This document shows positions 1 through 64,000 of a stretch of DNA of 64,000 nucleotides, in pieces. Both the position numbers and the translations under genes were made by a program. Source of the stretch: a virus. The notes under the pieces were generated by a model. The model did not search any database, was not told where the DNA came from, and saw nothing but the letters and a program-made list of their open reading frames with translations. The stretch is taken from positions 110,042 through 174,041 of the IMG/VR virus record IMGVR_UViG_3300042887_005324; one strand, 5' to 3'. The stretch's first letter is position 1. The number at the start of each line of letters is the position of its first letter.

Positions 1-1
1 C

Positions 2-331
2 ACATTTAGAGACAAAATATTGGTAAAGGGTTTATCACCAAAAACATTAAGTAAGAAAGCATATCATCCGGGTAGAATATATTTGGGATTTAATCTTCTG
101 ATAACTAAAAATTTAGCTTATCAGTTTGAATATAAAGGAGAATATGTCTTATTTGAAATCGACACAGAAAAAATAGGAGTAAATAATCTAAAATTAAAAG
201 ATTATATTCAGATCTATGATGATCCAGATTTTCCTAAAAATGGCTGCTATACAAATGAAAATATACCTCCAAATTGTATAAAAGAAATTTTAAAATTTAA
301 AAATACTAACGATGAAACAAAAGGTTTATAA
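2..331 (+). CDS. C-terminal part of an unrecognised protein, cut by the left window edge
   Basis: The reading frame is open to the left edge, so the gene probably starts outside the window; a TTG at 20 is the first start-like codon but there is no reason to prefer it. The visible 110 residues hold a segment of the form GLSPKTLSKKAYHPGRIYLG, a hydrophobic strand ending FEIDTEKI, and a C-terminal stretch with YDDPDFP and ENIPPNCIKEI. This layout faintly recalls ADP-ribosyltransferase-fold or 2'-phosphotransferase-like proteins, but no catalytic set can be confirmed. The next gene starts inside its last 20 nt. Function unknown. Confidence 0.7.
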   Translation, partial: TFRDKILVKGLSPKTLSKKAYHPGRIYLGFNLLITKNLAYQFEYKGEYVLFEIDTEKIGVNNLKLKDYIQIYDDPDFPKNGCYTNENIPPNCIKEILKFKNTNDETKGL

Positions 332-509
332 TATTTTGCGAGAAAAGAATATTGACTATAAAAAATTCAATATTGATACATTATGTGATGCGGGTATTAA
401 TAACATTGTAAACAACATAGAGTTTTATTTTGATAAACCTTATTCATGTGAGTCAGTTTTCAAAGAACTATTTACAAGGGGAGTAATTAATTATATAAAT
501 TCTAAGTAA
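312..509 (+). CDS. small hypothetical protein, 65 aa
   Basis: Begins with ATG inside the end of the preceding gene (20 nt overlap), as in translationally coupled phage operons, and ends just before a strong hairpin terminator. The product is small, with mixed charge, a central IVNNIEFYFDKP segment and no recognisable motif or membrane segment. No function can be proposed. Confidence 0.6.
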   Translation: MKQKVYNILREKNIDYKKFNIDTLCDAGINNIVNNIEFYFDKPYSCESVFKELFTRGVINYINSK

Positions 510-512
510 AAA

Positions 513-543
513 GAAAACCTCAGATTAATCTGAGGTTTTTTTT
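513..543. terminator. bidirectional intrinsic terminator
   Basis: Perfect inverted repeat CCTCAGATTAATCTGAGG flanked by A-run on the left and T-run on the right, so it can end transcription from both sides. It lies between convergent genes and includes the stop codon of the minus-strand gene. Confidence 0.85.
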
Positions 544-995
544 ATTGAAGATATTTTATGTCTAAATATTATAAAAGACCAGAAAAATACTAAAAGTAAA
601 TTATAGAAATAATTAAACCATTCTATATTATAGACTGTCTTCAAAAAAATATCAATAATTAGAAATGAAATTATCAGAAATATAAGATACTTAAAGAATG
701 TATTAAAGGTATCTTTAAGTAAGTATAATTTTAATTTATTAATCTTTGAAAATAAACTATATTTTGTAAGAGTGTCGAGTTTTTGATGTCTATAACATTT
801 CTTACAAAGTTGATAGTTACTTTTATTCTGAGATAATATCAAGAGCTTTTGATGTATATCCAGTTCAATTATTTCTTTACAAGAATAACACTTTTCGCCT
901 AATTTTAGTTCAAAAGTAATATATTCACTTTTACGAGCAAGCATTGAGTAATAAATAGCAAAGAATAAAGGAATTAAAATAGTAAGGATAATCAT
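525..995 (-). CDS. small membrane protein with a two-CxxC zinc-ribbon-like segment
   Basis: 156 aa. An N-terminal hydrophobic segment (about residues 2-18) is followed by a cytosolic-looking region with CYSC (near 37-40) and CKKC (near 64-67), which could bind one zinc ion, then two strongly hydrophobic segments in the C-terminal third. Its start codon overlaps the stop of the upstream gene as ATGA, so the pair is coupled. No family is recognised; an inner-membrane location is inferred from the hydrophobic segments. Confidence 0.7.
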   Translation of the reverse strand: MIILTILIPLFFAIYYSMLARKSEYITFELKLGEKCYSCKEIIELDIHQKLLILSQNKSNYQLCKKCYRHQKLDTLTKYSLFSKINKLKLYLLKDTFNTFFKYLIFLIISFLIIDIFLKTVYNIEWFNYFYNLLLVFFWSFIIFRHKISSIKKTSD

Positions 996-1444
996 TTCAA
1001 AAGTGAATTTAACAAATGATTTCTTTTTTCAACTTTATTGATAGTCTTAAAACATTCTGGTCCGAATCCTGTTTCAATAGATTCTGGAACAGTTAATTGT
1101 CTACCACATTTACCACATTTACCATCGTGGTAAATCTCAATTAGTTCTGATAGTTGATTTTTTTGTAATTTATCAATTACATAAGTAAAAACTTTAACAG
1201 ATTGTGAGTCTTGTTTAATATGAGATTTAATTGAATGTTTATAAACATTGTTTTTAACTGATCCGATAAATGTATAGGTATCGGGATTAGTCAAAACATT
1301 GACAAAGTAAAGATCGTATATTTTATGTTTGACTACTTTATAGGTGAATCTATTTTCGGTACTAGTATTTAAGAAAGTAACAAAAGATTTACCACCAAAG
1401 ATAAAGTTTAAGGCTGATTCGTGTTTTATTATTCCAGATACCAT
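992..1444 (-). CDS. DUF6011-type zinc-binding protein
   Basis: 150 aa from the ATG at 1444. The C-terminal part carries HDGKCGKCGRQLT then PESIETGFGPEC, the typical DUF6011 pattern: a CxxC pair and a later GPEC cysteine in a compact zinc site. The frame is open upstream to 1486, but a TATATTTG promoter box lies inside that stretch (1464-1471), so the downstream ATG is the better start. The N-terminal ~100 residues are of unknown role. Such proteins are common in phages and mobile elements; their biochemical role is not established. Confidence 0.8.
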   Translation of the reverse strand: MVSGIIKHESALNFIFGGKSFVTFLNTSTENRFTYKVVKHKIYDLYFVNVLTNPDTYTFIGSVKNNVYKHSIKSHIKQDSQSVKVFTYVIDKLQKNQLSELIEIYHDGKCGKCGRQLTVPESIETGFGPECFKTINKVEKRNHLLNSLLK

Positions 1445-1463
1445 ATTATTTATGATTAGATTA

Positions 1464-1471
1464 CAAATATA
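1464..1471 (-). promoter_or_regulatory. Bacteroidota-type -7 promoter box (TATATTTG)
   Basis: Matches TAnnTTTG on the minus strand, with 19 nt between the box and the ATG at 1444. It supports the shorter start of the DUF6011-type gene. Confidence 0.6.
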
Positions 1472-1510
1472 ACTAAAATTTTTCAAAGAAAAAAGGAAAA
1501 CATGAGAAGT

Positions 1511-1524
1511 TTATAAATAATATT
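1511..1524 (+). promoter_or_regulatory. candidate phage-type promoter box (TTATAAATAATATT)
   Basis: Ends immediately before the ATG of the RuvC-like gene and resembles both the T4 late box TATAAATA and the TTAATATATA-like box found upstream of many genes in this window. The role is inferred from position and recurrence. Confidence 0.4.
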
Positions 1525-2223
1525 ATGAAATATAATCTTATTGGAATTGACCCTTCATTGATTTCTACTGGTGTAGTTATTAATGGTAAAATGTTTAATT
1601 ATTGTCGTGAAAGTGATGCTACTTTATCTAAAGGAGGATTTAGTAAATGGTTCAAGCTTTGTGAAGGCAAAATAGAGTTAAGATATATTAAATATCGTGA
1701 ATTTGAAAATTATTCAGAGGGTGAACTAACTAAATTAAAAGATTATGATTTTATAACTGATATGATCATTTCTGACATTGAAAAGAATATTGATAAGTCT
1801 TTAGAAAGTAAAGTAGCAATTGAGGGTTATAATTTTGGAGCACAAGTAGGTGATTTAATTGATTTAGTTACTTTTTCAACATTACTCAGAAAAAAGATTT
1901 ACGATTATATTACTAAAGACATTACTGTTTTATCGCCATCTACCTTAAAACAAGAATCATGTAAGTTAACTTATAATCCAGTTGATATTGGTAAGAAAAA
2001 ACCAAAATTAGAATGGAGAAATCATTTTGGGATTTCTGGAGGTAATTTCACAAAAAGAGAAATCTTTTTATCAATTGTTGAAAATAGTAATTGGACAGAT
2101 GAATGGGCACTACATTGTAAGGATATACAAGTAGATTTATTAGAAAATAAGACTATTAAAAAACCTTATGAAGATGTCAATGATGCTTATATTCTTTGGC
2201 AGTATTTAAATAAAATCAGTTAA
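1525..2223 (+). CDS. RuvC/RNase H-fold nuclease, probable Holliday junction resolvase
   Basis: 232 aa. The N-terminus has IGIDPSL with the first catalytic aspartate (D9), the middle has VAIEGY with an acidic residue near 100, and the C-terminus has EDVNDAYIL with two further acidic residues, the D-E-D(D) pattern of RuvC-like resolvases. Such enzymes cut branched recombination intermediates before packaging. The protein is longer than bacterial RuvC (about 170 aa), with an insertion between the first and second acidic residues. It is divergently oriented from the DUF6011-type gene and stands alone. Substrate specificity is inferred; another RNase H-fold nuclease is possible. Confidence 0.75.
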   Translation: MKYNLIGIDPSLISTGVVINGKMFNYCRESDATLSKGGFSKWFKLCEGKIELRYIKYREFENYSEGELTKLKDYDFITDMIISDIEKNIDKSLESKVAIEGYNFGAQVGDLIDLVTFSTLLRKKIYDYITKDITVLSPSTLKQESCKLTYNPVDIGKKKPKLEWRNHFGISGGNFTKREIFLSIVENSNWTDEWALHCKDIQVDLLENKTIKKPYEDVNDAYILWQYLNKIS

Positions 2224-2249
2224 AAAGTTAATAACTTTTTCGACTTCGA

Positions 2250-2555
2250 CTAAAAGCCATAGTCATTTAATAGTTCGATTAATCTATCTTTAAAATCTGT
2301 TTTACCATGTTGAGAAGACAGTATACCTTGAATAGTTCTATCAGCTAAAACTTTTCTTTCTTCGACTTGCTCATCTAGCTGTTTTTGTTTCATAGATTTT
2401 TCTTCAAGTTCAGAAAGGTATTTACCAGAAGTTTCTTTTCTTCTTTTTTCGATTTCTTCCAATCTTGCTTTTTCGAAGTCTTCTCTTGCCTTTTGTTGAA
2501 GTTCAAGTTGTCTTTTATAATCGAGTTCTTCGTTGAATTTAGATAAATGTTTCAT
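2250..2555 (-). CDS. small coiled-coil hypothetical protein
   Basis: 101 aa, dominated by charged heptad-like helix (residues about 10-75, rich in E, K, Q, R) with a short non-coiled C-terminus. A TTAATATATA-like box (CTAAATATATA) precedes the start. It lies just downstream of the beta-solenoid structural gene on the same strand. No family recognised; a minor virion or chaperone-type role is possible but not supported by motifs. Confidence 0.65.
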   Translation of the reverse strand: MKHLSKFNEELDYKRQLELQQKAREDFEKARLEEIEKRRKETSGKYLSELEEKSMKQKQLDEQVEERKVLADRTIQGILSSQHGKTDFKDRLIELLNDYGF

Positions 2556-2559
2556 ATTG

Positions 2560-2570
2560 TATATATTTAG
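2560..2570 (-). promoter_or_regulatory. candidate phage late-type promoter box
   Basis: Minus-strand CTAAATATATA, 4 nt upstream of the start at 2555. One member of the recurring TTAATATATA-like set. Confidence 0.4.
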
Positions 2571-2586
2571 TTTTAATATTAAAAAA

Positions 2587-5082
2587 TTATCGTCCTGGTA
2601 CTACAAAACTTGGATCTACTGGAGTATTACCAGTTAAAGGAGTTGATAGGAAATGACCGTGTAAAAGGCCTTTAGGTGATCCGTTTGGTAGATTATTGTA
2701 ATAATAAACTCCTTGTAAGTTGAAATTGGTTCCAGTAAGAGAAGTAATACTTTCGTTATTATTAATTATTAATCTACCTGGCTGAGCATCAATATTTCTT
2801 ACAACAGAAACATTTCTTACATTTACAAATTTAGCAAATTTTTCACCACCGTTATTTTCTTCTTCTTGAAACCAAACATAAAAGAAACTTGCACCAGTTG
2901 TAGTAGTGATGTTGCAAAATCTATCTGGTCTTCCAGTAAAAAACTCATCCATAATAAGTGTAGCACCAGGAACTACTAAAACATTTTCTAACGGACATCT
3001 GTTGAATCCAATTAGTCGAGTTGAGTTAAGTCTAAGAGTAGCGTTTCGACTAATAACTCTACCTCTATTATAAGTTAAAGTACCACTGTAACTAAATGTT
3101 TTACCAGCTTGAAATGTCACTGATTCAGCGTCTATTATAATAGGTAAACTAAAACTTGGAGTTGAAGTAGCTTGATTGTCTATTGTAACTTCACCAACTA
3201 AATAGATTGATGATGTTCCAGAAAAGCTTGGAGCACTACCAGTAAGTATTAAACTTCTAAATAAGTATATTGGATTAACATTAATACTAGTTAGTGTGGT
3301 TGTTACACCCATAGAAAGTGTCCTAGCTTTTACTATTGATGTAAAATTATGTACACCATTTATCAATGTCAAATTGTTTAATAATATTTCACCTGGACTA
3401 AAAGTTACTATATTATTGGCATATTTTGTCATTGTATTGTTATTAGTAAAGGCATCAACATACCCTTTTATCCATTCAAAATTGTGAACAGCAAAATAAC
3501 TACCACCCAGTGTTATAACACCATTGGTATCAATTACAACACCTTGTGTTGCTCCGTATCCAGTCAGAAAACTAGAAATAGTAAGTGTTCCAGTACCAAC
3601 CATTCGAATGACTGTTTGATAAATATTTGATGACCCAGTGACTTGGAAACTACCAGCAACATAAATAGTATTATTAGAACTTGTTATTCCTATTATTGAA
3701 CTTGTAAGTAAGCTACCAGTCAGATAAAGATCACCTCTAGTTATTAACTGATGTGAACCACCGCCACCAGCGTATGTTATGTTAGCAAAAGTCATACCTG
3801 GAGTATCAAAAATTGTAGTATTAGTAGTCATAACTATTGTACTATTAGTGGTAACAAGGTTTCCCGCAACATATCGTAATGTTCCACCATCAAAGTAAAC
3901 TGTTCCGGATATTCTTCTAGTACCTGATGTATTGAATTCGATTAAACCTCTATTTCTAAAAGTAGTACCACCATTCCCCAAAACACTTCCAACACTCCAA
4001 GTACCTGTGCCAACAAGTTTTATATCCGCTCCTCCTGCTAATCTTGTAGCGTTCCCCCATTGTTGTAGATTTTGATTGACCGAGATTGTTAAACCAGTTG
4101 GTAAGAGACTACAGTTCAGAGTTGTTGAGCCAATATCAAAATTGAGAACATCTAATGAGTTTGGTAAAGTAAGTGTTTGACCAGTATTATTATAATAAAG
4201 ACTTCCAGTGAGATTATTATTAGCATCAGTAAAAAGTAAACTATAAGTTCCAAGAGAGAATGAATGTAAAGCTCCACTGCTTCCTAAAGCTAAGTAACCA
4301 CCGATTCTTATATTATTATTCGATGTTAAAACTCCTCCCAGGTTCCAGTTAACTATATTAAAAACTGGATTAAAATTTACAAATGACATAGAACCATATA
4401 AGTGAAAAGTTGTAGTTGTTGGTGGTGCTATTGTACCAGAAACAACAGTAATGGTTGGTCCACCATATCGAACAGTTGAACCAAAAGAAAAAGTACCAGA
4501 AGAATTTATATTTACCGGTAATCGAAAATAACTTGTACCAGAAGTGTGTGACCAGCTACTACTTGCTACAATTCGTGTGGTTCCAGATGGTACTACACCA
4601 GCGGATGGTTGACTATCAATATTGGTACAAGATATTGTAAATCCATTTATTGTGGCACCGGATACTTGACTTGATATAGTGAGTGTTGTAGTTCTCCAAT
4701 CATCTAATAAATTACTGTTGGTACCACCTCTAAATTGTAATGATGGGAAAAAAACTCTATTTGACCTAAAATTACCGCTACCATTTATAGTAAAGAAATT
4801 TGCACCAGCTATACTCATGGTTTGACTACCGGTGAAACCATTATTCACAGATAAAGGTTGTGTTAAAGTGAGTGTACCTGAATAACGAGTACAATCTAAA
4901 GTTCTGACTGTGAATCCTCCTGCGACATTGCTTGTAACATTACCACTTGCTGCTTCAAATATGACATCATCTGTTGATACAGGTGTGCCAGTCACTCCAG
5001 TATAGGTAGGAGATGGTGTACTACTCCAACTTGAGGTAGCGTTCCAGTTTGTAGATGTATTTCTAAGGTAATATAGTGCCAT
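2587..5082 (-). CDS. large beta-solenoid-like virion protein (tail fibre or adhesin)
   Basis: 831 aa, very rich in Ser, Thr, Gly and Asn and poor in charged residues. It starts with a segment typical of G8/adhesin-like repeats (NWNATSSWSS, then DDVIFEAASGNVT), followed by many short strands of the form LTLTGS, TINGSGNF, IYVAGSF, as in parallel beta-helices. It has no signal peptide, so a virion rather than a secreted role fits. It is the last of a run of minus-strand fibre genes and starts 5 nt after the upstream gene ends. Likely a receptor-binding or fibre-tip protein; the assignment rests on composition and context. Confidence 0.7.
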   Translation of the reverse strand: MALYYLRNTSTNWNATSSWSSTPSPTYTGVTGTPVSTDDVIFEAASGNVTSNVAGGFTVRTLDCTRYSGTLTLTQPLSVNNGFTGSQTMSIAGANFFTINGSGNFRSNRVFFPSLQFRGGTNSNLLDDWRTTTLTISSQVSGATINGFTISCTNIDSQPSAGVVPSGTTRIVASSSWSHTSGTSYFRLPVNINSSGTFSFGSTVRYGGPTITVVSGTIAPPTTTTFHLYGSMSFVNFNPVFNIVNWNLGGVLTSNNNIRIGGYLALGSSGALHSFSLGTYSLLFTDANNNLTGSLYYNNTGQTLTLPNSLDVLNFDIGSTTLNCSLLPTGLTISVNQNLQQWGNATRLAGGADIKLVGTGTWSVGSVLGNGGTTFRNRGLIEFNTSGTRRISGTVYFDGGTLRYVAGNLVTTNSTIVMTTNTTIFDTPGMTFANITYAGGGGSHQLITRGDLYLTGSLLTSSIIGITSSNNTIYVAGSFQVTGSSNIYQTVIRMVGTGTLTISSFLTGYGATQGVVIDTNGVITLGGSYFAVHNFEWIKGYVDAFTNNNTMTKYANNIVTFSPGEILLNNLTLINGVHNFTSIVKARTLSMGVTTTLTSINVNPIYLFRSLILTGSAPSFSGTSSIYLVGEVTIDNQATSTPSFSLPIIIDAESVTFQAGKTFSYSGTLTYNRGRVISRNATLRLNSTRLIGFNRCPLENVLVVPGATLIMDEFFTGRPDRFCNITTTTGASFFYVWFQEEENNGGEKFAKFVNVRNVSVVRNIDAQPGRLIINNNESITSLTGTNFNLQGVYYYNNLPNGSPKGLLHGHFLSTPLTGNTPVDPSFVVPGR

Positions 5083-5087
5083 ATCTA

Positions 5088-5510
5088 TTAGTAGTCACCC
5101 GCATAAGCTAAGGCATCAAATTGGTCTTGTGCACCAGCATAAATAGATTGACCTACTAACATTGATTGACCAGAAAGTAAGATTATTGGTTGATCGAAAG
5201 TAAATATTGAAGTTGCTCCAACAGCTGTTGTGCTTCTTGTAGCGGCAGAAGTAACAACTTCACCCACTAATCTGTTATTACTTCCAGTTGTACTATTAAT
5301 AAAAATTCTATGAACCATGTTAGAAGAAGCAGTTGCTGATGATGCTTGTGAGTTTCTAAATCTGACTCCATCAATTCTAGTACCATCGACACCTGATGTA
5401 ACTACTGTAAAAAGTGTACCACTACCGTCAGATGCTGTATTAGCAGTTGTTAATCTAGCTGGTGTAAAGTTACCTTGTTTGATGAAAATTGGTGATGTAT
5501 TAGCTGGCAT
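5088..5510 (-). CDS. small virion structural protein (tail/fibre associated)
   Basis: 140 aa, beginning MPANTSPIFIKQGNF and containing TANTASDGSGT, GVRFRNSQASSATAS and a C-terminal YAGAQDQFDALAYAGDY. This pattern is recurrent in small phage structural proteins encoded in fibre or neck clusters. It is beta-rich, has no cysteines and lies between fibre genes with 5-6 nt spacing, consistent with co-expression. The exact virion position cannot be told from sequence. Confidence 0.65.
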   Translation of the reverse strand: MPANTSPIFIKQGNFTPARLTTANTASDGSGTLFTVVTSGVDGTRIDGVRFRNSQASSATASSNMVHRIFINSTTGSNNRLVGEVVTSAATRSTTAVGATSIFTFDQPIILLSGQSMLVGQSIYAGAQDQFDALAYAGDY

Positions 5511-5515
5511 AATTT

Positions 5516-5767
5516 TTATCTATTTCCATTTATGTAATCAATTAATTCTTGATCACTACTTTCTCTTATTGTTATTGTCATTATTTCATTTTCAACGAAT
5601 CTTAATATTCTGATTTGTTGAATACCTATTGGTTTAGCAGAACCAGTTGTTTCAATCGATTCATATCTACCTTCTGGTAAAAAAGTACAACTAAGTGAAT
5701 ATGTCACTTCTTCAGGATAGGGTCTTGACTCAATCACAAACCCATCAGGTGCGGTATATTTCATCAT
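5516..5767 (-). CDS. small hypothetical protein in the fibre cluster
   Basis: 83 aa; two consecutive ATG codons (5767 and 5764) are possible starts. Mostly beta-strand-like sequence with an acidic C-terminus (SSDQELIDYINGN). A box CAATATATAA lies just upstream on the same strand. No family recognised; context suggests a structural or assembly role. Confidence 0.6.
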   Translation of the reverse strand: MMKYTAPDGFVIESRPYPEEVTYSLSCTFLPEGRYESIETTGSAKPIGIQQIRILRFVENEIMTITIRESSDQELIDYINGNR

Positions 5768-5770
5768 AAC

Positions 5771-5780
5771 TTATATATTG
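5771..5780 (-). promoter_or_regulatory. candidate phage late-type promoter box
   Basis: Minus-strand CAATATATAA, 3 nt before the start codon at 5767. Part of the recurring TTAATATATA-like set. Confidence 0.4.
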
Positions 5781-5793
5781 TATTTTTTATTTT

Positions 5794-7179
5794 TCATATA
5801 AAATTATAGTAATTAAATAAATTTGTTGCTGGTGAAACCCCTGCTGGGCCGATATTTCCTTGAGGACCAGTAGGACCTTGAGGACCAGAACCTTGAGGAC
5901 CAGTAGGCCCTTGAGATCCAGTTGAACCTAAACCAGATGTTCCTTGTGGTCCAGTTGGACCTTGTGAGCCATTGGCACCAGATGAACCTTGAGGTCCAGT
6001 AGGACCCTGTGTGCCTAAACCTTGTGGTCCGGTTGGTCCTTGAATACCGGTATCTCCTTGACTACCCTGAGATCCTGTTGGTCCTTGGAATCCTTGGAGT
6101 CCTTGAGGACCAATGACACCAGAAGAAACGATTGATAAGATAATTGGGTGATTTAGTGGTACAGAATAGGTTCCGCTTACTAAATTAACTGGAAAAGTTA
6201 AATAACTATTATAGATTACAGAGGGTGTACTAGAAATTATCCATTGTTGAAAGTTTGCAGAATCGTTTGAATCTTGGATTGTTAAGTAATCATTTATTTT
6301 AAGTAAGGCCAAGAAAATATCAACATCAATATTGTCGACAGTAAGATGTGAAACATAAATTGTGTTTGAAGCAGTCTGTGTTGAATTACTCCAAGAAATA
6401 GAACCAGTTGCAGGTGGCACAGAGGTAGCACCACCTACATAATTATAAAATGAAGTTGATTGTCCATTTGCTCCTTGAAATCCTTGAGGTCCAGTTGGTC
6501 CTTGAAAACCTTGGTATCCCTGATCACCCTGAAAACCTTGAGGACCTTGATCACCTTGAAATCCAATATCTCCTTGTGGTCCTTGATCACCCTGAAAACC
6601 TTGAGGACCTTGATCGCCTTGAAATCCAACATCTCCTTGTGGTCCTTGATCGCCTTGAAATCCAACATCTCCTTGTGGTCCTACTGGACCTTGATCTCCC
6701 TGAGGACCTTGATCACCTTGTAAACCTTGAGGACCAACATCACCTTGTACACCTTGAGGTCCTTGATCACCTTGTGGTCCTGGATCACCTTGTGGACCTT
6801 GAAACCCTTGATCACCCTGAAATCCCTGAGGGCCTTGATCGCCTTGTGGTCCAGTTGGTCCTTGACTTCCCGAACCTGTTCCACCACCTGCTGGTCCCTG
6901 TGGACCCTGAAATCCTTGTGGTCCGGTCGATCCCACACCAGTCGGACCTTGAAATCCCTGAGGACCGGTTGTTCCCTGAGGACCAGTTGCTCCTTGACTA
7001 CCAGAGCCAGTCCCACCTCCACCACCTGAACCCTGAGGTCCAGTCGGACCCTGAAAACCCTGTGGTCCCGAAGCAGTAGAAACAGTCAAAACCCAACCAT
7101 ATCCATTAAAAATAAATAGATTTCCATTGAATGAATATGTTTGACCAGATGAAGGTGGATTCGGGAAATTAATTGCCAT
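5794..7179 (-). CDS. collagen-like tail fibre protein
   Basis: 461 aa. The N-terminal ~35 residues (NFPNPPSSGQTYSFNGNLF) resemble the start of other phage fibre proteins. Residues about 38-240 are Gly-X-Y triplets dominated by GPQ, GFQ, GDQ and GPT; a globular beta-rich domain follows (about 241-355); a second Gly-X-Y tract covers about 357-448; the C-terminus is a short hydrophobic tail. Gln at the Y position replaces the hydroxyproline of animal collagen. The product is expected to form a trimeric rod. A box TTAATAAATAA lies just upstream. Confidence 0.85.
   Translation of the reverse strand: MAINFPNPPSSGQTYSFNGNLFIFNGYGWVLTVSTASGPQGFQGPTGPQGSGGGGGTGSGSQGATGPQGTTGPQGFQGPTGVGSTGPQGFQGPQGPAGGGTGSGSQGPTGPQGDQGPQGFQGDQGFQGPQGDPGPQGDQGPQGVQGDVGPQGLQGDQGPQGDQGPVGPQGDVGFQGDQGPQGDVGFQGDQGPQGFQGDQGPQGDIGFQGDQGPQGFQGDQGYQGFQGPTGPQGFQGANGQSTSFYNYVGGATSVPPATGSISWSNSTQTASNTIYVSHLTVDNIDVDIFLALLKINDYLTIQDSNDSANFQQWIISSTPSVIYNSYLTFPVNLVSGTYSVPLNHPIILSIVSSGVIGPQGLQGFQGPTGSQGSQGDTGIQGPTGPQGLGTQGPTGPQGSSGANGSQGPTGPQGTSGLGSTGSQGPTGPQGSGPQGPTGPQGNIGPAGVSPATNLFNYYNFI
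5838..6112 (-). repeat. Gly-X-Y collagen-like repeat tract
   Basis: In-frame 9-bp-based tandem repetition encoding GPQ/GPT/GSQ triplets in the C-terminal half of the 461-aa fibre protein. Confidence 0.85.
6463..7068 (-). repeat. Gly-X-Y collagen-like repeat tract
   Basis: About 200 residues of uninterrupted Gly-X-Y, with longer units such as GDQGPQGFQ repeated nearly identically at DNA level. Open frames seen on the other strand here are artefacts of this repetition. Confidence 0.9.
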
Positions 7180-7182
7180 ATC

Positions 7183-7193
7183 TTATTTATTAA
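7183..7193 (-). promoter_or_regulatory. candidate phage late-type promoter box (TTAATAAATAA)
   Basis: Minus strand, 3 nt upstream of the ATG of the 461-aa collagen-like fibre gene; close to the T4 late consensus TATAAATA. Confidence 0.45.
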
Positions 7194-7211
7194 TTAAGTG
7201 GTTTTTCATTT

Positions 7212-10200
7212 TTAAGGTATAAATTGACTATCCCCGGTGATTGTAAATATTGTATATAAACCATCAGTTGATGTAGTATAGGTTCCAATGACAGTACTAT
7301 TTTGAGAAGTCAAAACACGTAATATAACTACACCATTACTACCATTGCCACCTTGACCGGTATTAGTAGCACCACCACCACCACCCATACCATAACCACC
7401 AGCACCATTTGTACCAGCACCTCCAGTTGTATTACCACCCTTACCACCAGTATTTCCAGTACCACCGGATGATTGAACGGATCCGTTACCCCCACCACCA
7501 CCACCACCAGCAGAGTAATAAGAAGATGTTCCGGTAATTGAACTTGTTTTACCAGCACCACCATCACCACCGGCTTGTGAAGTTTGTCCCTCTGTACCAA
7601 CTGCACCAGCACCACCTCCACCACCACAACCGAAAGTACTCAATCCTCTTGACTGACCACCACTGTTGTATGAATTAATAGTTTGAAATTCTATAGTTAC
7701 ATTATTGACACCAGATCCACCAGCAACTGTTCCACCAGAACCTGGAAAACCTGCTCCTCCACCAGAACCATTACCGTTTGAATTCCCAACAACTGCTGTA
7801 GATCCACTTGAGTTGAATCCACCACCACCACCTCCAGAACCCGTGATAGTGAAATTACTAGAAGTATATTTTACACCTTGTATATATGATGTACCACCAT
7901 TACCGCCAGCTCCTGTAGTAGTTGCTCCAGCTCCACCAGTTCCAACAATAACATCATAAACAAATCCTTTAGCAAATCCAGAAGTTCCTTCTACGAAGGC
8001 TCCACCACCTCCGCCACCACCCCAGTTGCATCCACCTCCGCCACCGCCACCAATGACTAGATATTGAACTGAAACGTATGAGTAAATTGGTGGCTTTACA
8101 AAATTACCTTGTAAATATGGACCAAATTGTTGACCTGTTTCAGTTGTAACATTACCTCCAGAACCTTGTAGACCATACATTTCAATATAATCAGTGATAC
8201 CATCCATAAAAATCATTGCACTAATCATTGTTCCAACACCATTAGTATTACAAGGAACCCTAACACCTCTTTTAAATTCATATCCATTTTTATAAAGTGA
8301 CATAATTTGTGAGCCAGCATTTGAGGCGTATGTGACAACACTGATATGACCATGAAACAGATAATAGCCTGCTAAAGTTGGCGTAAATCGATAGGTTGAA
8401 GTGCTGAATGCGTTATCAGAATCAAATTCTTCAGTATCTAAAGTTATTTTAGTTACTACATTGTTATTTAGTGTTGTCGCAACACTTCCATAAGCTGAAA
8501 ATGCAGGACCATCAAGTGCTTTGAAAGTGGCAATTTGATAAGTAGCGGCATTAAATGTAGTAGCGGATGCTAGATTGATTACTGAAATAGTACCAGCTGT
8601 GAGTGTATTGGTTATTGTTGCATTATTCGTTACTGATAATGAACCAGTTGCAGATATATTACCTAGAATAGATTGTGTACCTGAAGATAAAGTTCCTCTT
8701 AGATTTGAGTTTCCAGTAATAGTCAATGAACCAGTTGCACTAATATTTCCTAATACAGATTGTGTACCGGAAAATACATTACCAGTCAATATTGAGTTTC
8801 CAGACACATTCAAATTACTACTAATTGTAGTTGGTTGGAATAACAAAATTGAGTTTGTTCCAAATGTCGACATTGTGGTAGAACCAATACCACCAGTATA
8901 TAATGATATATTAGTGTTTGAACCAACTGATATTCTTCCATTACCAGTGATGAAGTCTGTAACGATTCCATTTGTAAAACTACTAGAATATGTAGAAGTT
9001 GACAGTAATCCACCTATGACACTATAGTTGCCATAACCATCCAAAGTAGAAACTAAAGTTGTACCAGCATACCATTTGTGTGAAGATCCTTGAGTATCAA
9101 CACCATACCATAATGTAGAAGGAGCCACACCAAACGCGTAACCAGCACTAGCAGTACCAATTGTTTCATATAAGACTATTTTACTACCAATACTTCTTGT
9201 CGTGAAGGTAGGTGGTGCAGAACCACCAAAATTAGTCATATTAATCCAGCCACCGTTTGCATTGTTACCAGTCAATGTAACTAAAGCTCCACCACTACTA
9301 GATGTTATAGTTATTGGTGAATTTATATTGACCATATTTGTTGTAAATGTGATACTACTTGTACTTGAAATAGCTGATGTTCCAGAATAAAAAGCAATTT
9401 GATTAGTAGTTCCATTATTTACAGTGTTTATAGATGACCAAGTTGTACCATTATAAAAACTATAAAGTGATAGATTTGTATCAAATACTAACAAACCAGC
9501 AGTAGCTGATACAATTGCATTTTTTTCAGAAGATAACATTCTTGGTGGTAAGAAACCTTTAGTTGTTGAATTTAATGTCAAAATAGAACTTGTAACTCCT
9601 AAGAATGTTCCCCCATTTTGCAACATCAAACTACCATCCACAAACATTAACATATTCGTTGTGGTGCTGTTTCTCCATTCAAAAAGTGGTCTTGTTGTGA
9701 CTAAACTACTACCATTTAATCTAGATTCAAATCTAGTTATTGATGTTGTCCCAATATCAGTGCCCGTCAATAAATCCGAAAGAATCCAAGTTGATGGATA
9801 ACCATTTGTATTAGATCTAGACCATATCGTTGGTGCAAAAATATTTGCTGTTTGAACTCCATTTGTAAAACGTACATATCCGTCTGTCGATGATACACCA
9901 TTTCCATACATTACAATAAAACTATTACCGGTTGAAGTCACTTCCAATGAATATGTTGAACCAGTACCGGTGATTCTTTGTCTACCAACTACATCTAAGT
10001 TAAAAGAAGGTGCAGTCATACCTATACCAACACTTCCAACAGAATCCACAACAAAAGGACTTGAATCTGGATTACTAGAGTCTTCAACAATAAGTGCATT
10101 TCCTGAACCTGTTTGTGTTATTCTTACCAAATCTGTTGAGGTCTCACCTGAAACTCTCAAACCAATTGTTGAACCGGTTGACGCATCTATATCTAATTTT

Positions 10201-13200
10201 GATCCAGGTGTTATTGTACCGATACCTAAGTTACCATTATTAAAATATGAGTCACCGACTGTTGCAAAGTTTATGAGAGCTCTTCCAGCAACTGAATTTT
10301 GAATTGATCTATTAGATGTACCATTTATAAAGATGTTTCCATAAAGAAGTGTATTGCCACTTACATTAAGAACCGAGGTAGACGAAGTTGTTATTCCAAT
10401 ATAAACCTTTCCATCTGCAGCTACAAGAAATGGACTCGAATCTGGATTTGTGGAATCCTCTACAAGAATCGCATTTCCATCACCTAACTGTGTTATTCTG
10501 ACCATGTCAGTTGAACTACTACCCGATACTATTAATCCAGAACTAGTAGAATTATTTTGAATCTCAAGTGATGCAGTTGGCGATGCAGTTCCTATTCCGA
10601 CTTTTCCATCACCACTTATTGTTAGTCTTATACCTTTACTACCTCCATTATTAGTAACAAAATGATGACTCTTATTTTGATAGTTATTTACATAAATAGC
10701 ATCATTTCTATTCGCGAATAAATTGTTCCAAGAAGGCCCAGTAGCTCTATCTAATGAGATATAAAAAGAATTGTTTATGTTATAAGCATCATTTCTGTCA
10801 CTTAATACAATAAATGGAACTTTGGTTGTTGTGTCTGCTCTAGTCACTAAATTAGCATTGGCTAAAGTCCCACCATCAAAAAACATCACAGAATCAACAC
10901 CACTTGTTGATAGTGCATGTAATTGGTATGATGGTGCAGTTATACCTAATCCGAGTCTATTGTTAGTTTGATCCCAGTAGAATTGTGAGCTTTGTTGTAA
11001 TACATTACCAGATCCCTGGAATAATACATATCCGACAGTACCACTCAAAATAGAAGTAGAACCAACTGTCAGACTATTTGGACCAGTAGGTCCTTGGTTT
11101 CCTTGAAATCCCTGATTTCCTTGTGGACCAGTTGGTCCTTGATTACCTTGATTACCCTGAAATCCTTGAGGTCCAGTTGGTCCCTGATTTCCTTGTGGTC
11201 CAGTTGGTCCTTGAAAGCCTTGGTTACCTTGAAATCCTTGAGGACCGGTCGGACCTTGATTACCTTGATTTCCCTGAAATCCCTGAGGTCCAGTTGGTCC
11301 TTGATTGCCTTGGTTTCCTTGAAAGCCTTGAGGTCCAGTTGGTCCTTGAAATCCCTGATTACCTTGAAAGCCTTGAGGTCCGGTCGGACCTTGATTGCCT
11401 TGGTTACCTTGAAAACCTTGAGGTCCGGTTGGTCCTTGACTTCCTTGGTTACCCTGGAATCCTTGTGGTCCAGTTGGTCCTTGGAATCCCTGATTACCTT
11501 GAAATCCTTGTGGTCCGGTTGGTCCTTGTGAGCCAGTAGCGCCATTTGAACCTGTTCTACCTTGAAATCCCTGATTACCCTGGAATCCTTGTGGTCCGGT
11601 TGGTCCTTGAAATCCCTGATTGCCCTGGAATCCTTGAGGACCGGTAACACCACTGCCTTGAAAACCCTGAGGTCCAGTTGGTCCTTGATTTCCTTGAACT
11701 CCTTGTGATCCGGTTGTTCCTTGAGCTCCTTGTCCATTAGTAATAAGTACTGCACTAAACCAAGTACCCGAACCTAATGTACTACCTTTCAAAAGAGTCT
11801 GAGGTACCCCAGTATAAGCAGTAAAATCTACATAATCTGTAGTTCCGTTTAGGTATATAAGTTTAGTACCACCTGATGAAAATCCAGAAAATGTAGCTGA
11901 AGTTATTTGAGCTTGACTTATTAAGAAAGTACCACCGTTTTTACGAGCTTGTAAATTATGCTGATTATTAACACTATATGTACCTGACCACCAGCCATTT
12001 AAAGTAATTTCATAATATCCAGCTATTGTTGGTAAGAATTGTTTAGTTGATGCATTCCACCAATTTTGAGGATCAAAATCACTCACAAAAGCAATTAAAA
12101 CATCACTAGCTGTAAATGGTTGGTTAGCACTTAATATGCCTTGAGAAACATAATTAGATACAGACAAGTCAGCAGATGGACCAGTAACTCCCTGAAATCC
12201 TTGTGGACCAGTAGTGCCCTGTGGGCCTACTGAACCCTGATTACCTTGAAATCCAGTTGGTCCTTGAGGTCCTTGAGCACCAGATCCTTGTGGACCAGTT
12301 GTACCTTGTGGTCCAGTTGGTCCTTGGTTACCTTGATTACCTTGAAAACCAGTCGCTCCATATCCTTGTGGACCAACAGAACCTTGAAATCCTTGTGGAC
12401 CAGTTGGTCCTTGATTACCTTGATTACCTTGAAATCCTTGTGGACCAGTTGGTCCTTGAAATCCTTGATTGCCTTGAAACCCCTGAGGACCAGTTGGTCC
12501 TTGTGATCCAGTAGCACCATTAGAACCCGTTCTACCTTGAAATCCTTGATTACCTTGAAATCCTTGTGGACCAGTCAATCCCTGAAATCCTTGATTACCC
12601 TGGAATCCTTGTGGACCAGTTGGTCCTTGATTACCCTGGAATCCTTGTGGACCAGTTGGCCCTTGAAGTCCTTGAAAACCAGTCGCTCCATATCCTTGAG
12701 GTCCAGTAGATCCTTGAAAACCTTGAAATCCAGTTGGTCCTTGAAACCCTTGAAATCCCTGAGTACCTTGGAATCCTTGAAATCCCTGAGGTCCAGTTGG
12801 TCCTTGATTACCTTGAAATCCTTGAAACCCAGTTGGTCCTTCAACTCCTTGATCACCCTGGAGTCCCTGAGGACCACTTGGTCCCTGATCACCTTGATCA
12901 CCTTGAAAACCAGTTGGTCCTTGAAACCCTTGATCACCTTGAAATCCCTGAGGTCCTTGATCACCTTGATTACCTTGAAAACCTTGAGGTCCAGTTGGTC
13001 CTTGTCGACCTTGAAAACCTTGAGGTCCAGTTGGTCCTTGTCGACCTTGGAAACCCTGAACTCCTTGAGGACCAGTTGGTCCTTGTCTTCCCTGAAAACC
13101 TTGGAAACCTTGTGGTCCAGTTGGTCCTTGATCACCTTGAACACCTTGAAATCCCTGAGGACCAGTCGGTCCTTGAAATCCCTGGTCACCCTGAGGACCA

Positions 13201-13946
13201 AGTATACCAGTTAAGTTGACAGTCCATTCTGAATATGTAATACCAAATGTCGCGCCAAGTTCATTACACTCAACAATCATTTGTCCAGTACTTGCTGAGT
13301 AAGCAAGAATGTCTCCATTAAACTTATCAAGTTTATTACTAATTGGTGTTACTATTACCTGTTGTGTTTCAGTGTAAGCTAATAATGTATCAATTGTAAA
13401 TGAAACAGTAAAACCTAAATCTGGAACAGCGAAAGTATCATAGGTAAAGGTAGAATACTTATCACCTTTTGTTCCTTGAAACCCTTGAGGACCAGTAGCA
13501 CCTTGATTACCTTGAAAACCTTGATTACCTTGAAAACCCTGAAATCCGGTTGGTCCTTGAAAGCCCTGGTTACCTTGAAAACCTTGAGGTCCTTGAAATC
13601 CCTGTGCTCCCTGAAATCCTTGCGCACCTTGAAATCCTTGCGCACCCTGAAACCCTTGATAACCCTGTGGACCTTGGGATATAAAAGGAGTAACCCATTG
13701 AAAGCTATCACCATCACTGAAATAAACAAACTCAGTACCAGTACTTAAATCATACCATCTGTCACCGGTTATAGCATCAGTTGGTGCTGGTGGTTCTTGA
13801 ACAAAGTATCGGTTACTTACTGCAGCACCACCTACATCTAAAACATTACCACTTCCATCATAAAAAACGCCGTTGATATATTGAACTATTCTCGGAAATA
13901 ATTCCGGTACTATTTGTTCTATCTTATTCGGATTCTGCCTAGCCAC
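7212..13946 (-). CDS. giant collagen-like fibre with C1q-like domains and a glycine-rich tip
   Basis: 2244 aa, GTG start (an upstream ATG is out of frame). Order: N-terminal docking-like segment (about 1-90, with RIVQYINGVFYDGSGN); Gly-X-Y tract (91-161); globular domain (162-248); long Gly-X-Y tract (249-590); a C1q/TNF-like beta-sandwich (about 590-735); Gly-X-Y tract (737-957); a long series of head-fibre modules with repeated RLGLGITAPS- and VGIGTASPT-type motifs (957-1800); a second C1q-like domain (about 1807-1960); a poly-glycine region (about 1962-2218) like the receptor-contacting tips of T4-group adhesins; a short terminal domain. Probably the long receptor-binding fibre. Confidence 0.85.
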   Translation of the reverse strand: MARQNPNKIEQIVPELFPRIVQYINGVFYDGSGNVLDVGGAAVSNRYFVQEPPAPTDAITGDRWYDLSTGTEFVYFSDGDSFQWVTPFISQGPQGYQGFQGAQGFQGAQGFQGAQGFQGPQGFQGNQGFQGPTGFQGFQGNQGFQGNQGATGPQGFQGTKGDKYSTFTYDTFAVPDLGFTVSFTIDTLLAYTETQQVIVTPISNKLDKFNGDILAYSASTGQMIVECNELGATFGITYSEWTVNLTGILGPQGDQGFQGPTGPQGFQGVQGDQGPTGPQGFQGFQGRQGPTGPQGVQGFQGRQGPTGPQGFQGRQGPTGPQGFQGNQGDQGPQGFQGDQGFQGPTGFQGDQGDQGPSGPQGLQGDQGVEGPTGFQGFQGNQGPTGPQGFQGFQGTQGFQGFQGPTGFQGFQGSTGPQGYGATGFQGLQGPTGPQGFQGNQGPTGPQGFQGNQGFQGLTGPQGFQGNQGFQGRTGSNGATGSQGPTGPQGFQGNQGFQGPTGPQGFQGNQGNQGPTGPQGFQGSVGPQGYGATGFQGNQGNQGPTGPQGTTGPQGSGAQGPQGPTGFQGNQGSVGPQGTTGPQGFQGVTGPSADLSVSNYVSQGILSANQPFTASDVLIAFVSDFDPQNWWNASTKQFLPTIAGYYEITLNGWWSGTYSVNNQHNLQARKNGGTFLISQAQITSATFSGFSSGGTKLIYLNGTTDYVDFTAYTGVPQTLLKGSTLGSGTWFSAVLITNGQGAQGTTGSQGVQGNQGPTGPQGFQGSGVTGPQGFQGNQGFQGPTGPQGFQGNQGFQGRTGSNGATGSQGPTGPQGFQGNQGFQGPTGPQGFQGNQGSQGPTGPQGFQGNQGNQGPTGPQGFQGNQGFQGPTGPQGFQGNQGNQGPTGPQGFQGNQGNQGPTGPQGFQGNQGFQGPTGPQGNQGPTGPQGFQGNQGNQGPTGPQGNQGFQGNQGPTGPNSLTVGSTSILSGTVGYVLFQGSGNVLQQSSQFYWDQTNNRLGLGITAPSYQLHALSTSGVDSVMFFDGGTLANANLVTRADTTTKVPFIVLSDRNDAYNINNSFYISLDRATGPSWNNLFANRNDAIYVNNYQNKSHHFVTNNGGSKGIRLTISGDGKVGIGTASPTASLEIQNNSTSSGLIVSGSSSTDMVRITQLGDGNAILVEDSTNPDSSPFLVAADGKVYIGITTSSTSVLNVSGNTLLYGNIFINGTSNRSIQNSVAGRALINFATVGDSYFNNGNLGIGTITPGSKLDIDASTGSTIGLRVSGETSTDLVRITQTGSGNALIVEDSSNPDSSPFVVDSVGSVGIGMTAPSFNLDVVGRQRITGTGSTYSLEVTSTGNSFIVMYGNGVSSTDGYVRFTNGVQTANIFAPTIWSRSNTNGYPSTWILSDLLTGTDIGTTSITRFESRLNGSSLVTTRPLFEWRNSTTTNMLMFVDGSLMLQNGGTFLGVTSSILTLNSTTKGFLPPRMLSSEKNAIVSATAGLLVFDTNLSLYSFYNGTTWSSINTVNNGTTNQIAFYSGTSAISSTSSITFTTNMVNINSPITITSSSGGALVTLTGNNANGGWINMTNFGGSAPPTFTTRSIGSKIVLYETIGTASAGYAFGVAPSTLWYGVDTQGSSHKWYAGTTLVSTLDGYGNYSVIGGLLSTSTYSSSFTNGIVTDFITGNGRISVGSNTNISLYTGGIGSTTMSTFGTNSILLFQPTTISSNLNVSGNSILTGNVFSGTQSVLGNISATGSLTITGNSNLRGTLSSGTQSILGNISATGSLSVTNNATITNTLTAGTISVINLASATTFNAATYQIATFKALDGPAFSAYGSVATTLNNNVVTKITLDTEEFDSDNAFSTSTYRFTPTLAGYYLFHGHISVVTYASNAGSQIMSLYKNGYEFKRGVRVPCNTNGVGTMISAMIFMDGITDYIEMYGLQGSGGNVTTETGQQFGPYLQGNFVKPPIYSYVSVQYLVIGGGGGGGCNWGGGGGGGAFVEGTSGFAKGFVYDVIVGTGGAGATTTGAGGNGGTSYIQGVKYTSSNFTITGSGGGGGGFNSSGSTAVVGNSNGNGSGGGAGFPGSGGTVAGGSGVNNVTIEFQTINSYNSGGQSRGLSTFGCGGGGGAGAVGTEGQTSQAGGDGGAGKTSSITGTSSYYSAGGGGGGGNGSVQSSGGTGNTGGKGGNTTGGAGTNGAGGYGMGGGGGATNTGQGGNGSNGVVILRVLTSQNSTVIGTYTTSTDGLYTIFTITGDSQFIP
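11077..11738 (-). repeat. Gly-X-Y collagen-like repeat tract
   Basis: About 220 residues; unit GPTGPQGFQGNQGFQ recurs many times with near-identical DNA. Lies between the first C1q-like domain and the head-fibre modules. Confidence 0.9.
12178..13202 (-). repeat. Gly-X-Y collagen-like repeat tract (longest)
   Basis: About 340 residues of Gly-X-Y, mostly GPT-GPQ-GFQ-GNQ. A nearly identical block (GFQGRTGSNGATGSQGPTG) occurs in this tract and again in the 11077-11738 tract, indicating internal duplication. Confidence 0.9.
13464..13676 (-). repeat. Gly-X-Y collagen-like repeat tract (N-terminal)
   Basis: About 70 residues, rich in GFQ, GAQ and GNQ triplets, directly after the N-terminal docking-like segment. 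Confidence 0.85.
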
Positions 13947-13967
13947 TAAAATTCATTAAGATTTAAC

Positions 13968-13980
13968 TTTATATATTAAA
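13968..13980 (-). promoter_or_regulatory. candidate phage late-type promoter box (TTTAATATATAAA)
   Basis: Minus strand, 21 nt upstream of the GTG start of the giant collagen-like fibre; among the best matches to the recurring box. Confidence 0.5.
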
Positions 13981-14030
13981 AATATAAGTGACCACTATAA
14001 ACCAAATGAACATATTTAAATATAAAATTT

Positions 14031-14525
14031 ATGAAAAAGAAGAAGCTTAAAAAAATAGCTAAATTTATTTTTGATAGTGTTGAAAAAAAACAACTTAGAT
14101 CTTCAGAAATAAAAGAAACATATGAATCTTCACTTGCTCTTTCATATGACGAAGAAACATCGAATAAAATTTCAGATTTTATTCTCAATCTAATTACACT
14201 AGACTCTAAAATAAATCTTGAGATTAACGAAAACTATATAAACATCTATTGTAACTTATCTCAATTCTCAAACCATTCAAAAGGAAATACTTTGACAAAA
14301 GATGAATCACTAGAATTAAACATAACAGACTCATCTCTAAGAATTAGAAAAGATTATGGTACTTATATTGTTTATAAAGATTCAGTTACTTTCAACAAAT
14401 TAAAACCTATTCTTTTAGAGAAGCATCAAAAGAATTCAAACGAAGAGTTACAGAAAATCATAAATGATGTAATGATTGTAACAAAATTATCAAGAGATAG
14501 TAATTTAAATATTCTACTCGATTAA
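14031..14525 (+). CDS. hypothetical protein, first gene of the gp46 operon
   Basis: 164 aa with a very basic N-terminus (MKKKKLKKIAKF) and otherwise mixed alpha/beta sequence; no cysteines, signal or membrane segment. It ends 17 nt before gp46 and is co-directional, so it may work with recombination, but no motif shows this. Not a gp47/SbcD-type nuclease: the required metallophosphatase motifs are absent. Confidence 0.7.
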   Translation: MKKKKLKKIAKFIFDSVEKKQLRSSEIKETYESSLALSYDEETSNKISDFILNLITLDSKINLEINENYINIYCNLSQFSNHSKGNTLTKDESLELNITDSSLRIRKDYGTYIVYKDSVTFNKLKPILLEKHQKNSNEELQKIINDVMIVTKLSRDSNLNILLD

Positions 14526-14542
14526 AAATTAAAAATACTTAA

Positions 14543-16279
14543 ATGATTATAAGTGAAATAGGAATTAAAGGATTCAAGAGTTTTGGAAACAATGAGCAAA
14601 CTCTTAAACTAAATAATGAAAAAGGTGAACTAATTTTATTAACTGGTTCTAATGGTAATGGTAAGTCATCATTCATTGAATCATTTGAATATGTTTTATA
14701 TGGTAAAGTAAAGTCTATGAAAAAAAAGAAATGGGCTACCCTATCAACTTTACCTAACAGAATAAATAATGAGTTACAAAATAGAATCAAATTCGTTTCT
14801 AATGGTACTGAAATTGAAGTAATAAGAGGAATCAATCCAGGTACACTTAAACTAATAGAAAATGGTTTAGAAAACGACAGAGCAGGTAAAGCAAACTTAG
14901 ATGAGAAAATTGAAAATTATATCGGAATGGATATTGAAACATTTAAGTCTTTTATTTCTATGTCAATTAATGACTTCAAAAACTTTATAAGTCTATCAAC
15001 TGACGAAAAACAGTTGCTATTAGATAAGTTATTTAACTTAGAAGTCATAAATATTTTGAATCAAATTCTTAAAGACTTGAATAAAGTTAATAAAATTCAA
15101 TTAGCAAAGTATGATTCTGAGATTTCTACACTAAATGATTCAATCTCATCTATACAAAGGTCTATTCAAAAAGCTATTGAAAAAGAAAAGTTGAATATTC
15201 AATCAGAAATTGATGAGATAAAAAAACAAATTGATGACAGAAAATCTGAATATCAATTACTTAAAGAAAAAGTAGAAAAAATAAAAGTTAAAGAAAATGA
15301 ACTTAAAACAGAACTTGATTCAGAAAAAGAACAATATATTAATCTCAACTCTGAGATTAAGTCTGCTCAAAAAGACATTGATTTATATGATTCAGGAAAG
15401 TGTCCTACTTGCGGAACCGATTTTGATAATGATCATTTCCACAATCTTAAAGATGTATTATTAGAAAAAAAGAATTCATTAGAATCTCTTAGAAATGAAA
15501 TAGAAGCAAACATCAGAGGCATTAAAGAAAAGCAAGTTAAACTTCAAGGTATTTCTGATACAACTACTAAGTCATTTAATGATATTACTTATTTGCTTAG
15601 AAACTATAAAACACAAATAGAAAAACTACAGTCTCAGAAAGATAGAGAATCTGGTCAATCTAATGTCAATGTTGTCGAATTTGAAAATACAATAAAAGAA
15701 TTAGAATCTAAAAAAGAAACTAGTGTTGAATATCAGACTATTTCTAAGGAAAAAGAACTCTACTATAAAGAACTCTCGAAAGTATTTGGTGAAGATGGTG
15801 TCAAAAAAACTATTATCTCAAGTATTATAAAGCCGATTAATCATTTTATCAACGATAATGTTAAAAAGATGAGTCTTCCTTTTCAAGTTCAATTGGATGA
15901 AACATTTACGGCTCAAATCAAACAATTTGGCGGAGTAATTGAACATGATTCTTTATCGACCGGTGAAACCAAAAAGATAAATATTAGTATTCTGATTGCT
16001 TATCTAAAGTTAATTAGAACTAAAAAACATATCAATATTCTTTTCTTAGATGAGATATTTTCAAGTATTGACATCGAGGGTTGCGAAGACATTCTAAACT
16101 TGTTAAAATCATTTGCAAATGATTACAATATTAATATCTTTGTAGTTCATCACGCTATATTGAATCAAGAAGTTTTTGATAGAATCATACATATTAACAA
16201 AGATGTTTTTACAACAATAAATGAAATGAATATAGAAGGTGTAGAAGAAAATAAAATTGAGGAAAATGATTTTGTTTAA
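14543..16279 (+). CDS. 46: gp46/SbcC/Rad50-like recombination ATPase subunit
   Basis: 578 aa. Walker A GSNGNGKS at residues 35-42, long coiled-coil arms (about 180-280 and 305-390) with the zinc-hook CPTCG near 287, ABC signature SLSTGETKK near 470, and Walker B ILFLDE near 498. This is the architecture of T4 gp46, the SMC-like partner of the gp47 nuclease, which processes DNA ends to 3' tails for recombination-dependent replication. The arms are short, as in T4. The gp47 partner is not next to it and is not in the window. The following gene overlaps its end. Confidence 0.93.
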   Translation: MIISEIGIKGFKSFGNNEQTLKLNNEKGELILLTGSNGNGKSSFIESFEYVLYGKVKSMKKKKWATLSTLPNRINNELQNRIKFVSNGTEIEVIRGINPGTLKLIENGLENDRAGKANLDEKIENYIGMDIETFKSFISMSINDFKNFISLSTDEKQLLLDKLFNLEVINILNQILKDLNKVNKIQLAKYDSEISTLNDSISSIQRSIQKAIEKEKLNIQSEIDEIKKQIDDRKSEYQLLKEKVEKIKVKENELKTELDSEKEQYINLNSEIKSAQKDIDLYDSGKCPTCGTDFDNDHFHNLKDVLLEKKNSLESLRNEIEANIRGIKEKQVKLQGISDTTTKSFNDITYLLRNYKTQIEKLQSQKDRESGQSNVNVVEFENTIKELESKKETSVEYQTISKEKELYYKELSKVFGEDGVKKTIISSIIKPINHFINDNVKKMSLPFQVQLDETFTAQIKQFGGVIEHDSLSTGETKKINISILIAYLKLIRTKKHINILFLDEIFSSIDIEGCEDILNLLKSFANDYNINIFVVHHAILNQEVFDRIIHINKDVFTTINEMNIEGVEENKIEENDFV

Positions 16280-16562
16280 AATCAAATCTGGTTATTATTA
16301 TAATTTAACTTATTCAACTAATGACCAAATTGATTTTGATCCAACACTTTTATTGACTTCTGATATTGAACTCATAAGAGATTTAGAAGGAAAAATTGAC
16401 TATAAGTCAATGATTGATATTGAAGACATATTAATAAATGAAAACAAAATTCAAGGTTATTTTGTATCAAATTCAAGAGTTGATAAATGTCCAGTTTTTA
16501 AGATAGATTTAGAAAAAGAAATTAGAGATAATAAAATAAAAAATATAATAAATGAAAAATAA
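16266..16562 (+). CDS. hypothetical protein, 98 aa
   Basis: Starts at the ATG at 16266, 14 nt inside the end of gp46 (a TTG at 16257 is less likely). Acidic, with FDPTLLLTSDIELIRDLEGK and no recognised motif. Part of the gp46-bS21-DnaJ operon; function unknown. Confidence 0.65.
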   Translation: MILFKIKSGYYYNLTYSTNDQIDFDPTLLLTSDIELIRDLEGKIDYKSMIDIEDILINENKIQGYFVSNSRVDKCPVFKIDLEKEIRDNKIKNIINEK

Positions 16563-16803
16563 AAAAAACATACTAAGATTTTTATTAATCTTTTTGATCT
16601 CGTTCATATTGTTTGAGATATTAGAACACTCGGTTGAATATATTTTTGATATAGATTTTCATAACTTAGAATGGGGTTGGGCAGGATTTATTGTTGTATA
16701 TGGATTTAAGTACCATATATTCTGTTGTTTATTACCTGCAATATGGGCCGGATATAAATGTAGACATAATAATTGTGAGCATGAATACTGTGAGCATAAA
16801 TAA
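16552..16803 (+). CDS. small membrane protein with Cys/His-rich tail
   Basis: 83 aa. Two hydrophobic segments (about 9-24 and 44-66) and a C-terminal tail CRHNNCEHEYCEHK that could bind a metal ion. Overlaps the previous gene by 11 nt. No family recognised; an inner-membrane protein is inferred. Confidence 0.65.
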   Translation: MKNKKNILRFLLIFLISFILFEILEHSVEYIFDIDFHNLEWGWAGFIVVYGFKYHIFCCLLPAIWAGYKCRHNNCEHEYCEHK

Positions 16804-17011
16804 CAAATCATCGTTCGATCCAATAACATCATCTGGCGTAAATATTACTACTGCCTCATCAATCACAATTGATAAAAACTTGATTGAATATATAGATTTA
16901 TTATATCAATTATTAGGAGTAGATATTGATTTTGAAAGGTGGAAAAATATGAATCTTAGTGATCGAATCAACCTAATTAGAGATATAAAAATTAAAAAAT
17001 TAATTGATTAA
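16781..17011 (+). CDS. hypothetical protein, 76 aa
   Basis: The ATG at 16781 is chosen because the longer frame would run back deep into the upstream membrane-protein gene; this start gives a 23-nt overlap. The product has a Ser/Thr/Asn-rich N-terminus and a C-terminal helix pair (IEYIDLLYQLLGVDI, LSDRINLIRDIKIKK). It ends 3 nt before bS21. Function unknown. Confidence 0.6.
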   Translation: MNTVSINNKSSFDPITSSGVNITTASSITIDKNLIEYIDLLYQLLGVDIDFERWKNMNLSDRINLIRDIKIKKLID

Positions 17012-17014
17012 ATT

Positions 17015-17209
17015 ATGATTATTATTGAAATCGAACAAGGAAAAGATGGACTTGAGAAGTCGTTGAAAAAGTATAAAAGAAAATTCGACAAGCTTAAAAT
17101 TATGAAATCTCTTAGAGATAGAAAATATTACAAAAAGAAATCTGTCAAAAGAAGAGAAGAGATTAATAAAGCTATATATGTTCAACAAAAATTTAAATCA
17201 GAAGACTAA
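17015..17209 (+). CDS. rpsU: ribosomal protein bS21 homologue
   Basis: 64 aa, full length for Bacteroidota bS21. It matches the family along its whole length: a beta-strand start (MIIIEIEQG), the basic helix LKKYKRKFDK, a second basic stretch LRDRKYYKKKSVKRREE, and a C-terminal KAIYVQ. bS21 binds the 30S platform next to the 3' end of 16S rRNA. In Flavobacterium ribosomes bS21 with bS18 and bS6 is reported to sequester the anti-Shine-Dalgarno sequence, and the tyrosine in this C-terminal segment (Y55 here) aligns with the one described there. Packed in the gp46 operon (3 nt upstream gap, 1 nt downstream overlap). Confidence 0.92.
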   Translation: MIIIEIEQGKDGLEKSLKKYKRKFDKLKIMKSLRDRKYYKKKSVKRREEINKAIYVQQKFKSED

Positions 17210-17616
17210 TGGGATTTTTCAAAAGGTTTATTACTAAGGACTTAATACTTGCACAAAAAAATTGTGAGAGTGTATTGAATTTATTAGAAGCAGATGCAGT
17301 AGTCTTTGATACTTGGTCATCTAACTTCTTCAAAAGATTTGATGACAATTATAACGATTATCAAGAAAAAAGACAAAAAAAGATTGAACAATATCAGTTC
17401 TCATCTTCTTATGCAAATATACAAGAATTTGACACACATCATATTTCTAATATTTTAATAAATCTCAAAAATGAACCTTGTTGGATCGATATACATGTTT
17501 GTCTCGAAGCATTTAAGCCGGTTGAGATATCATCTAGAATAAGTGGTCAGTTTGAATTACTTCGTGAATTTTGTATAAATCTGATTGAAAATAAACTCGA
17601 GAATGGATTTCAATAA
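17209..17616 (+). CDS. hypothetical protein, 135 aa
   Basis: Its ATG shares one base with the bS21 stop codon, so translation is likely coupled. The protein has aromatic-rich sequence (DTWSSNFFKRFDDNYNDY) and a C-terminal helix; no known motif. It overlaps the DnaJ start by 14 nt. Function unknown. Confidence 0.65.
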   Translation: MGFFKRFITKDLILAQKNCESVLNLLEADAVVFDTWSSNFFKRFDDNYNDYQEKRQKKIEQYQFSSSYANIQEFDTHHISNILINLKNEPCWIDIHVCLEAFKPVEISSRISGQFELLREFCINLIENKLENGFQ

Positions 17617-18325
17617 AAATTATTATTCTATTTTAGGATTGAATTCTAATTCAACTGAAAAAGAAATAAAGAAGTCTTACTATAAATTATCTTTTACACA
17701 CCATCCTGACAAAGGTGGTGACGAATTAATTTTCTCTGAAATAACAGAGGCATATGATATTTTGATGGATGAAAAATCTAGAGAAGAATATGATAAAAAA
17801 AGTAAATGGGGTTCAAATTATGATGAATCAATTGAACTTTTGAACTATGAGTTTAGTAATACAGCAAAAGGATGGGATGAAGAAAAACTAACTGGTTGGA
17901 TAAATGAGAATCAATTAAATATTTTAATATACATAGATGATTCATTTGATGGTAAAGTTGAATACGAAAGATGGGTCACCTGTAAAAAATGTGGAGGAGA
18001 TGGTAAAGACACAACATCTAAAATTCAAATAAAAGATGAAAATGGAAACATTTTAAAACTTTTTGATGGATCAGAAGGATGTGATTTTTGTGAAGGAACT
18101 GGTAAAAACTGGAAGAACGAATCTTGTTATTTTTGTGCAGGTAAGGGTAAAGTAGGTTTTACTGATTGTCAATCCTGTAATGGTGAAAAAAGAATAAAAG
18201 GAAAACAAAAACTAAAAGGTATAAAGTTTCCAAAAAAAGAAAAGGCACACAAGATTGAAGCAATGGGTCATGTGTCTAAATTTGAAACAGGCAAAGTTGG
18301 TTGTCTTTGGTTAATTAAAAAATAA
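17603..18325 (+). CDS. truncated DnaJ/Hsp40-like co-chaperone
   Basis: 240 aa from the ATG at 17603. A J domain occupies residues 1-70 with HPD at 34-36, the tripeptide that stimulates DnaK ATPase. A cysteine-rich region holds four CxxC units (CKKC near 127, CDFC near 160, CYFC near 175, CQSC near 189), as in class A DnaJ zinc fingers. The Gly/Phe linker is reduced and the C-terminal substrate-binding beta-domains and dimerisation region of host DnaJ (about 370 aa) are missing. Likely recruits host DnaK for replication or virion assembly, as lambda redirects DnaJ/DnaK; the specific role is inferred. Confidence 0.88.
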   Translation: MDFNKNYYSILGLNSNSTEKEIKKSYYKLSFTHHPDKGGDELIFSEITEAYDILMDEKSREEYDKKSKWGSNYDESIELLNYEFSNTAKGWDEEKLTGWINENQLNILIYIDDSFDGKVEYERWVTCKKCGGDGKDTTSKIQIKDENGNILKLFDGSEGCDFCEGTGKNWKNESCYFCAGKGKVGFTDCQSCNGEKRIKGKQKLKGIKFPKKEKAHKIEAMGHVSKFETGKVGCLWLIKK

Positions 18326-21300
18326 TTATACGCCATCTCCACCAGTTGGAGCGTCTTCTGGACTTCTAGATGCTTGACTATAATTATTAAGTTGACTTGG
18401 ATTCCAAGGACTTGGTTGAGGTACTGACGAAATTCCACCTTGTTGGCTTAAAGGTTGTTGTTGAACAATACCTTGTGTATCAAAATTCAAATTTACATTA
18501 CCAATAAAGTCAAAATTAGAATCAGTATAATCAATATAAGGAGCAGTTGCTTTTAATGGTATCTTAATTCCTTCGTATATACTAGTAGCAGTTGCATATT
18601 GGAAGAAAGGAACCATATCAACTTCAGTAAATGAAATATTTCTAAATGAAATTCTAGTAGTAAGATTTGAAGTCGGTGGATAATTACTTGTATCAAATGT
18701 TCCTATTGAAATATTTTCGTTTAATATACGATTATCTATTACAAGATCCAAATTCTGTCTATTATAGAAGAATTCAACTTTTTTTGTAAGTGAAGTTTCT
18801 TGATGATTAAAGTCAGTAAGTAAAATTTTAGAGTATCTATTTATAGTTTTAGAACTCGTAGCACCACTAAAATCAGAAGAAGCAATATCAAGTTCAATTG
18901 CATAGTATCTGTCTACTAAAGTTGTTATATCATTGTTTCTCAACTCAAAACTATGTCTTTTTGAAACTCTATATTGACCAAGACCAGGACCTACACCACT
19001 TTTCGTCTGTGCTCCACCATCCGAAAAAGTGAATACTAATCTACCAGCTGTTTGTGAACTTCTATTCGAATCGATTTTAATTCCTTTAGCAGGTGTTATT
19101 TGAATTTCACCGACACCATAGTTGAAACTATAAGTTGCAATTCTTGAAGTAATATCATTTACTTCCCATCCATCATTTGTGAAATTAGTAATAGTAAGTT
19201 GTGGACCGAAAAGTTGATTTGAGTAGTTGTTACTGAACTGTTTAAAGAAAAATCCATTATCAGGCATTAGATTTTCAAATCTAGAGAACTTTGTACCAAG
19301 TTTATAATCTCTACTAACAGTAGCAGCAAAGTCTCTAAATGTTGATTGACTTTCTAAGACATCTAATGTTACAAGTCCATCTAAATTTGGTAGATTTTTG
19401 ACAACAGATTGTGTTGTGCCATCAACTTGAGGAACTTCAGAAAAGACTACTTCAGGTAAATTCAAATTACTTTTTGAAAAATTCTCATAAACAACATCCA
19501 TGAAGCTCAAATATTTCTTCTCATTCTCTAATCCAACATTATTATCCACAAAACTCATTTTCTGAACTAATCCGGTGTTGTAAATTGAATCTGGATTTAA
19601 TGGATTAGAAGATTTATTTGAAGTAAATCTACCACCATCAATCTTACCATCAATCATCTGAGACTCATACATCTGTGTAATTTTCGGATATCCTTTAAAT
19701 AAACCATTATTCCAAACTCCTCTGAATCCGCCATTTAAGAAAGCTCCTGATAACCAAATATTTTTCGTAACATATATTAAGTGATTAAAAGAATCTCTTA
19801 CTATTCTTCTTATTGGGAAGTTACTCACTAATTTAAGAACCACAATGTTATTTGTATAATCAATATTAATAATTCTAAACCAATCCTTAATTAATTTTCT
19901 TTGTTCATTAACATCAATTGCTACTATATTACCGACTGAAACTTTATCACCTAAGGAAAGATTTGTTATTTCATCTATTGATTTCAATGCGACATTCCAA
20001 GTAATATCATCGATTTGTACCGTACTTAAATTAGTTGTTGGTGTTAAACCATCTATACCAATCACATCAGAAAATAAGATATAATCTTGTTCGTCAAACC
20101 ATTCGGTATTGCCTCTGAAACCATTGTTCCAAACACCATTTTCCCAAATACCGGACCTAAACACACCATTACCATAATTAATACTTACTAAATTACCGTT
20201 ATCTGAGGTTGCAGTTGGTCGTAAATAAGCATCATTTGGAAGTGAAGCGGTGTTCCCAACTACTAAGTTCTGTATAACTACATTATTATATGAAGGGTGA
20301 TATTCAGTTGATTTCTTTGTAACTTGAGCCGAAAGAATTCTTAATATACCTTGTGTAGCTTTTCTTATCCAGAATTTATTACCTATAACCTCACCATCTG
20401 AGTTCTCAGCAAGTAATTGTTCAGCAGTTGGTGTGTAGTTTAGTGTAATTTCATAAATTTTTGGATAGTAATTTCTTTTTATTGTACTACCACTGCCTGT
20501 TGTGTAACTATCACTATCTAAATAAGCAGTATATGGAGTTAGAGCGCCGATACCGAACTCAACACCAACCTGAGTTATTAGTTCAACCGATAAGACTAGA
20601 TTAATTTCGTAGGTTGTTGAAGCATCATCAAATATTTCTAAACTCGTAAGATTAATAACATTACCAACATGTCCATACAATCTCCTACTAGGAGCAATGT
20701 CAGGTCGTTGTGTTGAGTTGTATCCAGCTACAACTGCAGGTGATGCTACTTCAGGTAGATCTCCGCCTTTTGTAAAATAGTGAGTATCACTGATAGTAAA
20801 TATTTGATTATTGGTTTGTCTAAGTGAAAAAGTAGATCCTTTATTCCAATAAGATCTATCCAATTCCCCAAATACTCTCGTTTTTGAGGCGTTGGTTCTG
20901 ACTTCGTTATAGGTATAGACGGTACTACTTCCTGGAATTGTGTAACCAATTACTCCATTATATTTTAGGTCGTCATTATATATGATTGTGTTAGCATCAG
21001 CTCCGTACATAACCATTGAAGCAGTAGGTGTGGTGAAGAAAAAATCTATGTTCGCGGTCAAATTCGGGTCAGTCAGTAGACTCTGAGGCGCGATAGATGA
21101 ACTAAAGGCATTTATAACATGTAATGAAGAAGTACCAATAAATCTTGAAACATTTCTTATTAAGTCTAATTGTTTTCCTTTCAAAACATACATTGCTCTT
21201 GTATTAGACCAAGTTGCTAAAGAAGTATAATCAAATGGTGAACCGTTCCAGTTACCATTTCTCCATAAACCATCTTCCCAATAAATATTCTCGGCAGTTC

Positions 21301-24300
21301 CATAATTCCAAGTACCATTCGTCCATTTTGCACCAGCCATATATCCGGAATTGAAAGTTCCTTTCTTCCACTCAGCGTGATAAAAAGAACCAGTACCGTA
21401 GTTCGAATTAAATTTACCATTTTCCCAAACAATTGATGCAGTTGAAGCAAAAGATGATTTCGAGAAAGAACCTGTGAATGTTCTATCAACATACGGATTA
21501 AATATACTGCTATCAAAATTACCATCTTGGAATGAACCAGATAAAAATAGAGAATTTTTAAATGTTCCTTGAACATGACTAAAAGTACCACTAAGCCAAA
21601 GCATATTATCAAAAAGAGCCAAATTATTAGTTGATACTTTTTGATTGTCTTTAGTAAGCTCAGTAAATATTATACCATCACTTTTGATTTTCTCTGGTGT
21701 ATCAATAACATTACCACTTCTCCAAAGACCATAATAACTTGATGTGAAAGAATTAGCAAAGTCAAACTCACCTGTTGTATCAGTTGGTGAATCTGAAAGA
21801 CTAAAAGTTCCACTTCCTAAGAAACTACCTTTATTAAAAGTTCCACTGTACCAATATCTTCCAGCAAAAATACCATCATTAAACTCACCAGTATACCAAA
21901 CTGAGTTAGTCGCAGTACTTGAATTACCAAACTCACCGCCATTAAATTTACCATTTTCCCATCCATAAAAAGAAGCTGTCAAAGCAGTACCAATGGGTTT
22001 AACATTAGTGTAACCATATTCAGAAAGGAATTTACCTTTATTAAAATTTCCGTCTTTCCATCTAGCTTGTAAAGTAAGTTTACCACCATTAAAATCTCCA
22101 TTATACCAAATAGACTCATTTGTTGATTGTGACCCAAAACTAGTGAACTCACCATTGTCAAATTTACCATCTAACCAATATACACTACCAGATCCACCAA
22201 CCAAAGCATTTTCCACGATACCATTCTCCCATGTTGTGAAAGTTGCTGCAGTAGGAATATATCTTTGAAGACTACCAAGTGTAGTATTGGTATAATTTAA
22301 ATTTCTGGATCCAAGTATACCATTTTTCCAATCACCACCATACCAATCTGAATTATAAAATCTACCATTCTCAAATGTACCATCTGACCAAGCTGATTTG
22401 TAGAACTCTCCAGCTGAGAAAGTACCTTCAATCCAAGACATATATTGACTAGTTAAGTCATAGTTATAGTTAGAACCAGCTAAATATGTAGAAGTAGTAA
22501 GTCCCTTAGAATCAATGAAACTACCGTTGTTGAATATACCATCTAACCAATATGAACTTTTGAAAATTCCATTATTGAAGGTACCTTTATTCCAAATTGA
22601 GTTAAAAAATATACCATTAGTCCAAGTATCATTTATGAAATGTGATTTGTAGACTAATCCAGACTTGACATTGTTGTTTGAGTTTTTGAAAAAATGATTA
22701 ACTAATCTTAAAGTATTTGTATTATCAACATCAAGATTTTTATCTCTATTGTTAAATTCTGAATTTTCGATAGTAGAATTTTTAATAAGATTTCTTTTAA
22801 ATAATCCAGATACTATTTTAGAGTTATCTATTAGTAATGGATGTATAGAAATATAATTTGCTTTTTCTCCCTCATTAATTGATATTTCGTCGAACGTATC
22901 TGGCCAAACTTGGTTTGATTTTCTAGTGAGTGTATATCTAATATATCCAGTTTGTGAAATTTCTAGTCTACCACCGACCTGGTATCTACCAGATAAATCA
23001 TAAACAACTGGGTCATTATTCTTTCTAACTGAAACTCCACTCAACCAAACATCTTTGTTATTAATTTCAAAGTCAAAATAATTAGAAGCGACAATTTGTT
23101 GTGTTGGTGGAGTGCGGTGAGAGTAGAAAAACTTATCAGAAAGATATATATATATTCTATTCTCATCAGAACGTGATATTTTAAGAAGATTAGTATCCGG
23201 ATCAGTCGACAAAGCTTGATTTCTAGTAATTATATTTTGACTAATATTTACATTATCTCCACTCAACCAAGTTGAATTATAAAAAACACCAAATTTAAAG
23301 TCTGCATTATGTATATAAGTATTATTGAAAACTTTACTCAAAGTAGTAAAAGTTACTGGACTAAGTAAAAAATCATCACTGTATACTGTAGTGTTATTTG
23401 TGCTATCTTTCCAATATCCTAGTAATTTATGATCTATATCAATTGATGAGTAAACTGTCGTGTTAGTCTCAAAGGTATTATTATAATCAGTACCATTGTA
23501 ACTAACATAATATTTAATTTTATTATCATTTTTACTCTTGAAAGTAACAACAATTCTTTCATCTTCTTTTAATTCGTGATCAACATATGAATCTAAAATA
23601 TACTTAGTTTCAAAAGGTAAAATTATTTTTTGTTGTTCATCTAAGCTAGATAAAATATATTCTTTATTTACTCTTGAAATATAAAATGAGTTACTTATAT
23701 TTAATCTTAAAATATCATCATCTGAAATGTAAAGCTTAAGTATTCCTCTTACATAGTCAGTACCAAGAGATGATTCGTCTCTATTATATGACCAAATATC
23801 ACTTGCTAAAATTTTGATACCACTTTTATCACTATATTCACTAAGATTAGCTGTTGATTTAGTTATTTGACTGTTAATTAATTTTGAATTGTTTATATTT
23901 GATTCACTAATTTGACAATCTTGCAAAGTTGCATTATTAACACTTGAAAATTGAATATCACCAAATTTGATTTTTGCTTTATTAATTTTTGAAGGATAAG
24001 AGAAAGTTAATCCATCATAAAAATTATCTATTGCTTTACTAAAATTAGATAGAGAGTATCCAAAATTAACCCTTTCAAATACTCCATTATTAACCTCGGA
24101 TGCAAATAAATTTGTGTCAACTACTAAATTTCTACCAAATCCTTTATTATTAGTAAAGTCAATACTCTGAGTTCTAACTTTTTGATTCGTAGTCTCATTT
24201 AATGAAAGCTTAGAATAATAAGTTTTTTCATTATCTGCAGATTTAGAATTCATTATACCAAAATTCCAGTTAGAATTAAGAAATATACCACTTTGCCAAG

Positions 24301-25306
24301 TAGCACCTAATGATCTATAACTACTACCTAGCTTCTTACCCCAATTATTTATTTTAAGATTTGTTCCAAAGACACCATCTTTATGATCACCTCTAAAAGT
24401 ACCATATCTAAAGTTTAGCTTTGATATAAAAGGATCTTTATAAAGAATATCAGTTTTCCATGTTGTGCCATCAAAGGTATAAATACTTCTTTGTCTAAGT
24501 GTTAGATTAGTAGTAAATGAGGGTGTTTGAAGAACTATATCTTCACCAACAATTAATATTGAATTGTTTAGATTATTTCTTGGATTTATTGATATTACTC
24601 TACCTGCTAAAAACTCTTCAGTTACATCGATCCACTGTGGTGGGGAATTTGAGTCATCTCTCACAAAAAAACCACTTCCTCCACTAATACCTCCGTTTAT
24701 GGATAAGTCATCAACTGGATCTGGTGGAAGGTAGTCTGTTAATTGCAAAAAGACTAGTGAATCACCAAAGAGAACACAATACTGATCACTTGAACCAGAT
24801 ACCATCGGTAGTTTTTTTCCGAAGAATTTACTTGCAAATCCTTGTGGTTTAGTGAATAAAGGAATTCCTATATCGTTTGTTACAGTAATTTCATCATAAG
24901 CAATTTGAAAGGTATTAATATAATCGAATTCTCTTGGATTATTTACTCTTACTACCTTTATGAAATCATTATAATTAGATTCAACAAACGGCAATGTACC
25001 ATCATAGTCTATGTCTAATATTATTCTACAACCATCACATGCTAATACACGATATCCATCAGTGTACCTTGTAAACTTATTATTAGATATTAGCACATCA
25101 GAATCGTAATTACCATTTACAATAAATACTCTATCACCAACATTGAAATTAGTATTATTTTCAGTATAAAATACTGTTTTTCTAAAACCACCTATTTCAA
25201 CTGGTTCTGTAAAATTTAACAATCTAGAACTATAAAACTTATCTGATTTTTTTGTTTTCAAATAAGTAGGATTGGAACTTAGAACTTTTGAAGTAGGTGT
25301 TGCCAT
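18326..25306 (-). CDS. giant virion protein with WxxG/F repeats
   Basis: 2326 aa. A beta-rich N-terminal third is followed by a long repeat region (about residues 890-1740) of short units such as WNKGTFNNGIF, WLDGIFNNGSF and WENGKFNGGEF, where an aromatic residue and a Gly alternate with a spacing of about five, as in pentapeptide or MORN-like solenoids. Smaller copies occur near residues 300-350 and 1845-1890. The C-terminus is Pro/Gln/Ser-rich. No signal peptide. Size, composition and the late-type upstream box fit a baseplate or fibre component. Convergent with DnaJ with no gap. Confidence 0.75.
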   Translation of the reverse strand: MATPTSKVLSSNPTYLKTKKSDKFYSSRLLNFTEPVEIGGFRKTVFYTENNTNFNVGDRVFIVNGNYDSDVLISNNKFTRYTDGYRVLACDGCRIILDIDYDGTLPFVESNYNDFIKVVRVNNPREFDYINTFQIAYDEITVTNDIGIPLFTKPQGFASKFFGKKLPMVSGSSDQYCVLFGDSLVFLQLTDYLPPDPVDDLSINGGISGGSGFFVRDDSNSPPQWIDVTEEFLAGRVISINPRNNLNNSILIVGEDIVLQTPSFTTNLTLRQRSIYTFDGTTWKTDILYKDPFISKLNFRYGTFRGDHKDGVFGTNLKINNWGKKLGSSYRSLGATWQSGIFLNSNWNFGIMNSKSADNEKTYYSKLSLNETTNQKVRTQSIDFTNNKGFGRNLVVDTNLFASEVNNGVFERVNFGYSLSNFSKAIDNFYDGLTFSYPSKINKAKIKFGDIQFSSVNNATLQDCQISESNINNSKLINSQITKSTANLSEYSDKSGIKILASDIWSYNRDESSLGTDYVRGILKLYISDDDILRLNISNSFYISRVNKEYILSSLDEQQKIILPFETKYILDSYVDHELKEDERIVVTFKSKNDNKIKYYVSYNGTDYNNTFETNTTVYSSIDIDHKLLGYWKDSTNNTTVYSDDFLLSPVTFTTLSKVFNNTYIHNADFKFGVFYNSTWLSGDNVNISQNIITRNQALSTDPDTNLLKISRSDENRIYIYLSDKFFYSHRTPPTQQIVASNYFDFEINNKDVWLSGVSVRKNNDPVVYDLSGRYQVGGRLEISQTGYIRYTLTRKSNQVWPDTFDEISINEGEKANYISIHPLLIDNSKIVSGLFKRNLIKNSTIENSEFNNRDKNLDVDNTNTLRLVNHFFKNSNNNVKSGLVYKSHFINDTWTNGIFFNSIWNKGTFNNGIFKSSYWLDGIFNNGSFIDSKGLTTSTYLAGSNYNYDLTSQYMSWIEGTFSAGEFYKSAWSDGTFENGRFYNSDWYGGDWKNGILGSRNLNYTNTTLGSLQRYIPTAATFTTWENGIVENALVGGSGSVYWLDGKFDNGEFTSFGSQSTNESIWYNGDFNGGKLTLQARWKDGNFNKGKFLSEYGYTNVKPIGTALTASFYGWENGKFNGGEFGNSSTATNSVWYTGEFNDGIFAGRYWYSGTFNKGSFLGSGTFSLSDSPTDTTGEFDFANSFTSSYYGLWRSGNVIDTPEKIKSDGIIFTELTKDNQKVSTNNLALFDNMLWLSGTFSHVQGTFKNSLFLSGSFQDGNFDSSIFNPYVDRTFTGSFSKSSFASTASIVWENGKFNSNYGTGSFYHAEWKKGTFNSGYMAGAKWTNGTWNYGTAENIYWEDGLWRNGNWNGSPFDYTSLATWSNTRAMYVLKGKQLDLIRNVSRFIGTSSLHVINAFSSSIAPQSLLTDPNLTANIDFFFTTPTASMVMYGADANTIIYNDDLKYNGVIGYTIPGSSTVYTYNEVRTNASKTRVFGELDRSYWNKGSTFSLRQTNNQIFTISDTHYFTKGGDLPEVASPAVVAGYNSTQRPDIAPSRRLYGHVGNVINLTSLEIFDDASTTYEINLVLSVELITQVGVEFGIGALTPYTAYLDSDSYTTGSGSTIKRNYYPKIYEITLNYTPTAEQLLAENSDGEVIGNKFWIRKATQGILRILSAQVTKKSTEYHPSYNNVVIQNLVVGNTASLPNDAYLRPTATSDNGNLVSINYGNGVFRSGIWENGVWNNGFRGNTEWFDEQDYILFSDVIGIDGLTPTTNLSTVQIDDITWNVALKSIDEITNLSLGDKVSVGNIVAIDVNEQRKLIKDWFRIINIDYTNNIVVLKLVSNFPIRRIVRDSFNHLIYVTKNIWLSGAFLNGGFRGVWNNGLFKGYPKITQMYESQMIDGKIDGGRFTSNKSSNPLNPDSIYNTGLVQKMSFVDNNVGLENEKKYLSFMDVVYENFSKSNLNLPEVVFSEVPQVDGTTQSVVKNLPNLDGLVTLDVLESQSTFRDFAATVSRDYKLGTKFSRFENLMPDNGFFFKQFSNNYSNQLFGPQLTITNFTNDGWEVNDITSRIATYSFNYGVGEIQITPAKGIKIDSNRSSQTAGRLVFTFSDGGAQTKSGVGPGLGQYRVSKRHSFELRNNDITTLVDRYYAIELDIASSDFSGATSSKTINRYSKILLTDFNHQETSLTKKVEFFYNRQNLDLVIDNRILNENISIGTFDTSNYPPTSNLTTRISFRNISFTEVDMVPFFQYATATSIYEGIKIPLKATAPYIDYTDSNFDFIGNVNLNFDTQGIVQQQPLSQQGGISSVPQPSPWNPSQLNNYSQASRSPEDAPTGGDGV
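20080..22640 (-). repeat. coding region of WxxGxF solenoid-like repeats
   Basis: Tens of degenerate units coding W-x-x-G-x-F/W-x-x-G. DNA identity between units is low compared with the collagen tracts, so the repeat is old and kept at protein level. Confidence 0.7.
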
Positions 25307-25330
25307 CTAAAGATAATTATAACATTTTGT

Positions 25331-25341
25331 TTATATATTAA
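25331..25341 (-). promoter_or_regulatory. candidate phage late-type promoter box (TTAATATATAA)
   Basis: Minus strand, 24 nt upstream of the 2326-aa gene. The box plus its right flank (TTAATATATAAACAAAA) is shared with the box upstream of the 1065-aa virion gene. Confidence 0.55.
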
Positions 25342-25420
25342 ATACTTTGGTACATCTATAATTAATAATATTAAAAAAGACACATCAACTTAAATTTTTT
25401 TAAAATATATAATTGTGATT

Positions 25421-25636
25421 ATGTATTTAATATGTAAAAATAATTTTCAAACATTGAATTCATCCGAATTTACTTTTGAAAAAGGATTAACATATAAAAT
25501 AGAAGTCAACAATTTTTATTGTGATGAGAACATAACATTCCTAATAAATGACATCGAGATATCACTTTCTGTTTTAAAAAATTATTTTGTTAATATCGAA
25601 ACTTGGAGAGATTTACAAATAAAAGAATTATTATGA
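25421..25636 (+). CDS. small hypothetical protein, 71 aa
   Basis: The ATG at 25421 is preferred over an in-frame GTG two codons earlier. The product has no recognised motif. Its stop overlaps the start of the epimerase gene as ATGA, implying coupled translation. Function unknown. Confidence 0.55.
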   Translation: MYLICKNNFQTLNSSEFTFEKGLTYKIEVNNFYCDENITFLINDIEISLSVLKNYFVNIETWRDLQIKELL

Positions 25637-26283
25637 TTCTATCACCTTCAGTCTTATCAGCAGATTTCGCTAATCTACAAAATGATATTGAAATGTTAAA
25701 CAATTCTAAATGTGATTGGCTTCACATAGATATAATGGACGGTGTATTTGTACCTAACATATCTTTTGGTATTCCAGTATTAAAATCAATAAAAAAACAC
25801 TCTAATAAAATTCTGGATGTTCATCTAATGATTGTTGAACCAGAAAAATGGATAAGTGAATTCAGAGACGCTGGTGCAGATATTTTAACAGTACATTACG
25901 AATGTTCACCACATTTACATAGAACTATTGATGCAATCAAAAAAAGTGGTATGAAAGCTGGTGTAGCTATCAATCCACATACACCAGTTAGTGTATTAGA
26001 AGAGATATTATCTGAAGTTGATTTAATTTTGGTTATGAGTGTGAATCCTGGCTTTGGCGGCCAATCCTTCATAGAAAATACATATAATAAAGTTTTATCT
26101 CTAAGTAAGTTGATTGATTCAAAAAACACTAAGACAAGACCAATAATTCAAGTAGATGGTGGTGTAAATTTAGATAATGCAAGTAAACTAATTAGTAGTG
26201 GAGCTAATGCATTAGTAGCTGGAAATTCTATATTCAATACAAAGAACCCAATAGATGTAATTTCAGAATTTAAATCGATTTAA
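25633..26283 (+). CDS. rpe: ribulose-phosphate 3-epimerase
   Basis: 216 aa from the ATG at 25633, the usual length. The family motifs are all present: SPSVLSADF at the start, HIDIMDGVFVPN with metal-binding His and Asp, DVHLM with the second metal His, MSVNPGFGGQ phosphate-binding loop, and QVDGGV with the catalytic Asp, followed by GANALVAGNSIF. The enzyme interconverts ribulose-5-P and xylulose-5-P in the pentose phosphate pathway. In a phage it is an auxiliary metabolic gene that could shift carbon towards or from ribose-5-P for nucleotide synthesis. It appears intact and active. Confidence 0.95.
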   Translation: MILSPSVLSADFANLQNDIEMLNNSKCDWLHIDIMDGVFVPNISFGIPVLKSIKKHSNKILDVHLMIVEPEKWISEFRDAGADILTVHYECSPHLHRTIDAIKKSGMKAGVAINPHTPVSVLEEILSEVDLILVMSVNPGFGGQSFIENTYNKVLSLSKLIDSKNTKTRPIIQVDGGVNLDNASKLISSGANALVAGNSIFNTKNPIDVISEFKSI

Positions 26284-26326
26284 TCTATATTATTTTTCAA
26301 AAAATTAACTTTTCTCTAACACAATA

Positions 26327-26340
26327 CTAATATATAATTT
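26327..26340 (+). promoter_or_regulatory. candidate phage-type promoter box (CTAATATATAATTT)
   Basis: Ends directly before the ATG of the D12-type methyltransferase gene; member of the recurring TTAATATATA-like set. Confidence 0.4.
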
Positions 26341-26973
26341 ATGTTAATCCCAACCGCTAATGACAAAACCAAATTTTCAAATTTCATAATTCCGAATATA
26401 CCTAAAAATATTTCTAAGTATATTGAACCATTTGGTGGAATGTTTGGCATTTTCTTTTGTTTAAATATTGAGGATTTTAACAAAACTAAATTCATCTATA
26501 ACGACATTAACAAAAGAAATGTTAATCTATTTGAAAAATTTAAAGAACACTCATTTATTAGTGAAATACTTAATTCAGAATTCAATAATGATAGAGAACT
26601 TGATTTAGAAAAGCCGTTAGATTGGTTGATTTATCTTCTTTGTTTTAGAGATGATAAATTTACTAATTGTTTTGAATTTGAAATATTTAAAATGAAATTA
26701 AAATTTAGAAAAAATCATTTTAATAGAATTACATCAATTCAAAACTTTGATTACAAAGATATTCTAAAAAAATATGACAGTAATTCTACTTTCTTTTTTA
26801 TCGATCCACCAAAAGAAACACCAATAGAGGAAATTCTAGAAGAGCTTAAAGATTCAAAGTCAAAATTTGCAGTAGTGTTTAATGGTAGTCCAAGTTTTGA
26901 AATTTCAGACAAATTAAACATCATCAAAAATAAAACTTTGATGAAAAGTGAGTTTTTGATAAAAAACTATTAA
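26341..26973 (+). CDS. D12-class (Dam-like) adenine DNA methyltransferase
   Basis: 210 aa. EPFGGMFG at residues 29-36 corresponds to the SAM-binding motif I of D12 methyltransferases, YNDINKRNVNLF to the following acidic motif, and FFIDPPK near 152-158 to catalytic motif IV (usually DPPY). It is shorter than the usual 260-280 aa and has Lys in place of the motif IV Tyr, so activity may be altered. Such enzymes methylate GATC-like sites, protecting phage DNA from restriction. Convergent with the HD hydrolase gene (4 nt overlap). Confidence 0.75.
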   Translation: MLIPTANDKTKFSNFIIPNIPKNISKYIEPFGGMFGIFFCLNIEDFNKTKFIYNDINKRNVNLFEKFKEHSFISEILNSEFNNDRELDLEKPLDWLIYLLCFRDDKFTNCFEFEIFKMKLKFRKNHFNRITSIQNFDYKDILKKYDSNSTFFFIDPPKETPIEEILEELKDSKSKFAVVFNGSPSFEISDKLNIIKNKTLMKSEFLIKNY

Positions 26974-27542
26974 TAGTTTTCTTCAACCCAATCAATTAAC
27001 TTCAACAAATTATCAGAGTTATTAGGATATTTATCTAAAAGAGATTCGAGATAGCCAATTCTACCTTCTATATAAGTCAACTCACCAAAAACAGGAACAT
27101 ATTCAGATCCGATCCCTTTTTCCCACTCAACTAATCTATCAAAATTACTTTCACAGATACTCATATCTAACTTGTTAAACATTTCAGATAAAGGAAATTC
27201 ACAGTTATGTTCTTTTGTATCTAAAATAGCAATTTTGACTGTTAAAATGTCTTTACTTGCTTTATCTTCACACAAACTTTGAAAGAAATCAGCAGATCTC
27301 TCTTCATTATCAAATCTACCTGGTTCATATATTATATCATGAAAAAGTGCTACTAAAGAAAGTAATTCTTTTTGTTTTTCATCAATCTTATTTGATTCAT
27401 ACTTCTCGTTAATTTGAGAAACTAAGTCATTTAAGTGTTCAATATTGTGATAATGTCTATGTGATTCACACCACATATCTAGTAACATATTTATGTCCGC
27501 TTTGATTTTGTATTTGTTTAATAAGTTTTGAAAGTCAACCAT
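26970..27542 (-). CDS. HD-domain metal-dependent phosphohydrolase
   Basis: 190 aa. Contains HRHYHNIEH (residues 28-36), FHDIIYEPG with the HD pair near 68-69, and DNEERSADFF, the pattern of predicted HD-superfamily hydrolases of this subfamily. Likely acts on a nucleotide or other phosphoester; the substrate cannot be deduced. Possible roles include nucleotide pool control or removal of a signalling nucleotide. Lies downstream of the M16 peptidase gene on the same strand. Confidence 0.82.
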   Translation of the reverse strand: MVDFQNLLNKYKIKADINMLLDMWCESHRHYHNIEHLNDLVSQINEKYESNKIDEKQKELLSLVALFHDIIYEPGRFDNEERSADFFQSLCEDKASKDILTVKIAILDTKEHNCEFPLSEMFNKLDMSICESNFDRLVEWEKGIGSEYVPVFGELTYIEGRIGYLESLLDKYPNNSDNLLKLIDWVEENY

Positions 27543-27568
27543 ATTTTGTGTTTAGTTTTAATTATATA

Positions 27569-28681
27569 TTATTTTCTCTTAAATTCTTCTTTATCATATG
27601 ATAAGTGAAATTTGTCAAAATCAAAATATTTATCATATACATTTCTAACTTGATCTAGAGTGATTGTAGAAATAATATTTTCAATAATCCAGTTAGGTGG
27701 AGAAATCCACTTTGTTACATTAGAATATCTATTGATTTTATCTTTTTTCATTTTAATCTCATAAGCTTGTTTTATAGTATCAAATCTTTCTTGAGTTAAA
27801 TATTCATCTGGATTATTTATTACCTTTCTCACTGTATCGTAAACTAAGTCAACATTACTAGATGATGTTTGAGTTCTTATTAAAGAAACACCTTGATTAT
27901 TCATTCTTTCTTGATTTGCAGTAATGTGATAAACCAAACCCATTTTCTCTCTAACTTCTTTATATAAAGGAGAAGACAAACCAGAGGCTAACATTGCGTT
28001 AATAAATGTGATGTAATTAAAGTCCGATGTGGCAACAGGTGACATCATAATAAGAGAAGCCTTATCACCAAAGTCATTCATTTTTTCTAAAACAACATCA
28101 GAGTAGTCACCAAATTTATATTCTTTATCTATTTGTCTATCTTCAAAAGGTAAATCATATTTAAAAGCAGACTTAGGTGAAACATTAATTATTTTTGTTG
28201 GATTTGCATATTGAAGATCAAAGAAATTCAAACAATCCATGAACTTTAGATTTTCTAAATCTTCTTTTAATCCTATTGGTTCATAGAAACCAAACAATTT
28301 TCTATTCAGATTTAGTAAATGTGATTCAGTTTGGTCACTAAAATAATCAGTATATTCTTGTAATACAATATTTCTCTCGTTTTCAAATTGTTCTTTTGTC
28401 ACATTGAATTCTGACATTAAATCCATTATTTCATACTTTCTTTTAGAAAGATATTCTTCTAATCCAGTAAAATAGAAAACTATTTCATTATTTGAAGTAT
28501 AGGCATTCCAATCAATTCCTTCTCTTTTGAAATCTTCTCTAAGATGTTCAAAGTTCTTGCACATAAGGTGCTCTAGAAGATGGCTTATCCCATACCAGCC
28601 TGACTTTTCAAGATTTGTTGAGCCTTCATAAACGATGTAAAATCCAGCTAAATTTGTTTGTGATTTTAAATTTATTATCAT
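27569..28681 (-). CDS. M16-family zinc metallopeptidase
   Basis: 370 aa. HLLEH at residues 34-38 is the inverted zinc motif HxxEH of M16 (pitrilysin/processing-peptidase) enzymes, within an N-terminal half like insulinase proteins; the C-terminal half contains a GLSSPLYKEVREKMGLVY segment typical of the M16 second domain. Only one two-domain half is present, as in short bacterial M16 proteins that act as dimers. It lacks a signal peptide, so it is cytoplasmic. Role in infection unknown: processing of virion proteins or degradation of host peptides are options. Confidence 0.85.
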   Translation of the reverse strand: MIINLKSQTNLAGFYIVYEGSTNLEKSGWYGISHLLEHLMCKNFEHLREDFKREGIDWNAYTSNNEIVFYFTGLEEYLSKRKYEIMDLMSEFNVTKEQFENERNIVLQEYTDYFSDQTESHLLNLNRKLFGFYEPIGLKEDLENLKFMDCLNFFDLQYANPTKIINVSPKSAFKYDLPFEDRQIDKEYKFGDYSDVVLEKMNDFGDKASLIMMSPVATSDFNYITFINAMLASGLSSPLYKEVREKMGLVYHITANQERMNNQGVSLIRTQTSSSNVDLVYDTVRKVINNPDEYLTQERFDTIKQAYEIKMKKDKINRYSNVTKWISPPNWIIENIISTITLDQVRNVYDKYFDFDKFHLSYDKEEFKRK

Positions 28682-28686
28682 AGTAA

Positions 28687-28697
28687 TTATATATTAA
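28687..28697 (-). promoter_or_regulatory. candidate phage-type promoter box (TTAATATATAA)
   Basis: Minus strand, 5 nt upstream of the M16 peptidase start; exact match to the recurring box. Confidence 0.5.
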
Positions 28698-28777
28698 AAA
28701 TAGTAATTGTTAAAAAACAATTCTGGTATTTTACATATGTAGGAACATAATTTTTATATATAAAAATAAAAAATAAT

Positions 28778-29734
28778 ATGGATTTATTTGAATATTTCAC
28801 AACAGATAATATTTCAGGTAAAAAATGTAATCAGAAATGGCTAAAAGTAAATAACCCAGATTTATACATCGAGATAACCAATTGGTGTGATAGTTATGAT
28901 AGTCTCAGAAATATCGAATTTAAGAGAAAAGTTTATCATTATATAAATAAATTAGTTGAAATACCGACTTGCAAGACCTGCAAAAGTTCAGTAAATTATT
29001 CTAGACTAAAAGATGGGTATAGAACATATTGTTCTGATAAATGTGTTAAGAGTTCTGAAGAATATTATAAAAAATGGCTTATTAGTGTTTCAAAAACTCT
29101 GAGCTCCGGTGATTTTATTAAAAAAAGAGAAAAAACCTGGAAAGATAAGTATGGTGATGACTTTTATAAGATAATACAAGAAAAAAGAAGAAAAAATATT
29201 ATAGATAAACACGGCTGTGAAAATGTTTTTCAATTAGAATCAACAAAAAACAAACGTAAGGAATCATTATTAGAAAAATATGGTTCAGAAAAATATAATA
29301 ATCCAGATAAAACAAGAGAAACTCGAATCAAAAATGGAACTCAAATAAATGATGAATCGGTGGATAAATTTATTGAATATAAAAAAGTTGTAATTAATAG
29401 AACAATTACAATATATCGAAATAACAAACACTTGATAAACTCAAATAATTTAAAGAGGTCAAAAAGAACATATCATATTGACCATTTATTCTCTATAAAG
29501 CAGGGGTTTTTGAAAAATTTACCAGTGGAAATAATTTCACACCCATGTAATCTACATATGATTCACTATAAGGAAAATTTAATTAAACAAGATAGTTGTT
29601 GGATTACCCTAAATGAACTTTTAGAAAAAATTATCTCTTATGAAAAAGATTTAATTTTCACACATGAACATCTTAAAAATAAATACTCCAAGGTAAAAGA
29701 AATATCAGAGAATTTACTATTAAGTTTAATATAA
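28778..29734 (+). CDS. HNH-type endonuclease, probable free-standing homing endonuclease
   Basis: 318 aa. An N-terminal zinc-finger-like region has CKTC and CSDKC (near 69-90), a middle basic region resembles NUMOD-type DNA-binding segments (EKYGSEKYNNPDKT), and the C-terminal nuclease has YHIDHLFSIKQGF then HPCNLHMIHYKEN, the HxDH and N signature of phage HNH homing enzymes. Isolated and flanked by its own upstream AT-rich box. Probably a mobile intruder between the peptidase and the DUF6283-type gene rather than part of the phage core. Confidence 0.82.
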   Translation: MDLFEYFTTDNISGKKCNQKWLKVNNPDLYIEITNWCDSYDSLRNIEFKRKVYHYINKLVEIPTCKTCKSSVNYSRLKDGYRTYCSDKCVKSSEEYYKKWLISVSKTLSSGDFIKKREKTWKDKYGDDFYKIIQEKRRKNIIDKHGCENVFQLESTKNKRKESLLEKYGSEKYNNPDKTRETRIKNGTQINDESVDKFIEYKKVVINRTITIYRNNKHLINSNNLKRSKRTYHIDHLFSIKQGFLKNLPVEIISHPCNLHMIHYKENLIKQDSCWITLNELLEKIISYEKDLIFTHEHLKNKYSKVKEISENLLLSLI

Positions 29735-29749
29735 TATATATATTAAATA

Positions 29750-29956
29750 TTACTTGTTAAGATTCTGTGAACCAACACAAATATTCTTTTTTGAGATTTC
29801 ACTTTTATATCCCCACACATCATCAGTAATCATATGACAAGCATGTTTGTCTTTACCGATAGATTTCATCTTATCGACATAAGTTCTGAACTTTTCACTA
29901 TGTTGATTATTTAGATTCCAAGGACACTCTTTACAAGGTTTACGACATTTTTTCAT
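29750..29956 (-). CDS. DUF6283-type small Cys/His protein
   Basis: 68 aa with C..C..CPW near the start, then HACHM and VWGYKSEI and ICVGSQ, the DUF6283 pattern; four cysteines and nearby histidines suggest a metal site. The ATG lies 4 nt after a TATTTTTG promoter box, predicting a leaderless or nearly leaderless mRNA. Family role unknown; it is common in phages and actinobacterial or Bacteroidota mobile DNA. Confidence 0.75.
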   Translation of the reverse strand: MKKCRKPCKECPWNLNNQHSEKFRTYVDKMKSIGKDKHACHMITDDVWGYKSEISKKNICVGSQNLNK

Positions 29957-29960
29957 AATA

Positions 29961-29968
29961 CAAAAATA
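29961..29968 (-). promoter_or_regulatory. Bacteroidota-type -7 promoter box (TATTTTTG)
   Basis: Minus strand, 4 nt before the ATG at 29956. Confidence 0.6.
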
Positions 29969-30000
29969 TAAAATAAATTTTTATTATCAATAATTTTTCT

Positions 30001-30008
30001 TATATTTG
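30001..30008 (+). promoter_or_regulatory. Bacteroidota-type -7 promoter box (TATATTTG)
   Basis: 15 nt before the ATG at 30024; divergent from the box at 29961-29968. Confidence 0.6.
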
Positions 30009-30023
30009 TGAAAATAATTATCT

Positions 30024-30641
30024 ATGTATAAAATTGGACTATCAGGAAACTTCTATTCTGGTTATGATCAAATCTCAAAAATGTTTCAAAGTCAAGGAAT
30101 ATTAGTATTTGATGCAGATACTATATTAAGGTTTATGGTGAATTACTCACCTAAACACATCAAATTAATAAAACAATCATTTGGTGACTCAATTTATAAT
30201 TTTGGATTGCTCGATATGAAACTACTTCAATCAAATAAAGACTTTGATAAAGTATTAGATATTCTACAAACTGACTTAATGAAGGCTTACGAAAAGTGGA
30301 GAATTAATAACTGGAATGCTGTTTATACTATTTTCAAATCTCAAATCTTATTTGAAAGAAAAATAAATCAATCTATGGACTTTAATATATCAGTCTATAA
30401 ACCATCAATTGAAAGACGATATGAGATACAAGAAAAAACTTCTATTCCAATATCAACAATTGATCATATTCTTAGAAATGAAATGAGTGAGCTTGATAAA
30501 AATCAAAAATCAGATTTTGTAATTCACAACTATTCTTTTCATGATATAAAGAAGCAATTGGAGAATATTAACAAAGCAATTCTGAAAAAGAATTACCACT
30601 CTGATGATTCATATCAAAGTGTTAAAAGTATGTTTACTTAG
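30024..30641 (+). CDS. dephospho-CoA kinase-like (CoaE/gp1-fold) protein with degenerate P-loop
   Basis: 205 aa. The N-terminus IGLSGNFYSGYDQ aligns with the CoaE P-loop (GLTGNIGSGKST), followed by FDADTILR (CoaE: DAD.IAR) and, near the C-terminus, a RYEIQ..(I)..LRNEMSELDKNQKSDFVIHN segment like the CoaE LID and DFVIDN region. The P-loop Lys and Ser/Thr are replaced by Tyr and Asp, so normal ATP binding is doubtful. It could be a repurposed or pseudo-kinase, or a phage nucleotide kinase relative. Host-type promoter upstream. The final codons overlap the convergent gene by 8 nt. Confidence 0.7.
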   Translation: MYKIGLSGNFYSGYDQISKMFQSQGILVFDADTILRFMVNYSPKHIKLIKQSFGDSIYNFGLLDMKLLQSNKDFDKVLDILQTDLMKAYEKWRINNWNAVYTIFKSQILFERKINQSMDFNISVYKPSIERRYEIQEKTSIPISTIDHILRNEMSELDKNQKSDFVIHNYSFHDIKKQLENINKAILKKNYHSDDSYQSVKSMFT

Positions 30642-30894
30642 TCTTTAGAACAATATCTTCTCCTTTGTCGGTCAAATCTTTGAAACAAGATAATGACTTA
30701 GCGATTAGATATCTATCTAAATCATTAAAATGTTCTTTATCATAAGATACTTGTACAGCATTGATAAGTATATTCATTGCAGTAGTTGGATCTAGTGATT
30801 CTGCTTTTAATAACTCATTAATTTCATCTAATCTTTCTTTATCTTCTTCTGTTAATTGAGATAAATCGAATTCATTGATATTTTTTTCTACCAT
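30634..30894 (-). CDS. small acidic hypothetical protein, 86 aa
   Basis: Acidic, helix-rich (LTEEDKERLDEINELL, then AMNILINAVQVSY), no known motif. Convergent with the CoaE-like gene and divergent from the L7/L12-like gene. An AT-rich AAATAAATATAAAAT stretch lies upstream. Function unknown. Confidence 0.6.
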   Translation of the reverse strand: MVEKNINEFDLSQLTEEDKERLDEINELLKAESLDPTTAMNILINAVQVSYDKEHFNDLDRYLIAKSLSCFKDLTDKGEDIVLKTK

Positions 30895-30932
30895 TTTCTT
30901 TAATTATATTTTTATTTTATATTTATTTTAAT

Positions 30933-30940
30933 TATCTTTG
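30933..30940 (+). promoter_or_regulatory. Bacteroidota-type -7 promoter box (TATCTTTG)
   Basis: 6 nt before the ATG at 30947. Its last bases form the TTG that opens a slightly longer reading frame, which argues against that TTG as start. Confidence 0.6.
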
Positions 30941-30946
30941 TTCATT

Positions 30947-31405
30947 ATGTATAATATACACATCATAGAAAATCAGAAAGAAAATACTGTACCAGTAACA
31001 CTCACTATTGTAAAAAATGGTAATAAGTTATTGATGGTTAAAGCAGTAAAGTGGTTCACTGGTTTTGGACTTCGTGAATCTAAAGATATAATTGATATGG
31101 TGGATAAAATTCCACAGATTATAAAGAAATATGCAACAACTGAAGAAATAATCGAACTACGAAAAGATTTATCTACCAACTCTGAGTGTTTATACACAAT
31201 TGATACGGTATCTGAATCAAGAAATAAGAAGTTGATTGAACTTGGTCTTGGCACAAAACAAGACTATATAGATGATTTAGTAGAAAAAGATTTACATACA
31301 CTTATCTCAAAAAGGTTTGATTATAGTGAACTTAAAAAGGTTTTAACAGAAAGATATAGTTTGATTAGTAAAGAAAATTTAGAAAAAATATATGAAAGTA
31401 ATTAG
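30947..31405 (+). CDS. protein with ribosomal L7/L12 C-terminal-like domain
   Basis: 152 aa from the ATG at 30947. Residues about 12-75 contain KLLMVKAVKWFTGFGLRESKD followed by IIDMVDKIPQIIKK and ATTEEIIELRKDL, closely following the bL12 C-terminal domain (KI.VIKAVR..TGLGLKEAKDLVD..P). That domain recruits translation GTPases to the ribosome. The N-terminal dimerisation/stalk-anchoring domain and hinge are missing; instead there is a C-terminal helical extension of about 75 residues. It could compete for or tether elongation or initiation factors. L7/L12-CTD-like domains also occur in non-ribosomal proteins, so the role is inferred. Confidence 0.72.
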   Translation: MYNIHIIENQKENTVPVTLTIVKNGNKLLMVKAVKWFTGFGLRESKDIIDMVDKIPQIIKKYATTEEIIELRKDLSTNSECLYTIDTVSESRNKKLIELGLGTKQDYIDDLVEKDLHTLISKRFDYSELKKVLTERYSLISKENLEKIYESN

Positions 31406-32129
31406 TCTTAAAAACACAACTAAACTCGTAAAAGGTGGTATTTACGATGTACTAAAATTACAGAATCAAAACACATCAACATCTCGTTACTTTAGACCAA
31501 GAGTTTTAATAAAACTTAATGACTCACAGTCTTTTTGGTTTAATGTCAACAATTTCAAATTAGAGAATGGAAATGACTTACCAGAGACGAATTGGGTAGA
31601 TTCATCCATTGATACAACGAACTATTCTGATCTAAGAATGACATCGACATATAAACCAAAAGTTGGTGAATATGTTGTTTACACTGCTAACTCACATAAA
31701 ACACTTAATTATAATAGCATCTATAAGATTGTTGATGTTAGAACTCAAGAAAAAACAAACTACGGAAGAACTTATACTTGGTTTGAAATTAAGGTAGAAG
31801 GCTCAAGTAGATTTTTAAGAACATACTCTTTTAGAAGATGCTCTGCACAAGAACTAAGAGAAATAAGTTTGAGTGAAGTCATGGAACTTCCTACTGGTGT
31901 TTCAAAAGTAGATAAATCTATCAGAAACATAGACAAACTAAGTGAAACAGATAAACAGAAACAAATCGCTAGATTGTTTATGTGGTCTTGTATTGACACT
32001 ACAAGAAATAATCTATCAATTATTGACTGGGCTTGTACAAAATTAGGCACTAAACTTTCAGTAAAACCAACTGACTTTGAATTCTTGAATACAATGACTT
32101 TCAAAGAAATATCCGAAATATTTGATTAA
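31392..32129 (+). CDS. hypothetical protein, 245 aa
   Basis: Starts 14 nt inside the L7/L12-like gene, so probably coupled. The N-terminal half is beta-rich with two SH3-like stretches (VKGGIYDVLKL and KVGEYVVYTANSHKT...YKIVDV), the C-terminal half helical. No family is recognised. Its partnership with the L7/L12-like protein is worth noting but its role is unknown. Convergent with the methyltransferase gene (4 nt overlap). Confidence 0.65.
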   Translation: MKVISLKNTTKLVKGGIYDVLKLQNQNTSTSRYFRPRVLIKLNDSQSFWFNVNNFKLENGNDLPETNWVDSSIDTTNYSDLRMTSTYKPKVGEYVVYTANSHKTLNYNSIYKIVDVRTQEKTNYGRTYTWFEIKVEGSSRFLRTYSFRRCSAQELREISLSEVMELPTGVSKVDKSIRNIDKLSETDKQKQIARLFMWSCIDTTRNNLSIIDWACTKLGTKLSVKPTDFEFLNTMTFKEISEIFD

Positions 32130-33721
32130 AAAATTCTATTGATTTCAGATTGAATGTATTGCTCATCAATCTGAATATCTTTTGATTTATCATCAATAGA
32201 CTTTTCAATTAGTTCTGTAATATATTTTTTATCAGAGTCTTTTACCCATATTGGATAAGGTAGTCTTTCGATATCTTTATTTTGAATATTTTTTGTATGA
32301 TTTATTACCTTTTTAAGAATAGTATTACATTTCTCACTGAGTGTCCAGGCAATAATAAAAAACAACTCAGACTTATCAACATCTTCTTTTAAGATACCAA
32401 CTGGAGAACTATTATCTATGATATAATTCTCTGGTAAGTATCTAGATTTAATTCTACTTGATATTAATTGCCAGGTCATTCCTTCTTTATTATAAAATTT
32501 CTCACCACCCATACCACCTAAATACCAATTCCCATTCTTTTTGAATGTTCTTAAAGTAAGTCCATCATTATCCCAGAATATTACTTTACTTGGTTTAGAA
32601 AATAAAAAATCTGAAGTTGCAACATTGTAAAATCGATAGTAATCGTGTGGAAGATTAATTTTCTTAGGTGTTTTAGATTTTGTTATAATAACATTTAATT
32701 TCTTTTCGCCATTATTTTGTTTTTCTTTTAACTTTCTCAGCTTTGATATTGATACTTTTTTATTTTTAGATCGATTAATTTCATGATCAACTGATATAAA
32801 CTCTTCGAATACTTCAAATTCATATTCTTCTACAATAGAATTATCTGGTAAAATATCTCTAACAAAGTATTCATTCTTACCAGTTGTTAAACCACCAGAA
32901 CAAATCATGTAATCACCAATAAATTTATCACTAAACATATCAGAAAAATGTTCATCAACAGACCAACTATAGTTCGGTGTCTTCTCAATACTTTTTAGTA
33001 AAACTTTATGATCATCTACAATAATATAATCTTTGTGCTCACTCATAGAAAATTTGAGTATTACCATTGGATATTCAGTTTCTTCTGAGAAACTATTAAT
33101 TGAAGTAATTTCGATTGAACCGTTTGATATCATCCAAGTTCTCAAACCTTGCATAGTTTTGATAGTTTTAAATGTATCAGAACAAATAAAAATTAATTTT
33201 CCATCTGATGTAAGTAACTCTATTGACTTCACGATAAAATAAGAGTAGGTTTCTTTTTTTATCTTGAGTCCATTTCTTCTTCCATAAATTTTCTCTAAAT
33301 CTGATTGATATTGAATATTAATTGTACCACCGAATGGGGGATTTCCAATTATGTAATCAAATTCAACTCGGATATCTGCTATTAAAAAGTCAAAACAATA
33401 TAGATTATGTTTAAGTGGTAGATATCCCCATTTTTCGTGTATTTTAGTTAAACAAGAGTCATAATATTCTTGATCGATCTCATATCCCCAGATATTATAG
33501 TTTAGTATGTAATCTAACTTTTGTTCAATTGTACCGTTGTATAGTGATAAGAACTTTTCAATTAAAAAAATAAGAAAAGAGCCGTCTCCAAAACAAGGTT
33601 CGAGTACTTTATCAGACTTTGAAAAAGATAAATTATTTAAGATATCCTGAGATAAATTAAGTGGTGTCATATACTGACCAAATTGTTTTTTCTTATCAGA
33701 TAGGTGTTTTGTTCTTGCCAT
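32126..33721 (-). CDS. N6-adenine DNA methyltransferase (Eco57I/TaqI-like)
   Basis: 531 aa. KKQFGQYMTPLNL near the N-terminus is motif X, VLEPCFGDGSF is motif I (SAM binding) and IIGNPPFGG near 125-133 is catalytic motif IV (NPPF). The C-terminal ~270 residues would be the target-recognition domain. No restriction nuclease domain (PD-ExK) is evident, so it is probably a solitary methylase protecting phage DNA. Downstream of the S1-like gene, separated from it by a terminator. Confidence 0.88.
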   Translation of the reverse strand: MARTKHLSDKKKQFGQYMTPLNLSQDILNNLSFSKSDKVLEPCFGDGSFLIFLIEKFLSLYNGTIEQKLDYILNYNIWGYEIDQEYYDSCLTKIHEKWGYLPLKHNLYCFDFLIADIRVEFDYIIGNPPFGGTINIQYQSDLEKIYGRRNGLKIKKETYSYFIVKSIELLTSDGKLIFICSDTFKTIKTMQGLRTWMISNGSIEITSINSFSEETEYPMVILKFSMSEHKDYIIVDDHKVLLKSIEKTPNYSWSVDEHFSDMFSDKFIGDYMICSGGLTTGKNEYFVRDILPDNSIVEEYEFEVFEEFISVDHEINRSKNKKVSISKLRKLKEKQNNGEKKLNVIITKSKTPKKINLPHDYYRFYNVATSDFLFSKPSKVIFWDNDGLTLRTFKKNGNWYLGGMGGEKFYNKEGMTWQLISSRIKSRYLPENYIIDNSSPVGILKEDVDKSELFFIIAWTLSEKCNTILKKVINHTKNIQNKDIERLPYPIWVKDSDKKYITELIEKSIDDKSKDIQIDEQYIQSEINRIF

Positions 33722-33744
33722 TAGATTTTATATTTATTTAAAAC

Positions 33745-33774
33745 AAAAAAGTCCTGAAATAATCAGGACTTTTA
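33745..33774. terminator. intrinsic terminator of the S1-like gene
   Basis: Inverted repeat AGTCCTGA/TCAGGACT with flanking A and T runs. On the minus strand it ends with a T-run directly downstream of the S1-like gene. Confidence 0.85.
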
Positions 33775-33794
33775 ATTGTAAAAACTAAATCTGT

Positions 33795-34883
33795 TTATTT
33801 AGCAACTGAAAGAAAAATCTTTCTTGCTGATCTATCAACAGCGATAATTTTTACTTTTACATCATCACCAGCGTTGAACTTCTTTGAAGTCTTTTCTAAT
33901 TCAGATGTGTGAATCAAACCGTTTGTTTCTTCATCAAGAATAACAAGAGCTCCAAAAGGTTTCATATCTTTGATTTTACCATCAATTGTTTGACCAACTT
34001 TGATAGTGTCCCACAAAGACTCACGAAGAATTTGTGTCAAGATAATCTTATCTTTAATGATTTCTTTGATGTAGAATTGGATTTGGAATCCAGGTGTGAT
34101 TTGGTGAATACGATCTGCCCATTCTGGAACGATATTAGTCTTGTGAATCATACCAGTCAAACAATCGTTGAACTCAACGAATACTCCGAACTGAGTTGTA
34201 CCAGTTACATTACCAGTGTAAACAACTCCATACTCAAGTTCTTTGATAGCTTGTGGAATAAGAGTTTGTAGATATTTTCTACGGCTCACAATGTAAGTTC
34301 CTTCTTCTTTAGCAAAAGATTCGATCATTACTTCAAAAGTTTGACCAACAATTGTCTCAGGTGATGATAACTTATTGATACCAGCTAATGTATTTGGCAT
34401 AAATCCTGGTAGAGTAACACCTTCATACTGAATTTCAACTGCGTATCCAGCTGGAGTAAGTTCTTTGACATGAGCAGTGACTGAAACTCCTTCTTCTAAG
34501 TTAGTGAGGCTAGCTCTTGCTTTAGACTCATAAAGTTCAGATAAACTTCCTTTGATTAAATAATCGTTTTCATCAACTTCACTAATCAAAACATCGATTG
34601 ATTCACCGATATTTGTATTTTTCAAATATTTAGCTTCACTTGGTCGGTTTTCAATTCGAACATAATCTTTGAATCCACCGTCAAAAGTGAAAGAATCACC
34701 AGAAATACCTACATATTTCACATTCATTACAGCACCTTGTATTGGTGTTCTCATTTCATAAGCATCGTATAGAGATGCCATTTTTTGTCTTTCTTGTTGA
34801 TAAGCTTCGACTGCATTTACATCGAGAACATCAACATCATCAAAATCCATCATTCGTGGATCGTACTTTAATTTTTTACCCAT
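33795..34883 (-). CDS. ribosomal protein S1-like RNA-binding protein (about four S1 domains)
   Basis: 362 aa. After a ~45-residue leader the protein has tandem OB-fold S1-type repeats (about 45-115, 128-210, 219-285, 292-360). The third and fourth are clearest: VVYTGNVTGTTQFGVFVEF then GMIHKTNIVPEW; VGQTIDGKIKDMKPFGALV then GLIHTSEL and KVKIIAVDRSARKIFLS. Host bS1 of Bacteroidota usually has more domains and about 600 aa. It may bind mRNA or replace/compete with host S1 on the 30S subunit, or act as a stand-alone RNA chaperone. Expressed from its own transcription unit with terminator. Confidence 0.85.
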   Translation of the reverse strand: MGKKLKYDPRMMDFDDVDVLDVNAVEAYQQERQKMASLYDAYEMRTPIQGAVMNVKYVGISGDSFTFDGGFKDYVRIENRPSEAKYLKNTNIGESIDVLISEVDENDYLIKGSLSELYESKARASLTNLEEGVSVTAHVKELTPAGYAVEIQYEGVTLPGFMPNTLAGINKLSSPETIVGQTFEVMIESFAKEEGTYIVSRRKYLQTLIPQAIKELEYGVVYTGNVTGTTQFGVFVEFNDCLTGMIHKTNIVPEWADRIHQITPGFQIQFYIKEIIKDKIILTQILRESLWDTIKVGQTIDGKIKDMKPFGALVILDEETNGLIHTSELEKTSKKFNAGDDVKVKIIAVDRSARKIFLSVAK

Positions 34884-34946
34884 ATATTTTTTTTTAAGAG
34901 AGTTATGAATATTTCTATTCGTTTAGTGTTAAAAGTTTATTATTAA

Positions 34947-35339
34947 TTAAAAATTATTTCTTGGGATGTTATTCTTAGTCATATAATCTCTAATTCTAAT
35001 TGCATCCTCGTACTTTTCTTCTTTAAGACATTGATCCAATTTTTCATTGAGTTCTTTAGTAATTACATCTTTTGATTTCTTTGAGTCTGCTTTCTCATCA
35101 GTCAAAGAGTTGAAATAATCTGTCATTTGAGAAATATCAACAAAGTAAAGTGTTTTAACAGATGATTTTAACTCATCTTTACTTAACTCACCTAATTTAT
35201 CACTTTTTTCTAATTTGACTTTAAATTCATCAGTAAAAGCGTTATTGTCAATAAGATATTTAGCTAAATGATAAGGTCTGTTCTTAAATAGTTTAAGAAT
35301 TATAATTAGATTTTGATAAATTTTTTCATTATTCTCCAT
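34947..35339 (-). CDS. small protein with a UVR-like helical hairpin
   Basis: 130 aa. The C-terminal segment LNEKLDQCLKEEKYEDAIRI followed by RDYMTKNN fits the UVR motif of UvrB/UvrC and McsA-type proteins, a helix pair used for protein-protein contact. The rest is helical with no catalytic motif. Lies between the S1-like gene and virion genes on the same strand. Role unknown; an adaptor is the most that can be said. Confidence 0.6.
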   Translation of the reverse strand: MENNEKIYQNLIIILKLFKNRPYHLAKYLIDNNAFTDEFKVKLEKSDKLGELSKDELKSSVKTLYFVDISQMTDYFNSLTDEKADSKKSKDVITKELNEKLDQCLKEEKYEDAIRIRDYMTKNNIPRNNF

Positions 35340-35362
35340 AATGGGTATATTGAAAGTTCAAA

Positions 35363-36052
35363 TCAAAGTTTTTCAAAATAAAGATTAAAATAATAACTAA
35401 AAGCAAATCTATTAGCTGGTTTATCCTGATAGAATTTTATTCTTATATCCAGTTCGTTTGCATCAGTTTCAGTCTCGAACTTTGTTAATAAAGTTTCAGG
35501 TGTTTCAATACTAGCATCATACTGATTATTATATTTAATTCCATCTAATGTCAGTAAGTCAGCACTTTGATAATAAATCTCAACTTTAGAAAACTTATAT
35601 CTGTTTAATACATTATTGTCTATATAACTTCTTATTGCAGCATTGACATTGTTATTTACTGTCATGTTATTTCTAACACCTTCAAATGTTCTGTAAGTTT
35701 TTAATGTAGCAAACAAATAATTTCTCAATATTGATTGAAGTTCAATGTCTAAAATCCACCTTGCTTCTGCATTTTTCTGCTCTTCGGTTTGAGCATCGTC
35801 TAAAAATAATCTATGATTCGTTTGTTTTTCAATGACAGTATCAAATACAATTTGTGGTAGATTACTTTCAGAATTTAAATCTAATTGTTCACCATTATCT
35901 AATTGATAATAAACAAGATTTTCATCTTGTATCATAATCGAATCTTCAATTTCTAACATTTTAGATCCAAAAAATGAACTTTCTTCAACCATATTAAAAG
36001 TACCATGTACTTTTACATAATCAAACTCTGGACTTATATACTTTCTTCTCAT
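35363..36052 (-). CDS. probable virion structural protein, 229 aa
   Basis: Mixed alpha/beta with a helical middle (ILRNYLFATLKTYRTFEG, then NNNVNAAIRSYIDNN) followed by strands and a C-terminal RIKFYQDKP segment. The helix-then-strand pattern is somewhat like C-terminal parts of tail sheath or baseplate proteins, but not enough to name it. Its start overlaps the stop of the 1435-aa gene by one base, so it belongs to the same transcript as two large virion genes. Confidence 0.6.
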   Translation of the reverse strand: MRRKYISPEFDYVKVHGTFNMVEESSFFGSKMLEIEDSIMIQDENLVYYQLDNGEQLDLNSESNLPQIVFDTVIEKQTNHRLFLDDAQTEEQKNAEARWILDIELQSILRNYLFATLKTYRTFEGVRNNMTVNNNVNAAIRSYIDNNVLNRYKFSKVEIYYQSADLLTLDGIKYNNQYDASIETPETLLTKFETETDANELDIRIKFYQDKPANRFAFSYYFNLYFEKL

Positions 36053-39000
36053 TATAATAATTTATTATTGCTTGAATTTGAACCAGTTTGTGGTAACTTA
36101 AATATTAATGATTTATTTGCAATTGCTGGTTCAACTTGTGGAACTTCTACACACTCATAGTGATACTCATAGTCCCAAGTAGATTTGAATATAAAGAAAT
36201 CAACCACATGATATCCGAATTCATCTACCATTGGATAAACAGACTTTTTATCAGGATTGTTCTTTAGTTTCAAAATATTTTGGCTTCTATTTACTTTACT
36301 TACAATTCTTTCTCTTATTTGACCAAAAGCTGTCAATTCTGTATCAAAAAGATAATTACCAAAACTTTGTGTTAATGATGGTGCTTTAAATAAAGGAATA
36401 TCATTAAAAATTGGTGAATAATAACCACTATGTCTATAAAGTCTATTATAGATTTCATTTTCCAAACCAGAATAATTAGGTATCTTCAAAGGCTCGGTAG
36501 TTTTCTTTTTAATCTTAACACCAAGATTTTTGTCAGAAAAATGATTTAATTGTGAAAGTGAATTAATATCACCATCATCTAATTGTCTCTTAATTTTAAT
36601 TTCACTCTTACTAAGACTCACTGGTTCAACTTCATTCGACTTTATATAAGTTAATAATTCGTCTGGACCTTCACATGTTAGTAGTACAGGTAGACTACCA
36701 ATACTATTTAAGTTATTGAAGTCGTAAATATTTAAGCTTGAGTCTTCGTTTACTATAACATATTTAACTAAATCAGAGAATCCATATTTGTTAGTTAGAT
36801 CATTAAGTGATGACATGAAATTCTGTGCAGTAAGTTTTGAAAACATATCATTGTATAAATCATCTCTATTAGTTCTTGATATTTCATCTGAAACAGTTTG
36901 AGCAGCACCAGCACTAATTATGTATTTAATATATGTGTTATCATCTATAAATATATTTACGAGCACATTCTTGTATTTTTTATTTATATAGATACAAATA
37001 CCATTCTCGAGAGATCCCTGACTTGCAATATAGTAAAACCTATTATTCATGAATATTATTGAATTCTTAGCAATACCAGTAGTATAACTATAATTAGTAT
37101 CAGGTACCATACTATAAAATCTTTTCCAATTAGGATCAAGTGGTGGTATAACACCGATTTGTGTAGTTTGTGATGTTGTAAGGTAAACAATATCTTCATA
37201 TATTACATAATGACCAAAAACAAAATTCAAACTCCAACTAGATGATAAATTGTAATCCTTAGTAGAATCCCAAAGTGATACTAGGGTCCATAAACTAAGT
37301 GAGTCAGGAGACTCAGACCAGTATTGTGTTATATTAGAATTTTCATCCACATAAGAATTACCAGTCACCGGTGGTTGACTTGTTGGTTTGTTAGCTTTCC
37401 AAATTTTATTTTTATATAAAATAGTATCATCTTGATTATAGGTGGTATTTGGAGTCCAGAAATTACATCCTGATGCACATGAAGAGTAGTAATACTCACC
37501 TTCATTATATACTAGTGGAGGAAAATCACCATTAGTTCCACCAAAAGCAGAATTAGACGGTACGGTAAACATGTTATTAGCACTGGACTCATTTGAACCA
37601 TCTCTAGTTGGAGACCAAAATATAGTGATAGTTCCTTCTATAACCCAATCAGAAGAGTTATATGGAAAAATATTTGGATCAGTTATTTGTGATGTTGTTG
37701 ATTGACATTCATATATTGTATTGTTAAATAAAACCCAATCGTTTTTAAGATAAAGTTTGTCGTGTTTCCATTCTTCAATTATTTTTGGAACTAAGCTAGT
37801 ACTACCTCTAAATGTTAGTTGACCAGTATTAAGATTAGATTCACTTGAACGAACTGTAAAGTTATTCTTACTCAATAAAATAGAAAATTTGTAACCATCA
37901 TAATTATTATTACTTTTAATATTAATCGCATCAATTTTACCATCAGTAATTTTAATACCGTCTACATCATACAGATTAAACTTCAATCCTCTAAATAAAG
38001 TCGTGTTGGGTGTGTAGTTATCACCAGTGTTAAAATAAGACCATTTTTTTGAGTTTACTATGTCATTTCCTGAGTCAAAACTCATTCTTTTACCAAAAAA
38101 GTAAGAAAAATAATCTTGATCATAACTAAAATAGTTGAGATATTTTTCTACATTAAAACAGCTTCTTGCTGTATTTACTAATTTACCACCTACTGGACTG
38201 TCATTTGGTCCACTTGGTGTGACCTTTGCAATTATACTATATCCACCATTTTCAAAAATCATTGAATTGACAAAACTATATGTATTGTAATTTCCATTAG
38301 TATAACCTTCATTCTGAATTATTTGAATCTGGTCTCTAGCACCGAATGATCCCGGTGAAGAGATCCCAGTAATTTTAATCTGAGTACTAGAGTATGTCAC
38401 AATGTCTAAAAATGTAATTTCTTGATCATCTATAACATGTAGACTATGATGTGTAAAGTCATTTGACTCTGGATCAATAGTTAAAAAGTAATCTAAGTTT
38501 CTTTCGACTCTACTTGGTACAGGATCGTAAGGATTTGTAGTTCTATTAAAGTCTTCTGCTGCAAAAGAGTTATTTAACAAATAAGGATAATCATTTGATG
38601 AAATAGAATTCTGATATCCCCATTTAACTCTTTCTGCATTTTTTCTCCAAAGAGTTGTTAATTCATCATCAAGTATTTGAAATGTTTCACCATTAGCAGT
38701 GTATTCACTAGATGCTGGAATATTAACAACTTTACCATTGATTTTGAAATCATCAAAAGTCTTTGGAAAAGAATTTGACTGTTGATTAACACTATACATT
38801 TTAGTTTCATCTGTAAATGTAAGTTGGTCTTTCTTAATATATTCGTGTTTAGAAAACTGAGTATCTATAATATCTAAGTCAAAGTCTTTTATATCAGAAA
38901 ACTTCAACTTGTATATGCCAAACTTCTTAATATCATTTTCAGCATCAACAATCAAACTTATAGATTTTCTATAATTAGGATCTGGATCATTTACATAATA

Positions 39001-40359
39001 GTCAAACTTATCTAAAGACTGTTCGAAAGCATAATCTGAATTAATATAATATTCACCATCAGTTTTAATTATGTTATGATAAACACCACCTATCTCAATC
39101 ATCCAAACATCTGCATCATCGAAATTTTCAATGTTAAAAACAGTTCCATCATAGAATTTTAATGAATTTACACCTAATGAACTTGATATAGAAACTAAAT
39201 TTTGATTTAGCTCAGATTGTCTTCCAGCTAATCTAATATTACTAATTATTTTATACTTTGTTAGAGTAGGAGTAACTGACTCTTCAACAAATGAATTCGG
39301 TGAAACTTGTACAGGTTGAGTACTAGTTGTTTGAAATTCTAAAAACTTCTCCAGTTTGTAAAAATCACCAGCAATTTCAACATAAATAATTTTGTCGTCT
39401 GGTAAAATTTCATTAAATGGATATATTTCACTTTGACTATAAAGTAGATTATACTGATCTATAATAACATCGGGTTTCAGGCTTGGAAGAGTGTAAGGAG
39501 CAACATACTTAACGAATTCTAAACTATCTAAATAAAATCCTAAGTATCTATTAAGCGACCACTTTCTAATCGAAGTAGGACTTGCTGGCGTGTCATCAAA
39601 TAAAAAACTGAAGTTTATTATATGTGGAAAAACTAACTTATTGTTCTTAAAGTTATCAAATACAAATTTTTCAAAATCATGAAATGTTTGCTCATACTGT
39701 AAAGTTGATTCTAAAAGAAAAGACTTTTCGCTATAACCACCATCTTCATAATCAATACCAAAGAAGGAAGAAAACTCTAACTTTCTAAAATCCATATATA
39801 CAGGACCAACCGGATAAGATTTATTTTTAGTAATATTAGTATCAAGCCATTCACCAAGTGGTGAATTCCTCGTAAGGTCAAAAATCTTAACACACTTTAA
39901 TTTTTTAATGATTTCTTCTTTGAAGTTATCTTTATTAATTGTTGTTAGTCCTGGACCATCGATTCTGAATATTATAAAGTTAGTTGGTAGGTTATTTTTA
40001 TAAATATAAAGTGGTGCAAAATACTCATACTCTTCACTATAATCTTTATTTTCTATAATGTTCCTTGCACCATACTGGTACAAGTCATCATACTGATTAG
40101 AAAAGTCAGTATACATATTATCACTATCATTATCATATTTTATATGAAAAGCGATATCATAAGGAGTGTCTCTAAAGAAATAAGGTACGATTTCATCCCA
40201 ATAGTTATTCTTATTGAATTGCATCTTTCTATATTTAGTAGAAGATAATTCAGTATTTGATATGATAGCATCACAATATAAGCTATAAGTACTACCTACA
40301 ACCAATTTAACATTCGTTGTTAGACCAACATTAGTTCGAAGTATTGCGTGACTCTTCAT
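36052..40359 (-). CDS. large virion protein with carbohydrate-binding-module-like repeats
   Basis: 1435 aa, beta-rich, Asn/Asp/Tyr-rich, no signal peptide. Around residues 850-1090 three units of the type W-x-x-x-x-x-Y-x-x-x-D-x-V-x-Y/F-x-x-x-x-Y appear (WKHDKLYLKNDWVLFNNTIY; FWTPNTTYNQDDTILYKNKIW; LWDSTKDYNL then VIYEDIVYLTT), the pattern of CBM5/12-type chitin-binding modules. This suggests glycan contact at the cell surface. Sits between two other structural genes with one-base overlaps. Possibly a baseplate-associated or tail-tip protein. Confidence 0.72.
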   Translation of the reverse strand: MKSHAILRTNVGLTTNVKLVVGSTYSLYCDAIISNTELSSTKYRKMQFNKNNYWDEIVPYFFRDTPYDIAFHIKYDNDSDNMYTDFSNQYDDLYQYGARNIIENKDYSEEYEYFAPLYIYKNNLPTNFIIFRIDGPGLTTINKDNFKEEIIKKLKCVKIFDLTRNSPLGEWLDTNITKNKSYPVGPVYMDFRKLEFSSFFGIDYEDGGYSEKSFLLESTLQYEQTFHDFEKFVFDNFKNNKLVFPHIINFSFLFDDTPASPTSIRKWSLNRYLGFYLDSLEFVKYVAPYTLPSLKPDVIIDQYNLLYSQSEIYPFNEILPDDKIIYVEIAGDFYKLEKFLEFQTTSTQPVQVSPNSFVEESVTPTLTKYKIISNIRLAGRQSELNQNLVSISSSLGVNSLKFYDGTVFNIENFDDADVWMIEIGGVYHNIIKTDGEYYINSDYAFEQSLDKFDYYVNDPDPNYRKSISLIVDAENDIKKFGIYKLKFSDIKDFDLDIIDTQFSKHEYIKKDQLTFTDETKMYSVNQQSNSFPKTFDDFKINGKVVNIPASSEYTANGETFQILDDELTTLWRKNAERVKWGYQNSISSNDYPYLLNNSFAAEDFNRTTNPYDPVPSRVERNLDYFLTIDPESNDFTHHSLHVIDDQEITFLDIVTYSSTQIKITGISSPGSFGARDQIQIIQNEGYTNGNYNTYSFVNSMIFENGGYSIIAKVTPSGPNDSPVGGKLVNTARSCFNVEKYLNYFSYDQDYFSYFFGKRMSFDSGNDIVNSKKWSYFNTGDNYTPNTTLFRGLKFNLYDVDGIKITDGKIDAINIKSNNNYDGYKFSILLSKNNFTVRSSESNLNTGQLTFRGSTSLVPKIIEEWKHDKLYLKNDWVLFNNTIYECQSTTSQITDPNIFPYNSSDWVIEGTITIFWSPTRDGSNESSANNMFTVPSNSAFGGTNGDFPPLVYNEGEYYYSSCASGCNFWTPNTTYNQDDTILYKNKIWKANKPTSQPPVTGNSYVDENSNITQYWSESPDSLSLWTLVSLWDSTKDYNLSSSWSLNFVFGHYVIYEDIVYLTTSQTTQIGVIPPLDPNWKRFYSMVPDTNYSYTTGIAKNSIIFMNNRFYYIASQGSLENGICIYINKKYKNVLVNIFIDDNTYIKYIISAGAAQTVSDEISRTNRDDLYNDMFSKLTAQNFMSSLNDLTNKYGFSDLVKYVIVNEDSSLNIYDFNNLNSIGSLPVLLTCEGPDELLTYIKSNEVEPVSLSKSEIKIKRQLDDGDINSLSQLNHFSDKNLGVKIKKKTTEPLKIPNYSGLENEIYNRLYRHSGYYSPIFNDIPLFKAPSLTQSFGNYLFDTELTAFGQIRERIVSKVNRSQNILKLKNNPDKKSVYPMVDEFGYHVVDFFIFKSTWDYEYHYECVEVPQVEPAIANKSLIFKLPQTGSNSSNNKLL

Positions 40360-43300
40360 TATCTATTTGAGATTAATTGTGTTGGTGTAGAAGCTATTGT
40401 TTTCTTCAAAGCTACTTTAGCTCTATTTATATTGAATCTAACTGTGAAAACAAATGGTCTATTATCTACCTCATTCTCTAACAAGAATTTTAGTTTCTTA
40501 ATATGTCTTACTGTTGTAGTCGATCCATTCAAGTTGACATATTGATAGTTTAGTCCACTTGTTGATGGGTCTAAAGAGTTCATTTTGAAATAGATATTGA
40601 TTGGAATATCAATATCATTCTGTTCCCCACCACTAATCGATTTAGTTTTCTCAAAATTAGTTTCTTGTATTTTATCAAAACCTTGAATTTGTGGATGCAC
40701 TGAAGTAAGCAACTTTGTTGTAGACGCAACACTAACATTCGTATCGATCCATTTAGCTGGATCTAATAAAGAATTATTATTACCAATAAACGATAGAATT
40801 GAATTTTCAGAATAACCCATGTTATATTCATTAGATGATAAAACATTTGTAATTGAGTTCTTACCAGCTGTAGTAAAGTTGTTACCAATATTATCAGCTA
40901 ATTTAGTCAAAGTAGTTTGATTTACTGAATCAAAATTGACAGCCCATATAAACTGATTATCTTTTTGAGTTCTTGTAGTGCCAGTTGAGTTATCTATAAC
41001 TAGTTCATTTAACTGGTTAACCCAGAAAACTTGTGGACTACTTGTGTTATAAACATCTGAGTTAGAAGTTGAAGCATATGTTCTATTTGATAAAAGACCA
41101 AGTGGACTCTCAACTGATTTATTTCTTATCTTTAATAAGAAATCTTTAACTACATAAATGTTGTTTTGATAAACACGACCAGTTGGTACACCAGCAGCAG
41201 TAAAATTATCTAAGTAATCCTCACACTCAACAAAGAATGTCATCTCAGCACCGTTTTTAACAACAAACTGTTCATTATTTCTGAAAATGACAACTTCAAG
41301 TTCACCTTTAGTTCTCTTGATTTTCTCTTCAAGTGATCTAACTCTAGTTTCAAGTTTATTTAGATATTGGAATAAATCAATGGCTATGCCGTTTTCATCT
41401 CTAAATCCAGATAATATCTTATCTGCTGAGTGATGATAAGTAACATTATTAAGTGTTAACTGTTCTGATAAATGCTCATCTAATCCTTTGGCTGATAAAT
41501 CATTTTGTACAGTAACTCTTAAATCTTCTTTAGTAGCCTCTTTTAATATGAAGTCATTCTCGTTAAGAACATTATTCAAGTCATCTGGAAACTCAACTGT
41601 AAGAGTCGAACTCCAATCTGACTCAACTGGTGACTCTGGCCATCCAACTTCAGAAATCGATTTAATTCTTATTTCTACTTTTTCACCAAATCTAATTGGA
41701 ATATCTAATTGATTAATATTTGGCGTATCAGCATTTGTAACATCTTCAATCTGCCATAAATATTCATTTGTAGCCGCATTGAAAGTTCTTTTTCTAGCAT
41801 CTGTTTTGAATTCCTGCCAGTTTGAGAAGGCTCCAGATTTTGGTCCTTTAACAGCATCTGCTAATTTGAAAGTCTCTACTGGGGTTTCTTTACCATCTTT
41901 ACTTAAATATCTATATTGAACTCTAAATTGAACCACTTCCTGTGGTTTTGTACCTCTTGTTAAAACTGCTTCTGGCATAGACCAGAAACCTCGAACTCTA
42001 AAAACTGGTTGAACTTTTGTCTGAGGAGATTTAGATATATCAAGAATTTCTGTTGTAACAGATGATAAAAGTTTTGACTTAGATTCTTTGTTCTTATTCA
42101 ATAAGTCAATTTCGTTTGAAAATTGTTTCTTTTCTGACTCAGAAGTAAATCTTTTAACTTTTAATTGTTTATTCTTTTCAGATATAGCGTCTAAAAGTTG
42201 TTTAACTTCAGACTTCAAATTCTTTTGTTGATTGTGTTTATTTTTAATTAAATTTGAATCAGGTGTATCTGTTAAATGTTTATTTACTTGTACAACTTTG
42301 AAGTTTTCCAAATTTAATGTCACACCGTTTGGTGTACCAGCTAACTTAGTTGGTGTCTTTTTTGCAACTAAATCTTGTAAAACATCTCCATAATCATAAA
42401 CAGTATCAATATAAAACTGTTCCATTGAGATACCAGATTCTAATTCTCTCAAATCATTTGTCCAATAACCTAATCCAGGACTCCAATTTTTAGACAAGAT
42501 GTAGTTGTCCATATTTAGTGCTTTAACAAAAACAACATTTCTTTCGTTATAACCAACACTAACAGACACTTTTTTATTGTAAAGAACCGGAGAGTAAATC
42601 TTCAAAGTTTGAACACCAACTGGTATTGGTTCGTTACCCTCGACTCTCTCAAATCTTAATCTTGGATTTGAAGTAAGAGTCGATATCTCGAGTATTTTAT
42701 ATCTTGTTGTTGATAAAGGTGTATTTATAATAAGTTCGTTATTAACAGCTAACTGTCTGGTTTCTTGAGTTTGAACACCATTCACAACAGTATTTCTGAT
42801 ATAATTAAGTGTATTAACATGATACCATAACTTTCTATTAAGTGTATCTTCTTCAATTCTTATAACTGTGAAAGCACCATCATACTGTAAAACATTTGGT
42901 TCTAAGTCAAACATCTGCTCGTCATAGTTAGGGTTAAGAGGTTCAATCAAACCTGGTGTATTTTGATGCCAAGTTTCATATTCTTCAACTGTAAATCCAG
43001 ATTTATTTCTAAATAAATTATTGAAAGAATTAAGAGCTGACTGACCAAGTGGTGTGAAAGCACCTGTAGAATCTTGAGCAAACTCAGGTATGTATCTTCT
43101 ACATAAAACTTTTCTAACATTATCCTCGACTTGACCAGATAAATCTAATTCAACGAAAATTTGAGGATTCAACATAGAATCAAAAAACCAATTTCGTTTA
43201 GTAACAAAATTAGTCACCGGAGTCAAATTAGCGATATCATTTGGTTCTTTGTTTAAATCGACCGTTACAATTTTTCTAAACTTCGTTCCATTTGTTGGTT

Positions 43301-43556
43301 GAATTAAAGCTCCAGCATCGTTAATACTATAAATAGAGTTAATGTTATTATTTAACCTATCAATCTCAGATTTTAGAAAACCAAAAGATGGTAAGTTAAA
43401 TTGTCTTACAACACCGGTTGTATCTGTTACATTTACTGTAACTGATGGATCAGTCGATGTGACCAATTGATTAATTTTTGAAAGTAAATCAACAACATTA
43501 TTATTGAAATTTATTACTTGCTCTGCTACTGTATTATAAGAACTTTGAACTCCCAT
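40359..43556 (-). CDS. large virion structural protein with coiled coil and FnIII-like domain
   Basis: 1065 aa. Residues about 430-500 form a charged coiled coil (LKSEVKQLLDAISEKNKQLK); the following ~120 residues (VRGFWSMPEAV ... VEIRIKSISEVGWPES) look like a fibronectin-III-type beta sandwich; a second short coiled coil (LNKLETRVRSLEEKIKR) is near 735. The upstream TTAATATATAA box is a strong match to the recurring phage box. First gene of a three-gene structural operon. Probably a baseplate or tail protein; exact T4 counterpart not recognised. Confidence 0.72.
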   Translation of the reverse strand: MGVQSSYNTVAEQVINFNNNVVDLLSKINQLVTSTDPSVTVNVTDTTGVVRQFNLPSFGFLKSEIDRLNNNINSIYSINDAGALIQPTNGTKFRKIVTVDLNKEPNDIANLTPVTNFVTKRNWFFDSMLNPQIFVELDLSGQVEDNVRKVLCRRYIPEFAQDSTGAFTPLGQSALNSFNNLFRNKSGFTVEEYETWHQNTPGLIEPLNPNYDEQMFDLEPNVLQYDGAFTVIRIEEDTLNRKLWYHVNTLNYIRNTVVNGVQTQETRQLAVNNELIINTPLSTTRYKILEISTLTSNPRLRFERVEGNEPIPVGVQTLKIYSPVLYNKKVSVSVGYNERNVVFVKALNMDNYILSKNWSPGLGYWTNDLRELESGISMEQFYIDTVYDYGDVLQDLVAKKTPTKLAGTPNGVTLNLENFKVVQVNKHLTDTPDSNLIKNKHNQQKNLKSEVKQLLDAISEKNKQLKVKRFTSESEKKQFSNEIDLLNKNKESKSKLLSSVTTEILDISKSPQTKVQPVFRVRGFWSMPEAVLTRGTKPQEVVQFRVQYRYLSKDGKETPVETFKLADAVKGPKSGAFSNWQEFKTDARKRTFNAATNEYLWQIEDVTNADTPNINQLDIPIRFGEKVEIRIKSISEVGWPESPVESDWSSTLTVEFPDDLNNVLNENDFILKEATKEDLRVTVQNDLSAKGLDEHLSEQLTLNNVTYHHSADKILSGFRDENGIAIDLFQYLNKLETRVRSLEEKIKRTKGELEVVIFRNNEQFVVKNGAEMTFFVECEDYLDNFTAAGVPTGRVYQNNIYVVKDFLLKIRNKSVESPLGLLSNRTYASTSNSDVYNTSSPQVFWVNQLNELVIDNSTGTTRTQKDNQFIWAVNFDSVNQTTLTKLADNIGNNFTTAGKNSITNVLSSNEYNMGYSENSILSFIGNNNSLLDPAKWIDTNVSVASTTKLLTSVHPQIQGFDKIQETNFEKTKSISGGEQNDIDIPINIYFKMNSLDPSTSGLNYQYVNLNGSTTTVRHIKKLKFLLENEVDNRPFVFTVRFNINRAKVALKKTIASTPTQLISNR

Positions 43557-43576
43557 TTTAGAGGATATATTTTTGT

Positions 43577-43587
43577 TTATATATTAA
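43577..43587 (-). promoter_or_regulatory. candidate phage late-type promoter box (TTAATATATAA)
   Basis: Minus strand, 20 nt upstream of the 1065-aa virion gene; the box and its right flank match the one before the 2326-aa virion gene. Confidence 0.55.
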
Positions 43588-43637
43588 TTATTTTAGTGTT
43601 CTCATTTATTATTTAGTAATGATAAAGAGATTTGAGA

Positions 43638-45518
43638 CTAAATAGACAAAATAGAACTGTTTGACAAAACATTAAAATTATACTCTACCTTTTTGTCAAA
43701 TTCAAAAATATAATTTACAAATCCCTCATCATCACCAAATCTACTTTCAACAACTAATGGATTTAGAGGATTAGAATTATATGCCCAATCTTCTAAACCA
43801 AGTTCAACGAATCTATTTTTAATAGACTCATTATAGTGATTACTAATGGTTCGAACTCTTCTTTGTATATCTTTTCTTGTAAGATTTTGAGTATTAGAGT
43901 TGTGATAATATTGTAAGTACAACATCTTAGGTATTTTGACCATTTTTGTATGTAAAAATGTACGAACAATCAGTTCATAGTCATCAACGATAGTAAGTCT
44001 TCTGTTGTGCCCACCAATAGATAAATAGAATGACTTTTCCCAAGCTCTAAAGTGATTTGGAACTCCTACAATATGTCTAATAGTTTTAGGGTTAATATTA
44101 GCACAATCTACTGAATTGTATTTTCTACCAGCATAGTATTCTTCTTTATATTTACCATATCCAAATGAAAAGTTATCACCATAATTGAGTGAATTATGTT
44201 GCTCATCTATTTCAGCACAATTTGAATAAACAAATTTAGCGTCTGGATATTCTTTGAATGCTTTTACCATTAGACTTAAAGCTTCTGGTAATAAAAAGTC
44301 ATCGTGATCAAGTTCCATAATATACTTACCACGAGATAAAGTAGCTGCTCTATATTTTGATTCACCAACAATACCTCCAGACTTTTTCTTAAATTCATAC
44401 ACACTAATTCTAGAATCTTTTTTAGACAACTCTTCAGCAATTCTTAAAGTTTTACCACCATCGTTTGAATCATTGACTAATACCCACTCCCAATTTGTAT
44501 AATTCTGACTTCTCATACTTTCATATGTTCTCAGTAATTTTTCACCAATGTTATAGATAGGAGTAAAAACACTGACAAGTGGAGTCTCATCATTTGATGA
44601 ATTTAATATGTAATTCATTGCACAGAAATAAGAAGATTCACCAGTTTTCTCTTCTATCTCATTAAAGTGTAACCATCTACCTCTAACATCTAGGCAATGA
44701 TGACTGAGTTTCGGAAAGTTAGCGAAACTATCAGAAACAGTAATAATCGAATCAGGATTAAAATCTTGAATTACATTATCGATATTTTCATCAGTCAATA
44801 CCGATAGTGTATTGAGTTCGGTTGATTCATAATCGACTATAAACCTTGAGTTTAAATTTACATCACTATTTGTACCAACTATAAGAATTCTTGGTAAAGA
44901 ATTTAATTTTCTCTTTTCTATAAAGTTATAATAACAAAGGACTTTTTCTATAAAGAAAAAATCTTCATTATTCTCATTGTACAGTTTTTCAATAAAGTTA
45001 CCGTCAGCAATATACTTCATTGGTTCTAATCTAGATTTTCCTATTAAATCTCTTCTTAATAGAAATTGAGCCATATCTATATGTTGAACTCTGGTATTTT
45101 CCGGTTTTGCTTCTCTTATATCAAGTCCTGTGAAATCTTTACCTCCAATCTTTTGACTAAAAATAAATCCTCTTTTTTCTGGATTTTTCTCAATAGATTG
45201 GTAAATAGTGTCATAAAAGTCTTCGTGAATTATATTATCATCGTCTAAAACATAAACAAATCCTTCTTCAATTTGTTCTAAACAAGCATTGATCATTAAA
45301 TGTCCATGATCACCAGGAACACTTTTAATGAATTTGATTATGACTTCCTTATTATATAATTCAGTAAGTAAATCTGAATTTATATCACTAAGTGAATTTG
45401 TGTCAAATACAACAAACCAATTTATTTTGAATTTTTCAGACTTACTATAAATTGATTCTTTAACTTTTGATAGATTTTCGGGTCTTGAACATCTTGTGAT
45501 AATGTTAATAATATTCAT
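43638..45518 (-). CDS. double-domain glycosyltransferase (two GT-A folds)
   Basis: 626 aa from the ATG at 45518; the frame extends to a TTG at 45551 that is less likely. The N-terminal domain has INIITRCSRPENL and VLDDDN (DxD at 92-94), as in GT-A enzymes. After a linker, a GT2-type domain starts near residue 309 with SVFTPIYNIGEKL and MRSQNYTNWEWVLVNDSN, and has LDHDD near 403 for metal and nucleotide-sugar binding. Likely transfers two sugars, to virion proteins, phage DNA or cell-surface glycans. The neighbouring collagen-like and CBM-containing virion proteins make virion glycosylation a reasonable guess. Confidence 0.82.
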   Translation of the reverse strand: MNIINIITRCSRPENLSKVKESIYSKSEKFKINWFVVFDTNSLSDINSDLLTELYNKEVIIKFIKSVPGDHGHLMINACLEQIEEGFVYVLDDDNIIHEDFYDTIYQSIEKNPEKRGFIFSQKIGGKDFTGLDIREAKPENTRVQHIDMAQFLLRRDLIGKSRLEPMKYIADGNFIEKLYNENNEDFFFIEKVLCYYNFIEKRKLNSLPRILIVGTNSDVNLNSRFIVDYESTELNTLSVLTDENIDNVIQDFNPDSIITVSDSFANFPKLSHHCLDVRGRWLHFNEIEEKTGESSYFCAMNYILNSSNDETPLVSVFTPIYNIGEKLLRTYESMRSQNYTNWEWVLVNDSNDGGKTLRIAEELSKKDSRISVYEFKKKSGGIVGESKYRAATLSRGKYIMELDHDDFLLPEALSLMVKAFKEYPDAKFVYSNCAEIDEQHNSLNYGDNFSFGYGKYKEEYYAGRKYNSVDCANINPKTIRHIVGVPNHFRAWEKSFYLSIGGHNRRLTIVDDYELIVRTFLHTKMVKIPKMLYLQYYHNSNTQNLTRKDIQRRVRTISNHYNESIKNRFVELGLEDWAYNSNPLNPLVVESRFGDDEGFVNYIFEFDKKVEYNFNVLSNSSILSI

Positions 45519-45578
45519 TATTATTTGATTACTTTTTTTTATTTTATACAAATTGACATTGAATGTTGAATTTTATCT

Positions 45579-45586
45579 TATATTTG
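45579..45586 (+). promoter_or_regulatory. Bacteroidota-type -7 promoter box (TATATTTG)
   Basis: 5 nt before the ATG at 45592; predicts a leaderless or nearly leaderless mRNA for the acyl-carrier-like gene. Confidence 0.65.
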
Positions 45587-45591
45587 TAATA

Positions 45592-45885
45592 ATGACAGAT
45601 TTAGAAAAAATATTAGATTCCAATCCTCAACTCTATAGTATTTCAGATTCACTTATCTGTGAAATTTGTGAAGAAATATTTAAAATTAGATTAAATTATG
45701 ACAAGACTTTTGTAGATAACGGAATGGACGAATTAGACTCTATTGGGCTAGTAATGCAAATTGAAAAAAGATTGAACATTTCAATACCGGATGAAGTCAT
45801 TGAACTGATATTCAATCTTGAAGAAAAACCTATTAGATTTACTCAAATTATTAGAAATAAAAAAATAGAAAATTTAGGTATTTAA
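45592..45885 (+). CDS. acyl carrier protein-like
   Basis: 97 aa from the ATG at 45592; the longer frame back to 45553 would include the promoter box. NGMDELDSIGLVMQIEKRLN followed by ISIPDE matches the ACP core, with Ser in a DSI motif (canonical DSL) that would carry 4'-phosphopantetheine. The flanking helices fit a four-helix ACP of roughly usual length. A phage ACP could interact with host lipid synthesis, or supply a carrier for a modification pathway; nothing adjacent shows which. Placed next to DNA ligase with a 38-nt gap that holds a separate promoter. Confidence 0.75.
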   Translation: MTDLEKILDSNPQLYSISDSLICEICEEIFKIRLNYDKTFVDNGMDELDSIGLVMQIEKRLNISIPDEVIELIFNLEEKPIRFTQIIRNKKIENLGI

Positions 45886-45910
45886 ACTTGTTTTTTTAAG
45901 AAAAATCACT

Positions 45911-45918
45911 TATATTTG
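45911..45918 (+). promoter_or_regulatory. Bacteroidota-type -7 promoter box (TATATTTG)
   Basis: 5 nt before the ATG of the DNA ligase gene at 45924. Confidence 0.65.
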
Positions 45919-45923
45919 TAAAT

Positions 45924-47762
45924 ATGATTAAACAATTAATTGAAAACATAACAAAAGCTAACGAAGCCTATCGAGTTGGTAGTCCAATAATGTCAGATCA
46001 AGATTATGATATTTTAATTGATAAACTACAATCAATCGATCCTAATAATGACTTACTAAAATCAGTTGGTCACAAAATACAAGACGATTCCCGAAAAAGA
46101 AAGTTGCCAATTCCTATGGCTTCTATGAATAAAGTAAAAACCATAGATGAAATAAATGATTGGGTAAGATTAAAAATGATAAATCCTAATCAAACTGTTG
46201 TAATTACTCCTAAATACGATGGGTTGTCTCTTTGTGTAAACGAATTAACAAAAGAAGCTTGGACAAGAGGCGATGGTGAATTTGGACAGAAATCAGATAA
46301 TCACTATAAACTAATTGGTAATAAATTAGGTGAAGTACTTATGTATTCATTCAAATTTAACTTCACATTTGGTGAAGTTATGATGCCAAAGAAAGTATTT
46401 ACAGAAAAATATTCTCAAGAATTTGCTAACCCAAGAAATCTGGTTGCTGGTCTTCTTAATTCAAAAGAAGTTACCGAAGCCTTAAAAGATTGTGTCTATA
46501 TTAAATATGGAGCAGTAAGTGACTCTAAACATTTCTTTAATACAAAAAGTGAAATTCTTAAAGAGTTAAATGTTGGTCAAGTTATCAAAGTACCATTTGA
46601 AGTAATTCCAATTAATCAAATCACTTCTGATTTACTTAATAATCTATTCAAAGCTTGGTCTGAGGATTTTGAAATCGATGGTTTAATTTTAGAAATCGAT
46701 TATCTACCTACTCAGGAACAATTAGGTCGTGAGACATCATCTAACAATCCTTGTTTTGCAAGAGCATTTAAGTCTCCAGATTTTGAACAAACTGCAGAAA
46801 CTACAATAACTGGTATTACTTGGAACATTTCTAAGCAAGGTCTTCTTAAACCAACTCTTCATGTTGATCCAATAAAATTAGATGGTGTAACTATTTCTAA
46901 TGTAACTGGAAATAACGCAAGATTTGTAAAAGACCTTCAGTTAGGATCTGGTGCTAAAGTAAAAATCAAGAGAAGTGGTATGGTTATTCCAATTATCTAT
47001 GAAGTGATCGAAGGAGTCGACTTTCAAATGCCAAACATTCCAAACATTGATTGGAATGAAAATGGTGTAGAACTAATTACTCTTGAAGAAACAGATGATC
47101 AAAAGTTCAAACAATTGGTTTCTTTCTTTGAAATTCTTGAAACAGATAATTTTGGAGAAGGTGTAATTAAACAATTATGGGAAGCTGGTCATAAAACAGT
47201 TAAAGACATTTTATCATTAACACAATCTGACTTAGAACAAATTGATAGATTCGGTAAGAGAAAATCTCAAATAGTCTTGAAATCAATTAAACAAGCTACT
47301 ACTGATGTAAGTCTCTCTAAGCTTCAACATGCCACTGGATTATTCAAAGGTTTAGGTAGTAAAAAGTTAGCATTGTTAGAAGGTTTTAAAAATAAACCAA
47401 CAATCGATCAAATCTTAGAAATTGATGGTTTCGCTGAAATCTCAGCTCAGTCATATATTGATGGATATGATAATTTCTTCCAGTTTATTAGTGATTTACC
47501 AATCACAATTCAAGAAAAAGTTGAGTCAGTAAAGGTATCAAATGATTTAGATGGATTGAATTTTGTATTCACTGGCGTAAGAAGACAAGAGCTTGAGGTA
47601 ATTATTGAGTCTCGTGGTGGGAAGATTGGTAGTAGTGTAAGCAAAAACACAACACATCTTGTAATGAAATCAGTAGGTTCTGGTTCTTCAAAGGAAAAGA
47701 AAGCAATGGATCTTGGTGTAAAAATTATGACTGTTGAACAATTAGAGGAGTTATTAAAATAA
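45924..47762 (+). CDS. ligA: NAD+-dependent DNA ligase
   Basis: 612 aa. Domain Ia at the N-terminus (residues 1-50, AYRVGSPIMSDQDYDIL) binds NMN; the adenylation motif KYDG at about 97-100 carries the nucleophilic lysine; RGDGEFGQ is the next motif; an OB-fold (TGITWNISKQGLLKPTL...VTISNVTGNNARFV), helix-hairpin-helix repeats and a C-terminal BRCT domain (about 539-612) follow. The four-cysteine zinc finger usually found between OB and HhH is not present, and the protein is about 50 aa shorter than bacterial LigA. Otherwise complete; joins nicks in phage replication and repair. Confidence 0.94.
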   Translation: MIKQLIENITKANEAYRVGSPIMSDQDYDILIDKLQSIDPNNDLLKSVGHKIQDDSRKRKLPIPMASMNKVKTIDEINDWVRLKMINPNQTVVITPKYDGLSLCVNELTKEAWTRGDGEFGQKSDNHYKLIGNKLGEVLMYSFKFNFTFGEVMMPKKVFTEKYSQEFANPRNLVAGLLNSKEVTEALKDCVYIKYGAVSDSKHFFNTKSEILKELNVGQVIKVPFEVIPINQITSDLLNNLFKAWSEDFEIDGLILEIDYLPTQEQLGRETSSNNPCFARAFKSPDFEQTAETTITGITWNISKQGLLKPTLHVDPIKLDGVTISNVTGNNARFVKDLQLGSGAKVKIKRSGMVIPIIYEVIEGVDFQMPNIPNIDWNENGVELITLEETDDQKFKQLVSFFEILETDNFGEGVIKQLWEAGHKTVKDILSLTQSDLEQIDRFGKRKSQIVLKSIKQATTDVSLSKLQHATGLFKGLGSKKLALLEGFKNKPTIDQILEIDGFAEISAQSYIDGYDNFFQFISDLPITIQEKVESVKVSNDLDGLNFVFTGVRRQELEVIIESRGGKIGSSVSKNTTHLVMKSVGSGSSKEKKAMDLGVKIMTVEQLEELLK

Positions 47763-47780
47763 CTCATAAAAAATTAAACT

Positions 47781-47794
47781 TTTAATATATATAA
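47781..47794 (+). promoter_or_regulatory. candidate phage-type promoter box upstream of the sigma-factor gene (TTTAATATATATAA)
   Basis: About 100 nt upstream of the sigma-factor start. If used by the phage sigma it would give autoregulation and a 5' leader of about 95 nt. Confidence 0.4.
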
Positions 47795-47824
47795 TCATAT
47801 AAATTAAGTATATTTATATACATT

Positions 47825-47896
47825 AACGGCAATTAGAGAGAATTAAGAAATTGATATATTGATTATATATCAAAAAACAAAAATAAACGGCAATTA
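47825..47896 (+). promoter_or_regulatory. leader with repeated AACGGCAATTA and a 9-bp inverted repeat
   Basis: AACGGCAATTA occurs at 47825-47835 and again at 47886-47896, the second copy overlapping the ATG. Between them, 47851-47873 is an inverted repeat with perfect arms TTGATATAT/ATATATCAA around a 5-nt centre. The layout suggests protein binding or translational control of the sigma gene. Confidence 0.45.
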
Positions 47897-48507
47897 TGGC
47901 AGAAGAAAAAGAAAAAACAGTCACAACATTCTCAGAACATGAAATCATTTTCAGAGAAAGAACAGGAAATGATTTTACATTTTTTTACAAAAAGTATTAT
48001 CCAAAGTTAATCTACTACACACAAAAAATGTGTGGAGACTCACAAAAAGCAGAAGATGTCACAGTAGAATCTTTTATGACAGCTTTTGAAAAAATCGAAA
48101 AGTACGAAAAAGAAAAAGCTCAATTCTCAACTTGGCTATTCACTATTGCTCGTAATATAATGTTACAAGACATCAAATCAACTCGTAAAACAATTTCAAT
48201 CGATGTTGAATTAGACGAAGAAGGTACAACTCTTAAAGACTTCATCGAAGAAGAAGAAGATAATTCTCACCTTACAAATCTTAATATCAAAAAAGCTGAT
48301 ATTATGAAAAAACACATTTCTGAACTAAAAGAACCTTATAAATCAGTTATTGAAATGAGAGAAATTCAGAAAATGGCTTATAAAGATATCGCAGATAAAT
48401 TAGGAAAAAATTTATCCACGATAAAAAGCCAAATTCGTAACGGTCGAGCTATACTTATATCACAGACTCAAAAAGAATTTGACATTCTTGAGAATATGTA
48501 TTTATAA
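47896..48507 (+). CDS. phage-encoded ECF-type sigma factor
   Basis: 203 aa. Region 2 (about 21-95) has FTFFYKKYYPKLIYYTQKM, then KAEDVTVESFMTAFEKIEKY and FSTWLFTIARNIMLQDIKS, matching the -10-binding core; region 4 (about 140-195) has LKEPYKSVIEMREIQKMAYK and DIADKLGKNLSTIKSQIRNGR, a helix-turn-helix. Region 3 is replaced by an acidic linker (FIEEEEDN). It would direct host RNA polymerase to phage promoters, a functional counterpart of T4 gp55. It is the obvious candidate to recognise the TTAATATATA-like boxes. Convergent with the outer-membrane-protein gene. Confidence 0.88.
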   Translation: MAEEKEKTVTTFSEHEIIFRERTGNDFTFFYKKYYPKLIYYTQKMCGDSQKAEDVTVESFMTAFEKIEKYEKEKAQFSTWLFTIARNIMLQDIKSTRKTISIDVELDEEGTTLKDFIEEEEDNSHLTNLNIKKADIMKKHISELKEPYKSVIEMREIQKMAYKDIADKLGKNLSTIKSQIRNGRAILISQTQKEFDILENMYL

Positions 48508-49269
48508 ACTTAGTTTTAAGAAAAATGTTAGTGTATGATCGAGTGGTTTAATTGAACTATTTATTGAAGATGAATAGGTTTGATAGACCACTTGGTCATT
48601 CACACCAACAGAAACTCCTTTTTTTAACAGATATTCTAAACTGGTATTAAGCCTACCATTTATATTATCTTTGAAATCAATTATTTTCCCATTACTCTTT
48701 ACAGTATAGAGAGAAGGCTGAAAAAATCCAATTGATGAAAATTTAATACTGTTTTTCTTATATACAAATTTCAGTCTCGTTGAAGACCTTAAAGCAAAAT
48801 TGTTAAATTCGTCACCAAAGTTTGATAAAAGATATTCTGGCAAAAACAGTTGAGATAAATCAATTTCAAGATTAGAATTTTTAACTAGTTTATGTCCCAA
48901 TCCCAATCCTAAAGATCCTCTCAAATCTATTTTTCTCAAAAAAGATTGTTCAGACTCATTGAAAAATATGAGTCTCCATTCATTTAATCTTCTTGTATAA
49001 TTAATTGAATTATAAAATTCTCTTTCTCTTATTTTGTAGACTTGATTTGTATTTTGAACTTGTGAGTATTGAAAACTAGAATTAACTGAGAGTTGATTTT
49101 TTTTGTTTTCGGCTATAATTTCAGGCTTTATATTCAGTGAATAGAAGTTAAAGTTTCCAGCTGTATAATTACCACCAATATTTAAGTTTTTTTTAACTAC
49201 TAATGAATCTGTTTGTGATAATAAGCTAAGACTGAAAATTGTGAAAAGTAAACAAAATAGATTTTTCAT
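48502..49269 (-). CDS. putative outer-membrane beta-barrel protein with signal peptide (DUF481-like)
   Basis: 255 aa from the ATG at 49269 (the frame extends to a TTG two codons upstream). MKNLFCLLFTIFSLSLLSQ is a Sec signal peptide with cleavage after the Ser-Gln region, as common in Bacteroidota. The mature part is a series of alternating strands (LSVNSSFQYSQVQ, FYNSINYTRRLNEWRLIFF, LRSSTRLKFVYKK) ending in a hydrophobic strand TLTFFLKLSL, as in DUF481-type barrels. A phage-encoded outer-membrane protein could alter receptor access or envelope stability. It is next to thioredoxin and SmpB, but oppositely oriented to them. Confidence 0.72.
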   Translation of the reverse strand: MKNLFCLLFTIFSLSLLSQTDSLVVKKNLNIGGNYTAGNFNFYSLNIKPEIIAENKKNQLSVNSSFQYSQVQNTNQVYKIREREFYNSINYTRRLNEWRLIFFNESEQSFLRKIDLRGSLGLGLGHKLVKNSNLEIDLSQLFLPEYLLSNFGDEFNNFALRSSTRLKFVYKKNSIKFSSIGFFQPSLYTVKSNGKIIDFKDNINGRLNTSLEYLLKKGVSVGVNDQVVYQTYSSSINSSIKPLDHTLTFFLKLSL

Positions 49270-49272
49270 ATA

Positions 49273-49287
49273 CAATATATATTAAAC
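49273..49287 (-). promoter_or_regulatory. candidate phage-type promoter box (GTTTAATATATATTG)
   Basis: Minus strand, 3 nt upstream of the ATG of the outer-membrane-protein gene. Confidence 0.45.
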
Positions 49288-49302
49288 TTAAAAAAATAAA
49301 TT

Positions 49303-49632
49303 ATGAGTATGATTACATATGCTACTGAACTAAATTCAGATAATTTTAAGACCACAATTAGTAATAATGAACTAGTTGTTGTTGATATCTGGGCTAAATG
49401 GTGTGGTCCGTGCAAAATGATATCACCAATTATTGATGAAGTTGCGGCTGAATTCGGAGAAAAAGTATTAGTCGGGAAACTTGAAACTGATCCTAACAAA
49501 GAATTAGTTGGTGAATTAGGTGTTAGAAATATCCCAACAATTTTAATCTACAAAAATGGCGAAGTTGTTGATCGACTTGTTGGTATGAAAAATAAAGCTG
49601 ACATAACAGAAACAATAAACAAATACATCTAA
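49303..49632 (+). CDS. trxA: thioredoxin
   Basis: 109 aa with the active site WCGPC at about 33-37 (VVDIWAKWCGPCKMI), the cis-Pro loop VRNIPTILIYKNG and the C-terminal GMKNKADITE helix: a complete cytoplasmic thioredoxin. In phages it may reduce ribonucleotide reductase or act as a polymerase processivity factor; neither partner is in the window. Its own terminator follows directly. Confidence 0.95.
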   Translation: MSMITYATELNSDNFKTTISNNELVVVDIWAKWCGPCKMISPIIDEVAAEFGEKVLVGKLETDPNKELVGELGVRNIPTILIYKNGEVVDRLVGMKNKADITETINKYI

Positions 49633-49660
49633 AAAAAACCACTCAAATGAGTGGTTTTTT
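49633..49660 (+). terminator. intrinsic terminator after thioredoxin
   Basis: AACCACTC/GAGTGGTT stem with an AAAT loop and six-T tail; A-run on the left would also allow reverse function. Confidence 0.9.
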
Positions 49661-49673
49661 AATTTAATATCAC

Positions 49674-49681
49674 TATATTTG
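49674..49681 (+). promoter_or_regulatory. Bacteroidota-type -7 promoter box (TATATTTG)
   Basis: 4 nt before the ATG of SmpB; isolated from thioredoxin by the terminator, so smpB is an independent, probably leaderless unit. Confidence 0.65.
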
Positions 49682-49685
49682 TAGA

Positions 49686-50114
49686 ATGATTGTTAATAGA
49701 AAAGCGAGATTTGAATATCATATTCTCAAAGAATACACGGCTGGTATACAACTTTTAGGGTCTGAGGTTAAATCTCTACGGTCTTCTAATGCTAATATCT
49801 CAGAGTCTTATTGTTATATTTGGAATAATGAGATTTTCGTAAAAAATATGTTTATTTCAAAATACGAAGAATCATCTTGGTTGAATCATGATGAAAGAAG
49901 AGACAGAAAATTATTACTCAATAAGTCCGAAATAAGAGAGATTGTTAAATTGAATCAAGATAATGGTGTTACCATTATTCCACTTGAATTATTTATTGTT
50001 AATGGTAGATTCAAATTAAAAATTGGTGTAGCAAAAGGTAAGAAGAATTTTGACAAAAGGCAGTCTATAAAGGAAAGAGAAGTTAAAAGAGAGATTTCAA
50101 GAGACTATAAATAA
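49686..50114 (+). CDS. smpB: SmpB, tmRNA-binding ribosome-rescue protein
   Basis: 142 aa, close to full bacterial length. NRKARFEYHILKEYTAGIQL with GSEVKSLRSSNANISESYCY is the conserved OB-fold core that binds the tRNA-like domain of tmRNA; ELFIVNGRFKLKIGVAKGKK and the C-terminal basic tail (DKRQSIKEREVKREISRDYK) that enters the mRNA channel are also intact. In bacteria SmpB with tmRNA releases stalled ribosomes. No tmRNA gene is recognised in the window, so it may use host tmRNA. Own TATATTTG promoter. Confidence 0.93.
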   Translation: MIVNRKARFEYHILKEYTAGIQLLGSEVKSLRSSNANISESYCYIWNNEIFVKNMFISKYEESSWLNHDERRDRKLLLNKSEIREIVKLNQDNGVTIIPLELFIVNGRFKLKIGVAKGKKNFDKRQSIKEREVKREISRDYK

Positions 50115-50304
50115 ACTTTTTAGATTTTTTGACTATAAAATCAACTTAATGTTCGAAAACCTGTGAACCACCTTATATTAAATATCATATAATATAATAT
50201 ATGAAGGGAGTTTTTAGATACAATGAACCTCTTAAATTTTTATTAAGAGGTTCATTTTTTAGACAGATAAAAATTTGATATATAAACAAAAAACCCGCTA
50301 AAAA
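50115..50304. other. 190-nt gap after smpB with a hairpin; no clear gene
   Basis: Contains AT-rich sequence, a short reading frame at 50201-50278 (25 codons) that contains the terminator hairpin and so is probably not coding, and a terminator. No tmRNA could be recognised. A short transcript ending at the hairpin is possible. Confidence 0.4.
50222..50260 (+). terminator. intrinsic terminator downstream of smpB
   Basis: Long stem AATGAACCTCTTAA/TTAAGAGGTTCATT with a short loop and T-run; lies 108 nt after the smpB stop. Confidence 0.8.
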
Positions 50305-50460
50305 ATGTCAAATGAAGAATTAATTGAAGAAATTCTTGTTAGTTCCTATAAATTAGGTATTGATAAAGATGTATTTGAACTATCAAGAAAGTATGAAAAA
50401 AATCTACCAAGAGTTGATGCTTTTCAAAAAGCTTTTTACGAAATAAAAAAAAATTTATAA
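50305..50460 (+). CDS. small hypothetical protein, 51 aa
   Basis: ATG at 50305 gives a 51-residue helical protein (NEELIEEILVSSYKLGID, then FQKAFYEIKKNL). It ends one base before the next gene, so it likely opens the operon with the I78-like inhibitor and lysozyme. Unknown function. Confidence 0.6.
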   Translation: MSNEELIEEILVSSYKLGIDKDVFELSRKYEKNLPRVDAFQKAFYEIKKNL

Positions 50461-50461
50461 T

Positions 50462-50659
50462 ATGATTAGACCAATAAGTGAAAGAGATTATGTCGGACTT
50501 ACTTTAATAGAAGCTGATGTTCAAGCTAGTGCAGATGGATACGAAATTAGAGTAGTGGAAGAAGATGGTGTATCTAGAATGCTAGTCATGGATGCAAAAT
50601 CAAATCGTCTAAATCTTAGATTAAGAAACAATATTGTAACCGCTGCTTATACTGGATAA
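50462..50659 (+). CDS. I78-type peptidase-inhibitor-like small protein
   Basis: 65 aa. GYEIRVVEEDGVSRMLVMDA followed by KSNRLNLRLRNNIVTAAYTG matches the potato-inhibitor-I/I78 fold: a short helix, two strands, a binding loop and a C-terminal strand ending xxY-x-G. These proteins inhibit serine proteases. No signal peptide, so intracellular. Close to the lysozyme gene (2 nt gap). The fold call is moderate; target unknown. Confidence 0.65.
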   Translation: MIRPISERDYVGLTLIEADVQASADGYEIRVVEEDGVSRMLVMDAKSNRLNLRLRNNIVTAAYTG

Positions 50660-50661
50660 AA

Positions 50662-51345
50662 ATGAAGACTAAATTTTTATTTCTATTTTTATTGTTGTCG
50701 AAAACAATACACTCTGGAAGTTCAAATAATAGTTGTCAGTATTTTAATTGTTACTACACTGGTATAGATATATCTCACTATCAAGGTGATATAAAGTGGT
50801 CAGAAATTGACTCTACATTAGATTTTGTGATAGTTAAAGCATCTGAAGGTGAAAGCTTAGTTGATTGTAAATTCGAAAAGAATTGGAATTCAATTAAATG
50901 TTTAAAAGGTGCCTATCATTTTTTTAGACCACAATATTCTGGTGAAAAACAAGCTAACTTATTTCTTAATGTAGTTAATTTTAAGCCAGGTGATATAAAA
51001 CCAATAATAGATGTTGAATATTCCCATTACTGGAAAGATACAATAAATATTAAAAAATATATTGATAACTTAGTTTGTTTTATCTCAGTAATCAAAGAAA
51101 GAACTGGTGTTATGCCAATTATTTACACTAATCCTCTTTTTTGGTCTAAGTACATAGAAAATCATTATCACTTTGATCACATACTTTGGGTAGCAGACTG
51201 GAGAGATAGAGAAGAACCCGAAATACCATCTAAATTTCATGATTGGACACTTTGGCAGTATTCTGATAAAGGAACCGTAAAAGGAATTAAAGGTCCAGTT
51301 GATTTAAACTACTGTAAAGATTTGGACACACTATTAATTAAATAA
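50662..51345 (+). CDS. GH25 family lysozyme with signal peptide (endolysin)
   Basis: 227 aa. The first ~18 residues (MKTKFLFLFLLLSKTIHS) form a Sec signal peptide. The catalytic domain begins YYTGIDISHYQGDIKW with the conserved first Asp, has DFVIVKASEGES, KGAYHFFRP and IIDVEYS (catalytic acidic pair) and ends WTLWQYSDKGTVKGIKGPVD, the complete GH25 pattern. It cleaves the MurNAc-GlcNAc bond of peptidoglycan. Sec export would deliver it to the periplasm without a holin pore, as in signal-arrest-release or exported endolysins. A terminator follows. Confidence 0.92.
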   Translation: MKTKFLFLFLLLSKTIHSGSSNNSCQYFNCYYTGIDISHYQGDIKWSEIDSTLDFVIVKASEGESLVDCKFEKNWNSIKCLKGAYHFFRPQYSGEKQANLFLNVVNFKPGDIKPIIDVEYSHYWKDTINIKKYIDNLVCFISVIKERTGVMPIIYTNPLFWSKYIENHYHFDHILWVADWRDREEPEIPSKFHDWTLWQYSDKGTVKGIKGPVDLNYCKDLDTLLIK

Positions 51346-51375
51346 AAAAACCTCTCAAATGAGAGGTTTTCTTTT
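51344..51375. terminator. bidirectional intrinsic terminator
   Basis: CCTCTC-AAAT-GAGAGG stem with A-run on the left and T-run on the right, between convergent lysozyme and nuclease genes. Confidence 0.9.
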
Positions 51376-52003
51376 AGTATGTTAGAGGTACTTTATACTT
51401 TAATTTCTTTTCTAAATCACCGATAGATAATTCTTGACAATATTTATCTGCATCTTTAGGTACATTTGCAAACCAAAGAGCATGTGTTACTTTTTTTGTA
51501 GATAGTGAGACTACAACTTTCCAACAATAATCTGGTACATAAACATTATTACCAATCTTTTTATTTGAAAATACACCACCACATATAACTAAAAGTGAGT
51601 CTGTTTGTGATTCTTGTCTGATTTGTGTTTCCCACTTCTTCCAGATTCCTCTATTTAGATTTGGGTATTGAGGTAAACAATTATAAAATCTGAATGTTTT
51701 CTCATCTTTGACACAATCAAAAGCAAAATCAGCAGCGTTTGCTAAGTGACCCATATCAAAACCACTACCAGCATAATCTTTATCAGTAGCCATAGGTATT
51801 TTTGTATCATTCTTAAACTTAAATCCAGCTCTACTACAATTACCACCACCTTTGTAAACTTTATAAGCTAAATAAACTGGTTCTTTAATATCAATATCAA
51901 AGTAAGACTTGTAAAAACCAGTATTGATTACTGTATCTATTCCTTGTGAAAAGGAAATTATGGATACAAAAATAGTAATTAAAAGTGAAATTATTTTTTT
52001 CAT
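51374..52003 (-). CDS. secreted DNA/RNA non-specific endonuclease (NUC1-like)
   Basis: 209 aa. MKKIISLLITIFVSIISFSQ is a signal peptide ending in the Ser-Gln typical of Bacteroidota. The catalytic region has DMGHLANAADF (canonical DRGH, here with Met for Arg) with the catalytic His, then NLNRGIWKKWE with the metal-binding Asn and Glu. Such nucleases are periplasmic or extracellular. In a phage, a periplasmic DNase could destroy incoming DNA (superinfection exclusion) or scavenge nucleotides after lysis. Overlaps the upstream gene by 4 nt (ATGA). Confidence 0.85.
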   Translation of the reverse strand: MKKIISLLITIFVSIISFSQGIDTVINTGFYKSYFDIDIKEPVYLAYKVYKGGGNCSRAGFKFKNDTKIPMATDKDYAGSGFDMGHLANAADFAFDCVKDEKTFRFYNCLPQYPNLNRGIWKKWETQIRQESQTDSLLVICGGVFSNKKIGNNVYVPDYCWKVVVSLSTKKVTHALWFANVPKDADKYCQELSIGDLEKKLKYKVPLTY

Positions 52004-52386
52004 ATTCTTCTGTTGTTATTTATTGGCATATCAGAGACAACTTGAACTTGTATTCCGAAATTATGACCATCTACATCTAAATCTCGATATTCAGTATTAG
52101 AATAGTTGATATTATTATTATCAAAAGTTATTGATTTTGGCCCATATCTTCTTTGATGTTCTCTTGCTCTTTGAGATTCGATTTCTCTTTGTTGAGCTGC
52201 AAACATCTCATCTACCGTCATATTATTATACGGGTTATCTAGCTGTGGATTTGGTATTGGATTATTAAACTCAGTTTTATAACCATACTTAGCAAGAAGA
52301 TTTGCTGCTTCACTACTTGTAACTTCAGTTGATTTAGTATCAACTTGTTGTGGCTCGATTAGTCTTACTTCAGGTCTATTATACAT
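52000..52386 (-). CDS. hypothetical protein, 128 aa
   Basis: Asn/Gln/Arg-rich with SSEAANLLAKYGYKTEF and a charged helix AAQQREIESQRAREHQRR; no signal peptide. Its stop overlaps the nuclease start, so the two are co-expressed. A TTTAATATATAG box lies upstream. Could be a minor virion or assembly protein; unknown. Confidence 0.6.
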   Translation of the reverse strand: MYNRPEVRLIEPQQVDTKSTEVTSSEAANLLAKYGYKTEFNNPIPNPQLDNPYNNMTVDEMFAAQQREIESQRAREHQRRYGPKSITFDNNNINYSNTEYRDLDVDGHNFGIQVQVVSDMPINNNRRI

Positions 52387-52390
52387 AGAA

Positions 52391-52402
52391 CTATATATTA
52401 AA
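52391..52402 (-). promoter_or_regulatory. candidate phage-type promoter box (TTTAATATATAG)
   Basis: Minus strand, 4 nt upstream of the 128-aa gene. Confidence 0.45.
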
Positions 52403-52436
52403 TAATTTTTTTATGTAAAATATCAAAACAAAGGAT

Positions 52437-52444
52437 TATTTTTG
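52437..52444 (+). promoter_or_regulatory. Bacteroidota-type -7 promoter box for the tRNA (TATTTTTG)
   Basis: 18 nt before the first tRNA base; suitable for a short 5' leader. Confidence 0.55.
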
Positions 52445-52462
52445 TAATATATACACATACAT

Positions 52463-52534
52463 TGCGGGATAGAGCAGAGGTAGCTCGCCAGGCTCATAAC
52501 CTGGAGGTCATTGGTTCAAATCCAGTTCCCGCTA
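52463..52534 (+). tRNA. initiator-type tRNA-Met (CAU)
   Basis: Folds as a full cloverleaf: acceptor TGCGGGA/TCCCGCT with only position 1:72 unpaired (T-T), D stem GAGC/GCTC with A11:T24, anticodon stem CCAGG/CCTGG around CTCATAA, T stem ATTGG/CCAGT with loop TTCAAAT. An unpaired 1:72 and the A11:U24 pair are hallmarks of bacterial initiator tRNA, and the anticodon is CAU. The first of the three G:C pairs normally next to the anticodon loop is A29:T41 here. CCA is not encoded. An elongator Met or Ile2 tRNA is less likely because of A11:U24 and the 1:72 mismatch. Confidence 0.9.
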
Positions 52535-52542
52535 CAAGATAT

Positions 52543-52570
52543 AATCCAATCAAATTGATTGGATTTTTTC
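52543..52570 (+). terminator. intrinsic terminator after the tRNA
   Basis: AATCCAATC/GATTGGATT stem with T-run, 8 nt after the tRNA; shows the tRNA is a single-gene transcription unit. Confidence 0.88.
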
Positions 52571-52612
52571 TTTATTGATAGTTATTAGCAAAGCTGTAAA
52601 GTCTGGAGACAC

Positions 52613-55600
52613 TTAAATTTCAGGGAATTTTCTTTCAAATGGTTTATTAATTGTTAAATACTTTTCTAAAAATCCATATCCAGAAACACCGAGATCTGTG
52701 AGAGAACTTGGTTGACCCGTAATATAAGTAACATTCAAAGTGTCAGTCGCATCAAAATTATGTATACTTCTAGAAACTAAACTCACATTTGAAAGTGTAT
52801 CTGGAGAGGACAAAACCTCACCGAATCTCTCAGTATCAATATAAAATATACAATCATCTATCGTCACTTGCTCAGTAGAATTTCCATCCGGATCTCCAGA
52901 ATACAAAACATATGCCTGTGGTGCAGGATTACCTTCAACCTGATTCAGTAGGTAGACTGCTTGACTATTTCTAAGTTTAAGTCTGTTAGAATCAGTTGTC
53001 AAATTTTTATAGTAAAAGAATCCAATTAATCCAAAAGATTGTGGTCTTAAATTCATCAGAAACTGACAATTATCAAAAGTCAGATAAACCGAACCACTGC
53101 CATTATCAACATAAAAACCAGTATATTCAGTCTGACCACCATCTGATGTTATTTCATCATTAAAGTCAAAATAACAGTTTTTTGCAGATAGAGTTGCGAG
53201 TGTATTTTTACTACCAACTTGAAAGTAAAAACAACAAGTAGGACTGATAGCTGCTGAAATATTCTGATAGACAGATACATTTTCTAAATAAATACTTGAA
53301 CCAGATCCAGCTGATGAGAATCCTCTTCTGTCAACAAAAATAGAAGAGTTTGAGTCATCAGAAATAATCTTTAGTATAGAATTGTTTAAGATGAATGTAA
53401 AAGAACCACCTGTAAGTTTCAGATGGACATTTGGCTTTAAGTATATAGTCAAATTTTGATTAGTTAGAGTAGTCGTACCGAGTACATAGTCATAAGTCGG
53501 TGTTGAGGTTTCAAAAGAAGTACCTGGATAGACTTCAACTACAGAATTTGTAAAAGAAGAAGCAGTAGCAATCGCAGCATCAAGTGTTCTAAAAGGTAGA
53601 TTGATATTACCCACAACAGCAGTTGAGTTATCACCGTTAGGGTGAACATAAATAATATTTCTATAAAGAAAAGATGAGCCTCCAGCACCAGCAGGACCTT
53701 GTGGACCAGTAGGTCCTTGAGTGCCTGAACCAGTTCCGCCTCCAGCAGGTCCTTGAACACCTTGTGGACCAGTTGGACCCTGTGTTCCATTACTTCCATT
53801 TGAACCTTGTGGTCCAGTTACACCCTGTGGACCAGTTGTACCCTGTGTTCCATTAGTTCCATTCGAACCTTGAGGACCAGTCGCACCTTGTGTACCACTT
53901 GTTCCTGACGGACCAGTTGGTCCTTGTGGACCTTGAAATCCTTGATCCCCTTGAGGTCCAGTTGGTCCTTGATTACCTTGATTACCTTGAAATCCTTGTG
54001 GACCAGTTGGTCCTTGACTTCCAAGTGTAGACCAAGTGGTTCCATCAAAATAACTAAATCCAATTAAGTCAGTATCATAAACAAGTAAGCCAGATGTTGG
54101 TAAAGATATTAAATACTTTTGACTGGATGTCATTCTTGGAACTAAGAATCCTTTTGTAGTTGATTCTAAAGTTAAAATTGAGCTAGTTGGACCACTAGAA
54201 GTTCCAACTACAATGTTTCCTATAGAATTAATTCGTGCTCTTTCTAAAGGTGTACCAAGTGGATTACCGGTTCTGAAAATTATATCTTTTAGATTTGTAG
54301 CTGGACTAGTATCTCGTGTTTGTATGTAAAGGTGGTCATCTGTATTTGGATAAATTACAAATGCTTGTAAAGTTGGAGTTATAACTGAATTATTAACGAC
54401 TGCAGTTCCATTTACAGTAAGTGCAAAACCTGGTAAAGGATCACCTATACCAACTCTACCATCTGCAGTAACAATAAAAGGTGTTGAATCTGGATTAGCG
54501 GAGTCTTCAACAACTAAAGCACTCCCTGTCCCAGTTTGTGTAACTCTAAGCATATGTGCTGAACTACTACCTGAGACAATTAAGCCAGATACAGAAGAGT
54601 TATTATTTAATACTTCTAATTTTGATGAAGGCGAATTTGTACCAACTCCTAAACGACTATTAGTTTGATCCCAGTACAAATTAGGACTCTCTTGGACAAC
54701 ATTACCTACTCCTTCAAAGACTATCTGACCTGATGTGCCATTCAGAATTGAAGTTGAACCAACTGTTAAACTATTTGGACCAGTCGCTCCTTGACTACCA
54801 GTTGGACCAACTTGAGTATACATTATCTGTTGAGCAGTTAATATAACTGACGGTACTGCTGGTCTTACTGGGTTCGACTGTGTACCAGTAGACAAAATTG
54901 AAATACTAGTATCAGCTGAACTCCAATATAATTCAACATAGTCATTCGAGTTTAATGTATAGATAAAGTTCCAAGATACTACCTGATCTGTGTTTCCAGA
55001 AATAGAAAACTCAGTATTGGAAGCTGTTGTCGATTGTCCGTTTTTGGCAAACCAAACACTAATTAGTTCAGCATTAGCTGTGCTCTTTGTAAATACTGTT
55101 GAAAATTGAATATTGTAGGTTCCAGAATGGGCAAAAGTTAGTTTTGTACCATCAACTATTGAAACGCCGTTTGATTCATAAGTATATGATAAAATCATTG
55201 GTCTCGCGATACTCGCAGTTGGATTTAACTGATTAGACAAATCATAGAATGATCCATAATAACCCAAAGCCCCACCAGCTCCTGTTGGTCCAACAGGACC
55301 AGTTGCCCCACTTCCACCACCAACTATAGTTGTTTGATAAAAAACATCTCCTGAATCATTAACAACCATATATTTGGTCGCACCAGATGTAAGTCCAATA
55401 TTATTTATATGCAAGTTAGATAGCCAGGTATTACCATCACCTCTCACATAGAATGTGTTTGATGCTGATCCATTCTGCACAATTAGAACATTATCACTAT
55501 CTGAAGTAGAACCTCTTCTAAATACAACGCCGTCATTCGTTGAATTAGTTAGAATTTCTGGATCACCAGAGTTATTATAAGCTTGTTGTAAAGTAGTTGT

Positions 55601-57646
55601 TGAAATTCCACCGGCCGCTCCAACAGTTTCCCCAAATTTAGAAACTAATAAAAATTTAGCCTGCAGTGGGTCGGATAAATTAGTAGCATTAGATACAACT
55701 GATAATATACCAATCAAAATACCATTATCTCTAAAGTTTGAAAATGTATCAAAGACTTCATCTTGTACAGATGCTATAGCAGTTGTTAAGTCAGCATATC
55801 TTGTTTGACCATATTGAACTCTAAATATTCCATTTTGAATTAAAAATATTCTTTGGTTAGTTGCTTGTTTTGTAGGGCTACCAACTGTGTCTAAAACTCC
55901 TGCATTATCCCATCGACCAGGGTCGATTGCAGTTGTATTTGAATAAGTACCACCTGTTCTTGTTCTATATTGAAAAGTGACTGGTAATTTACCAGGAATT
56001 GTAATACTACTTGGGTTAAGTACATCAGTCATATAACCAATACCTAATCCCCAAAGACTACCAGCAGATGTTTGAAAAGATAGAGTAGCTCCTATATAAG
56101 AAGGGTAAACACCGTTGTTTATCAACTTGATAGGCGTAAACATATCTCTAAGCTGAGTTGCGGGTGATATATCTATATCAGGTTCAGGAAAGACATTTGC
56201 TATAGTTGCTTTATTGGCATGTCCGACTTTACCTAGATAGATATTTTCTCTTCGTTGTCTTGGTGTTGGAAAACTTGTTTGTTGAATTATTGAACCAGTT
56301 GAATTGACCAAAAAGTAAGTTTCTGTAGCAGTTGTTATATTACTTAAAGTGATACCAGTTCCACCAGCATACTCAATCAATTTAACAGTAGGTCTTGTTG
56401 AACTAGTTGGACCTGCATTATCAACTATCCAACCTTTCATAGCTGTGATGTTAATACTTGTTGAAGATGCTGTTAAAAATCCGGGTGTTTGAAAGTAAAA
56501 AATACCACCAGATATAACATTACCTTCTAATATATTTCTTTGCCTATCTGTTATGGATAGATTTAAATTTTCATTATTTACTGTAACATAAATAGAGCCA
56601 TTGGATCCAGTTGCTATTACATAACCAACAACATTTGCTCTCGAAGAAAAAGAGAGTCCATAATAATCAGCCGTAAACTTACCAGGAACAGTGTCAGAAA
56701 GATAAAGAGCATCTCCTGGTGTCACATTAGTCAATACTAATGAAGTTGTATCTACATTAGTTATAATACCATTTGTAGTTATATTTCCAATTTGACCACT
56801 TACTATATCTTCTGATGCGACAGCATTTACAGTGGCGTTTAGATCTGGGTTAGAAAGTGATAAGACAATTGTAGGCAGCCCAGCAGTTGATCCGTTAATA
56901 TGTACACATTGACCTCTACTTATTGTAGCACCAGAAATATTATATGCTCTTAGAAATAGTTCTTTACCAATGTGAATTGGTGAATTAAGTACATTATCTG
57001 AGTAGTAGGCAAGTGCTTCTTCAGATGGATCATAAAATAATCTATTTGGAGCTGGTACAACAGACTGAGTAAGAAAGTCAATATATGATAAATTTTGAAT
57101 TTTATCTGAATAAAGACTTAATGTTTCTCCTATTTGTAATTTCTGTCCATCAAAAGTCAAATTAGACTCTGCATTTGCAGAATTAGAACCAGAAGCAGTT
57201 AATATTCTTGTGGGAGCCGTATTGTATATAGAGGTAAATCCGGAACCGGTTGGTCCTTGATTACCTTGAAATCCTTGGGGACCGGTAATGCCATAACTAA
57301 TTGGTGACCAAACCGTTGGTGTCACACTTGGAGTACCAAATGGTGGACCTGGTAAAGAATTACTGCTATTAGTTGATATGTAAGCTACTCCATTATAAGT
57401 TACGATTTCAAGTGGAAAGTAAACCATAGAATTATCCCAGGTTCCAACGAAAGAAACAGAGTCACCACTAGGACCAGTAGGTCCGATCGGACCTGTAAAT
57501 CCTTGTGGTCCAACTGAGGCGGTTCCAAGTCCTAAATCTAATAAATTACCAAATCCATCATAATATGTGTCTGGAGTACCGTGAATAACTTGTACCAATC
57601 TACCGTAGGTAGATGAGGCAGTTTTACCGGTCAAACTATAAGTCAT
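52613..57646 (-). CDS. large modular fibre protein with collagen-like tracts and a beta-helix tip
   Basis: 1677 aa. The N-terminus (RLVQVIHGTPDTYYDGFGN then LLDLG) parallels that of the 2244-aa fibre. Short Gly-X-Y tracts at about 47-62 and 121-135, a long beta-rich middle, head-fibre modules (LYWDQTNSRLGVGTNSPS, TTKGFLVPRMTSSQK) near 960-1195, a longer Gly-X-Y tract (about 1205-1320), and a C-terminal right-handed beta-helix (from IYVHPNGDNS near 1327), as in tailspikes that bind or cut polysaccharide. Probably a second receptor-binding fibre or tailspike. No obvious catalytic site. Confidence 0.82.
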   Translation of the reverse strand: MTYSLTGKTASSTYGRLVQVIHGTPDTYYDGFGNLLDLGLGTASVGPQGFTGPIGPTGPSGDSVSFVGTWDNSMVYFPLEIVTYNGVAYISTNSSNSLPGPPFGTPSVTPTVWSPISYGITGPQGFQGNQGPTGSGFTSIYNTAPTRILTASGSNSANAESNLTFDGQKLQIGETLSLYSDKIQNLSYIDFLTQSVVPAPNRLFYDPSEEALAYYSDNVLNSPIHIGKELFLRAYNISGATISRGQCVHINGSTAGLPTIVLSLSNPDLNATVNAVASEDIVSGQIGNITTNGIITNVDTTSLVLTNVTPGDALYLSDTVPGKFTADYYGLSFSSRANVVGYVIATGSNGSIYVTVNNENLNLSITDRQRNILEGNVISGGIFYFQTPGFLTASSTSINITAMKGWIVDNAGPTSSTRPTVKLIEYAGGTGITLSNITTATETYFLVNSTGSIIQQTSFPTPRQRRENIYLGKVGHANKATIANVFPEPDIDISPATQLRDMFTPIKLINNGVYPSYIGATLSFQTSAGSLWGLGIGYMTDVLNPSSITIPGKLPVTFQYRTRTGGTYSNTTAIDPGRWDNAGVLDTVGSPTKQATNQRIFLIQNGIFRVQYGQTRYADLTTAIASVQDEVFDTFSNFRDNGILIGILSVVSNATNLSDPLQAKFLLVSKFGETVGAAGGISTTTLQQAYNNSGDPEILTNSTNDGVVFRRGSTSDSDNVLIVQNGSASNTFYVRGDGNTWLSNLHINNIGLTSGATKYMVVNDSGDVFYQTTIVGGGSGATGPVGPTGAGGALGYYGSFYDLSNQLNPTASIARPMILSYTYESNGVSIVDGTKLTFAHSGTYNIQFSTVFTKSTANAELISVWFAKNGQSTTASNTEFSISGNTDQVVSWNFIYTLNSNDYVELYWSSADTSISILSTGTQSNPVRPAVPSVILTAQQIMYTQVGPTGSQGATGPNSLTVGSTSILNGTSGQIVFEGVGNVVQESPNLYWDQTNSRLGVGTNSPSSKLEVLNNNSSVSGLIVSGSSSAHMLRVTQTGTGSALVVEDSANPDSTPFIVTADGRVGIGDPLPGFALTVNGTAVVNNSVITPTLQAFVIYPNTDDHLYIQTRDTSPATNLKDIIFRTGNPLGTPLERARINSIGNIVVGTSSGPTSSILTLESTTKGFLVPRMTSSQKYLISLPTSGLLVYDTDLIGFSYFDGTTWSTLGSQGPTGPQGFQGNQGNQGPTGPQGDQGFQGPQGPTGPSGTSGTQGATGPQGSNGTNGTQGTTGPQGVTGPQGSNGSNGTQGPTGPQGVQGPAGGGTGSGTQGPTGPQGPAGAGGSSFLYRNIIYVHPNGDNSTAVVGNINLPFRTLDAAIATASSFTNSVVEVYPGTSFETSTPTYDYVLGTTTLTNQNLTIYLKPNVHLKLTGGSFTFILNNSILKIISDDSNSSIFVDRRGFSSAGSGSSIYLENVSVYQNISAAISPTCCFYFQVGSKNTLATLSAKNCYFDFNDEITSDGGQTEYTGFYVDNGSGSVYLTFDNCQFLMNLRPQSFGLIGFFYYKNLTTDSNRLKLRNSQAVYLLNQVEGNPAPQAYVLYSGDPDGNSTEQVTIDDCIFYIDTERFGEVLSSPDTLSNVSLVSRSIHNFDATDTLNVTYITGQPSSLTDLGVSGYGFLEKYLTINKPFERKFPEI
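53690..54020 (-). repeat. Gly-X-Y collagen-like repeat tract
   Basis: About 110 residues of GPQ/GPT/GSN triplets close to the C-terminal beta-helix of the 1677-aa fibre. Confidence 0.88.
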
Positions 57647-57650
57647 TACA

Positions 57651-57660
57651 TATATATAAA
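57651..57660 (-). promoter_or_regulatory. candidate phage-type promoter box (TTTATATATA)
   Basis: Minus strand, 4 nt upstream of the 1677-aa fibre gene; a weaker match to the recurring box. Confidence 0.35.
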
Positions 57661-57682
57661 CATTTTATAGGTCAACTTACCC

Positions 57683-57692
57683 TTAATATATA
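57683..57692 (+). promoter_or_regulatory. candidate phage-type promoter box (TTAATATATA)
   Basis: 4 nt before the ATG at 57697; supports that internal start over the longer open frame beginning at 57613. Confidence 0.45.
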
Positions 57693-57696
57693 TTAT

Positions 57697-58113
57697 ATGT
57701 CACTTCAGTATTCAAGTTTCCTAAATAATTATGTCGATTGGACAGACGAAGAAATCGCTGTTGGTAAAAAATACCTAAAGTGGGAAGAATTAACAGTAAA
57801 TTGGGAAGACCTTAATTTAATATGGGAGGATATTTCAATTCTTTTAGAAGTAGTTGAAACATTAAGAAAAAGAGGTGGAAGTGGAGGAAGTTACAAAGAA
57901 TACATGGAGAAAAATCCATGGAATGTGACTAAAAGAGAATTAAAAAAAGAACTCGGTGAAGAAAAAACAAAAAAATTTATAAAATTAGTTTGTAGAGTGA
58001 ATAATATAGATTTCGAAGAAGAAAGAGAATTAAAAACTAATATTGATATTACAGTTGATCATTTAGATAAGGTAATTAATGAAGCAACTAAAATAGGAAT
58101 AAAAATAGATTAA
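57697..58113 (+). CDS. hypothetical protein with WE-rich N-terminus, 138 aa
   Basis: Start set at 57697 because the frame upstream overlaps the divergent fibre gene and the promoter-like box. The N-terminal half has repeated W(x)E/DL elements (KYLKWEELTVNWEDL, NLIWEDI), a flexible GGSGGS linker, then a charged C-terminal helical part. First of a plus-strand run ending near gp32. Possibly a virion or assembly protein; no family recognised. Confidence 0.6.
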   Translation: MSLQYSSFLNNYVDWTDEEIAVGKKYLKWEELTVNWEDLNLIWEDISILLEVVETLRKRGGSGGSYKEYMEKNPWNVTKRELKKELGEEKTKKFIKLVCRVNNIDFEEERELKTNIDITVDHLDKVINEATKIGIKID

Positions 58114-58114
58114 A

Positions 58115-58127
58115 AAATAAATATATA
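58115..58127 (+). promoter_or_regulatory. candidate phage-type promoter box (AAATAAATATATA)
   Basis: 5 nt before the ATG at 58133; resembles T4 late boxes. Confidence 0.35.
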
Positions 58128-58132
58128 CTTTT

Positions 58133-58834
58133 ATGGAAAATAAAGGAATTATTAATTTTTCTGATTTTATCGGTGATGATAAGATTAAAAATACTGATTT
58201 CAATAGAGAAGAATTCAATGATTTTTTTCTACCTGAAAATCAAAACCAAAATGCTGAAGAATTAACTACAACAGATCTAGAAGTATCTGGTGTTTCTGAA
58301 CCTATCGAAGAAGTTGATGAAAAAATAGTCGAGTCGGTTATGGAAGAATCCGAGAAATCGACTAAAGAAATTGTAGAAGAAAAAACTGTTGAAGAAGTTG
58401 AGGAAGTTGAAGAAAGTGAAGAGACTCAAGAAGAAGTTGTTTCTACAGTAGAATCAAATGATAATTATTATTCAGTATTCAAAGATAAATCTGAAGATTT
58501 CTCTTGTGATATTTCTTTAGAAGGAGCTAACCTTTCAAACACAGAAGCAAGATTAATTTTAGAAACAGATGATTGGAATTTAGTTTTTAACGGTGAAATA
58601 TCAAAAGATGGTAAATGTCTTATTCCAATTAAGAAACTTTCTATTCTTAACGAAGGTCAAATTGGTAAAATTAAACTTGAAGTAATAGCTGAAGGAACAG
58701 TATTCACTCCTTGGGAAGATGATTTCAAAGTAAAAGTTAGTAAAAAAGTTTCTGTAAAAATAAATGAAACAAAATCAAATCCAAAGAAAACAGATACTAA
58801 AGCATCTGCAGTAAAAGTCAATATTAAAAGATGA
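58133..58834 (+). CDS. acidic hypothetical protein, 233 aa
   Basis: Residues about 45-110 are a low-complexity Glu/Val/Ser stretch (SEPIEEVDEKIVESVMEESE and similar), followed by a compact beta-rich domain (about 112-205) and a basic C-terminus (SNPKKTDTKASAVKVNIKR). The charge pattern recalls DNA-mimic or scaffold-type proteins, but no family is recognised. Coupled by ATGA overlap to the next gene. Confidence 0.65.
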   Translation: MENKGIINFSDFIGDDKIKNTDFNREEFNDFFLPENQNQNAEELTTTDLEVSGVSEPIEEVDEKIVESVMEESEKSTKEIVEEKTVEEVEEVEESEETQEEVVSTVESNDNYYSVFKDKSEDFSCDISLEGANLSNTEARLILETDDWNLVFNGEISKDGKCLIPIKKLSILNEGQIGKIKLEVIAEGTVFTPWEDDFKVKVSKKVSVKINETKSNPKKTDTKASAVKVNIKR

Positions 58835-59379
58835 AAATTATAATTGGTATAAGAAGATCTGCACCTAAAGGTGGTAAGTTAGAACAATTTCAAATGGTTA
58901 GACCAACCAGTAAGAATGAAAGTCTAATTAAAAATCTTATTCTAAGAACTATTAGAAAAGATAACACCGGAAATTATCCAGGTACAGATGAACCAACTTA
59001 TGATTTCTACATCACTGATGATGGTAGAAAAAGTGTAACAAATTCTATTGAACTAGCTGGTGAATTAGTTGGAGTAGTAGATGAAACAACACTATTGGAA
59101 TTTAATAAAGATCATGATGACAATATCTTTATTTCAGAAGTTGACTCATCAGTAAATGAAGAAAGTTTACCACAAGAAAATACAGTAAAACAACTAGAAA
59201 GAATAAGAAAAATTTCTAAAAAAACCGATATTGGTGATAGAATTTCAGACATGAATAAACAAGGTGCCAATATACAATATATTCATAACCCAATTGATAC
59301 TGGTATTGAATCAATACAAGATTATTGGAAGAACAATCAAAAAAATTATAAATACTCTATAAAAAGATTCAATAAATAG
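58831..59379 (+). CDS. hypothetical protein, 182 aa
   Basis: Begins MKIIIGIRRSAPKGGKLE and has YPGTDEPTYDFYITDDGRKS, ending with a basic NYKYSIKRFNK tail. No recognised motif. Start overlaps the stop of the acidic protein (4 nt), suggesting the two are made together. Unknown function. Confidence 0.6.
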   Translation: MKIIIGIRRSAPKGGKLEQFQMVRPTSKNESLIKNLILRTIRKDNTGNYPGTDEPTYDFYITDDGRKSVTNSIELAGELVGVVDETTLLEFNKDHDDNIFISEVDSSVNEESLPQENTVKQLERIRKISKKTDIGDRISDMNKQGANIQYIHNPIDTGIESIQDYWKNNQKNYKYSIKRFNK

Positions 59380-59386
59380 AATATTT

Positions 59387-59920
59387 ATGGTTATCAAATC
59401 TTATCAGACTTTCTTAGAATCTAAAAACTATCGTTATGGATGTGTGATGGTTTATTTAGATATTCCTAACTGGGAAGAAATTACTTCAATTATTGACAAA
59501 GAAGATTTATATAAACCAGAGGATAGAAAATATGGTATTCAAAAAAATCCTCATGTTACAATATTATATGGACTACACTCAGATGTAAAAGATGAAGATG
59601 TTATTAAAATATTTGATAATATTAAGTCAAGTGATTTCAAAATAAATGTTAATAAAATAGATTCATTTAATAATCAAGAATTTGATGTAGTAAAAATGAG
59701 TGTTAGATGTGATAAACTTTTTGAGTTGAATAAAGAACTAATGAAACTACCACACACAACAGATTATCCAGACTATAAGCCACATATAACTTTAGCTTAT
59801 GTGTTACCAGGAAAGTCTGAAAAATACTTACAGAACAATTACAATTATACATTTGAAAATATTAAAAATATAATTTATTCTAAATCAAATGGTGAGAAAA
59901 TTCAAATTAAACTTAATTAA
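59387..59920 (+). CDS. 2H phosphoesterase (LigT-like; possible anti-CBASS Acb1 relative)
   Basis: 177 aa with two HxT motifs, HVTILYGL (residues 56-63) and HITLAYVLPG (near 132-141), the paired catalytic histidines of the 2H phosphoesterase superfamily. The N-terminal SYQTFLESK..YGCVMVYLDI..W pattern is typical of T4-type phage members. Phage 2H enzymes include Acb1, which degrades CBASS cyclic nucleotides, and RNA-ligase/cyclic-phosphodiesterase types. Cytoplasmic. The specific substrate is inference. Confidence 0.8.
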   Translation: MVIKSYQTFLESKNYRYGCVMVYLDIPNWEEITSIIDKEDLYKPEDRKYGIQKNPHVTILYGLHSDVKDEDVIKIFDNIKSSDFKINVNKIDSFNNQEFDVVKMSVRCDKLFELNKELMKLPHTTDYPDYKPHITLAYVLPGKSEKYLQNNYNYTFENIKNIIYSKSNGEKIQIKLN

Positions 59921-60015
59921 GATAATTAGTAATAATTACTATCCTAAATTCATAATTCAAAGATTAGAAAAGAGAAAAAATTGGTAGAAAAAATAGAAAA
60001 GGGAGAAATTATATA

Positions 60016-60027
60016 TTTAATATATAG
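60016..60027 (+). promoter_or_regulatory. candidate phage-type promoter box (TTTAATATATAG)
   Basis: 3 nt before the ATG of the HNH gene at 60031; same form as the box at 52391-52402. Confidence 0.45.
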
Positions 60028-60030
60028 TTT

Positions 60031-60621
60031 ATGAAAAATTGTTCTATGTGTAATATCGAAAAAAAACTATCTGAGTTTTATAAAAAGAAATCCTCCAAGG
60101 ATGGACTTAGAAGTGAGTGTAAAGAGTGTAATAAAATCTACTCGAAAAAATATAAGATAGATTATTATCAAAAAAACAAAGATAGAATAAAACGTGAGAT
60201 TTGTGAAGATAAAGAGTTCATTGCTCTATATCTTAAAGAGTATAAGAAAAACAATAAAGAAAAGTTGAACTTATGGAGGGTTAATTATAGAAAAAATAAG
60301 TTCAAAAAAGATCCAATTTATAAACTATCACATAATCTTAGGTCTTTGATTTCAAAATCTATTAAAAACTTTGGATATGTAAAAAGTAAAAAAACAGAGT
60401 TCATTTTGGGATGTTCTTTCGAAGAATTTAAAATATATTTAGAGTCACAATTTAAAGATGGAATGACCTGGGAAAATAGAAGTGAATGGCATTTAGACCA
60501 TAAAATACCTATTAGTTGGGCAAAATCAGAAGAGATGGTATATAAACTCAACCACTATACAAATTTCCAACCATTGTGGGCTAAAGATAATATATCAAAG
60601 GGTAATAAATATGCCGATTAA
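60031..60621 (+). CDS. HNH endonuclease with zinc-ribbon
   Basis: 196 aa. N-terminal CSMC...CKEC zinc ribbon (near 4-36), basic middle, and a C-terminal nuclease with WHLDHKIPISWA, LNHYTNFQPLWAKDN and SKGNK: the HDH...N pattern of phage HNH enzymes. Located just upstream of gp32; homing endonucleases often sit next to essential replication genes. Followed 14 nt later by a small DNA-binding-like gene. Confidence 0.85.
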   Translation: MKNCSMCNIEKKLSEFYKKKSSKDGLRSECKECNKIYSKKYKIDYYQKNKDRIKREICEDKEFIALYLKEYKKNNKEKLNLWRVNYRKNKFKKDPIYKLSHNLRSLISKSIKNFGYVKSKKTEFILGCSFEEFKIYLESQFKDGMTWENRSEWHLDHKIPISWAKSEEMVYKLNHYTNFQPLWAKDNISKGNKYAD

Positions 60622-60635
60622 AAACTACAGTAACT

Positions 60636-60785
60636 ATGGAGAAGAAAGACAAAAGAAAAATAAAAGTATATTTTTCTATGGAACCAAACAAACATAAAAT
60701 GTTTGAAAAATATATCAATGATAACCTTTTAGATAAATCAAAAGTTATAGAGAGTCTAATATCGGAATATATTAAAAATAAGTAA
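60636..60785 (+). CDS. small ribbon-helix-helix-like protein, 49 aa
   Basis: Starts at the ATG 60636. Sequence RKIKVYFSMEPNKHKMFEKY then NDNLLDKSKVIESLISEYIK fits one beta strand followed by two helices, the Arc/MetJ ribbon-helix-helix pattern. It may be a DNA-binding regulator, perhaps of the neighbouring HNH or gp32 gene. Small size makes the call moderate. Confidence 0.55.
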   Translation: MEKKDKRKIKVYFSMEPNKHKMFEKYINDNLLDKSKVIESLISEYIKNK

Positions 60786-60856
60786 ACTTTTCAAATACCT
60801 TATAATATAAATTTTATCAGAGTAGAATCTGAATAATAAAATACAATTGATAAATT

Positions 60857-61819
60857 ATGGCAATTAATGAATTTGATGACTTATTTAGTGGCAATCTAGA
60901 CAGTAAGATGGATTTCCTAAATGAAAAAAAACAAGTAAATGCAGATGGTATTTACAGAATTGATCTTTCTAAGGTCAAAGACAAAAAGAAAGGTTACCGT
61001 TCAGTAGTTCGTCTTTTACCAAACTTGACAAAAGAAGGTAAAGTAGGACAAGCAGCAATTGAGAAAATTACTCACTATGTTGATATCAAGAACGCAAAAG
61101 AATTATCTGGTTGGTTTGACTCAGCTAAGAACTTCAACGAGAAGTGTCCATTAACTGATTTGTATTACAACATGGTAAATTCTAAAAACGCTATTCTTCA
61201 AGAAAAAGCTAAATGTTTGAAATACTCTAAAAAGTATTATTCTTATGTTTTAGTTATTGAAGACGAACAACAACCAGAACTAGTTGGTAAAGTTATGATT
61301 TTTCAATATGGTAAAACTATTAAAGATAAAATCTTAGCTGAAAAAAATGGTGAAATCTCTGGTGTTTCTTGTAATGTTTTTGATTTGACTCACGGTAAAG
61401 ATTTCGTTCTTTTAGTGAAAGAAATTCAAACTGGTGACGAAACTTATCCAGATTACAAAAACTCAATGTTCAAACCAGAAACATCTTCTCTTCCTATTTA
61501 TTTCGAAGACAAAGCAGCATTCAAAAATGTTCCTGTAGTAGATGGTAAAATTGATCCTAAGGCTCAGACAATGGTTAAAGACTTCTTATTAAAGAGAGAA
61601 CATGAATTGGAGGAATTTGCACCAAAGCGTTTATCTGAAGAACAACAAGCTAAAATCAATGAGATCACAGCTTACTTGACTGGTAAAGCTTCTGCTTCTT
61701 TCAACAAAGAATCAAAACCATCATCTGATGATTTTGAAATCGATGGACTTGTTTCATCTGGTAGCAGTACTTCTTCTTCTACAACTGAAGATGAAGACGA
61801 TTTCTTTGGTGATTTCTAA
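60857..61819 (+). CDS. 32: gp32-like single-stranded DNA-binding protein
   Basis: 320 aa, similar in size to T4 gp32. The core follows T4: RSVVRLLPNLTKEGK (T4: AVIRFLPS), FNEKCPLTDLYYN at the zinc-loop position, YYSYVLVIEDEQQPELVGKV (T4: [20 protein letters not shown]), FQYGKTIKDKI, and a C-terminal acidic Ser-rich tail ending EDEDDFFGDF. The tail recruits replication partners. Zinc ligands look partly lost (CPxT in place of CPxC). Central to phage replication and recombination with gp46. Strong UUCG-type terminator follows. Confidence 0.93.
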   Translation: MAINEFDDLFSGNLDSKMDFLNEKKQVNADGIYRIDLSKVKDKKKGYRSVVRLLPNLTKEGKVGQAAIEKITHYVDIKNAKELSGWFDSAKNFNEKCPLTDLYYNMVNSKNAILQEKAKCLKYSKKYYSYVLVIEDEQQPELVGKVMIFQYGKTIKDKILAEKNGEISGVSCNVFDLTHGKDFVLLVKEIQTGDETYPDYKNSMFKPETSSLPIYFEDKAAFKNVPVVDGKIDPKAQTMVKDFLLKREHELEEFAPKRLSEEQQAKINEITAYLTGKASASFNKESKPSSDDFEIDGLVSSGSSTSSSTTEDEDDFFGDF

Positions 61820-61831
61820 TATTCAATTTTA

Positions 61832-61863
61832 GAAAAACCCCTCTTCGAGGGGTTTTTCTTTTT
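61832..61863 (+). terminator. intrinsic terminator after gp32
   Basis: AAAAACCCCTC-TTC-GAGGGGTTTTT stem-loop with a T-run; GC-rich stem in AT-rich surroundings, right after the gp32 stop. Confidence 0.92.
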
Positions 61864-61881
61864 TAAACAAAAAAAACTTTT

Positions 61882-61895
61882 TTTATATAAATAAA
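61882..61895 (+). promoter_or_regulatory. candidate phage-type promoter box (TTATATAAATAAAA)
   Basis: 21 nt before the ATG at 61917; contains TATAAATA, the T4 late consensus. Confidence 0.45.
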
Positions 61896-61916
61896 AGTAA
61901 AAATCTATTTAATAAA

Positions 61917-62891
61917 ATGAACTACACTGGTAAAAAATACACTGACTTAGTTACAGGAAGAGTAATTGAAATAAAAGACCACTTTGAGGATATCGCTATT
62001 TTAGATAATGGTAGTAAAGTAAAAGTATCTAGATTGTTAGATAAAAACTACTTTGATGAATTTATAGATCCAAAATCTTTCTTCCAAAATGAAAGCTTAT
62101 TAAATACATTCGCTCAAAAAATCAAACAAATTCCAGATAGCGTTATCAACAATATAAATGAATCAGTAGATAACTTTACTCAAAATGACACTGTTGATCT
62201 TAACAACATTTCTGGATCTACTTCTATAAGACCAGCAATAAACGAATCAGCTGTAATAATGTCTGACCCAGAAATAGAGAAAGAAGAGTTAATGAGAAAA
62301 TACGGAATACCTCAATCTAATGCCGTTAATGCTGCTCAACAACAAATGGAAATGTTTCAAAACTTACTGAATGATAAACCGGTGACACAAGTTAATGTCA
62401 GCAGAGATGAAGAGCCAGTTCAAAGAATTGAGGTCAATAGAGATGAACAGGAACTCATTCAAAACTCAAGAGTAGTTTCTCAACCTAAAGTCGAAGATCC
62501 TATTATAACAATGTTCAAGAATTGTAAAAGAAACAAAGATTTCAAAATTACATTAGATATTGAGAACAAAATACCCCGTCCAGACTTTATCGAAATGATG
62601 GAAGATTCTTATAACACGAGTATCATAGAATTTTTAGCAGATGAATTTACAAATAATCTTTTATCTAATCCAAATATTATCAAAGATAAAATTAAAAATG
62701 AGATTTCTAAATTAGTTTATGGTGAGGAAAAAATTGAAGAAGTTTCATCTAAGCCATCAACAGATGTTAATTCTCAGATAACAGATTCTGTCACTCAAAT
62801 AAATAAGGAAAATAAGTCAGTAGAAGAAACTGTTGAGACTAAGAAGAAAAACACAACCAGGAAAACTAAAAAAGAATCTATTGAGAAATGA
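61917..62891 (+). CDS. hypothetical protein, 324 aa (possible structural/assembly role)
   Basis: The N-terminus has a small beta-rich domain (TGRVIEIKDHFEDIAIL then NGSKVKVSRLLDK), the middle is Gln/Asn-rich and probably disordered (residues 90-195), and the C-terminus is highly charged ending KKKNTTRKTKKESIEK. No catalytic motif. Coupled with the next gene by ATGA overlap. A scaffold-like or DNA-associated role is possible but unsupported by a family match. Confidence 0.65.
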   Translation: MNYTGKKYTDLVTGRVIEIKDHFEDIAILDNGSKVKVSRLLDKNYFDEFIDPKSFFQNESLLNTFAQKIKQIPDSVINNINESVDNFTQNDTVDLNNISGSTSIRPAINESAVIMSDPEIEKEELMRKYGIPQSNAVNAAQQQMEMFQNLLNDKPVTQVNVSRDEEPVQRIEVNRDEQELIQNSRVVSQPKVEDPIITMFKNCKRNKDFKITLDIENKIPRPDFIEMMEDSYNTSIIEFLADEFTNNLLSNPNIIKDKIKNEISKLVYGEEKIEEVSSKPSTDVNSQITDSVTQINKENKSVEETVETKKKNTTRKTKKESIEK

Positions 62892-63280
62892 TTGATAAAC
62901 AATTAATTGAAAGTGCTAAACTCATTAGAAACGATTATTTGAATTTAACTTCAAATCTTGATAAGTATCAAGTAGAAGTTGGAAACTTAGGTAAATTTCT
63001 ACTAAATAAAGTAGAGGAACTGAAAAAGTATAATGATGAAGTGATTAAAAAGATTAAAAATAAAGATGATATTGCAAAAGTCACTAGTCATATTTTACTC
63101 GAGATACAAGAAATAGAAGTCGAAGAAAAACGAATAGCAGTTAAAGTTGAGTCAATAAACACAAAATTAGAAAAACTAAAAAAAGATGAGATGTCACTCT
63201 ATCAAACTATCAAAGATAGATATCCTAATTTGAGTGATGATCAAATTGTAAAAGAAATACAATCACATTTAGAAAAATAA
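62888..63280 (+). CDS. coiled-coil hypothetical protein, 130 aa
   Basis: Almost entirely predicted coiled coil (ELKKYNDEVIKKIKNKDDIA and KRIAVKVESINTKLEKLKKD), acidic/basic heptads, no cysteines. Ends just before a strong terminator. Role unknown; likely works with the preceding protein, given the 4-nt overlap. Confidence 0.65.
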   Translation: MIDKQLIESAKLIRNDYLNLTSNLDKYQVEVGNLGKFLLNKVEELKKYNDEVIKKIKNKDDIAKVTSHILLEIQEIEVEEKRIAVKVESINTKLEKLKKDEMSLYQTIKDRYPNLSDDQIVKEIQSHLEK

Positions 63281-63311
63281 AATAACCCTTCATTAGAAGG
63301 GTTATTTTTTT
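63279..63311 (+). terminator. intrinsic terminator
   Basis: AAATAACCCTTC/GAAGGGTTATTT stem with ATTA loop and T-run directly after the coiled-coil gene. Confidence 0.9.
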
Positions 63312-63322
63312 AATATATATTG
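63308..63322 (+). promoter_or_regulatory. candidate phage late-type promoter box (TTTTAATATATATTG)
   Basis: 17 nt before the ATG at 63340 and overlapping the terminator's T-run, so the next gene has a new promoter. Confidence 0.45.
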
Positions 63323-63339
63323 AAAATATTCAATGTATA

Positions 63340-64000
63340 ATGAGAGTTTCGAAATTTGTTAAAGCTCATAAAGATATCTTATTAGAGTACATCTATAACG
63401 ATGGTAATAATATAGGTGATCCCTATAAAATATTAGTTAACATTAGAGACAACTCTTATTCTTATCAAGCAGGTGATTCAAGTACCACTGGGAACACAAC
63501 TACTAATCAATTGTTTAGACTTGATGGGGTAAGTAATACTTATGGATTAGTCAATACAACAAACTATTCGTTTCTTTCACTTAGAGAGTATCCATCAGGC
63601 TTTCCTACAAGACATGATACATTAAAAATTCACTTACCAGTTAATTACACATTTGGTGAGTATTTGGGTTGTTATGTTAGAATTTATGCATTTGACTATA
63701 ACAACGAAAAAACATACGATGTAAGTAACTTCTTTTTTGATGCAACTGATGTTAATCAATCTTATTTACTTGGATATAATTCACCACCATTGCTTTTTCA
63801 AGAAAAACTTTGGGGTAAAAATCTAACACTTGAAGTACCTGCGGTATTTGCTTTAGCTAATCAAAGAGTTAATAATGCGACTAAACAAAACACAATAAAT
63901 TTTAATTTGACAAATGGGGCTGGGATTGGTCTCAACACTCCAATTTTTATTGATTTTCATTTTATAACAAGTAAAAAAACTGTTAATAGTGTTACTACTT
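63340..64000 (+). CDS. unrecognised, probably structural protein; incomplete at right edge
   Basis: Open from the ATG at 63340 to the window end (220 codons seen). Beta-rich, Asn/Thr/Tyr-rich sequence (NYSFLSLREYPSGFPTRHD, YLGCYVRIYAFDYNN, LTLEVPAVFALANQRVNN), no signal peptide. Composition is like the virion proteins of this phage and it has the late-type upstream box, so a structural protein is likely. Not recognised further. Confidence 0.65.
   Translation, partial: MRVSKFVKAHKDILLEYIYNDGNNIGDPYKILVNIRDNSYSYQAGDSSTTGNTTTNQLFRLDGVSNTYGLVNTTNYSFLSLREYPSGFPTRHDTLKIHLPVNYTFGEYLGCYVRIYAFDYNNEKTYDVSNFFFDATDVNQSYLLGYNSPPLLFQEKLWGKNLTLEVPAVFALANQRVNNATKQNTINFNLTNGAGIGLNTPIFIDFHFITSKKTVNSVTT

Follow-up and report, generated by a model that had tools for sequence, protein, structure and literature searches.

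The virus studied here encodes a divergent tmRNA with a long, apparently recoded tag, paired with the phage's own SmpB. This pair is the new element in what is probably a dispersed translation-adaptation set of a Mahaphage-clade virus of Bacteroidota, the core of which would comprise bS21, an S1-like protein and SmpB-tmRNA, with an initiator-type tRNA and an L12-CTD-like protein as accessory parts. The record (G000 among the genomes compared) covers 174 kb of a genome of roughly 630 kb, and the window, i.e., the whole stretch of DNA analysed, comprises 64,000 nucleotides starting at record position 110042. Sequence comparison of the capsid protein (MCP) with those of phages of >634 kb indicates membership in the Mahaphage clade, identity being 66.7% with LR745206 (a 634 kb phage and the closest relative by this protein), 65% with LR756502, 51% with LR756504 and 49% with LR756501; it is 33% with LR756500 and 30% with Lak. 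The types of bS21 and SmpB show affinity to Bacteroidota, and these host signals point to a host in that group. The leaders are SD-less, with SD motifs (AGGAG/GGAGG) before 0.7% of 145 ORFs. Cellular contamination was rejected, because two independent phage genomes of >630 kb show the genes in the same order and on the same strands.

A sequence-only reading of the window had named five translation parts, all of which were confirmed, with positions that agree exactly or to a few bases, and pass curated Pfam/Rfam thresholds. They are given below together with the tmRNA and the upstream boxes:

17015..17209, + strand: bS21 (rpsU), 64 aa, Bacteroidota type; PF01165, 36.8 bits against a cut-off of 27
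30933..30940, + strand: TATCTTTG, TAnnTTTG box just upstream of the L12-CTD-like gene, from sequence
30947..31405, + strand: L7/L12-CTD-like protein, 152 aa; PF00542, 33.1 bits against a cut-off of 25.9
33795..34883, - strand: S1-like protein, 362 aa, four S1/OB domains; PF00575, 76.3 bits against a cut-off of 22
49674..49681, + strand: TATATTTG, predicted TAnnTTTG promoter box upstream of smpB, from sequence
49686..50114, + strand: SmpB, 142 aa, full length; PF01668, 183.3 bits against a cut-off of 27, over residues 2-142
52437..52444, + strand: TATTTTTG, TAnnTTTG box upstream of the initiator-type tRNA, from sequence
52463..52534, + strand: initiator-type tRNA-Met(CAT); ARAGORN; Rfam, 64.4 bits; CCA not encoded
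Record L002:14435-14784, + strand: tmRNA (ssrA), divergent, one-piece; profile from relatives' tmRNAs

SmpB and its divergent tmRNA

The phage SmpB keeps the NRKA and GSEVKS motifs, which are N-terminal contacts with the tRNA-like domain, as well as a DKRQSIKER tail; this basic tail (DKRxSIKER) is conserved across the phage SmpBs, with DKR intact. The protein shares less than 60% identity with anything in the phage collection, and its tree, with long branches, needs at least two origins, so that the function looks re-acquired and not merely inherited. Small records of staphylococcal, listerial and coliphage origin also gave SmpB matches, which appear to be host smpB genes at the ends of prophages. 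Within the window, SmpB stands without a tmRNA, but its interpretation as an unpartnered protein was ruled out by a profile of relatives' tmRNAs, which found the gene some 97 kb upstream of the SmpB-side genes in the window (E 6e-20; over 264 nt it is 77% identical to the tmRNA of a relative scoring above the Rfam cut-off). Since this partner, lying outside the window, had been missed by the sequence-only reading, the ribosome rescue that it proposed is more credible than it could know. Against RF00023 the tmRNA matches over its full length with 32.7 bits (E 1.9e-11), below the Rfam cut-off, and ARAGORN is blind to it. Standard tools thus miss phage tmRNAs; those of the published LR745206 and LR756502 genomes are likewise invisible both to ARAGORN and at the Rfam cut-off.

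A nine-member clade alignment recovered the acceptor stem, the H2 helix and the T stem, with 32 of the 62 pairs doubly changed, and the alanine signal G3·U70 is found in 9/9 tmRNAs (acceptor GGGGGUG/CAUCUCC), while several of the phage T loops are non-canonical (not UUCRA). As the single-sequence fold is no stabler than shuffles (z -0.13), support for the tmRNA comes from homology and covariation. The tag frame lies at the bacterial offset, with a UAAA(U/C)/GGC resume context, 27-30 open codons and then a stop. The predicted tag, GKTNEVASREELVAALRNNILKVNEVAVA, has 29 residues (27-30 in the clade, as against 9-10 in bacterial controls) and has with its relatives the common core NEVxxREDLVAALQNN. 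It ends in VAVA, and those elsewhere in the clade in SVA, ATV, AVV, ATA or EVA; a hydrophobic proteolysis signal of the LAA/MAA type was seen at no tag end in the phage clade, whereas 16 of the 17 bacterial control tags have 9-10 aa and end in LAA or MAA. The seventeenth, a 29-aa ARAGORN tag (L419), was taken as a miscall, because its coding part is 221-310 and it has no LAA/MAA end. Tag codons are mildly constrained, with a pooled pN/pS of 0.65 in which RNA-level and peptide-level conservation are inseparable, and a pattern search for tag-like peptides elsewhere in the phage genomes found none.

These features predict that the phage carries a matched SmpB and tmRNA with a rescue function. The pair resembles cellular Bacteroidota tmRNA-SmpB in the acceptor stem with G3·U70, H2, the tag start ~94-102 nt from the 5' end and the SmpB tail, and differs from it in a tag ~3 times longer with no LAA/MAA end, in the T loops of several members, which depart from UUCRA, and in scoring below the Rfam cut-off. 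Complete or partial ssrA is also encoded by other phages (the mycobacteriophage Bxz1 group, DS6A, Bacillus phage G and the methylophage Melnitz); unlike in these, the one-piece ssrA is accompanied here by its own smpB and has a clade-conserved tag of 27-30 residues.

The other translation genes

The bS21 gene lies in an apparent operon, in which the preceding ORF ends at 17011 and the following one starts at 17209. In the PDB it matches 9i5v best (44 bits), followed by F. johnsoniae 7jil (42.7) and, far behind, by an entry scoring 22.7. Tyr55 aligns with Tyr54 of F. johnsoniae bS21, the residue stacking on the 3' tail of 16S, for which sequestration of the ASD has a precedent (PMC9976891), and the Tyr is kept in 6/6 phage proteins. 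Phage bS21 and bL12 have been found to enter 70S ribosomes (PMC6375957). Freshwater Bacteroidetes phages (PMC9723584) are alike in the Bacteroidota-type bS21, the Tyr54-equivalent aromatic residue and the SD-less host context, but have bS21 beside the capsid and terminase genes, whereas here it directly follows an SbcC-like recombination gene; in the Mahaphage clade it is the tmRNA that is found close to the capsid gene.

The S1-like gene is real, and it is encoded on the minus strand, which the earlier reading had left unstated. Its domains are colinear with OB1-OB4 of bS1, OB5-OB6 being missing; phmmer places residues 49-359 on 20-345 of E. coli bS1, and residues 82-360 on 79-371 of 9zcd_A, an entry with the same bS21 sequence as F. 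johnsoniae 7jil. An OB1-OB2-like region is present and would be the counterpart of the part of bS1 (N-terminus/OB1-OB2) that docks on uS2. S1 domains are found in many non-ribosomal proteins.

The tRNA-Met(CAT) has no Watson-Crick pair at 1:72 (U1xU72), has purine11:pyrimidine24 (A11:U24) in a GAGC/GCUC D stem, and its other pairs include G2:C71 and C3:G70. We label it initiator-type, because only two of the three consecutive G:C pairs at 29-31:39-41 are kept (G30:C40 and G31:C39, but A29:U41). A second tRNA-Met of the record (93381-93454), by contrast, shows ordinary elongator features. Initiator-type tRNAs were also found in LR745206 (2), LR756504 (2), LR756501 (3), Lak-C1 (1) and the L304 contig (1), with a search pattern that used a wide D-loop gap, a stricter D-loop pattern having missed the one studied here.

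The gene read as L7/L12-CTD-like, with its start codon at ATG 30947 or TTG 30938, does encode that factor-binding domain, in which the equivalents of E. coli K65, K70, R73(K), L80, E82 and K84 are kept in the helix of the factor-binding surface, followed by an unrelated, clade-specific C-terminal extension; relatives in LR745206, LR756502 and L301 carry the same extension. In all four, the N-terminal domain for ribosome docking/dimerisation and uL10 binding is absent, and so the protein was not filed as the true stalk protein bL12; LR756501, on the other hand, has a 123-aa bL12 with this domain present. The protein as a query over the viral contigs gave no match, the L301 relative, which lies beside an S1-like gene, having been found otherwise. 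A single-sequence AlphaFold model (pLDDT 48.5) was discarded.

Co-occurrence and precedents

Among six Mahaphage genomes (G000, G001 and W01-W04), bS21, the S1-like protein and SmpB are present in 6/6 and tmRNA in at least 5/6; the S1-like protein also occurs in LR756500 and Lak. The two remaining parts are variable, some relatives being without the L12-like protein and some without the initiator tRNA. Order and strand of the three constant genes are identical in the three closest genomes (G000, LR745206 and LR756502), and all three genes are kept in LR756504 and LR756501, where gene order is rearranged and scattered. The genes thus co-occur, yet form neither a cluster nor an operon: the proposal of a coordinated set stood in that they are not a random assortment, but a single locus is not supported, as they spread over 36 kb on both strands. 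The Bacteroidota-type TAnnTTTG box is enriched upstream of genes and precedes 4/6 elements against a base rate of 16%, a count judged post hoc, and such promoter boxes may at most hint at coordination of the elements.

The combination itself, earlier taken as novel, was published in 2020 with the same interpretation. Al-Shayeb et al. (PMC7162821) describe huge phages, of the identical clade and of others, that encode S1 (with as many as six domains), S21, L7/L12, SmpB and tmRNA, together with initiation/elongation factors, many tRNAs and SD-poor leaders in S1 carriers, and interpret such genes as intercepted translation. Their tmRNAs were called by ARAGORN, which misses those of G000, LR745206 and LR756502, and the text of that article, supplements excepted, contains no long recoded tag, non-canonical T loop or initiator identity of a tRNA-Met. 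The jumbo cyanophage PhiMa05 (PMC13157829) likewise has several ribosomal proteins in one phage, six in all with bS1 among them, but the other proteins and the host differ, and the available portion of its text describes no tmRNA/SmpB pair.

Proposed mechanism and alternative explanations

In the translation-adaptation set that we favour, phage bS21 would swap into the host 30S subunit and, through its retained Tyr, by which the anti-Shine-Dalgarno tail is sequestered, maintain SD-independent initiation; the S1-like protein would aid loading of the phage's SD-less, A-rich leaders, and the initiator tRNA would maintain or bias the fMet-tRNA pool. Phage SmpB-tmRNA, with its alanine signal G3·U70, would release ribosomes that have stalled on broken mRNAs and would write a phage-specific tag in place of the host's GENNYALAA-type degron, so that rescue persists but tagged products meet a different fate. 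We infer that the parts enter the ribosome and act as one programme. The case for a need of phage copies is weak, because bacteria already have all these functions.

A further proposal, which we advance tentatively, is that trans-translation has been recoded, the long conserved tag diverting incomplete proteins from host ClpXP towards a different protease, adaptor or compartment while bS21, the S1-like protein and the initiator tRNA re-equip the 30S subunit. It is also possible, if rather doubtful, that these are separate accessory genes, each acquired for a separate purpose: the initiator tRNA would replace tRNA cut by VapC-type anticodon nucleases, SmpB-tmRNA would handle mRNA breakage, the S1-like protein would bind RNA generally, away from the ribosome, and the L12-CTD-like protein would bind translational GTPases. 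The unclustered arrangement, the patchy occurrence of the two accessory parts and the multiple origins of SmpB are consistent with this, and phage tRNAs have been argued to counter tRNA nucleases, VapC cleaving initiator tRNA (PMC10264068). However, the constant presence of the core genes in the clade argues against independent gains, and the anticodon loop CTCATAA is an ordinary initiator loop, not the mutated nuclease-resistant loop that evasion predicts.

Sabotage of host quality control appears unlikely. Here ClpXP proteolysis and rescue in the host would fail, either because the phage tmRNA/SmpB titrate host SmpB, AlaRS or stalled ribosomes or because the tag that they add is non-degradable; tag ends such as VA, TV, VV or TA instead of LAA/MAA and the non-canonical T loops would suit it, and the TLD-only tmRNA of mycobacteriophage DS6A reportedly inhibits that of its host (PMC11915505, PMC4131195). 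A pure decoy, however, would need no tag frame, stop, resume context, alanine pair or own SmpB with an intact tail, all of which are found. That the genes are relics, captured from hosts in passing and drifting without a function in infection, would accord with the high divergence and long branches of SmpB, but is most improbable and already largely refuted by intact frames, conserved key residues, covarying RNA pairs and repeated presence across the clade.

Components of the translation machinery are a known feature of huge phages, and they may constitute working modules. The SmpB-tmRNA pair with its rewritten tag would be one such module that can be assayed directly in laboratory strains, through which the rationale of viral ribosome rescue and the fate of tagged proteins may become testable.

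The hidden tmRNA and its tag

No tmRNA was detected in the analysed record, G000, by ARAGORN or by Rfam at the gathering score. A profile was built from the tmRNAs of G001, LR756504, LR756500 and three Lak phages, all above the Rfam cut-off, and from one weaker sequence (G004); it locates tmRNAs in LR745206, LR756502 and G000, the last outside the window:

record 14435-14784: tmRNA, partner of SmpB (relatives' profile, E 6e-20)

RF00023 covers this whole gene (positions 1-374) at 32.7 bits (E 1.9e-11), under the 47-bit cut-off, and the G001 tmRNA is 77% identical to it over 264 nt. An unconstrained alignment of nine tmRNAs recovers the acceptor stem, long H2 helix and T stem, with double changes in 32 of the 62 pairs and G.U at 3:70 throughout (9/9). 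Several of the nine have a T loop such as GGCAGUN, not UUCRANN, and such non-canonical loops may be the reason why standard tools fail. For LR756501 there is no more than a weak candidate (21 bits). Scanning viral contigs for a motif brought up further tmRNAs. At 280507-280948 of LR756504 (W03), on the minus strand, the tmRNA gene is preceded, after a gap of 11 bases, by an initiator-type tRNA gene in the same orientation.

In G000 the tag frame, which follows the resume context UAAA(U/C), reads GKTNEVASREELVAALRNNILKVNEVAVA and then a stop; its relatives' tags, also stop-terminated, are GNTNEVASKEELVFALQNNILKTNEVASVA, GKTNEVASREDLVAALQNNMLKAEELAVV, GNVNEVGTREDLVATLQNNLFLVEELATA and similar (27-30 residues). 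Since the tag codons are mildly constrained (pooled pN/pS 0.65), selection on the peptide is suggested, not proven. ARAGORN detects all 17 control tmRNAs from Bacteroidota and Balneolota genomes, and 16 of the 17 control tags have 9-10 residues with an LAA or MAA end, the remaining one being a miscall. Unlike the long Mahaphage tag, those of the Lak phages and LR756500 have 10 residues ending in MAA (DDEIDFRMAA, GNNAEMRMAA), and 10 is the commonest known length (PMC11915505); for these reasons, the long tag without LAA/MAA is a derived state in the Mahaphage clade. In two other viral contigs (L309, L314) the tmRNA encodes another tag, of 24 residues (ANEISDFTFEDALSFVSNEVAIAA), and in a further group (L308, L311, L313, L317, L320, L324, L325) the tag ends in TFEDAMSFVGADLAVAA.

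Translation genes in the window and across relatives

The five features of the sequence-only reading all exist and exceed curated cut-offs. The bS21 matches Bacteroidota structures best (44 and 42.7 bits, against 22.7 for the next), and retains the tyrosine equivalent to that which in F. johnsoniae helps conceal the anti-Shine-Dalgarno tail (PMC9976891). In alignment with E. coli bS1, the S1-like protein (minus strand) corresponds end to end to OB1-OB4; it lacks OB5-OB6. Of the two L12 domains, the L12-like protein has only the factor-binding one, with key helix residues kept; the docking domain is absent, and the protein ends in a C-terminal extension shared by its phage relatives only. By contrast, LR756501 encodes a full-length bL12 of 123 residues. 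The initiator-type tRNA has U1xU72, A11:U24 and two of three G:C pairs; the second tRNA-Met of the record is of the ordinary elongator type. SmpB is intact, and its gene is preceded by an apparent intrinsic terminator and its own TATATTTG box. No Shine-Dalgarno was found in the G000 rpsU leader. That of LR756501 (W04, locus L112) has a strong one, AAAGGAGG; AGGAGG-type sites are uncommon there (1.4% of ORFs), and the arrangement resembles that of host rpsU genes autoregulated by bS21.

Eighteen records were searched for co-occurrence, including six long-sequence Mahaphages (G000; G001, 464 kb; LR745206; LR756502; LR756504; LR756501). SmpB, bS21 and the S1-like protein occur in 6/6, and the L12-CTD in G000, LR745206, LR756502 and LR756501 only; initiator-type tRNAs occur in G000, LR745206 (2), LR756504 (2) and LR756501 (3), and were not found in LR756502 or the partial G001. 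The pattern expected if the sequence-only reading were wrong, with relatives carrying the five genes randomly and not together, is thus not seen for the core and is partly seen for the L12-like gene and the tRNA. Order and strand, bS21(+) L12(+) S1(-) SmpB(+) tRNA(+), are identical in G000 and LR745206, and LR756502 differs only by the missing tRNA; the genes of LR756504 and LR756501 are dispersed. Lak phages have the S1-like protein, SmpB and tmRNA, with bS21 not found; LR756500 has the S1-like protein and tmRNA, with SmpB not found; and in the smaller Bacteroidota phages PTm1 and MA9V-1 and in phage PAU, none of SmpB, bS21, L12-CTD or S1-like was found. In a tree of few (144) columns, phage SmpBs are not a single clade, starred branches require at least two origins, and the SmpB of G001 lies apart from those of its capsid relatives.

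Clade and genome

The record has 174041 bases, of which the window covers 110042-174041. The G000 capsid protein (L002:589-2349) shares 66.7% identity with that of LR745206, 65% with LR756502, 51% with LR756504 and 49% with LR756501, and is far less like LR756500 (33%) and the Lak phages (30%). Al-Shayeb et al. 2020 (PMC7162821) assign phages above 634 kb to the Mahaphage clade, with predicted Bacteroidetes infection. Because its capsid relatives are such phages (LR745206, 634,780 bases; LR756502, 642,428; LR756501, 735,411), the record is a piece of a much larger genome, and therefore a gene missing from it proves little. Leaders lack Shine-Dalgarno sequences (present in 0.7% of 145 ORFs), and a TAnnTTTG box of Bacteroidota-like type occurs more often 5' of genes (16%) than in controls (9% and 7%). 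A second motif, AATATATA, a possible phage-specific promoter, is enriched there in G000, LR745206 and LR756502 (26-29% vs 8-12% in the reverse complement). Long tRNA arrays lie in LR745206 (342554-408120) and LR756502 (373174-423370), and in them many isoacceptors are duplicated, including several for Asp, Glu, Lys and Asn; no such array was found in the 174 kb sequenced of G000. Further features are:

window 7212-13946, minus strand: giant ORF (2244 aa)
window 18326-25306, minus strand: giant ORF (2326 aa)
window 25603-26283: ribulose-phosphate 3-epimerase (PF00834, strong match, 254 bits), a metabolic gene unusual in phage
window 47896-48507: phage sigma-70-family factor (regions 2 and 4), candidate controller of the translation gene set
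L004:2208-6075: two ORFs (540 and 450 aa) that make up the large subunit of ribonucleotide reductase, separated by a 298-aa ORF; an intein, homing endonuclease or intron is the likely cause

Proposed working

S1, S21, L7/L12, SmpB and tmRNA in huge phages, and their reading as a takeover of translation, are already published (Al-Shayeb et al. 2020, PMC7162821). New relative to the searchable literature are the hidden tmRNAs with long recoded tags, the clade-wide pairing of phage tmRNA and phage SmpB, and the initiator identity of as many as three tRNAs in one genome; the 2020 supplementary tables may list some of these. Phage bS21 and bL12 are able to join 70S ribosomes (PMC6375957). The phage bS21 would substitute for that of the host, keeping the anti-Shine-Dalgarno tail hidden, while the S1-like protein would assist the loading of messages without Shine-Dalgarno sequences and the initiator tRNA would maintain the supply for initiation. 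The L12-like protein, predicted to be unable to occupy the stalk in the normal way, could gather translational GTPases. SmpB-tmRNA would release ribosomes stuck on broken messages; the altered tag may mean a different protease or adaptor, stability, or mere length drift, and long tags may be commoner among phages than recognised.

Follow-up and report, generated by a model that had tools for sequence, protein, structure and literature searches.

A Bacteroidia-type bS21 gene without a Shine-Dalgarno leader, placed between gp46 and DnaJ in a probable fragment of a huge phage

Among ribosomal proteins, bS21 is the one that phages carry most often, and the reason for this has long been discussed. 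The question is raised by one gene in a 64,000-nucleotide stretch of viral DNA, hereafter the window (positions 110,042 to 174,041 of IMG/VR record IMGVR_UViG_3300042887_005324). The gene is located at 17015..17209 on the + strand and encodes a 64 aa protein from an ATG start, in agreement with the original prediction. Does such a protein change which mRNAs the host ribosome favours, or does it keep the ribosome as it is and differ from the host protein in the way that its synthesis is controlled?

The ORF was recognized as bS21 by profile and structure searches. Pfam Ribosomal_S21 (PF01165) matched it at profile positions 9-53 of 55 (E = 3.1e-9), and the score of 36.8 bits was above the curated cut-off of 27 bits. 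The PHROG annotation was ribosomal protein S21. The top solved-structure chains were both Bacteroidota-type bS21, i.e., 9i5v (1.3e-10) and Flavobacterium johnsoniae 7jil (3.7e-10), and the alignments spanned residue 1 to the KAIYVQ / KAAYIQ segment. The AlphaFold2 model (mean pLDDT 88, pTM 0.45) consists of two long helices, which span residues 12-36 and 42-63; Foldseek with this small, two-helix model gave no significant match. By these matches, the ORF is a genuine, full-length, Bacteroidia-type bS21, and the full length claimed for it earlier was confirmed. It is the sole bS21 in the 174 kb record. A null result of tblastn with bS21 against the phage collection was discarded because homologues are present in LR745206 and LR756502; the likely cause is the low-complexity filter acting on a lysine-rich protein. 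IF3 and bS18 were also sought in the record and its relatives, and neither was found. Thus, there was no sign of the phage replacing the pocket protein bS18.

The bS21 gene belongs to a block (14031 to 18325) in which eight + strand ORFs overlap or follow one another closely. The first member (14031..14525, 164 aa) had no assigned function in the ORF list and profile scans. It is followed by a gp46 / SbcC-like recombination nuclease subunit (14543..16279, PHROG 77, E = 1.7e-78). Between gp46 and bS21 are placed an ORF of 98 aa (16266..16562), which has a 36% identical homologue in locus L044, an ORF of 83 aa (16552..16803), which overlaps its neighbours by gap analysis of the ORF list, and an ORF of 75 aa (16784..17011) directly upstream of bS21. 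The former two had no assigned function. Downstream, a 135 aa ORF (17209..17616) overlaps the bS21 stop codon (TAATG) and matched no Pfam family above cut-off. The last member is a DnaJ-like co-chaperone (17603..18325) with a PF00226 J domain (E = 1.9e-19) and a weaker zinc-finger match. Those neighbouring ORFs without assigned function that were scanned in Pfam and PHROG matched no family above cut-off. The statement that bS21 stands beside gp46 and DnaJ, not among ribosomal genes, was therefore upheld by PHROG 77, the J domain, the common strand and the gaps, and we infer that gp46-bS21-DnaJ is one transcription unit.

The same order of gp46, bS21 and DnaJ on one strand was found in seven distinct lineages, i.e., the window, L002/L018, L014-L016, L017, L044, LR745206 (L284) and LR756502 (L285); the number of small ORFs that separate the three genes varies from none to several. 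The DnaJ-like proteins of these relatives are 53-59% identical. In LR745206 and LR756502, the flanking ORFs on both sides are also shared, with homologues of the 75 aa ORF just upstream and of the 135 aa ORF directly downstream of bS21. Two further huge phages, LR756504 and LR756501, have bS21 placed away from gp46.

Two giant genes on the opposite strand enclose the block. One encodes a 2244 aa protein (7212-13946, -), probably a tail fibre, whose collagen-like GPQGFQG repeats are long; the ORFs in other frames of this gene are shadows of its low complexity. The other, a 2326 aa protein (18326-25306, -), adjoins the bS21 block and has many W-x-x-G-x-F-x-x-G repeats; L017 also has a similar protein upstream of gp46, encoded on the opposite strand.

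The 174 kb record is most likely part of the genome of a huge phage related to the 634-642 kb Mahaphages, a kinship based on gp46, the ligase and synteny. The window gp46 is 69% and 68% identical to those of LR745206 (634,780 bp) and LR756502 (642,428 bp), respectively, and the NAD-dependent DNA ligase (45924-47762, +) is 66% and 64% identical. These phages share the gp46-bS21-DnaJ block, whereas their bS21 proteins are only 53-57% identical to that of the window, whose record is a fragment of 174 kb. All five genomes larger than 634 kb were placed in the Mahaphage clade, with predicted replication in Bacteroidetes (Al-Shayeb et al. 2020, PMC7162821), and from their sizes we infer that LR745206 and LR756502 are among them. 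The hosts of these closest huge phages are predicted to phylum only, i.e., Bacteroidetes. The bS21 tree (64 columns) was poorly resolved, and no host order was assignable from it. A search of the 174 kb fragment for terminase with PF03237 found none, and megablast of the window's tail region gave no near relative.

The structure of the anti-Shine-Dalgarno (ASD) pocket was reportedly described by Jha et al. 2021, and Y54 was the pocket contact residue compared in this study. In F. johnsoniae, Y54 stacks on 16S rRNA A1534, and strong-SD reporters are translated more with Y54A or when the C-terminal region is missing (McNutt et al. 2023, PMC9976891). The window protein is like that of F. johnsoniae in being full length with this tyrosine, because its Y55 aligned with Y54; the retention of the C-terminal KAIYVQ with a tyrosine at the equivalent position had been predicted correctly. 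Of 51 distinct phage proteins, 50 have Tyr and one has Phe at this position, which was no part of the pattern by which the phage loci were collected. In a broad sample around Flavobacterium, bacterial bS21 had an aromatic residue at position 54 in 34 Bacteroidia-type proteins and Arg in all 76 of the other type, so that the position is a lineage marker. An aromatic residue here marks the Bacteroidia-type, ASD-occluding bS21. By alignment, phage bS21 carries this Bacteroidia state, with Y55 in the window copy.

Other parts of the protein are diverged. Alignment to host sequences gave 41-46% identity between phage and host bS21, and functional equivalence is not assured with so many differences. 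The window protein is 43% identical to the Flavobacterium protein in L094, which equals 7jil over the 57 residues compared. The proteins of the gp46-bS21-DnaJ module differ from the host in the N-terminal half and at A34 (to D/E), T36 (to K) and P41 (to K). Phage-specific divergence was reported at Arg21, Phe23, Asp25 and Thr28 (Chen et al. 2022, PMC9723584), of which Asp25 appears to be position 24 in the present numbering. In contrast to those phages, the seven module proteins are largely host-like in the 21-24 stretch, i.e., R21 in 6/7, an aromatic residue at 23 in 7/7 and D24 in 6/7. In close phage bS21 pairs, none of which includes the window gene, dN was well below dS; by this comparison, phage bS21 is under purifying selection.

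The leader of the phage gene differs from that of the host gene. Only 3 nt separate the end of the upstream gene from the ATG. For each gene, pairing energy was calculated between the 30 nt before the start, minus the last 3 nt, and the 16S tail ACCUCCUUUCU. Among Flavobacteriales rpsU, gathered by likeness to F. johnsoniae, all 72 distinct genes had a dG of -16.0 kcal/mol or lower (median -17.1). The window leader (16985..17014, +) had +0.2 kcal/mol, against the value below -13 kcal/mol that characterizes the extended SD of autoregulated Bacteroidota rpsU (McNutt et al. 2023). Phage bS21 leaders from 47 distinct genes had a median of -1.0 kcal/mol with one below -10, and the extended SD was absent from 46 of them. 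The exception, at L045 6001-6201, equals the gene at L290 1492-1692, from the 735 kb phage LR756501. Its SD, AAAGGAGGA / AAAGGAGGATAA, pairs at -12.1 kcal/mol, and no other phage bS21 in the set has a strong one; the autoregulatory leader may have been retained here. The loss of SD in phage bS21 is thus not universal. Another ORF of LR756501 had -13.4 kcal/mol (L287, minus strand, 11100-11450 in reverse-complement coordinates).

In a wider bacterial sample, 22 of 34 Bacteroidia-type rpsU genes were below -13 kcal/mol and 12 were above -8, i.e., without strong SD, which agrees with the figures that McNutt et al. 2023 (PMC9976891) give for each order. In hosts of the latter kind, there would be no feedback to escape. 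Phage ORFs in general gave 0/156 below -10 kcal/mol, with a median of -0.9 compared with -1.3 in shuffled leaders; the starts were uncurated first ATGs, and a short overlap between stretches was counted twice. Lack of SD is the default of these phages' genes, and that of bS21 may therefore be default rather than a selected escape. It is an equally simple reading that the leader has no SD since all genes of these phages have none.

Taken as a whole, the results are best explained by a Bacteroidia-type bS21 that would be made outside host feedback, preserve occlusion of the ASD and indirectly silence host rpsU. A probability of about 0.5 is given to this explanation. During infection, phage bS21 would be made within the gp46-bS21-DnaJ transcription unit, and it would bind 30S subunits in place of host bS21 or where host bS21 is absent. 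The 16S 3' tail would then stay occluded in the normal Bacteroidia way, keeping the SD-less initiation mode that phage mRNAs use. On SD-less mRNAs, initiation is poor when ribosomes lack the C-terminal region of bS21 (PMC9976891). Since the phage genes are SD-less, the phage would have a reason to keep ribosomes replete and occluded. F. johnsoniae rpsU has an extended SD and is autoregulated, because ribosomes that lack bS21 expose their ASD and preferentially translate rpsU (PMC9976891), whereas the phage gene has no SD and its synthesis may not be throttled by replete ribosomes. Host rpsU needs the ASD-free ribosomes which phage bS21 would remove, and it would consequently be repressed while the bS21 pool shifts to the phage protein, presumably to the benefit of the phage. 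That a phage bS21 can enter a bacterial ribosome was reported for a Pelagibacter phage protein in E. coli, according to a citation within PMC9976891. A stronger form is less probable: a takeover that breaks the feedback. In it, phage bS21 would fill bS21-less ribosomes and escape the feedback through its SD-less gene, so that the synthesis of host bS21 would collapse and leave a phage-marked pool.

The original prediction was that phage bS21 may retune ASD occlusion and could alter the choice of favoured mRNAs. This part was not borne out, as the key tyrosine is kept and none of the 156 phage ORFs is below -10 kcal/mol. The evidence points to preserved occlusion, and both feedback escape and the SD-less default speak against loosened occlusion. 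A related proposal was made by Chen et al. 2022 (PMC9723584), in which the diverged N-terminal helix selects mRNAs. Ribosomes with a changed helix or altered ASD handling would then prefer phage messages, and the differences of the module proteins from the host in the N-terminal half and at positions 34, 36 and 41 agree with this. However, the stretch in which the published divergence lies is largely host-like here, and phage leaders offer no strong SD to be recognised preferentially, so weaker occlusion would not obviously help them. Retuned initiation is accordingly considered doubtful.

It is also conceivable, though rather unlikely, that the phage simply supplies bS21. With host synthesis shut down or host bS21 gone, the extra protein would maintain the full complement of bS21 on the subunits and would alter neither specificity nor feedback. 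The retained tyrosine fits this supply role, as does the weakness on SD-less mRNAs, such as those of the phage, of ribosomes lacking the bS21 C-terminal region (PMC9976891). Supply alone leaves the divergence from the host protein unexplained, but it is otherwise hard to separate from the preferred explanation, i.e., feedback escape with preserved occlusion. The constant gp46-bS21-DnaJ order in seven lineages could instead suggest an extraribosomal role tied to these neighbours, e.g., reuse of the ribosomal fold to bind nucleic acids during recombination. This is very improbable, given that the conserved bS21 residues including Y54 are kept, and that the separate placement of bS21 and gp46 in LR756504 and LR756501 makes the link not obligatory.

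Phages with bS21 are known. Chen et al. 2022 (PMC9723584) already proposed that the phage protein substitutes into Bacteroidetes ribosomes, and they argued from Tyr54. Their Bacteroidetes freshwater phages resemble the window phage in the aromatic residue at 54, the Bacteroidetes host (predicted for the window phage) and the proposed substitution. However, their bS21 is a late gene beside those for terminase (TerL), major capsid protein (MCP), protease and portal, while the window gene lies between gp46 and DnaJ with small ORFs as neighbours. Owing to this different context, the timing of expression may differ. McNutt et al. 2023 discussed phage bS21 and suggested host autoregulation as a counter-defence (PMC9976891). 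The paper of Chen et al. 2022 (PMC9723584) yielded no analysis of SDs in the phage rpsU leader, and a search of openly accessible main texts found no paper on the SD of phage rpsU leaders or on the gp46-bS21-DnaJ block. The missing autoregulatory SD and the conserved gene neighbourhood thus appear to be undescribed before. Retained occlusion together with the missing SD allows a cheap test that could tell feedback escape from simple supply and from retuned specificity. This regulatory difference from the host gene makes the long-discussed question of phage bS21 directly testable.

Other genes related to gene expression were found in the window. A tRNA-Met(CAT) at 52463..52535 (+) has initiator-type features, i.e., no Watson-Crick 1-72 pair (U1 opposite U72) and A11-U24, and copies of 84-89% identity are present in G004, G005 and LR745206. 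By these features it may have a part in initiation, with no link to bS21. An initiator-like tRNA is seemingly also present in several bS21-carrying huge phages. A second tRNA-Met and a tRNA-Cys are located elsewhere in the 174 kb record, and a phage factor of the sigma-70 family, with regions 2 and 4, is encoded at 47896-48507 (+) of the window.

Follow-up and report, generated by a model that had tools for sequence, protein, structure and literature searches.

The tRNA locus

The stretch analysed here (the window) is 64 kb of viral DNA, corresponding to bases 110042-174041 of a 174,041-bp record. ARAGORN and Rfam RF00005 agree on a single tRNA in the window, at 52463-52534/5 on the plus strand (RF00005 64.4 bits, E = 1.1e-11), with the sequence UGCGGGAUAGAGCAGAGGUAGCUCGCCAGGCUCAUAACCUGGAGGUCAUUGGUUCAAAUCCAGUUCCCGCUA. 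It sits in a 226-bp gap between two genes on the minus strand, 52000-52386 and 52613-57646 (table 1). The minimum free energy fold is a cloverleaf in which 1:72 is open (-25.7 kcal/mol): U1 (52463) faces U72 (52533) without a Watson-Crick pair, a formylation determinant of bacterial initiators. Positions A11 (52473) and U24 (52485) set a purine against a pyrimidine, as in bacterial initiators. The anticodon stem consists of C27:G43, C28:G42, A29:U41, G30:C40 and G31:C39, so that the run of three G:C pairs at 29-31:39-41 is incomplete, with two of the three pairs (G30:C40 and G31:C39) present, while the anticodon loop, CUCAUAA, is unchanged. Position 73 is A, and CCA is not encoded, the next bases in the DNA being CAA.

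Table 1. Features discussed in the text, in window coordinates.
Feature	Position	Strand	Basis
Initiator-type tRNA (CAU), positions 1-73	52463..52534	+	ARAGORN, Rfam RF00005, covariance models, fold
CAU anticodon (34-36)	52495..52497	+	sequence, ARAGORN
A29:U41 anticodon-stem pair, G:C in likely host phylum	A29 52490, U41 52502	+	sequence, Bacteroidota and phage samples
Possible promoter -7 box TATTTTTG (TAnnTTTG)	52437..52444	+	18 nt upstream of tRNA; not above chance
Intrinsic terminator: 10-bp hairpin, 3-nt loop (52543-52565) and T-run	52543..52570	+	fold, terminator scan
Divergent neighbour gene, 128 aa, function unknown	52000..52386	-	homologue in LR745206 (30% identity, E 2.5e-12)
Convergent 1677-aa gene, collagen repeats, probably tail-fibre	52613-57646	-	
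SmpB (ribosome rescue)	49686..50114	+	PF01668 E 2.9e-54
Protein with two S1 RNA-binding domains	33795..34883	-	PF00575 E 2.4e-21; 60% identical LR745206 homologue

The first-pass annotation had assigned the tRNA its own promoter and terminator. The terminator is confirmed: the hairpin and T-run that follow the tRNA are far more stable than shuffled sequence (fold z = -4.2; none of 200 shuffles equalled it), and two terminator-like sites were found against 0.1 expected. On the opposite strand, this hairpin could serve as terminator of the convergent gene. The promoter fared less well. Its TAnnTTTG motif can be read in the sequence, yet its occurrence does not exceed chance expectation: it precedes 5 of 44 window genes, against 8 of 44 when the reverse strand is counted and a mean of 3.2 after shuffling, and no clear -33 partner was seen for the box. 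This lack of enrichment rules the motif out as proof of a promoter, so that a promoter upstream of the tRNA is possible, and plausible at most.

Identity of the tRNA

Two covariance models were built without the window tRNA, one from 12 bacterial initiators and one from 15 CAU elongator-type tRNAs. The window tRNA scored 96.4 bits on the initiator model and 59.8 on the elongator-type model. This comparison had been named beforehand as the check on initiator identity, which it bore out, and the CAU anticodon, unpaired 1:72 and A11:U24 reported in the first pass are all there in the sequence. Because a CAU anticodon is common to initiator, elongator Met and Ile2 tRNAs, we considered whether the molecule might act as an elongator Met or lysidine-modified Ile2 tRNA. 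Neither Y11:R24, nor a paired 1:72, nor a preference for the elongator model was found, and of the two CAU tRNAs in the record it is the second that is elongator-type; we regard this reading as scarcely credible.

That second CAU tRNA lies outside the window (G000:C1:93382-93454, equivalent to L010:17382-17454, minus strand) and scores the other way round, with 48.7 bits on the initiator model and 79.7 on the elongator-type model. Its stem, GCUGA/UCAGC, is like that of tRNA-Ile2, a likeness of the stem alone; among the genes counted, 34% of Ile codons are AUA. The earlier description of the initiator as stand-alone therefore holds for its locus, where it is isolated in the gap and is the sole tRNA of the window, but not for the record as a whole.

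Comparison with the initiator of the huge phage LR745206 revealed 62 of 72 identical positions. Pairs 7:66, 28:42 and 49:65 are changed on both sides and still paired, while the 1:72 mismatch is kept as U:U in the window tRNA and C:U in its relative. As far as sequence goes, this comparison shows compensatory changes by which the window tRNA, though diverged from its relative, keeps the marks of a bacterial initiator.

The carrier phage and its relatives

The major capsid protein of the record is 67% identical to that of LR745206 (634,780 bp), 65% to that of LR756502 (642,428 bp), 49% to that of LR756501 (735 kb) and 30% to those of Lak phages. A tblastn comparison with LR745206 gave 105 ORF matches, mostly collinear, in a list that includes overlapping-frame ORFs. 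By capsid protein similarity, gene order and genome lengths, the record appears to belong to the Mahaphages, a clade described by Al-Shayeb et al. 2020 (PMC7162821). Its relatives are much larger, and from their size we infer that these 174 kb are probably part of a longer, Mahaphage-like huge-phage genome. Its replication genes and structural genes are T4-like and are those of a large phage.

No Shine-Dalgarno-like 4-mer was found in the last 20 upstream bases of any of 39 genes, and these bases are 52% A. Upstream regions that are A-rich and lack a Shine-Dalgarno sequence fit Bacteroidota-type hosts, and the phage is predicted to infect Bacteroidota.

Two other genes of the window bear on translation. 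One encodes SmpB, also found in LR745206, LR756501, LR756502 and LR756504; an Rfam search of the 174-kb record found no tmRNA despite this gene. The other encodes the two-S1-domain protein, a possible initiation helper resembling ribosomal protein S1, judging by its domains. A motif-level search gave no credible deformylase, formyltransferase, IF1 or release factors.

Several further genes were recorded along the way. A 2H-phosphoesterase at 59387-59920 (plus strand) of the window has anti-CBASS Acb1 as its best Pfam match (E = 1.5e-10). The window also has genes listed as ribulose-phosphate 3-epimerase (25603-26283, plus) and dephospho-CoA kinase (30024-30641, plus). Elsewhere, S-adenosylmethionine synthetase, a cysteine-synthase-like PLP enzyme and a 2-hydroxyacid dehydrogenase are listed at L011:3508-4773 (minus), L011:10202-11071 (plus) and L007:4964-5947 (plus), respectively, and a TROVE-domain (Ro60-like) RNA-binding protein at L008:7445-9007 (plus) is 71% identical to its LR745206 counterpart.

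A retained initiator where relatives carry tRNA arrays

Complete relatives encode 27-62 tRNAs each, several of them with initiators. LR745206, the closest of these complete genomes, has 56 by Rfam, including a second initiator with U29:A41, and about 55 of its tRNAs lie in arrays between 342 and 422 kb. One array is headed by the initiator at 364,870, 4.2 kb from the homologue (360.7 kb) of the small gene that flanks the window tRNA (52000-52386). The record is largely collinear with LR745206 from 200 to 333 kb (major capsid protein to SmpB), then at the 360.7-kb gene, then from 445 to 452 kb (gp32-like, 446 kb). The corresponding interval measures about 112 kb in LR745206 and about 11 kb in the record, where the initiator is its only tRNA. 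It looks as though the phage kept its initiator while the surrounding tRNA island disappeared or had never been acquired. Since the record is probably a fragment, further tRNAs may exist elsewhere in the genome.

Among the relatives, LR756502 has a homologue of the neighbour gene and tRNA arrays, and a pattern search did not find an initiator in it; in G603 (465 kb), which has 7 tRNAs, the pattern likewise found none. This patchy distribution suggests that the initiator is dispensable. Together with the 27-62 tRNAs of relatives and the difference in interval size, it would suit a tRNA that is a neutral relic of the relatives' island, having survived by accident and doing nothing for the phage today. 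Against such a relic stand the intact sequence, the compensatory changes, the conserved 1:72 mismatch and the strong terminator after the tRNA, and we find it improbable.

A tRNA-Cys(GCA)-like element was also noticed at L011:5260-5331 (minus strand), a weak ARAGORN call that Rfam does not accept in the record. ARAGORN calls a tRNA-Cys in LR745206 too, at the collinear place (270,989), and in G603, G612 and G618. This may be an odd tRNA, or an RNA that resembles one, conserved within this group of phages.

Initiator tRNAs in other phages

The first-pass annotation had presented an initiator as unusual in phages, a claim that does not survive. Matches to the window tRNA (E of 1e-3 or better) occur in 432 of 50,697 INPHARED records, several within large tRNA sets; about 20 of the 432 were read by sequence and nearly all had initiator features, while the rest may include other tRNAs. 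An exact 23-base core is present in at least 119 IMG/VR contigs. Phage initiator tRNAs are an already known kind, and are common in phages.

Some also occur by themselves. When 40 initiator-bearing viral records were searched whole, 28 had exactly one tRNA match; as these records were mostly picked for a single tRNA seen near the match, several are fragments and some of the tRNAs lie near a contig end, the count shows that the arrangement exists and gives no frequency. A nearly identical initiator, CGCGGAGUGGAGCAGUUGG..., was seen in 13 IMG/VR contigs (L013, L017, L030, L043, L056, L069, L070, L071, L076, L084, L088, L109 and L129), in several of which it is the sole tRNA, often near the contig end. 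These contigs could come from a single phage family, or the pattern could be an effect of termini.

Transfer RNA genes are frequent attachment sites, and the lone initiators near contig ends in some other viral contigs would be in keeping with a tRNA that marks the integration site of a temperate element. The record, however, has T4-like replication and structural genes that belong to a large phage. No tyrosine-recombinase motif was found in the 174-kb record at motif level, nor any second copy of the 3' part of the tRNA within the window. An attachment-site origin is accordingly disfavoured, and we hold it to be very improbable.

The 29:41 pair

We compared the anticodon stem across 115 distinct viral initiators, a sample that is related by descent and carries no host labels. 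The viral search patterns were mostly free at 27-31 and 39-43, and 29:41 was free in both scans. At 29:41, A:U occurs in 54 of them, G:C in 36, U:A in 24 and C:A in one, so that 69% deviate from G29:C41. By comparison, G30:C40 is present in 113 and G31:C39 in 97, a conservation somewhat inflated by one of the two scans, which demanded G at 30 and 31. Position 1:72 is unpaired in 76%; A11:U24 is invariant, and largely fixed by the search pattern, which required GCUC. The retention of G30:C40, G31:C39 and an open 1:72 across the sample argues that initiator function is selected in phages.

In Bacteroidota, a loose pattern matched 58 of 61 genomes, and all 69 listed copies have GGG/CCC, with A29:U41 in 0 of 69. 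The Bacillota sample has G29:C41 in almost all cases. Many Pseudomonadota rows have A29:U41, these probably being Alphaproteobacteria, and in Patescibacteria A29:U41, U29:A41 and G29:C41 were all seen. Since bacterial initiators with A29:U41 exist in the latter two groups, the full G:C triplet at 29-31:39-41 does not define the family, and it is the covariance-model comparison that settles membership. Because of these native A29:U41 forms we dropped the idea that 29:41 is purely a phage signature, and the viral sample may partly mirror such hosts. The pair, flagged at the outset as a departure from the usual, is unusual in so far as it is absent from the copies sampled in the likely host phylum; it is common in phages and present in some bacteria.

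Among named phages, A29:U41 occurs in GodonK (Gordonia), Myrna (Mycobacterium), Kaldavass (Erwinia), Pan5 (Pseudanabaena) and Lak-B2, and G29:C41 in Daffodil, Alone3, AP1, D479 and MD-2021a. The drift of 29:41 in phage initiators is well supported as an observation, though not as to its cause. We found no report of the pattern in the literature searched, which is weak evidence of novelty, most subscription papers being outside our reach.

In initiation complexes, A1339 of 16S rRNA contacts pair 30:40 and G1338 directly contacts 29:41 (PMC11497404). With 30:40 kept and 29:41 changed, the window tRNA is expected to be a functional initiator held with a slightly altered grip; altered selection by IF3, put forward in the first pass, would be a conjecture.

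What the phage may gain

Our preferred reading, to which we give a probability of about 0.68, is that the window tRNA is a working huge-phage initiator that, during infection, supplements the host's pool of tRNA-fMet or takes its place. After separate transcription, host enzymes would trim the RNA and add CCA, the host methionyl-tRNA synthetase would charge it, and the formyl group would likewise come from the host, the unpaired 1:72 presumably permitting formylation. The tRNA would reach the P site by way of IF2 and through its conserved pairs G30:C40 and G31:C39, and A29:U41 would at most loosen contact with G1338. Phage mRNAs lacking a Shine-Dalgarno sequence could then still be initiated when the host initiator is limiting or attacked, and the phage S1-domain protein and SmpB may act alongside the tRNA.

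The usual explanation of phage tRNAs is codon use, which cannot account for an initiator because internal AUG codons are not decoded by it. A demand on initiation itself is plausible, given the S1-domain protein and SmpB genes of the window and the 39 genes without a Shine-Dalgarno 4-mer. Both proteins agree with a general model in which huge phages take over translation (PMC7162821).

The main rival is a counter-defence role, in which the tRNA would replace host tRNA-fMet destroyed or blocked by, for example, VapC, its altered stem (C27:G43, A29:U41) making it a poor substrate. We know of no tRNA-fMet-targeting toxin for this host. Evasion of anticodon nucleases has been proposed for phage tRNAs, and VapC-LT2 targets tRNA-fMet (see also PMC4105405), but Shigella phages generally do not encode this targeted tRNA (PMC10264068). 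The phage stem is unlike every sampled Bacteroidota initiator at 29:41, which is also the stem position that drifts most in phage initiators; the anticodon loop, however, is unchanged and the stem drift may equally be neutral. On balance we consider this role unlikely.

A broader proposal, which we put forward tentatively and with considerable doubt, is that phage initiators make up a functional class in which the marks of an initiator persist apart from 29:41, which in many has moved to A:U or U:A relative to G:C hosts. Such tRNAs would serve initiation where the host initiator cannot, through altered P-site selection or escape from initiator-cleaving defences, and some phages would keep an initiator alone for this purpose.

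The window tRNA is a real and probably functional initiator. Two points merit follow-up: that it alone is retained where the island is otherwise empty, and that 29:41 in phage initiators has drifted relative to Bacteroidota hosts. The retained gene and the 28 single-tRNA records make the gain to a phage from its own initiator directly testable, and the 29:41 pattern offers a specific handle for doing so.

Comparison with known systems

On the host side, the tRNA-fMet of Flavobacteriaceae L131 shares 61 of 72 positions with the window tRNA, including the CAU anticodon, open 1:72, A11:U24, G30:C40, G31:C39 and A73, but has G29:C41 and U27:A43 where the window tRNA has A29:U41 and C27:G43. The LR745206 initiator likewise has A29:U41 and an open 1:72, and lies close to the homologue of the gene that flanks the window tRNA; it differs in that a tRNA array starts within 400 nt downstream.

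The initiator of Pseudanabaena phage Pan5 has an identical anticodon stem and matches at 65 of 72 positions, in a 46.5-kb genome with two tRNA matches only. Pan5 is, however, an unrelated phage, and its tRNA has A1 opposite U72, and U73. This initiator (ON968456.1 31584-31655; L002:6003-6074) overlaps an annotated gene (31598-31888) whose given product, 'omega transcriptional repressor', is probably a mis-annotation.

Published or annotated tRNA-fMet genes are also found in Erwinia jumbo phage pEa_SNUABM_47 (PMC7760394), which has a larger tRNA set, and in Caulobacter phage CcrBL9, whose pair is U29:A41. Finally, mycobacteriophage Myrna and Gordonia phage GodonK share the anticodon stem with A29:U41, but carry their initiators inside tRNA gene arrays.
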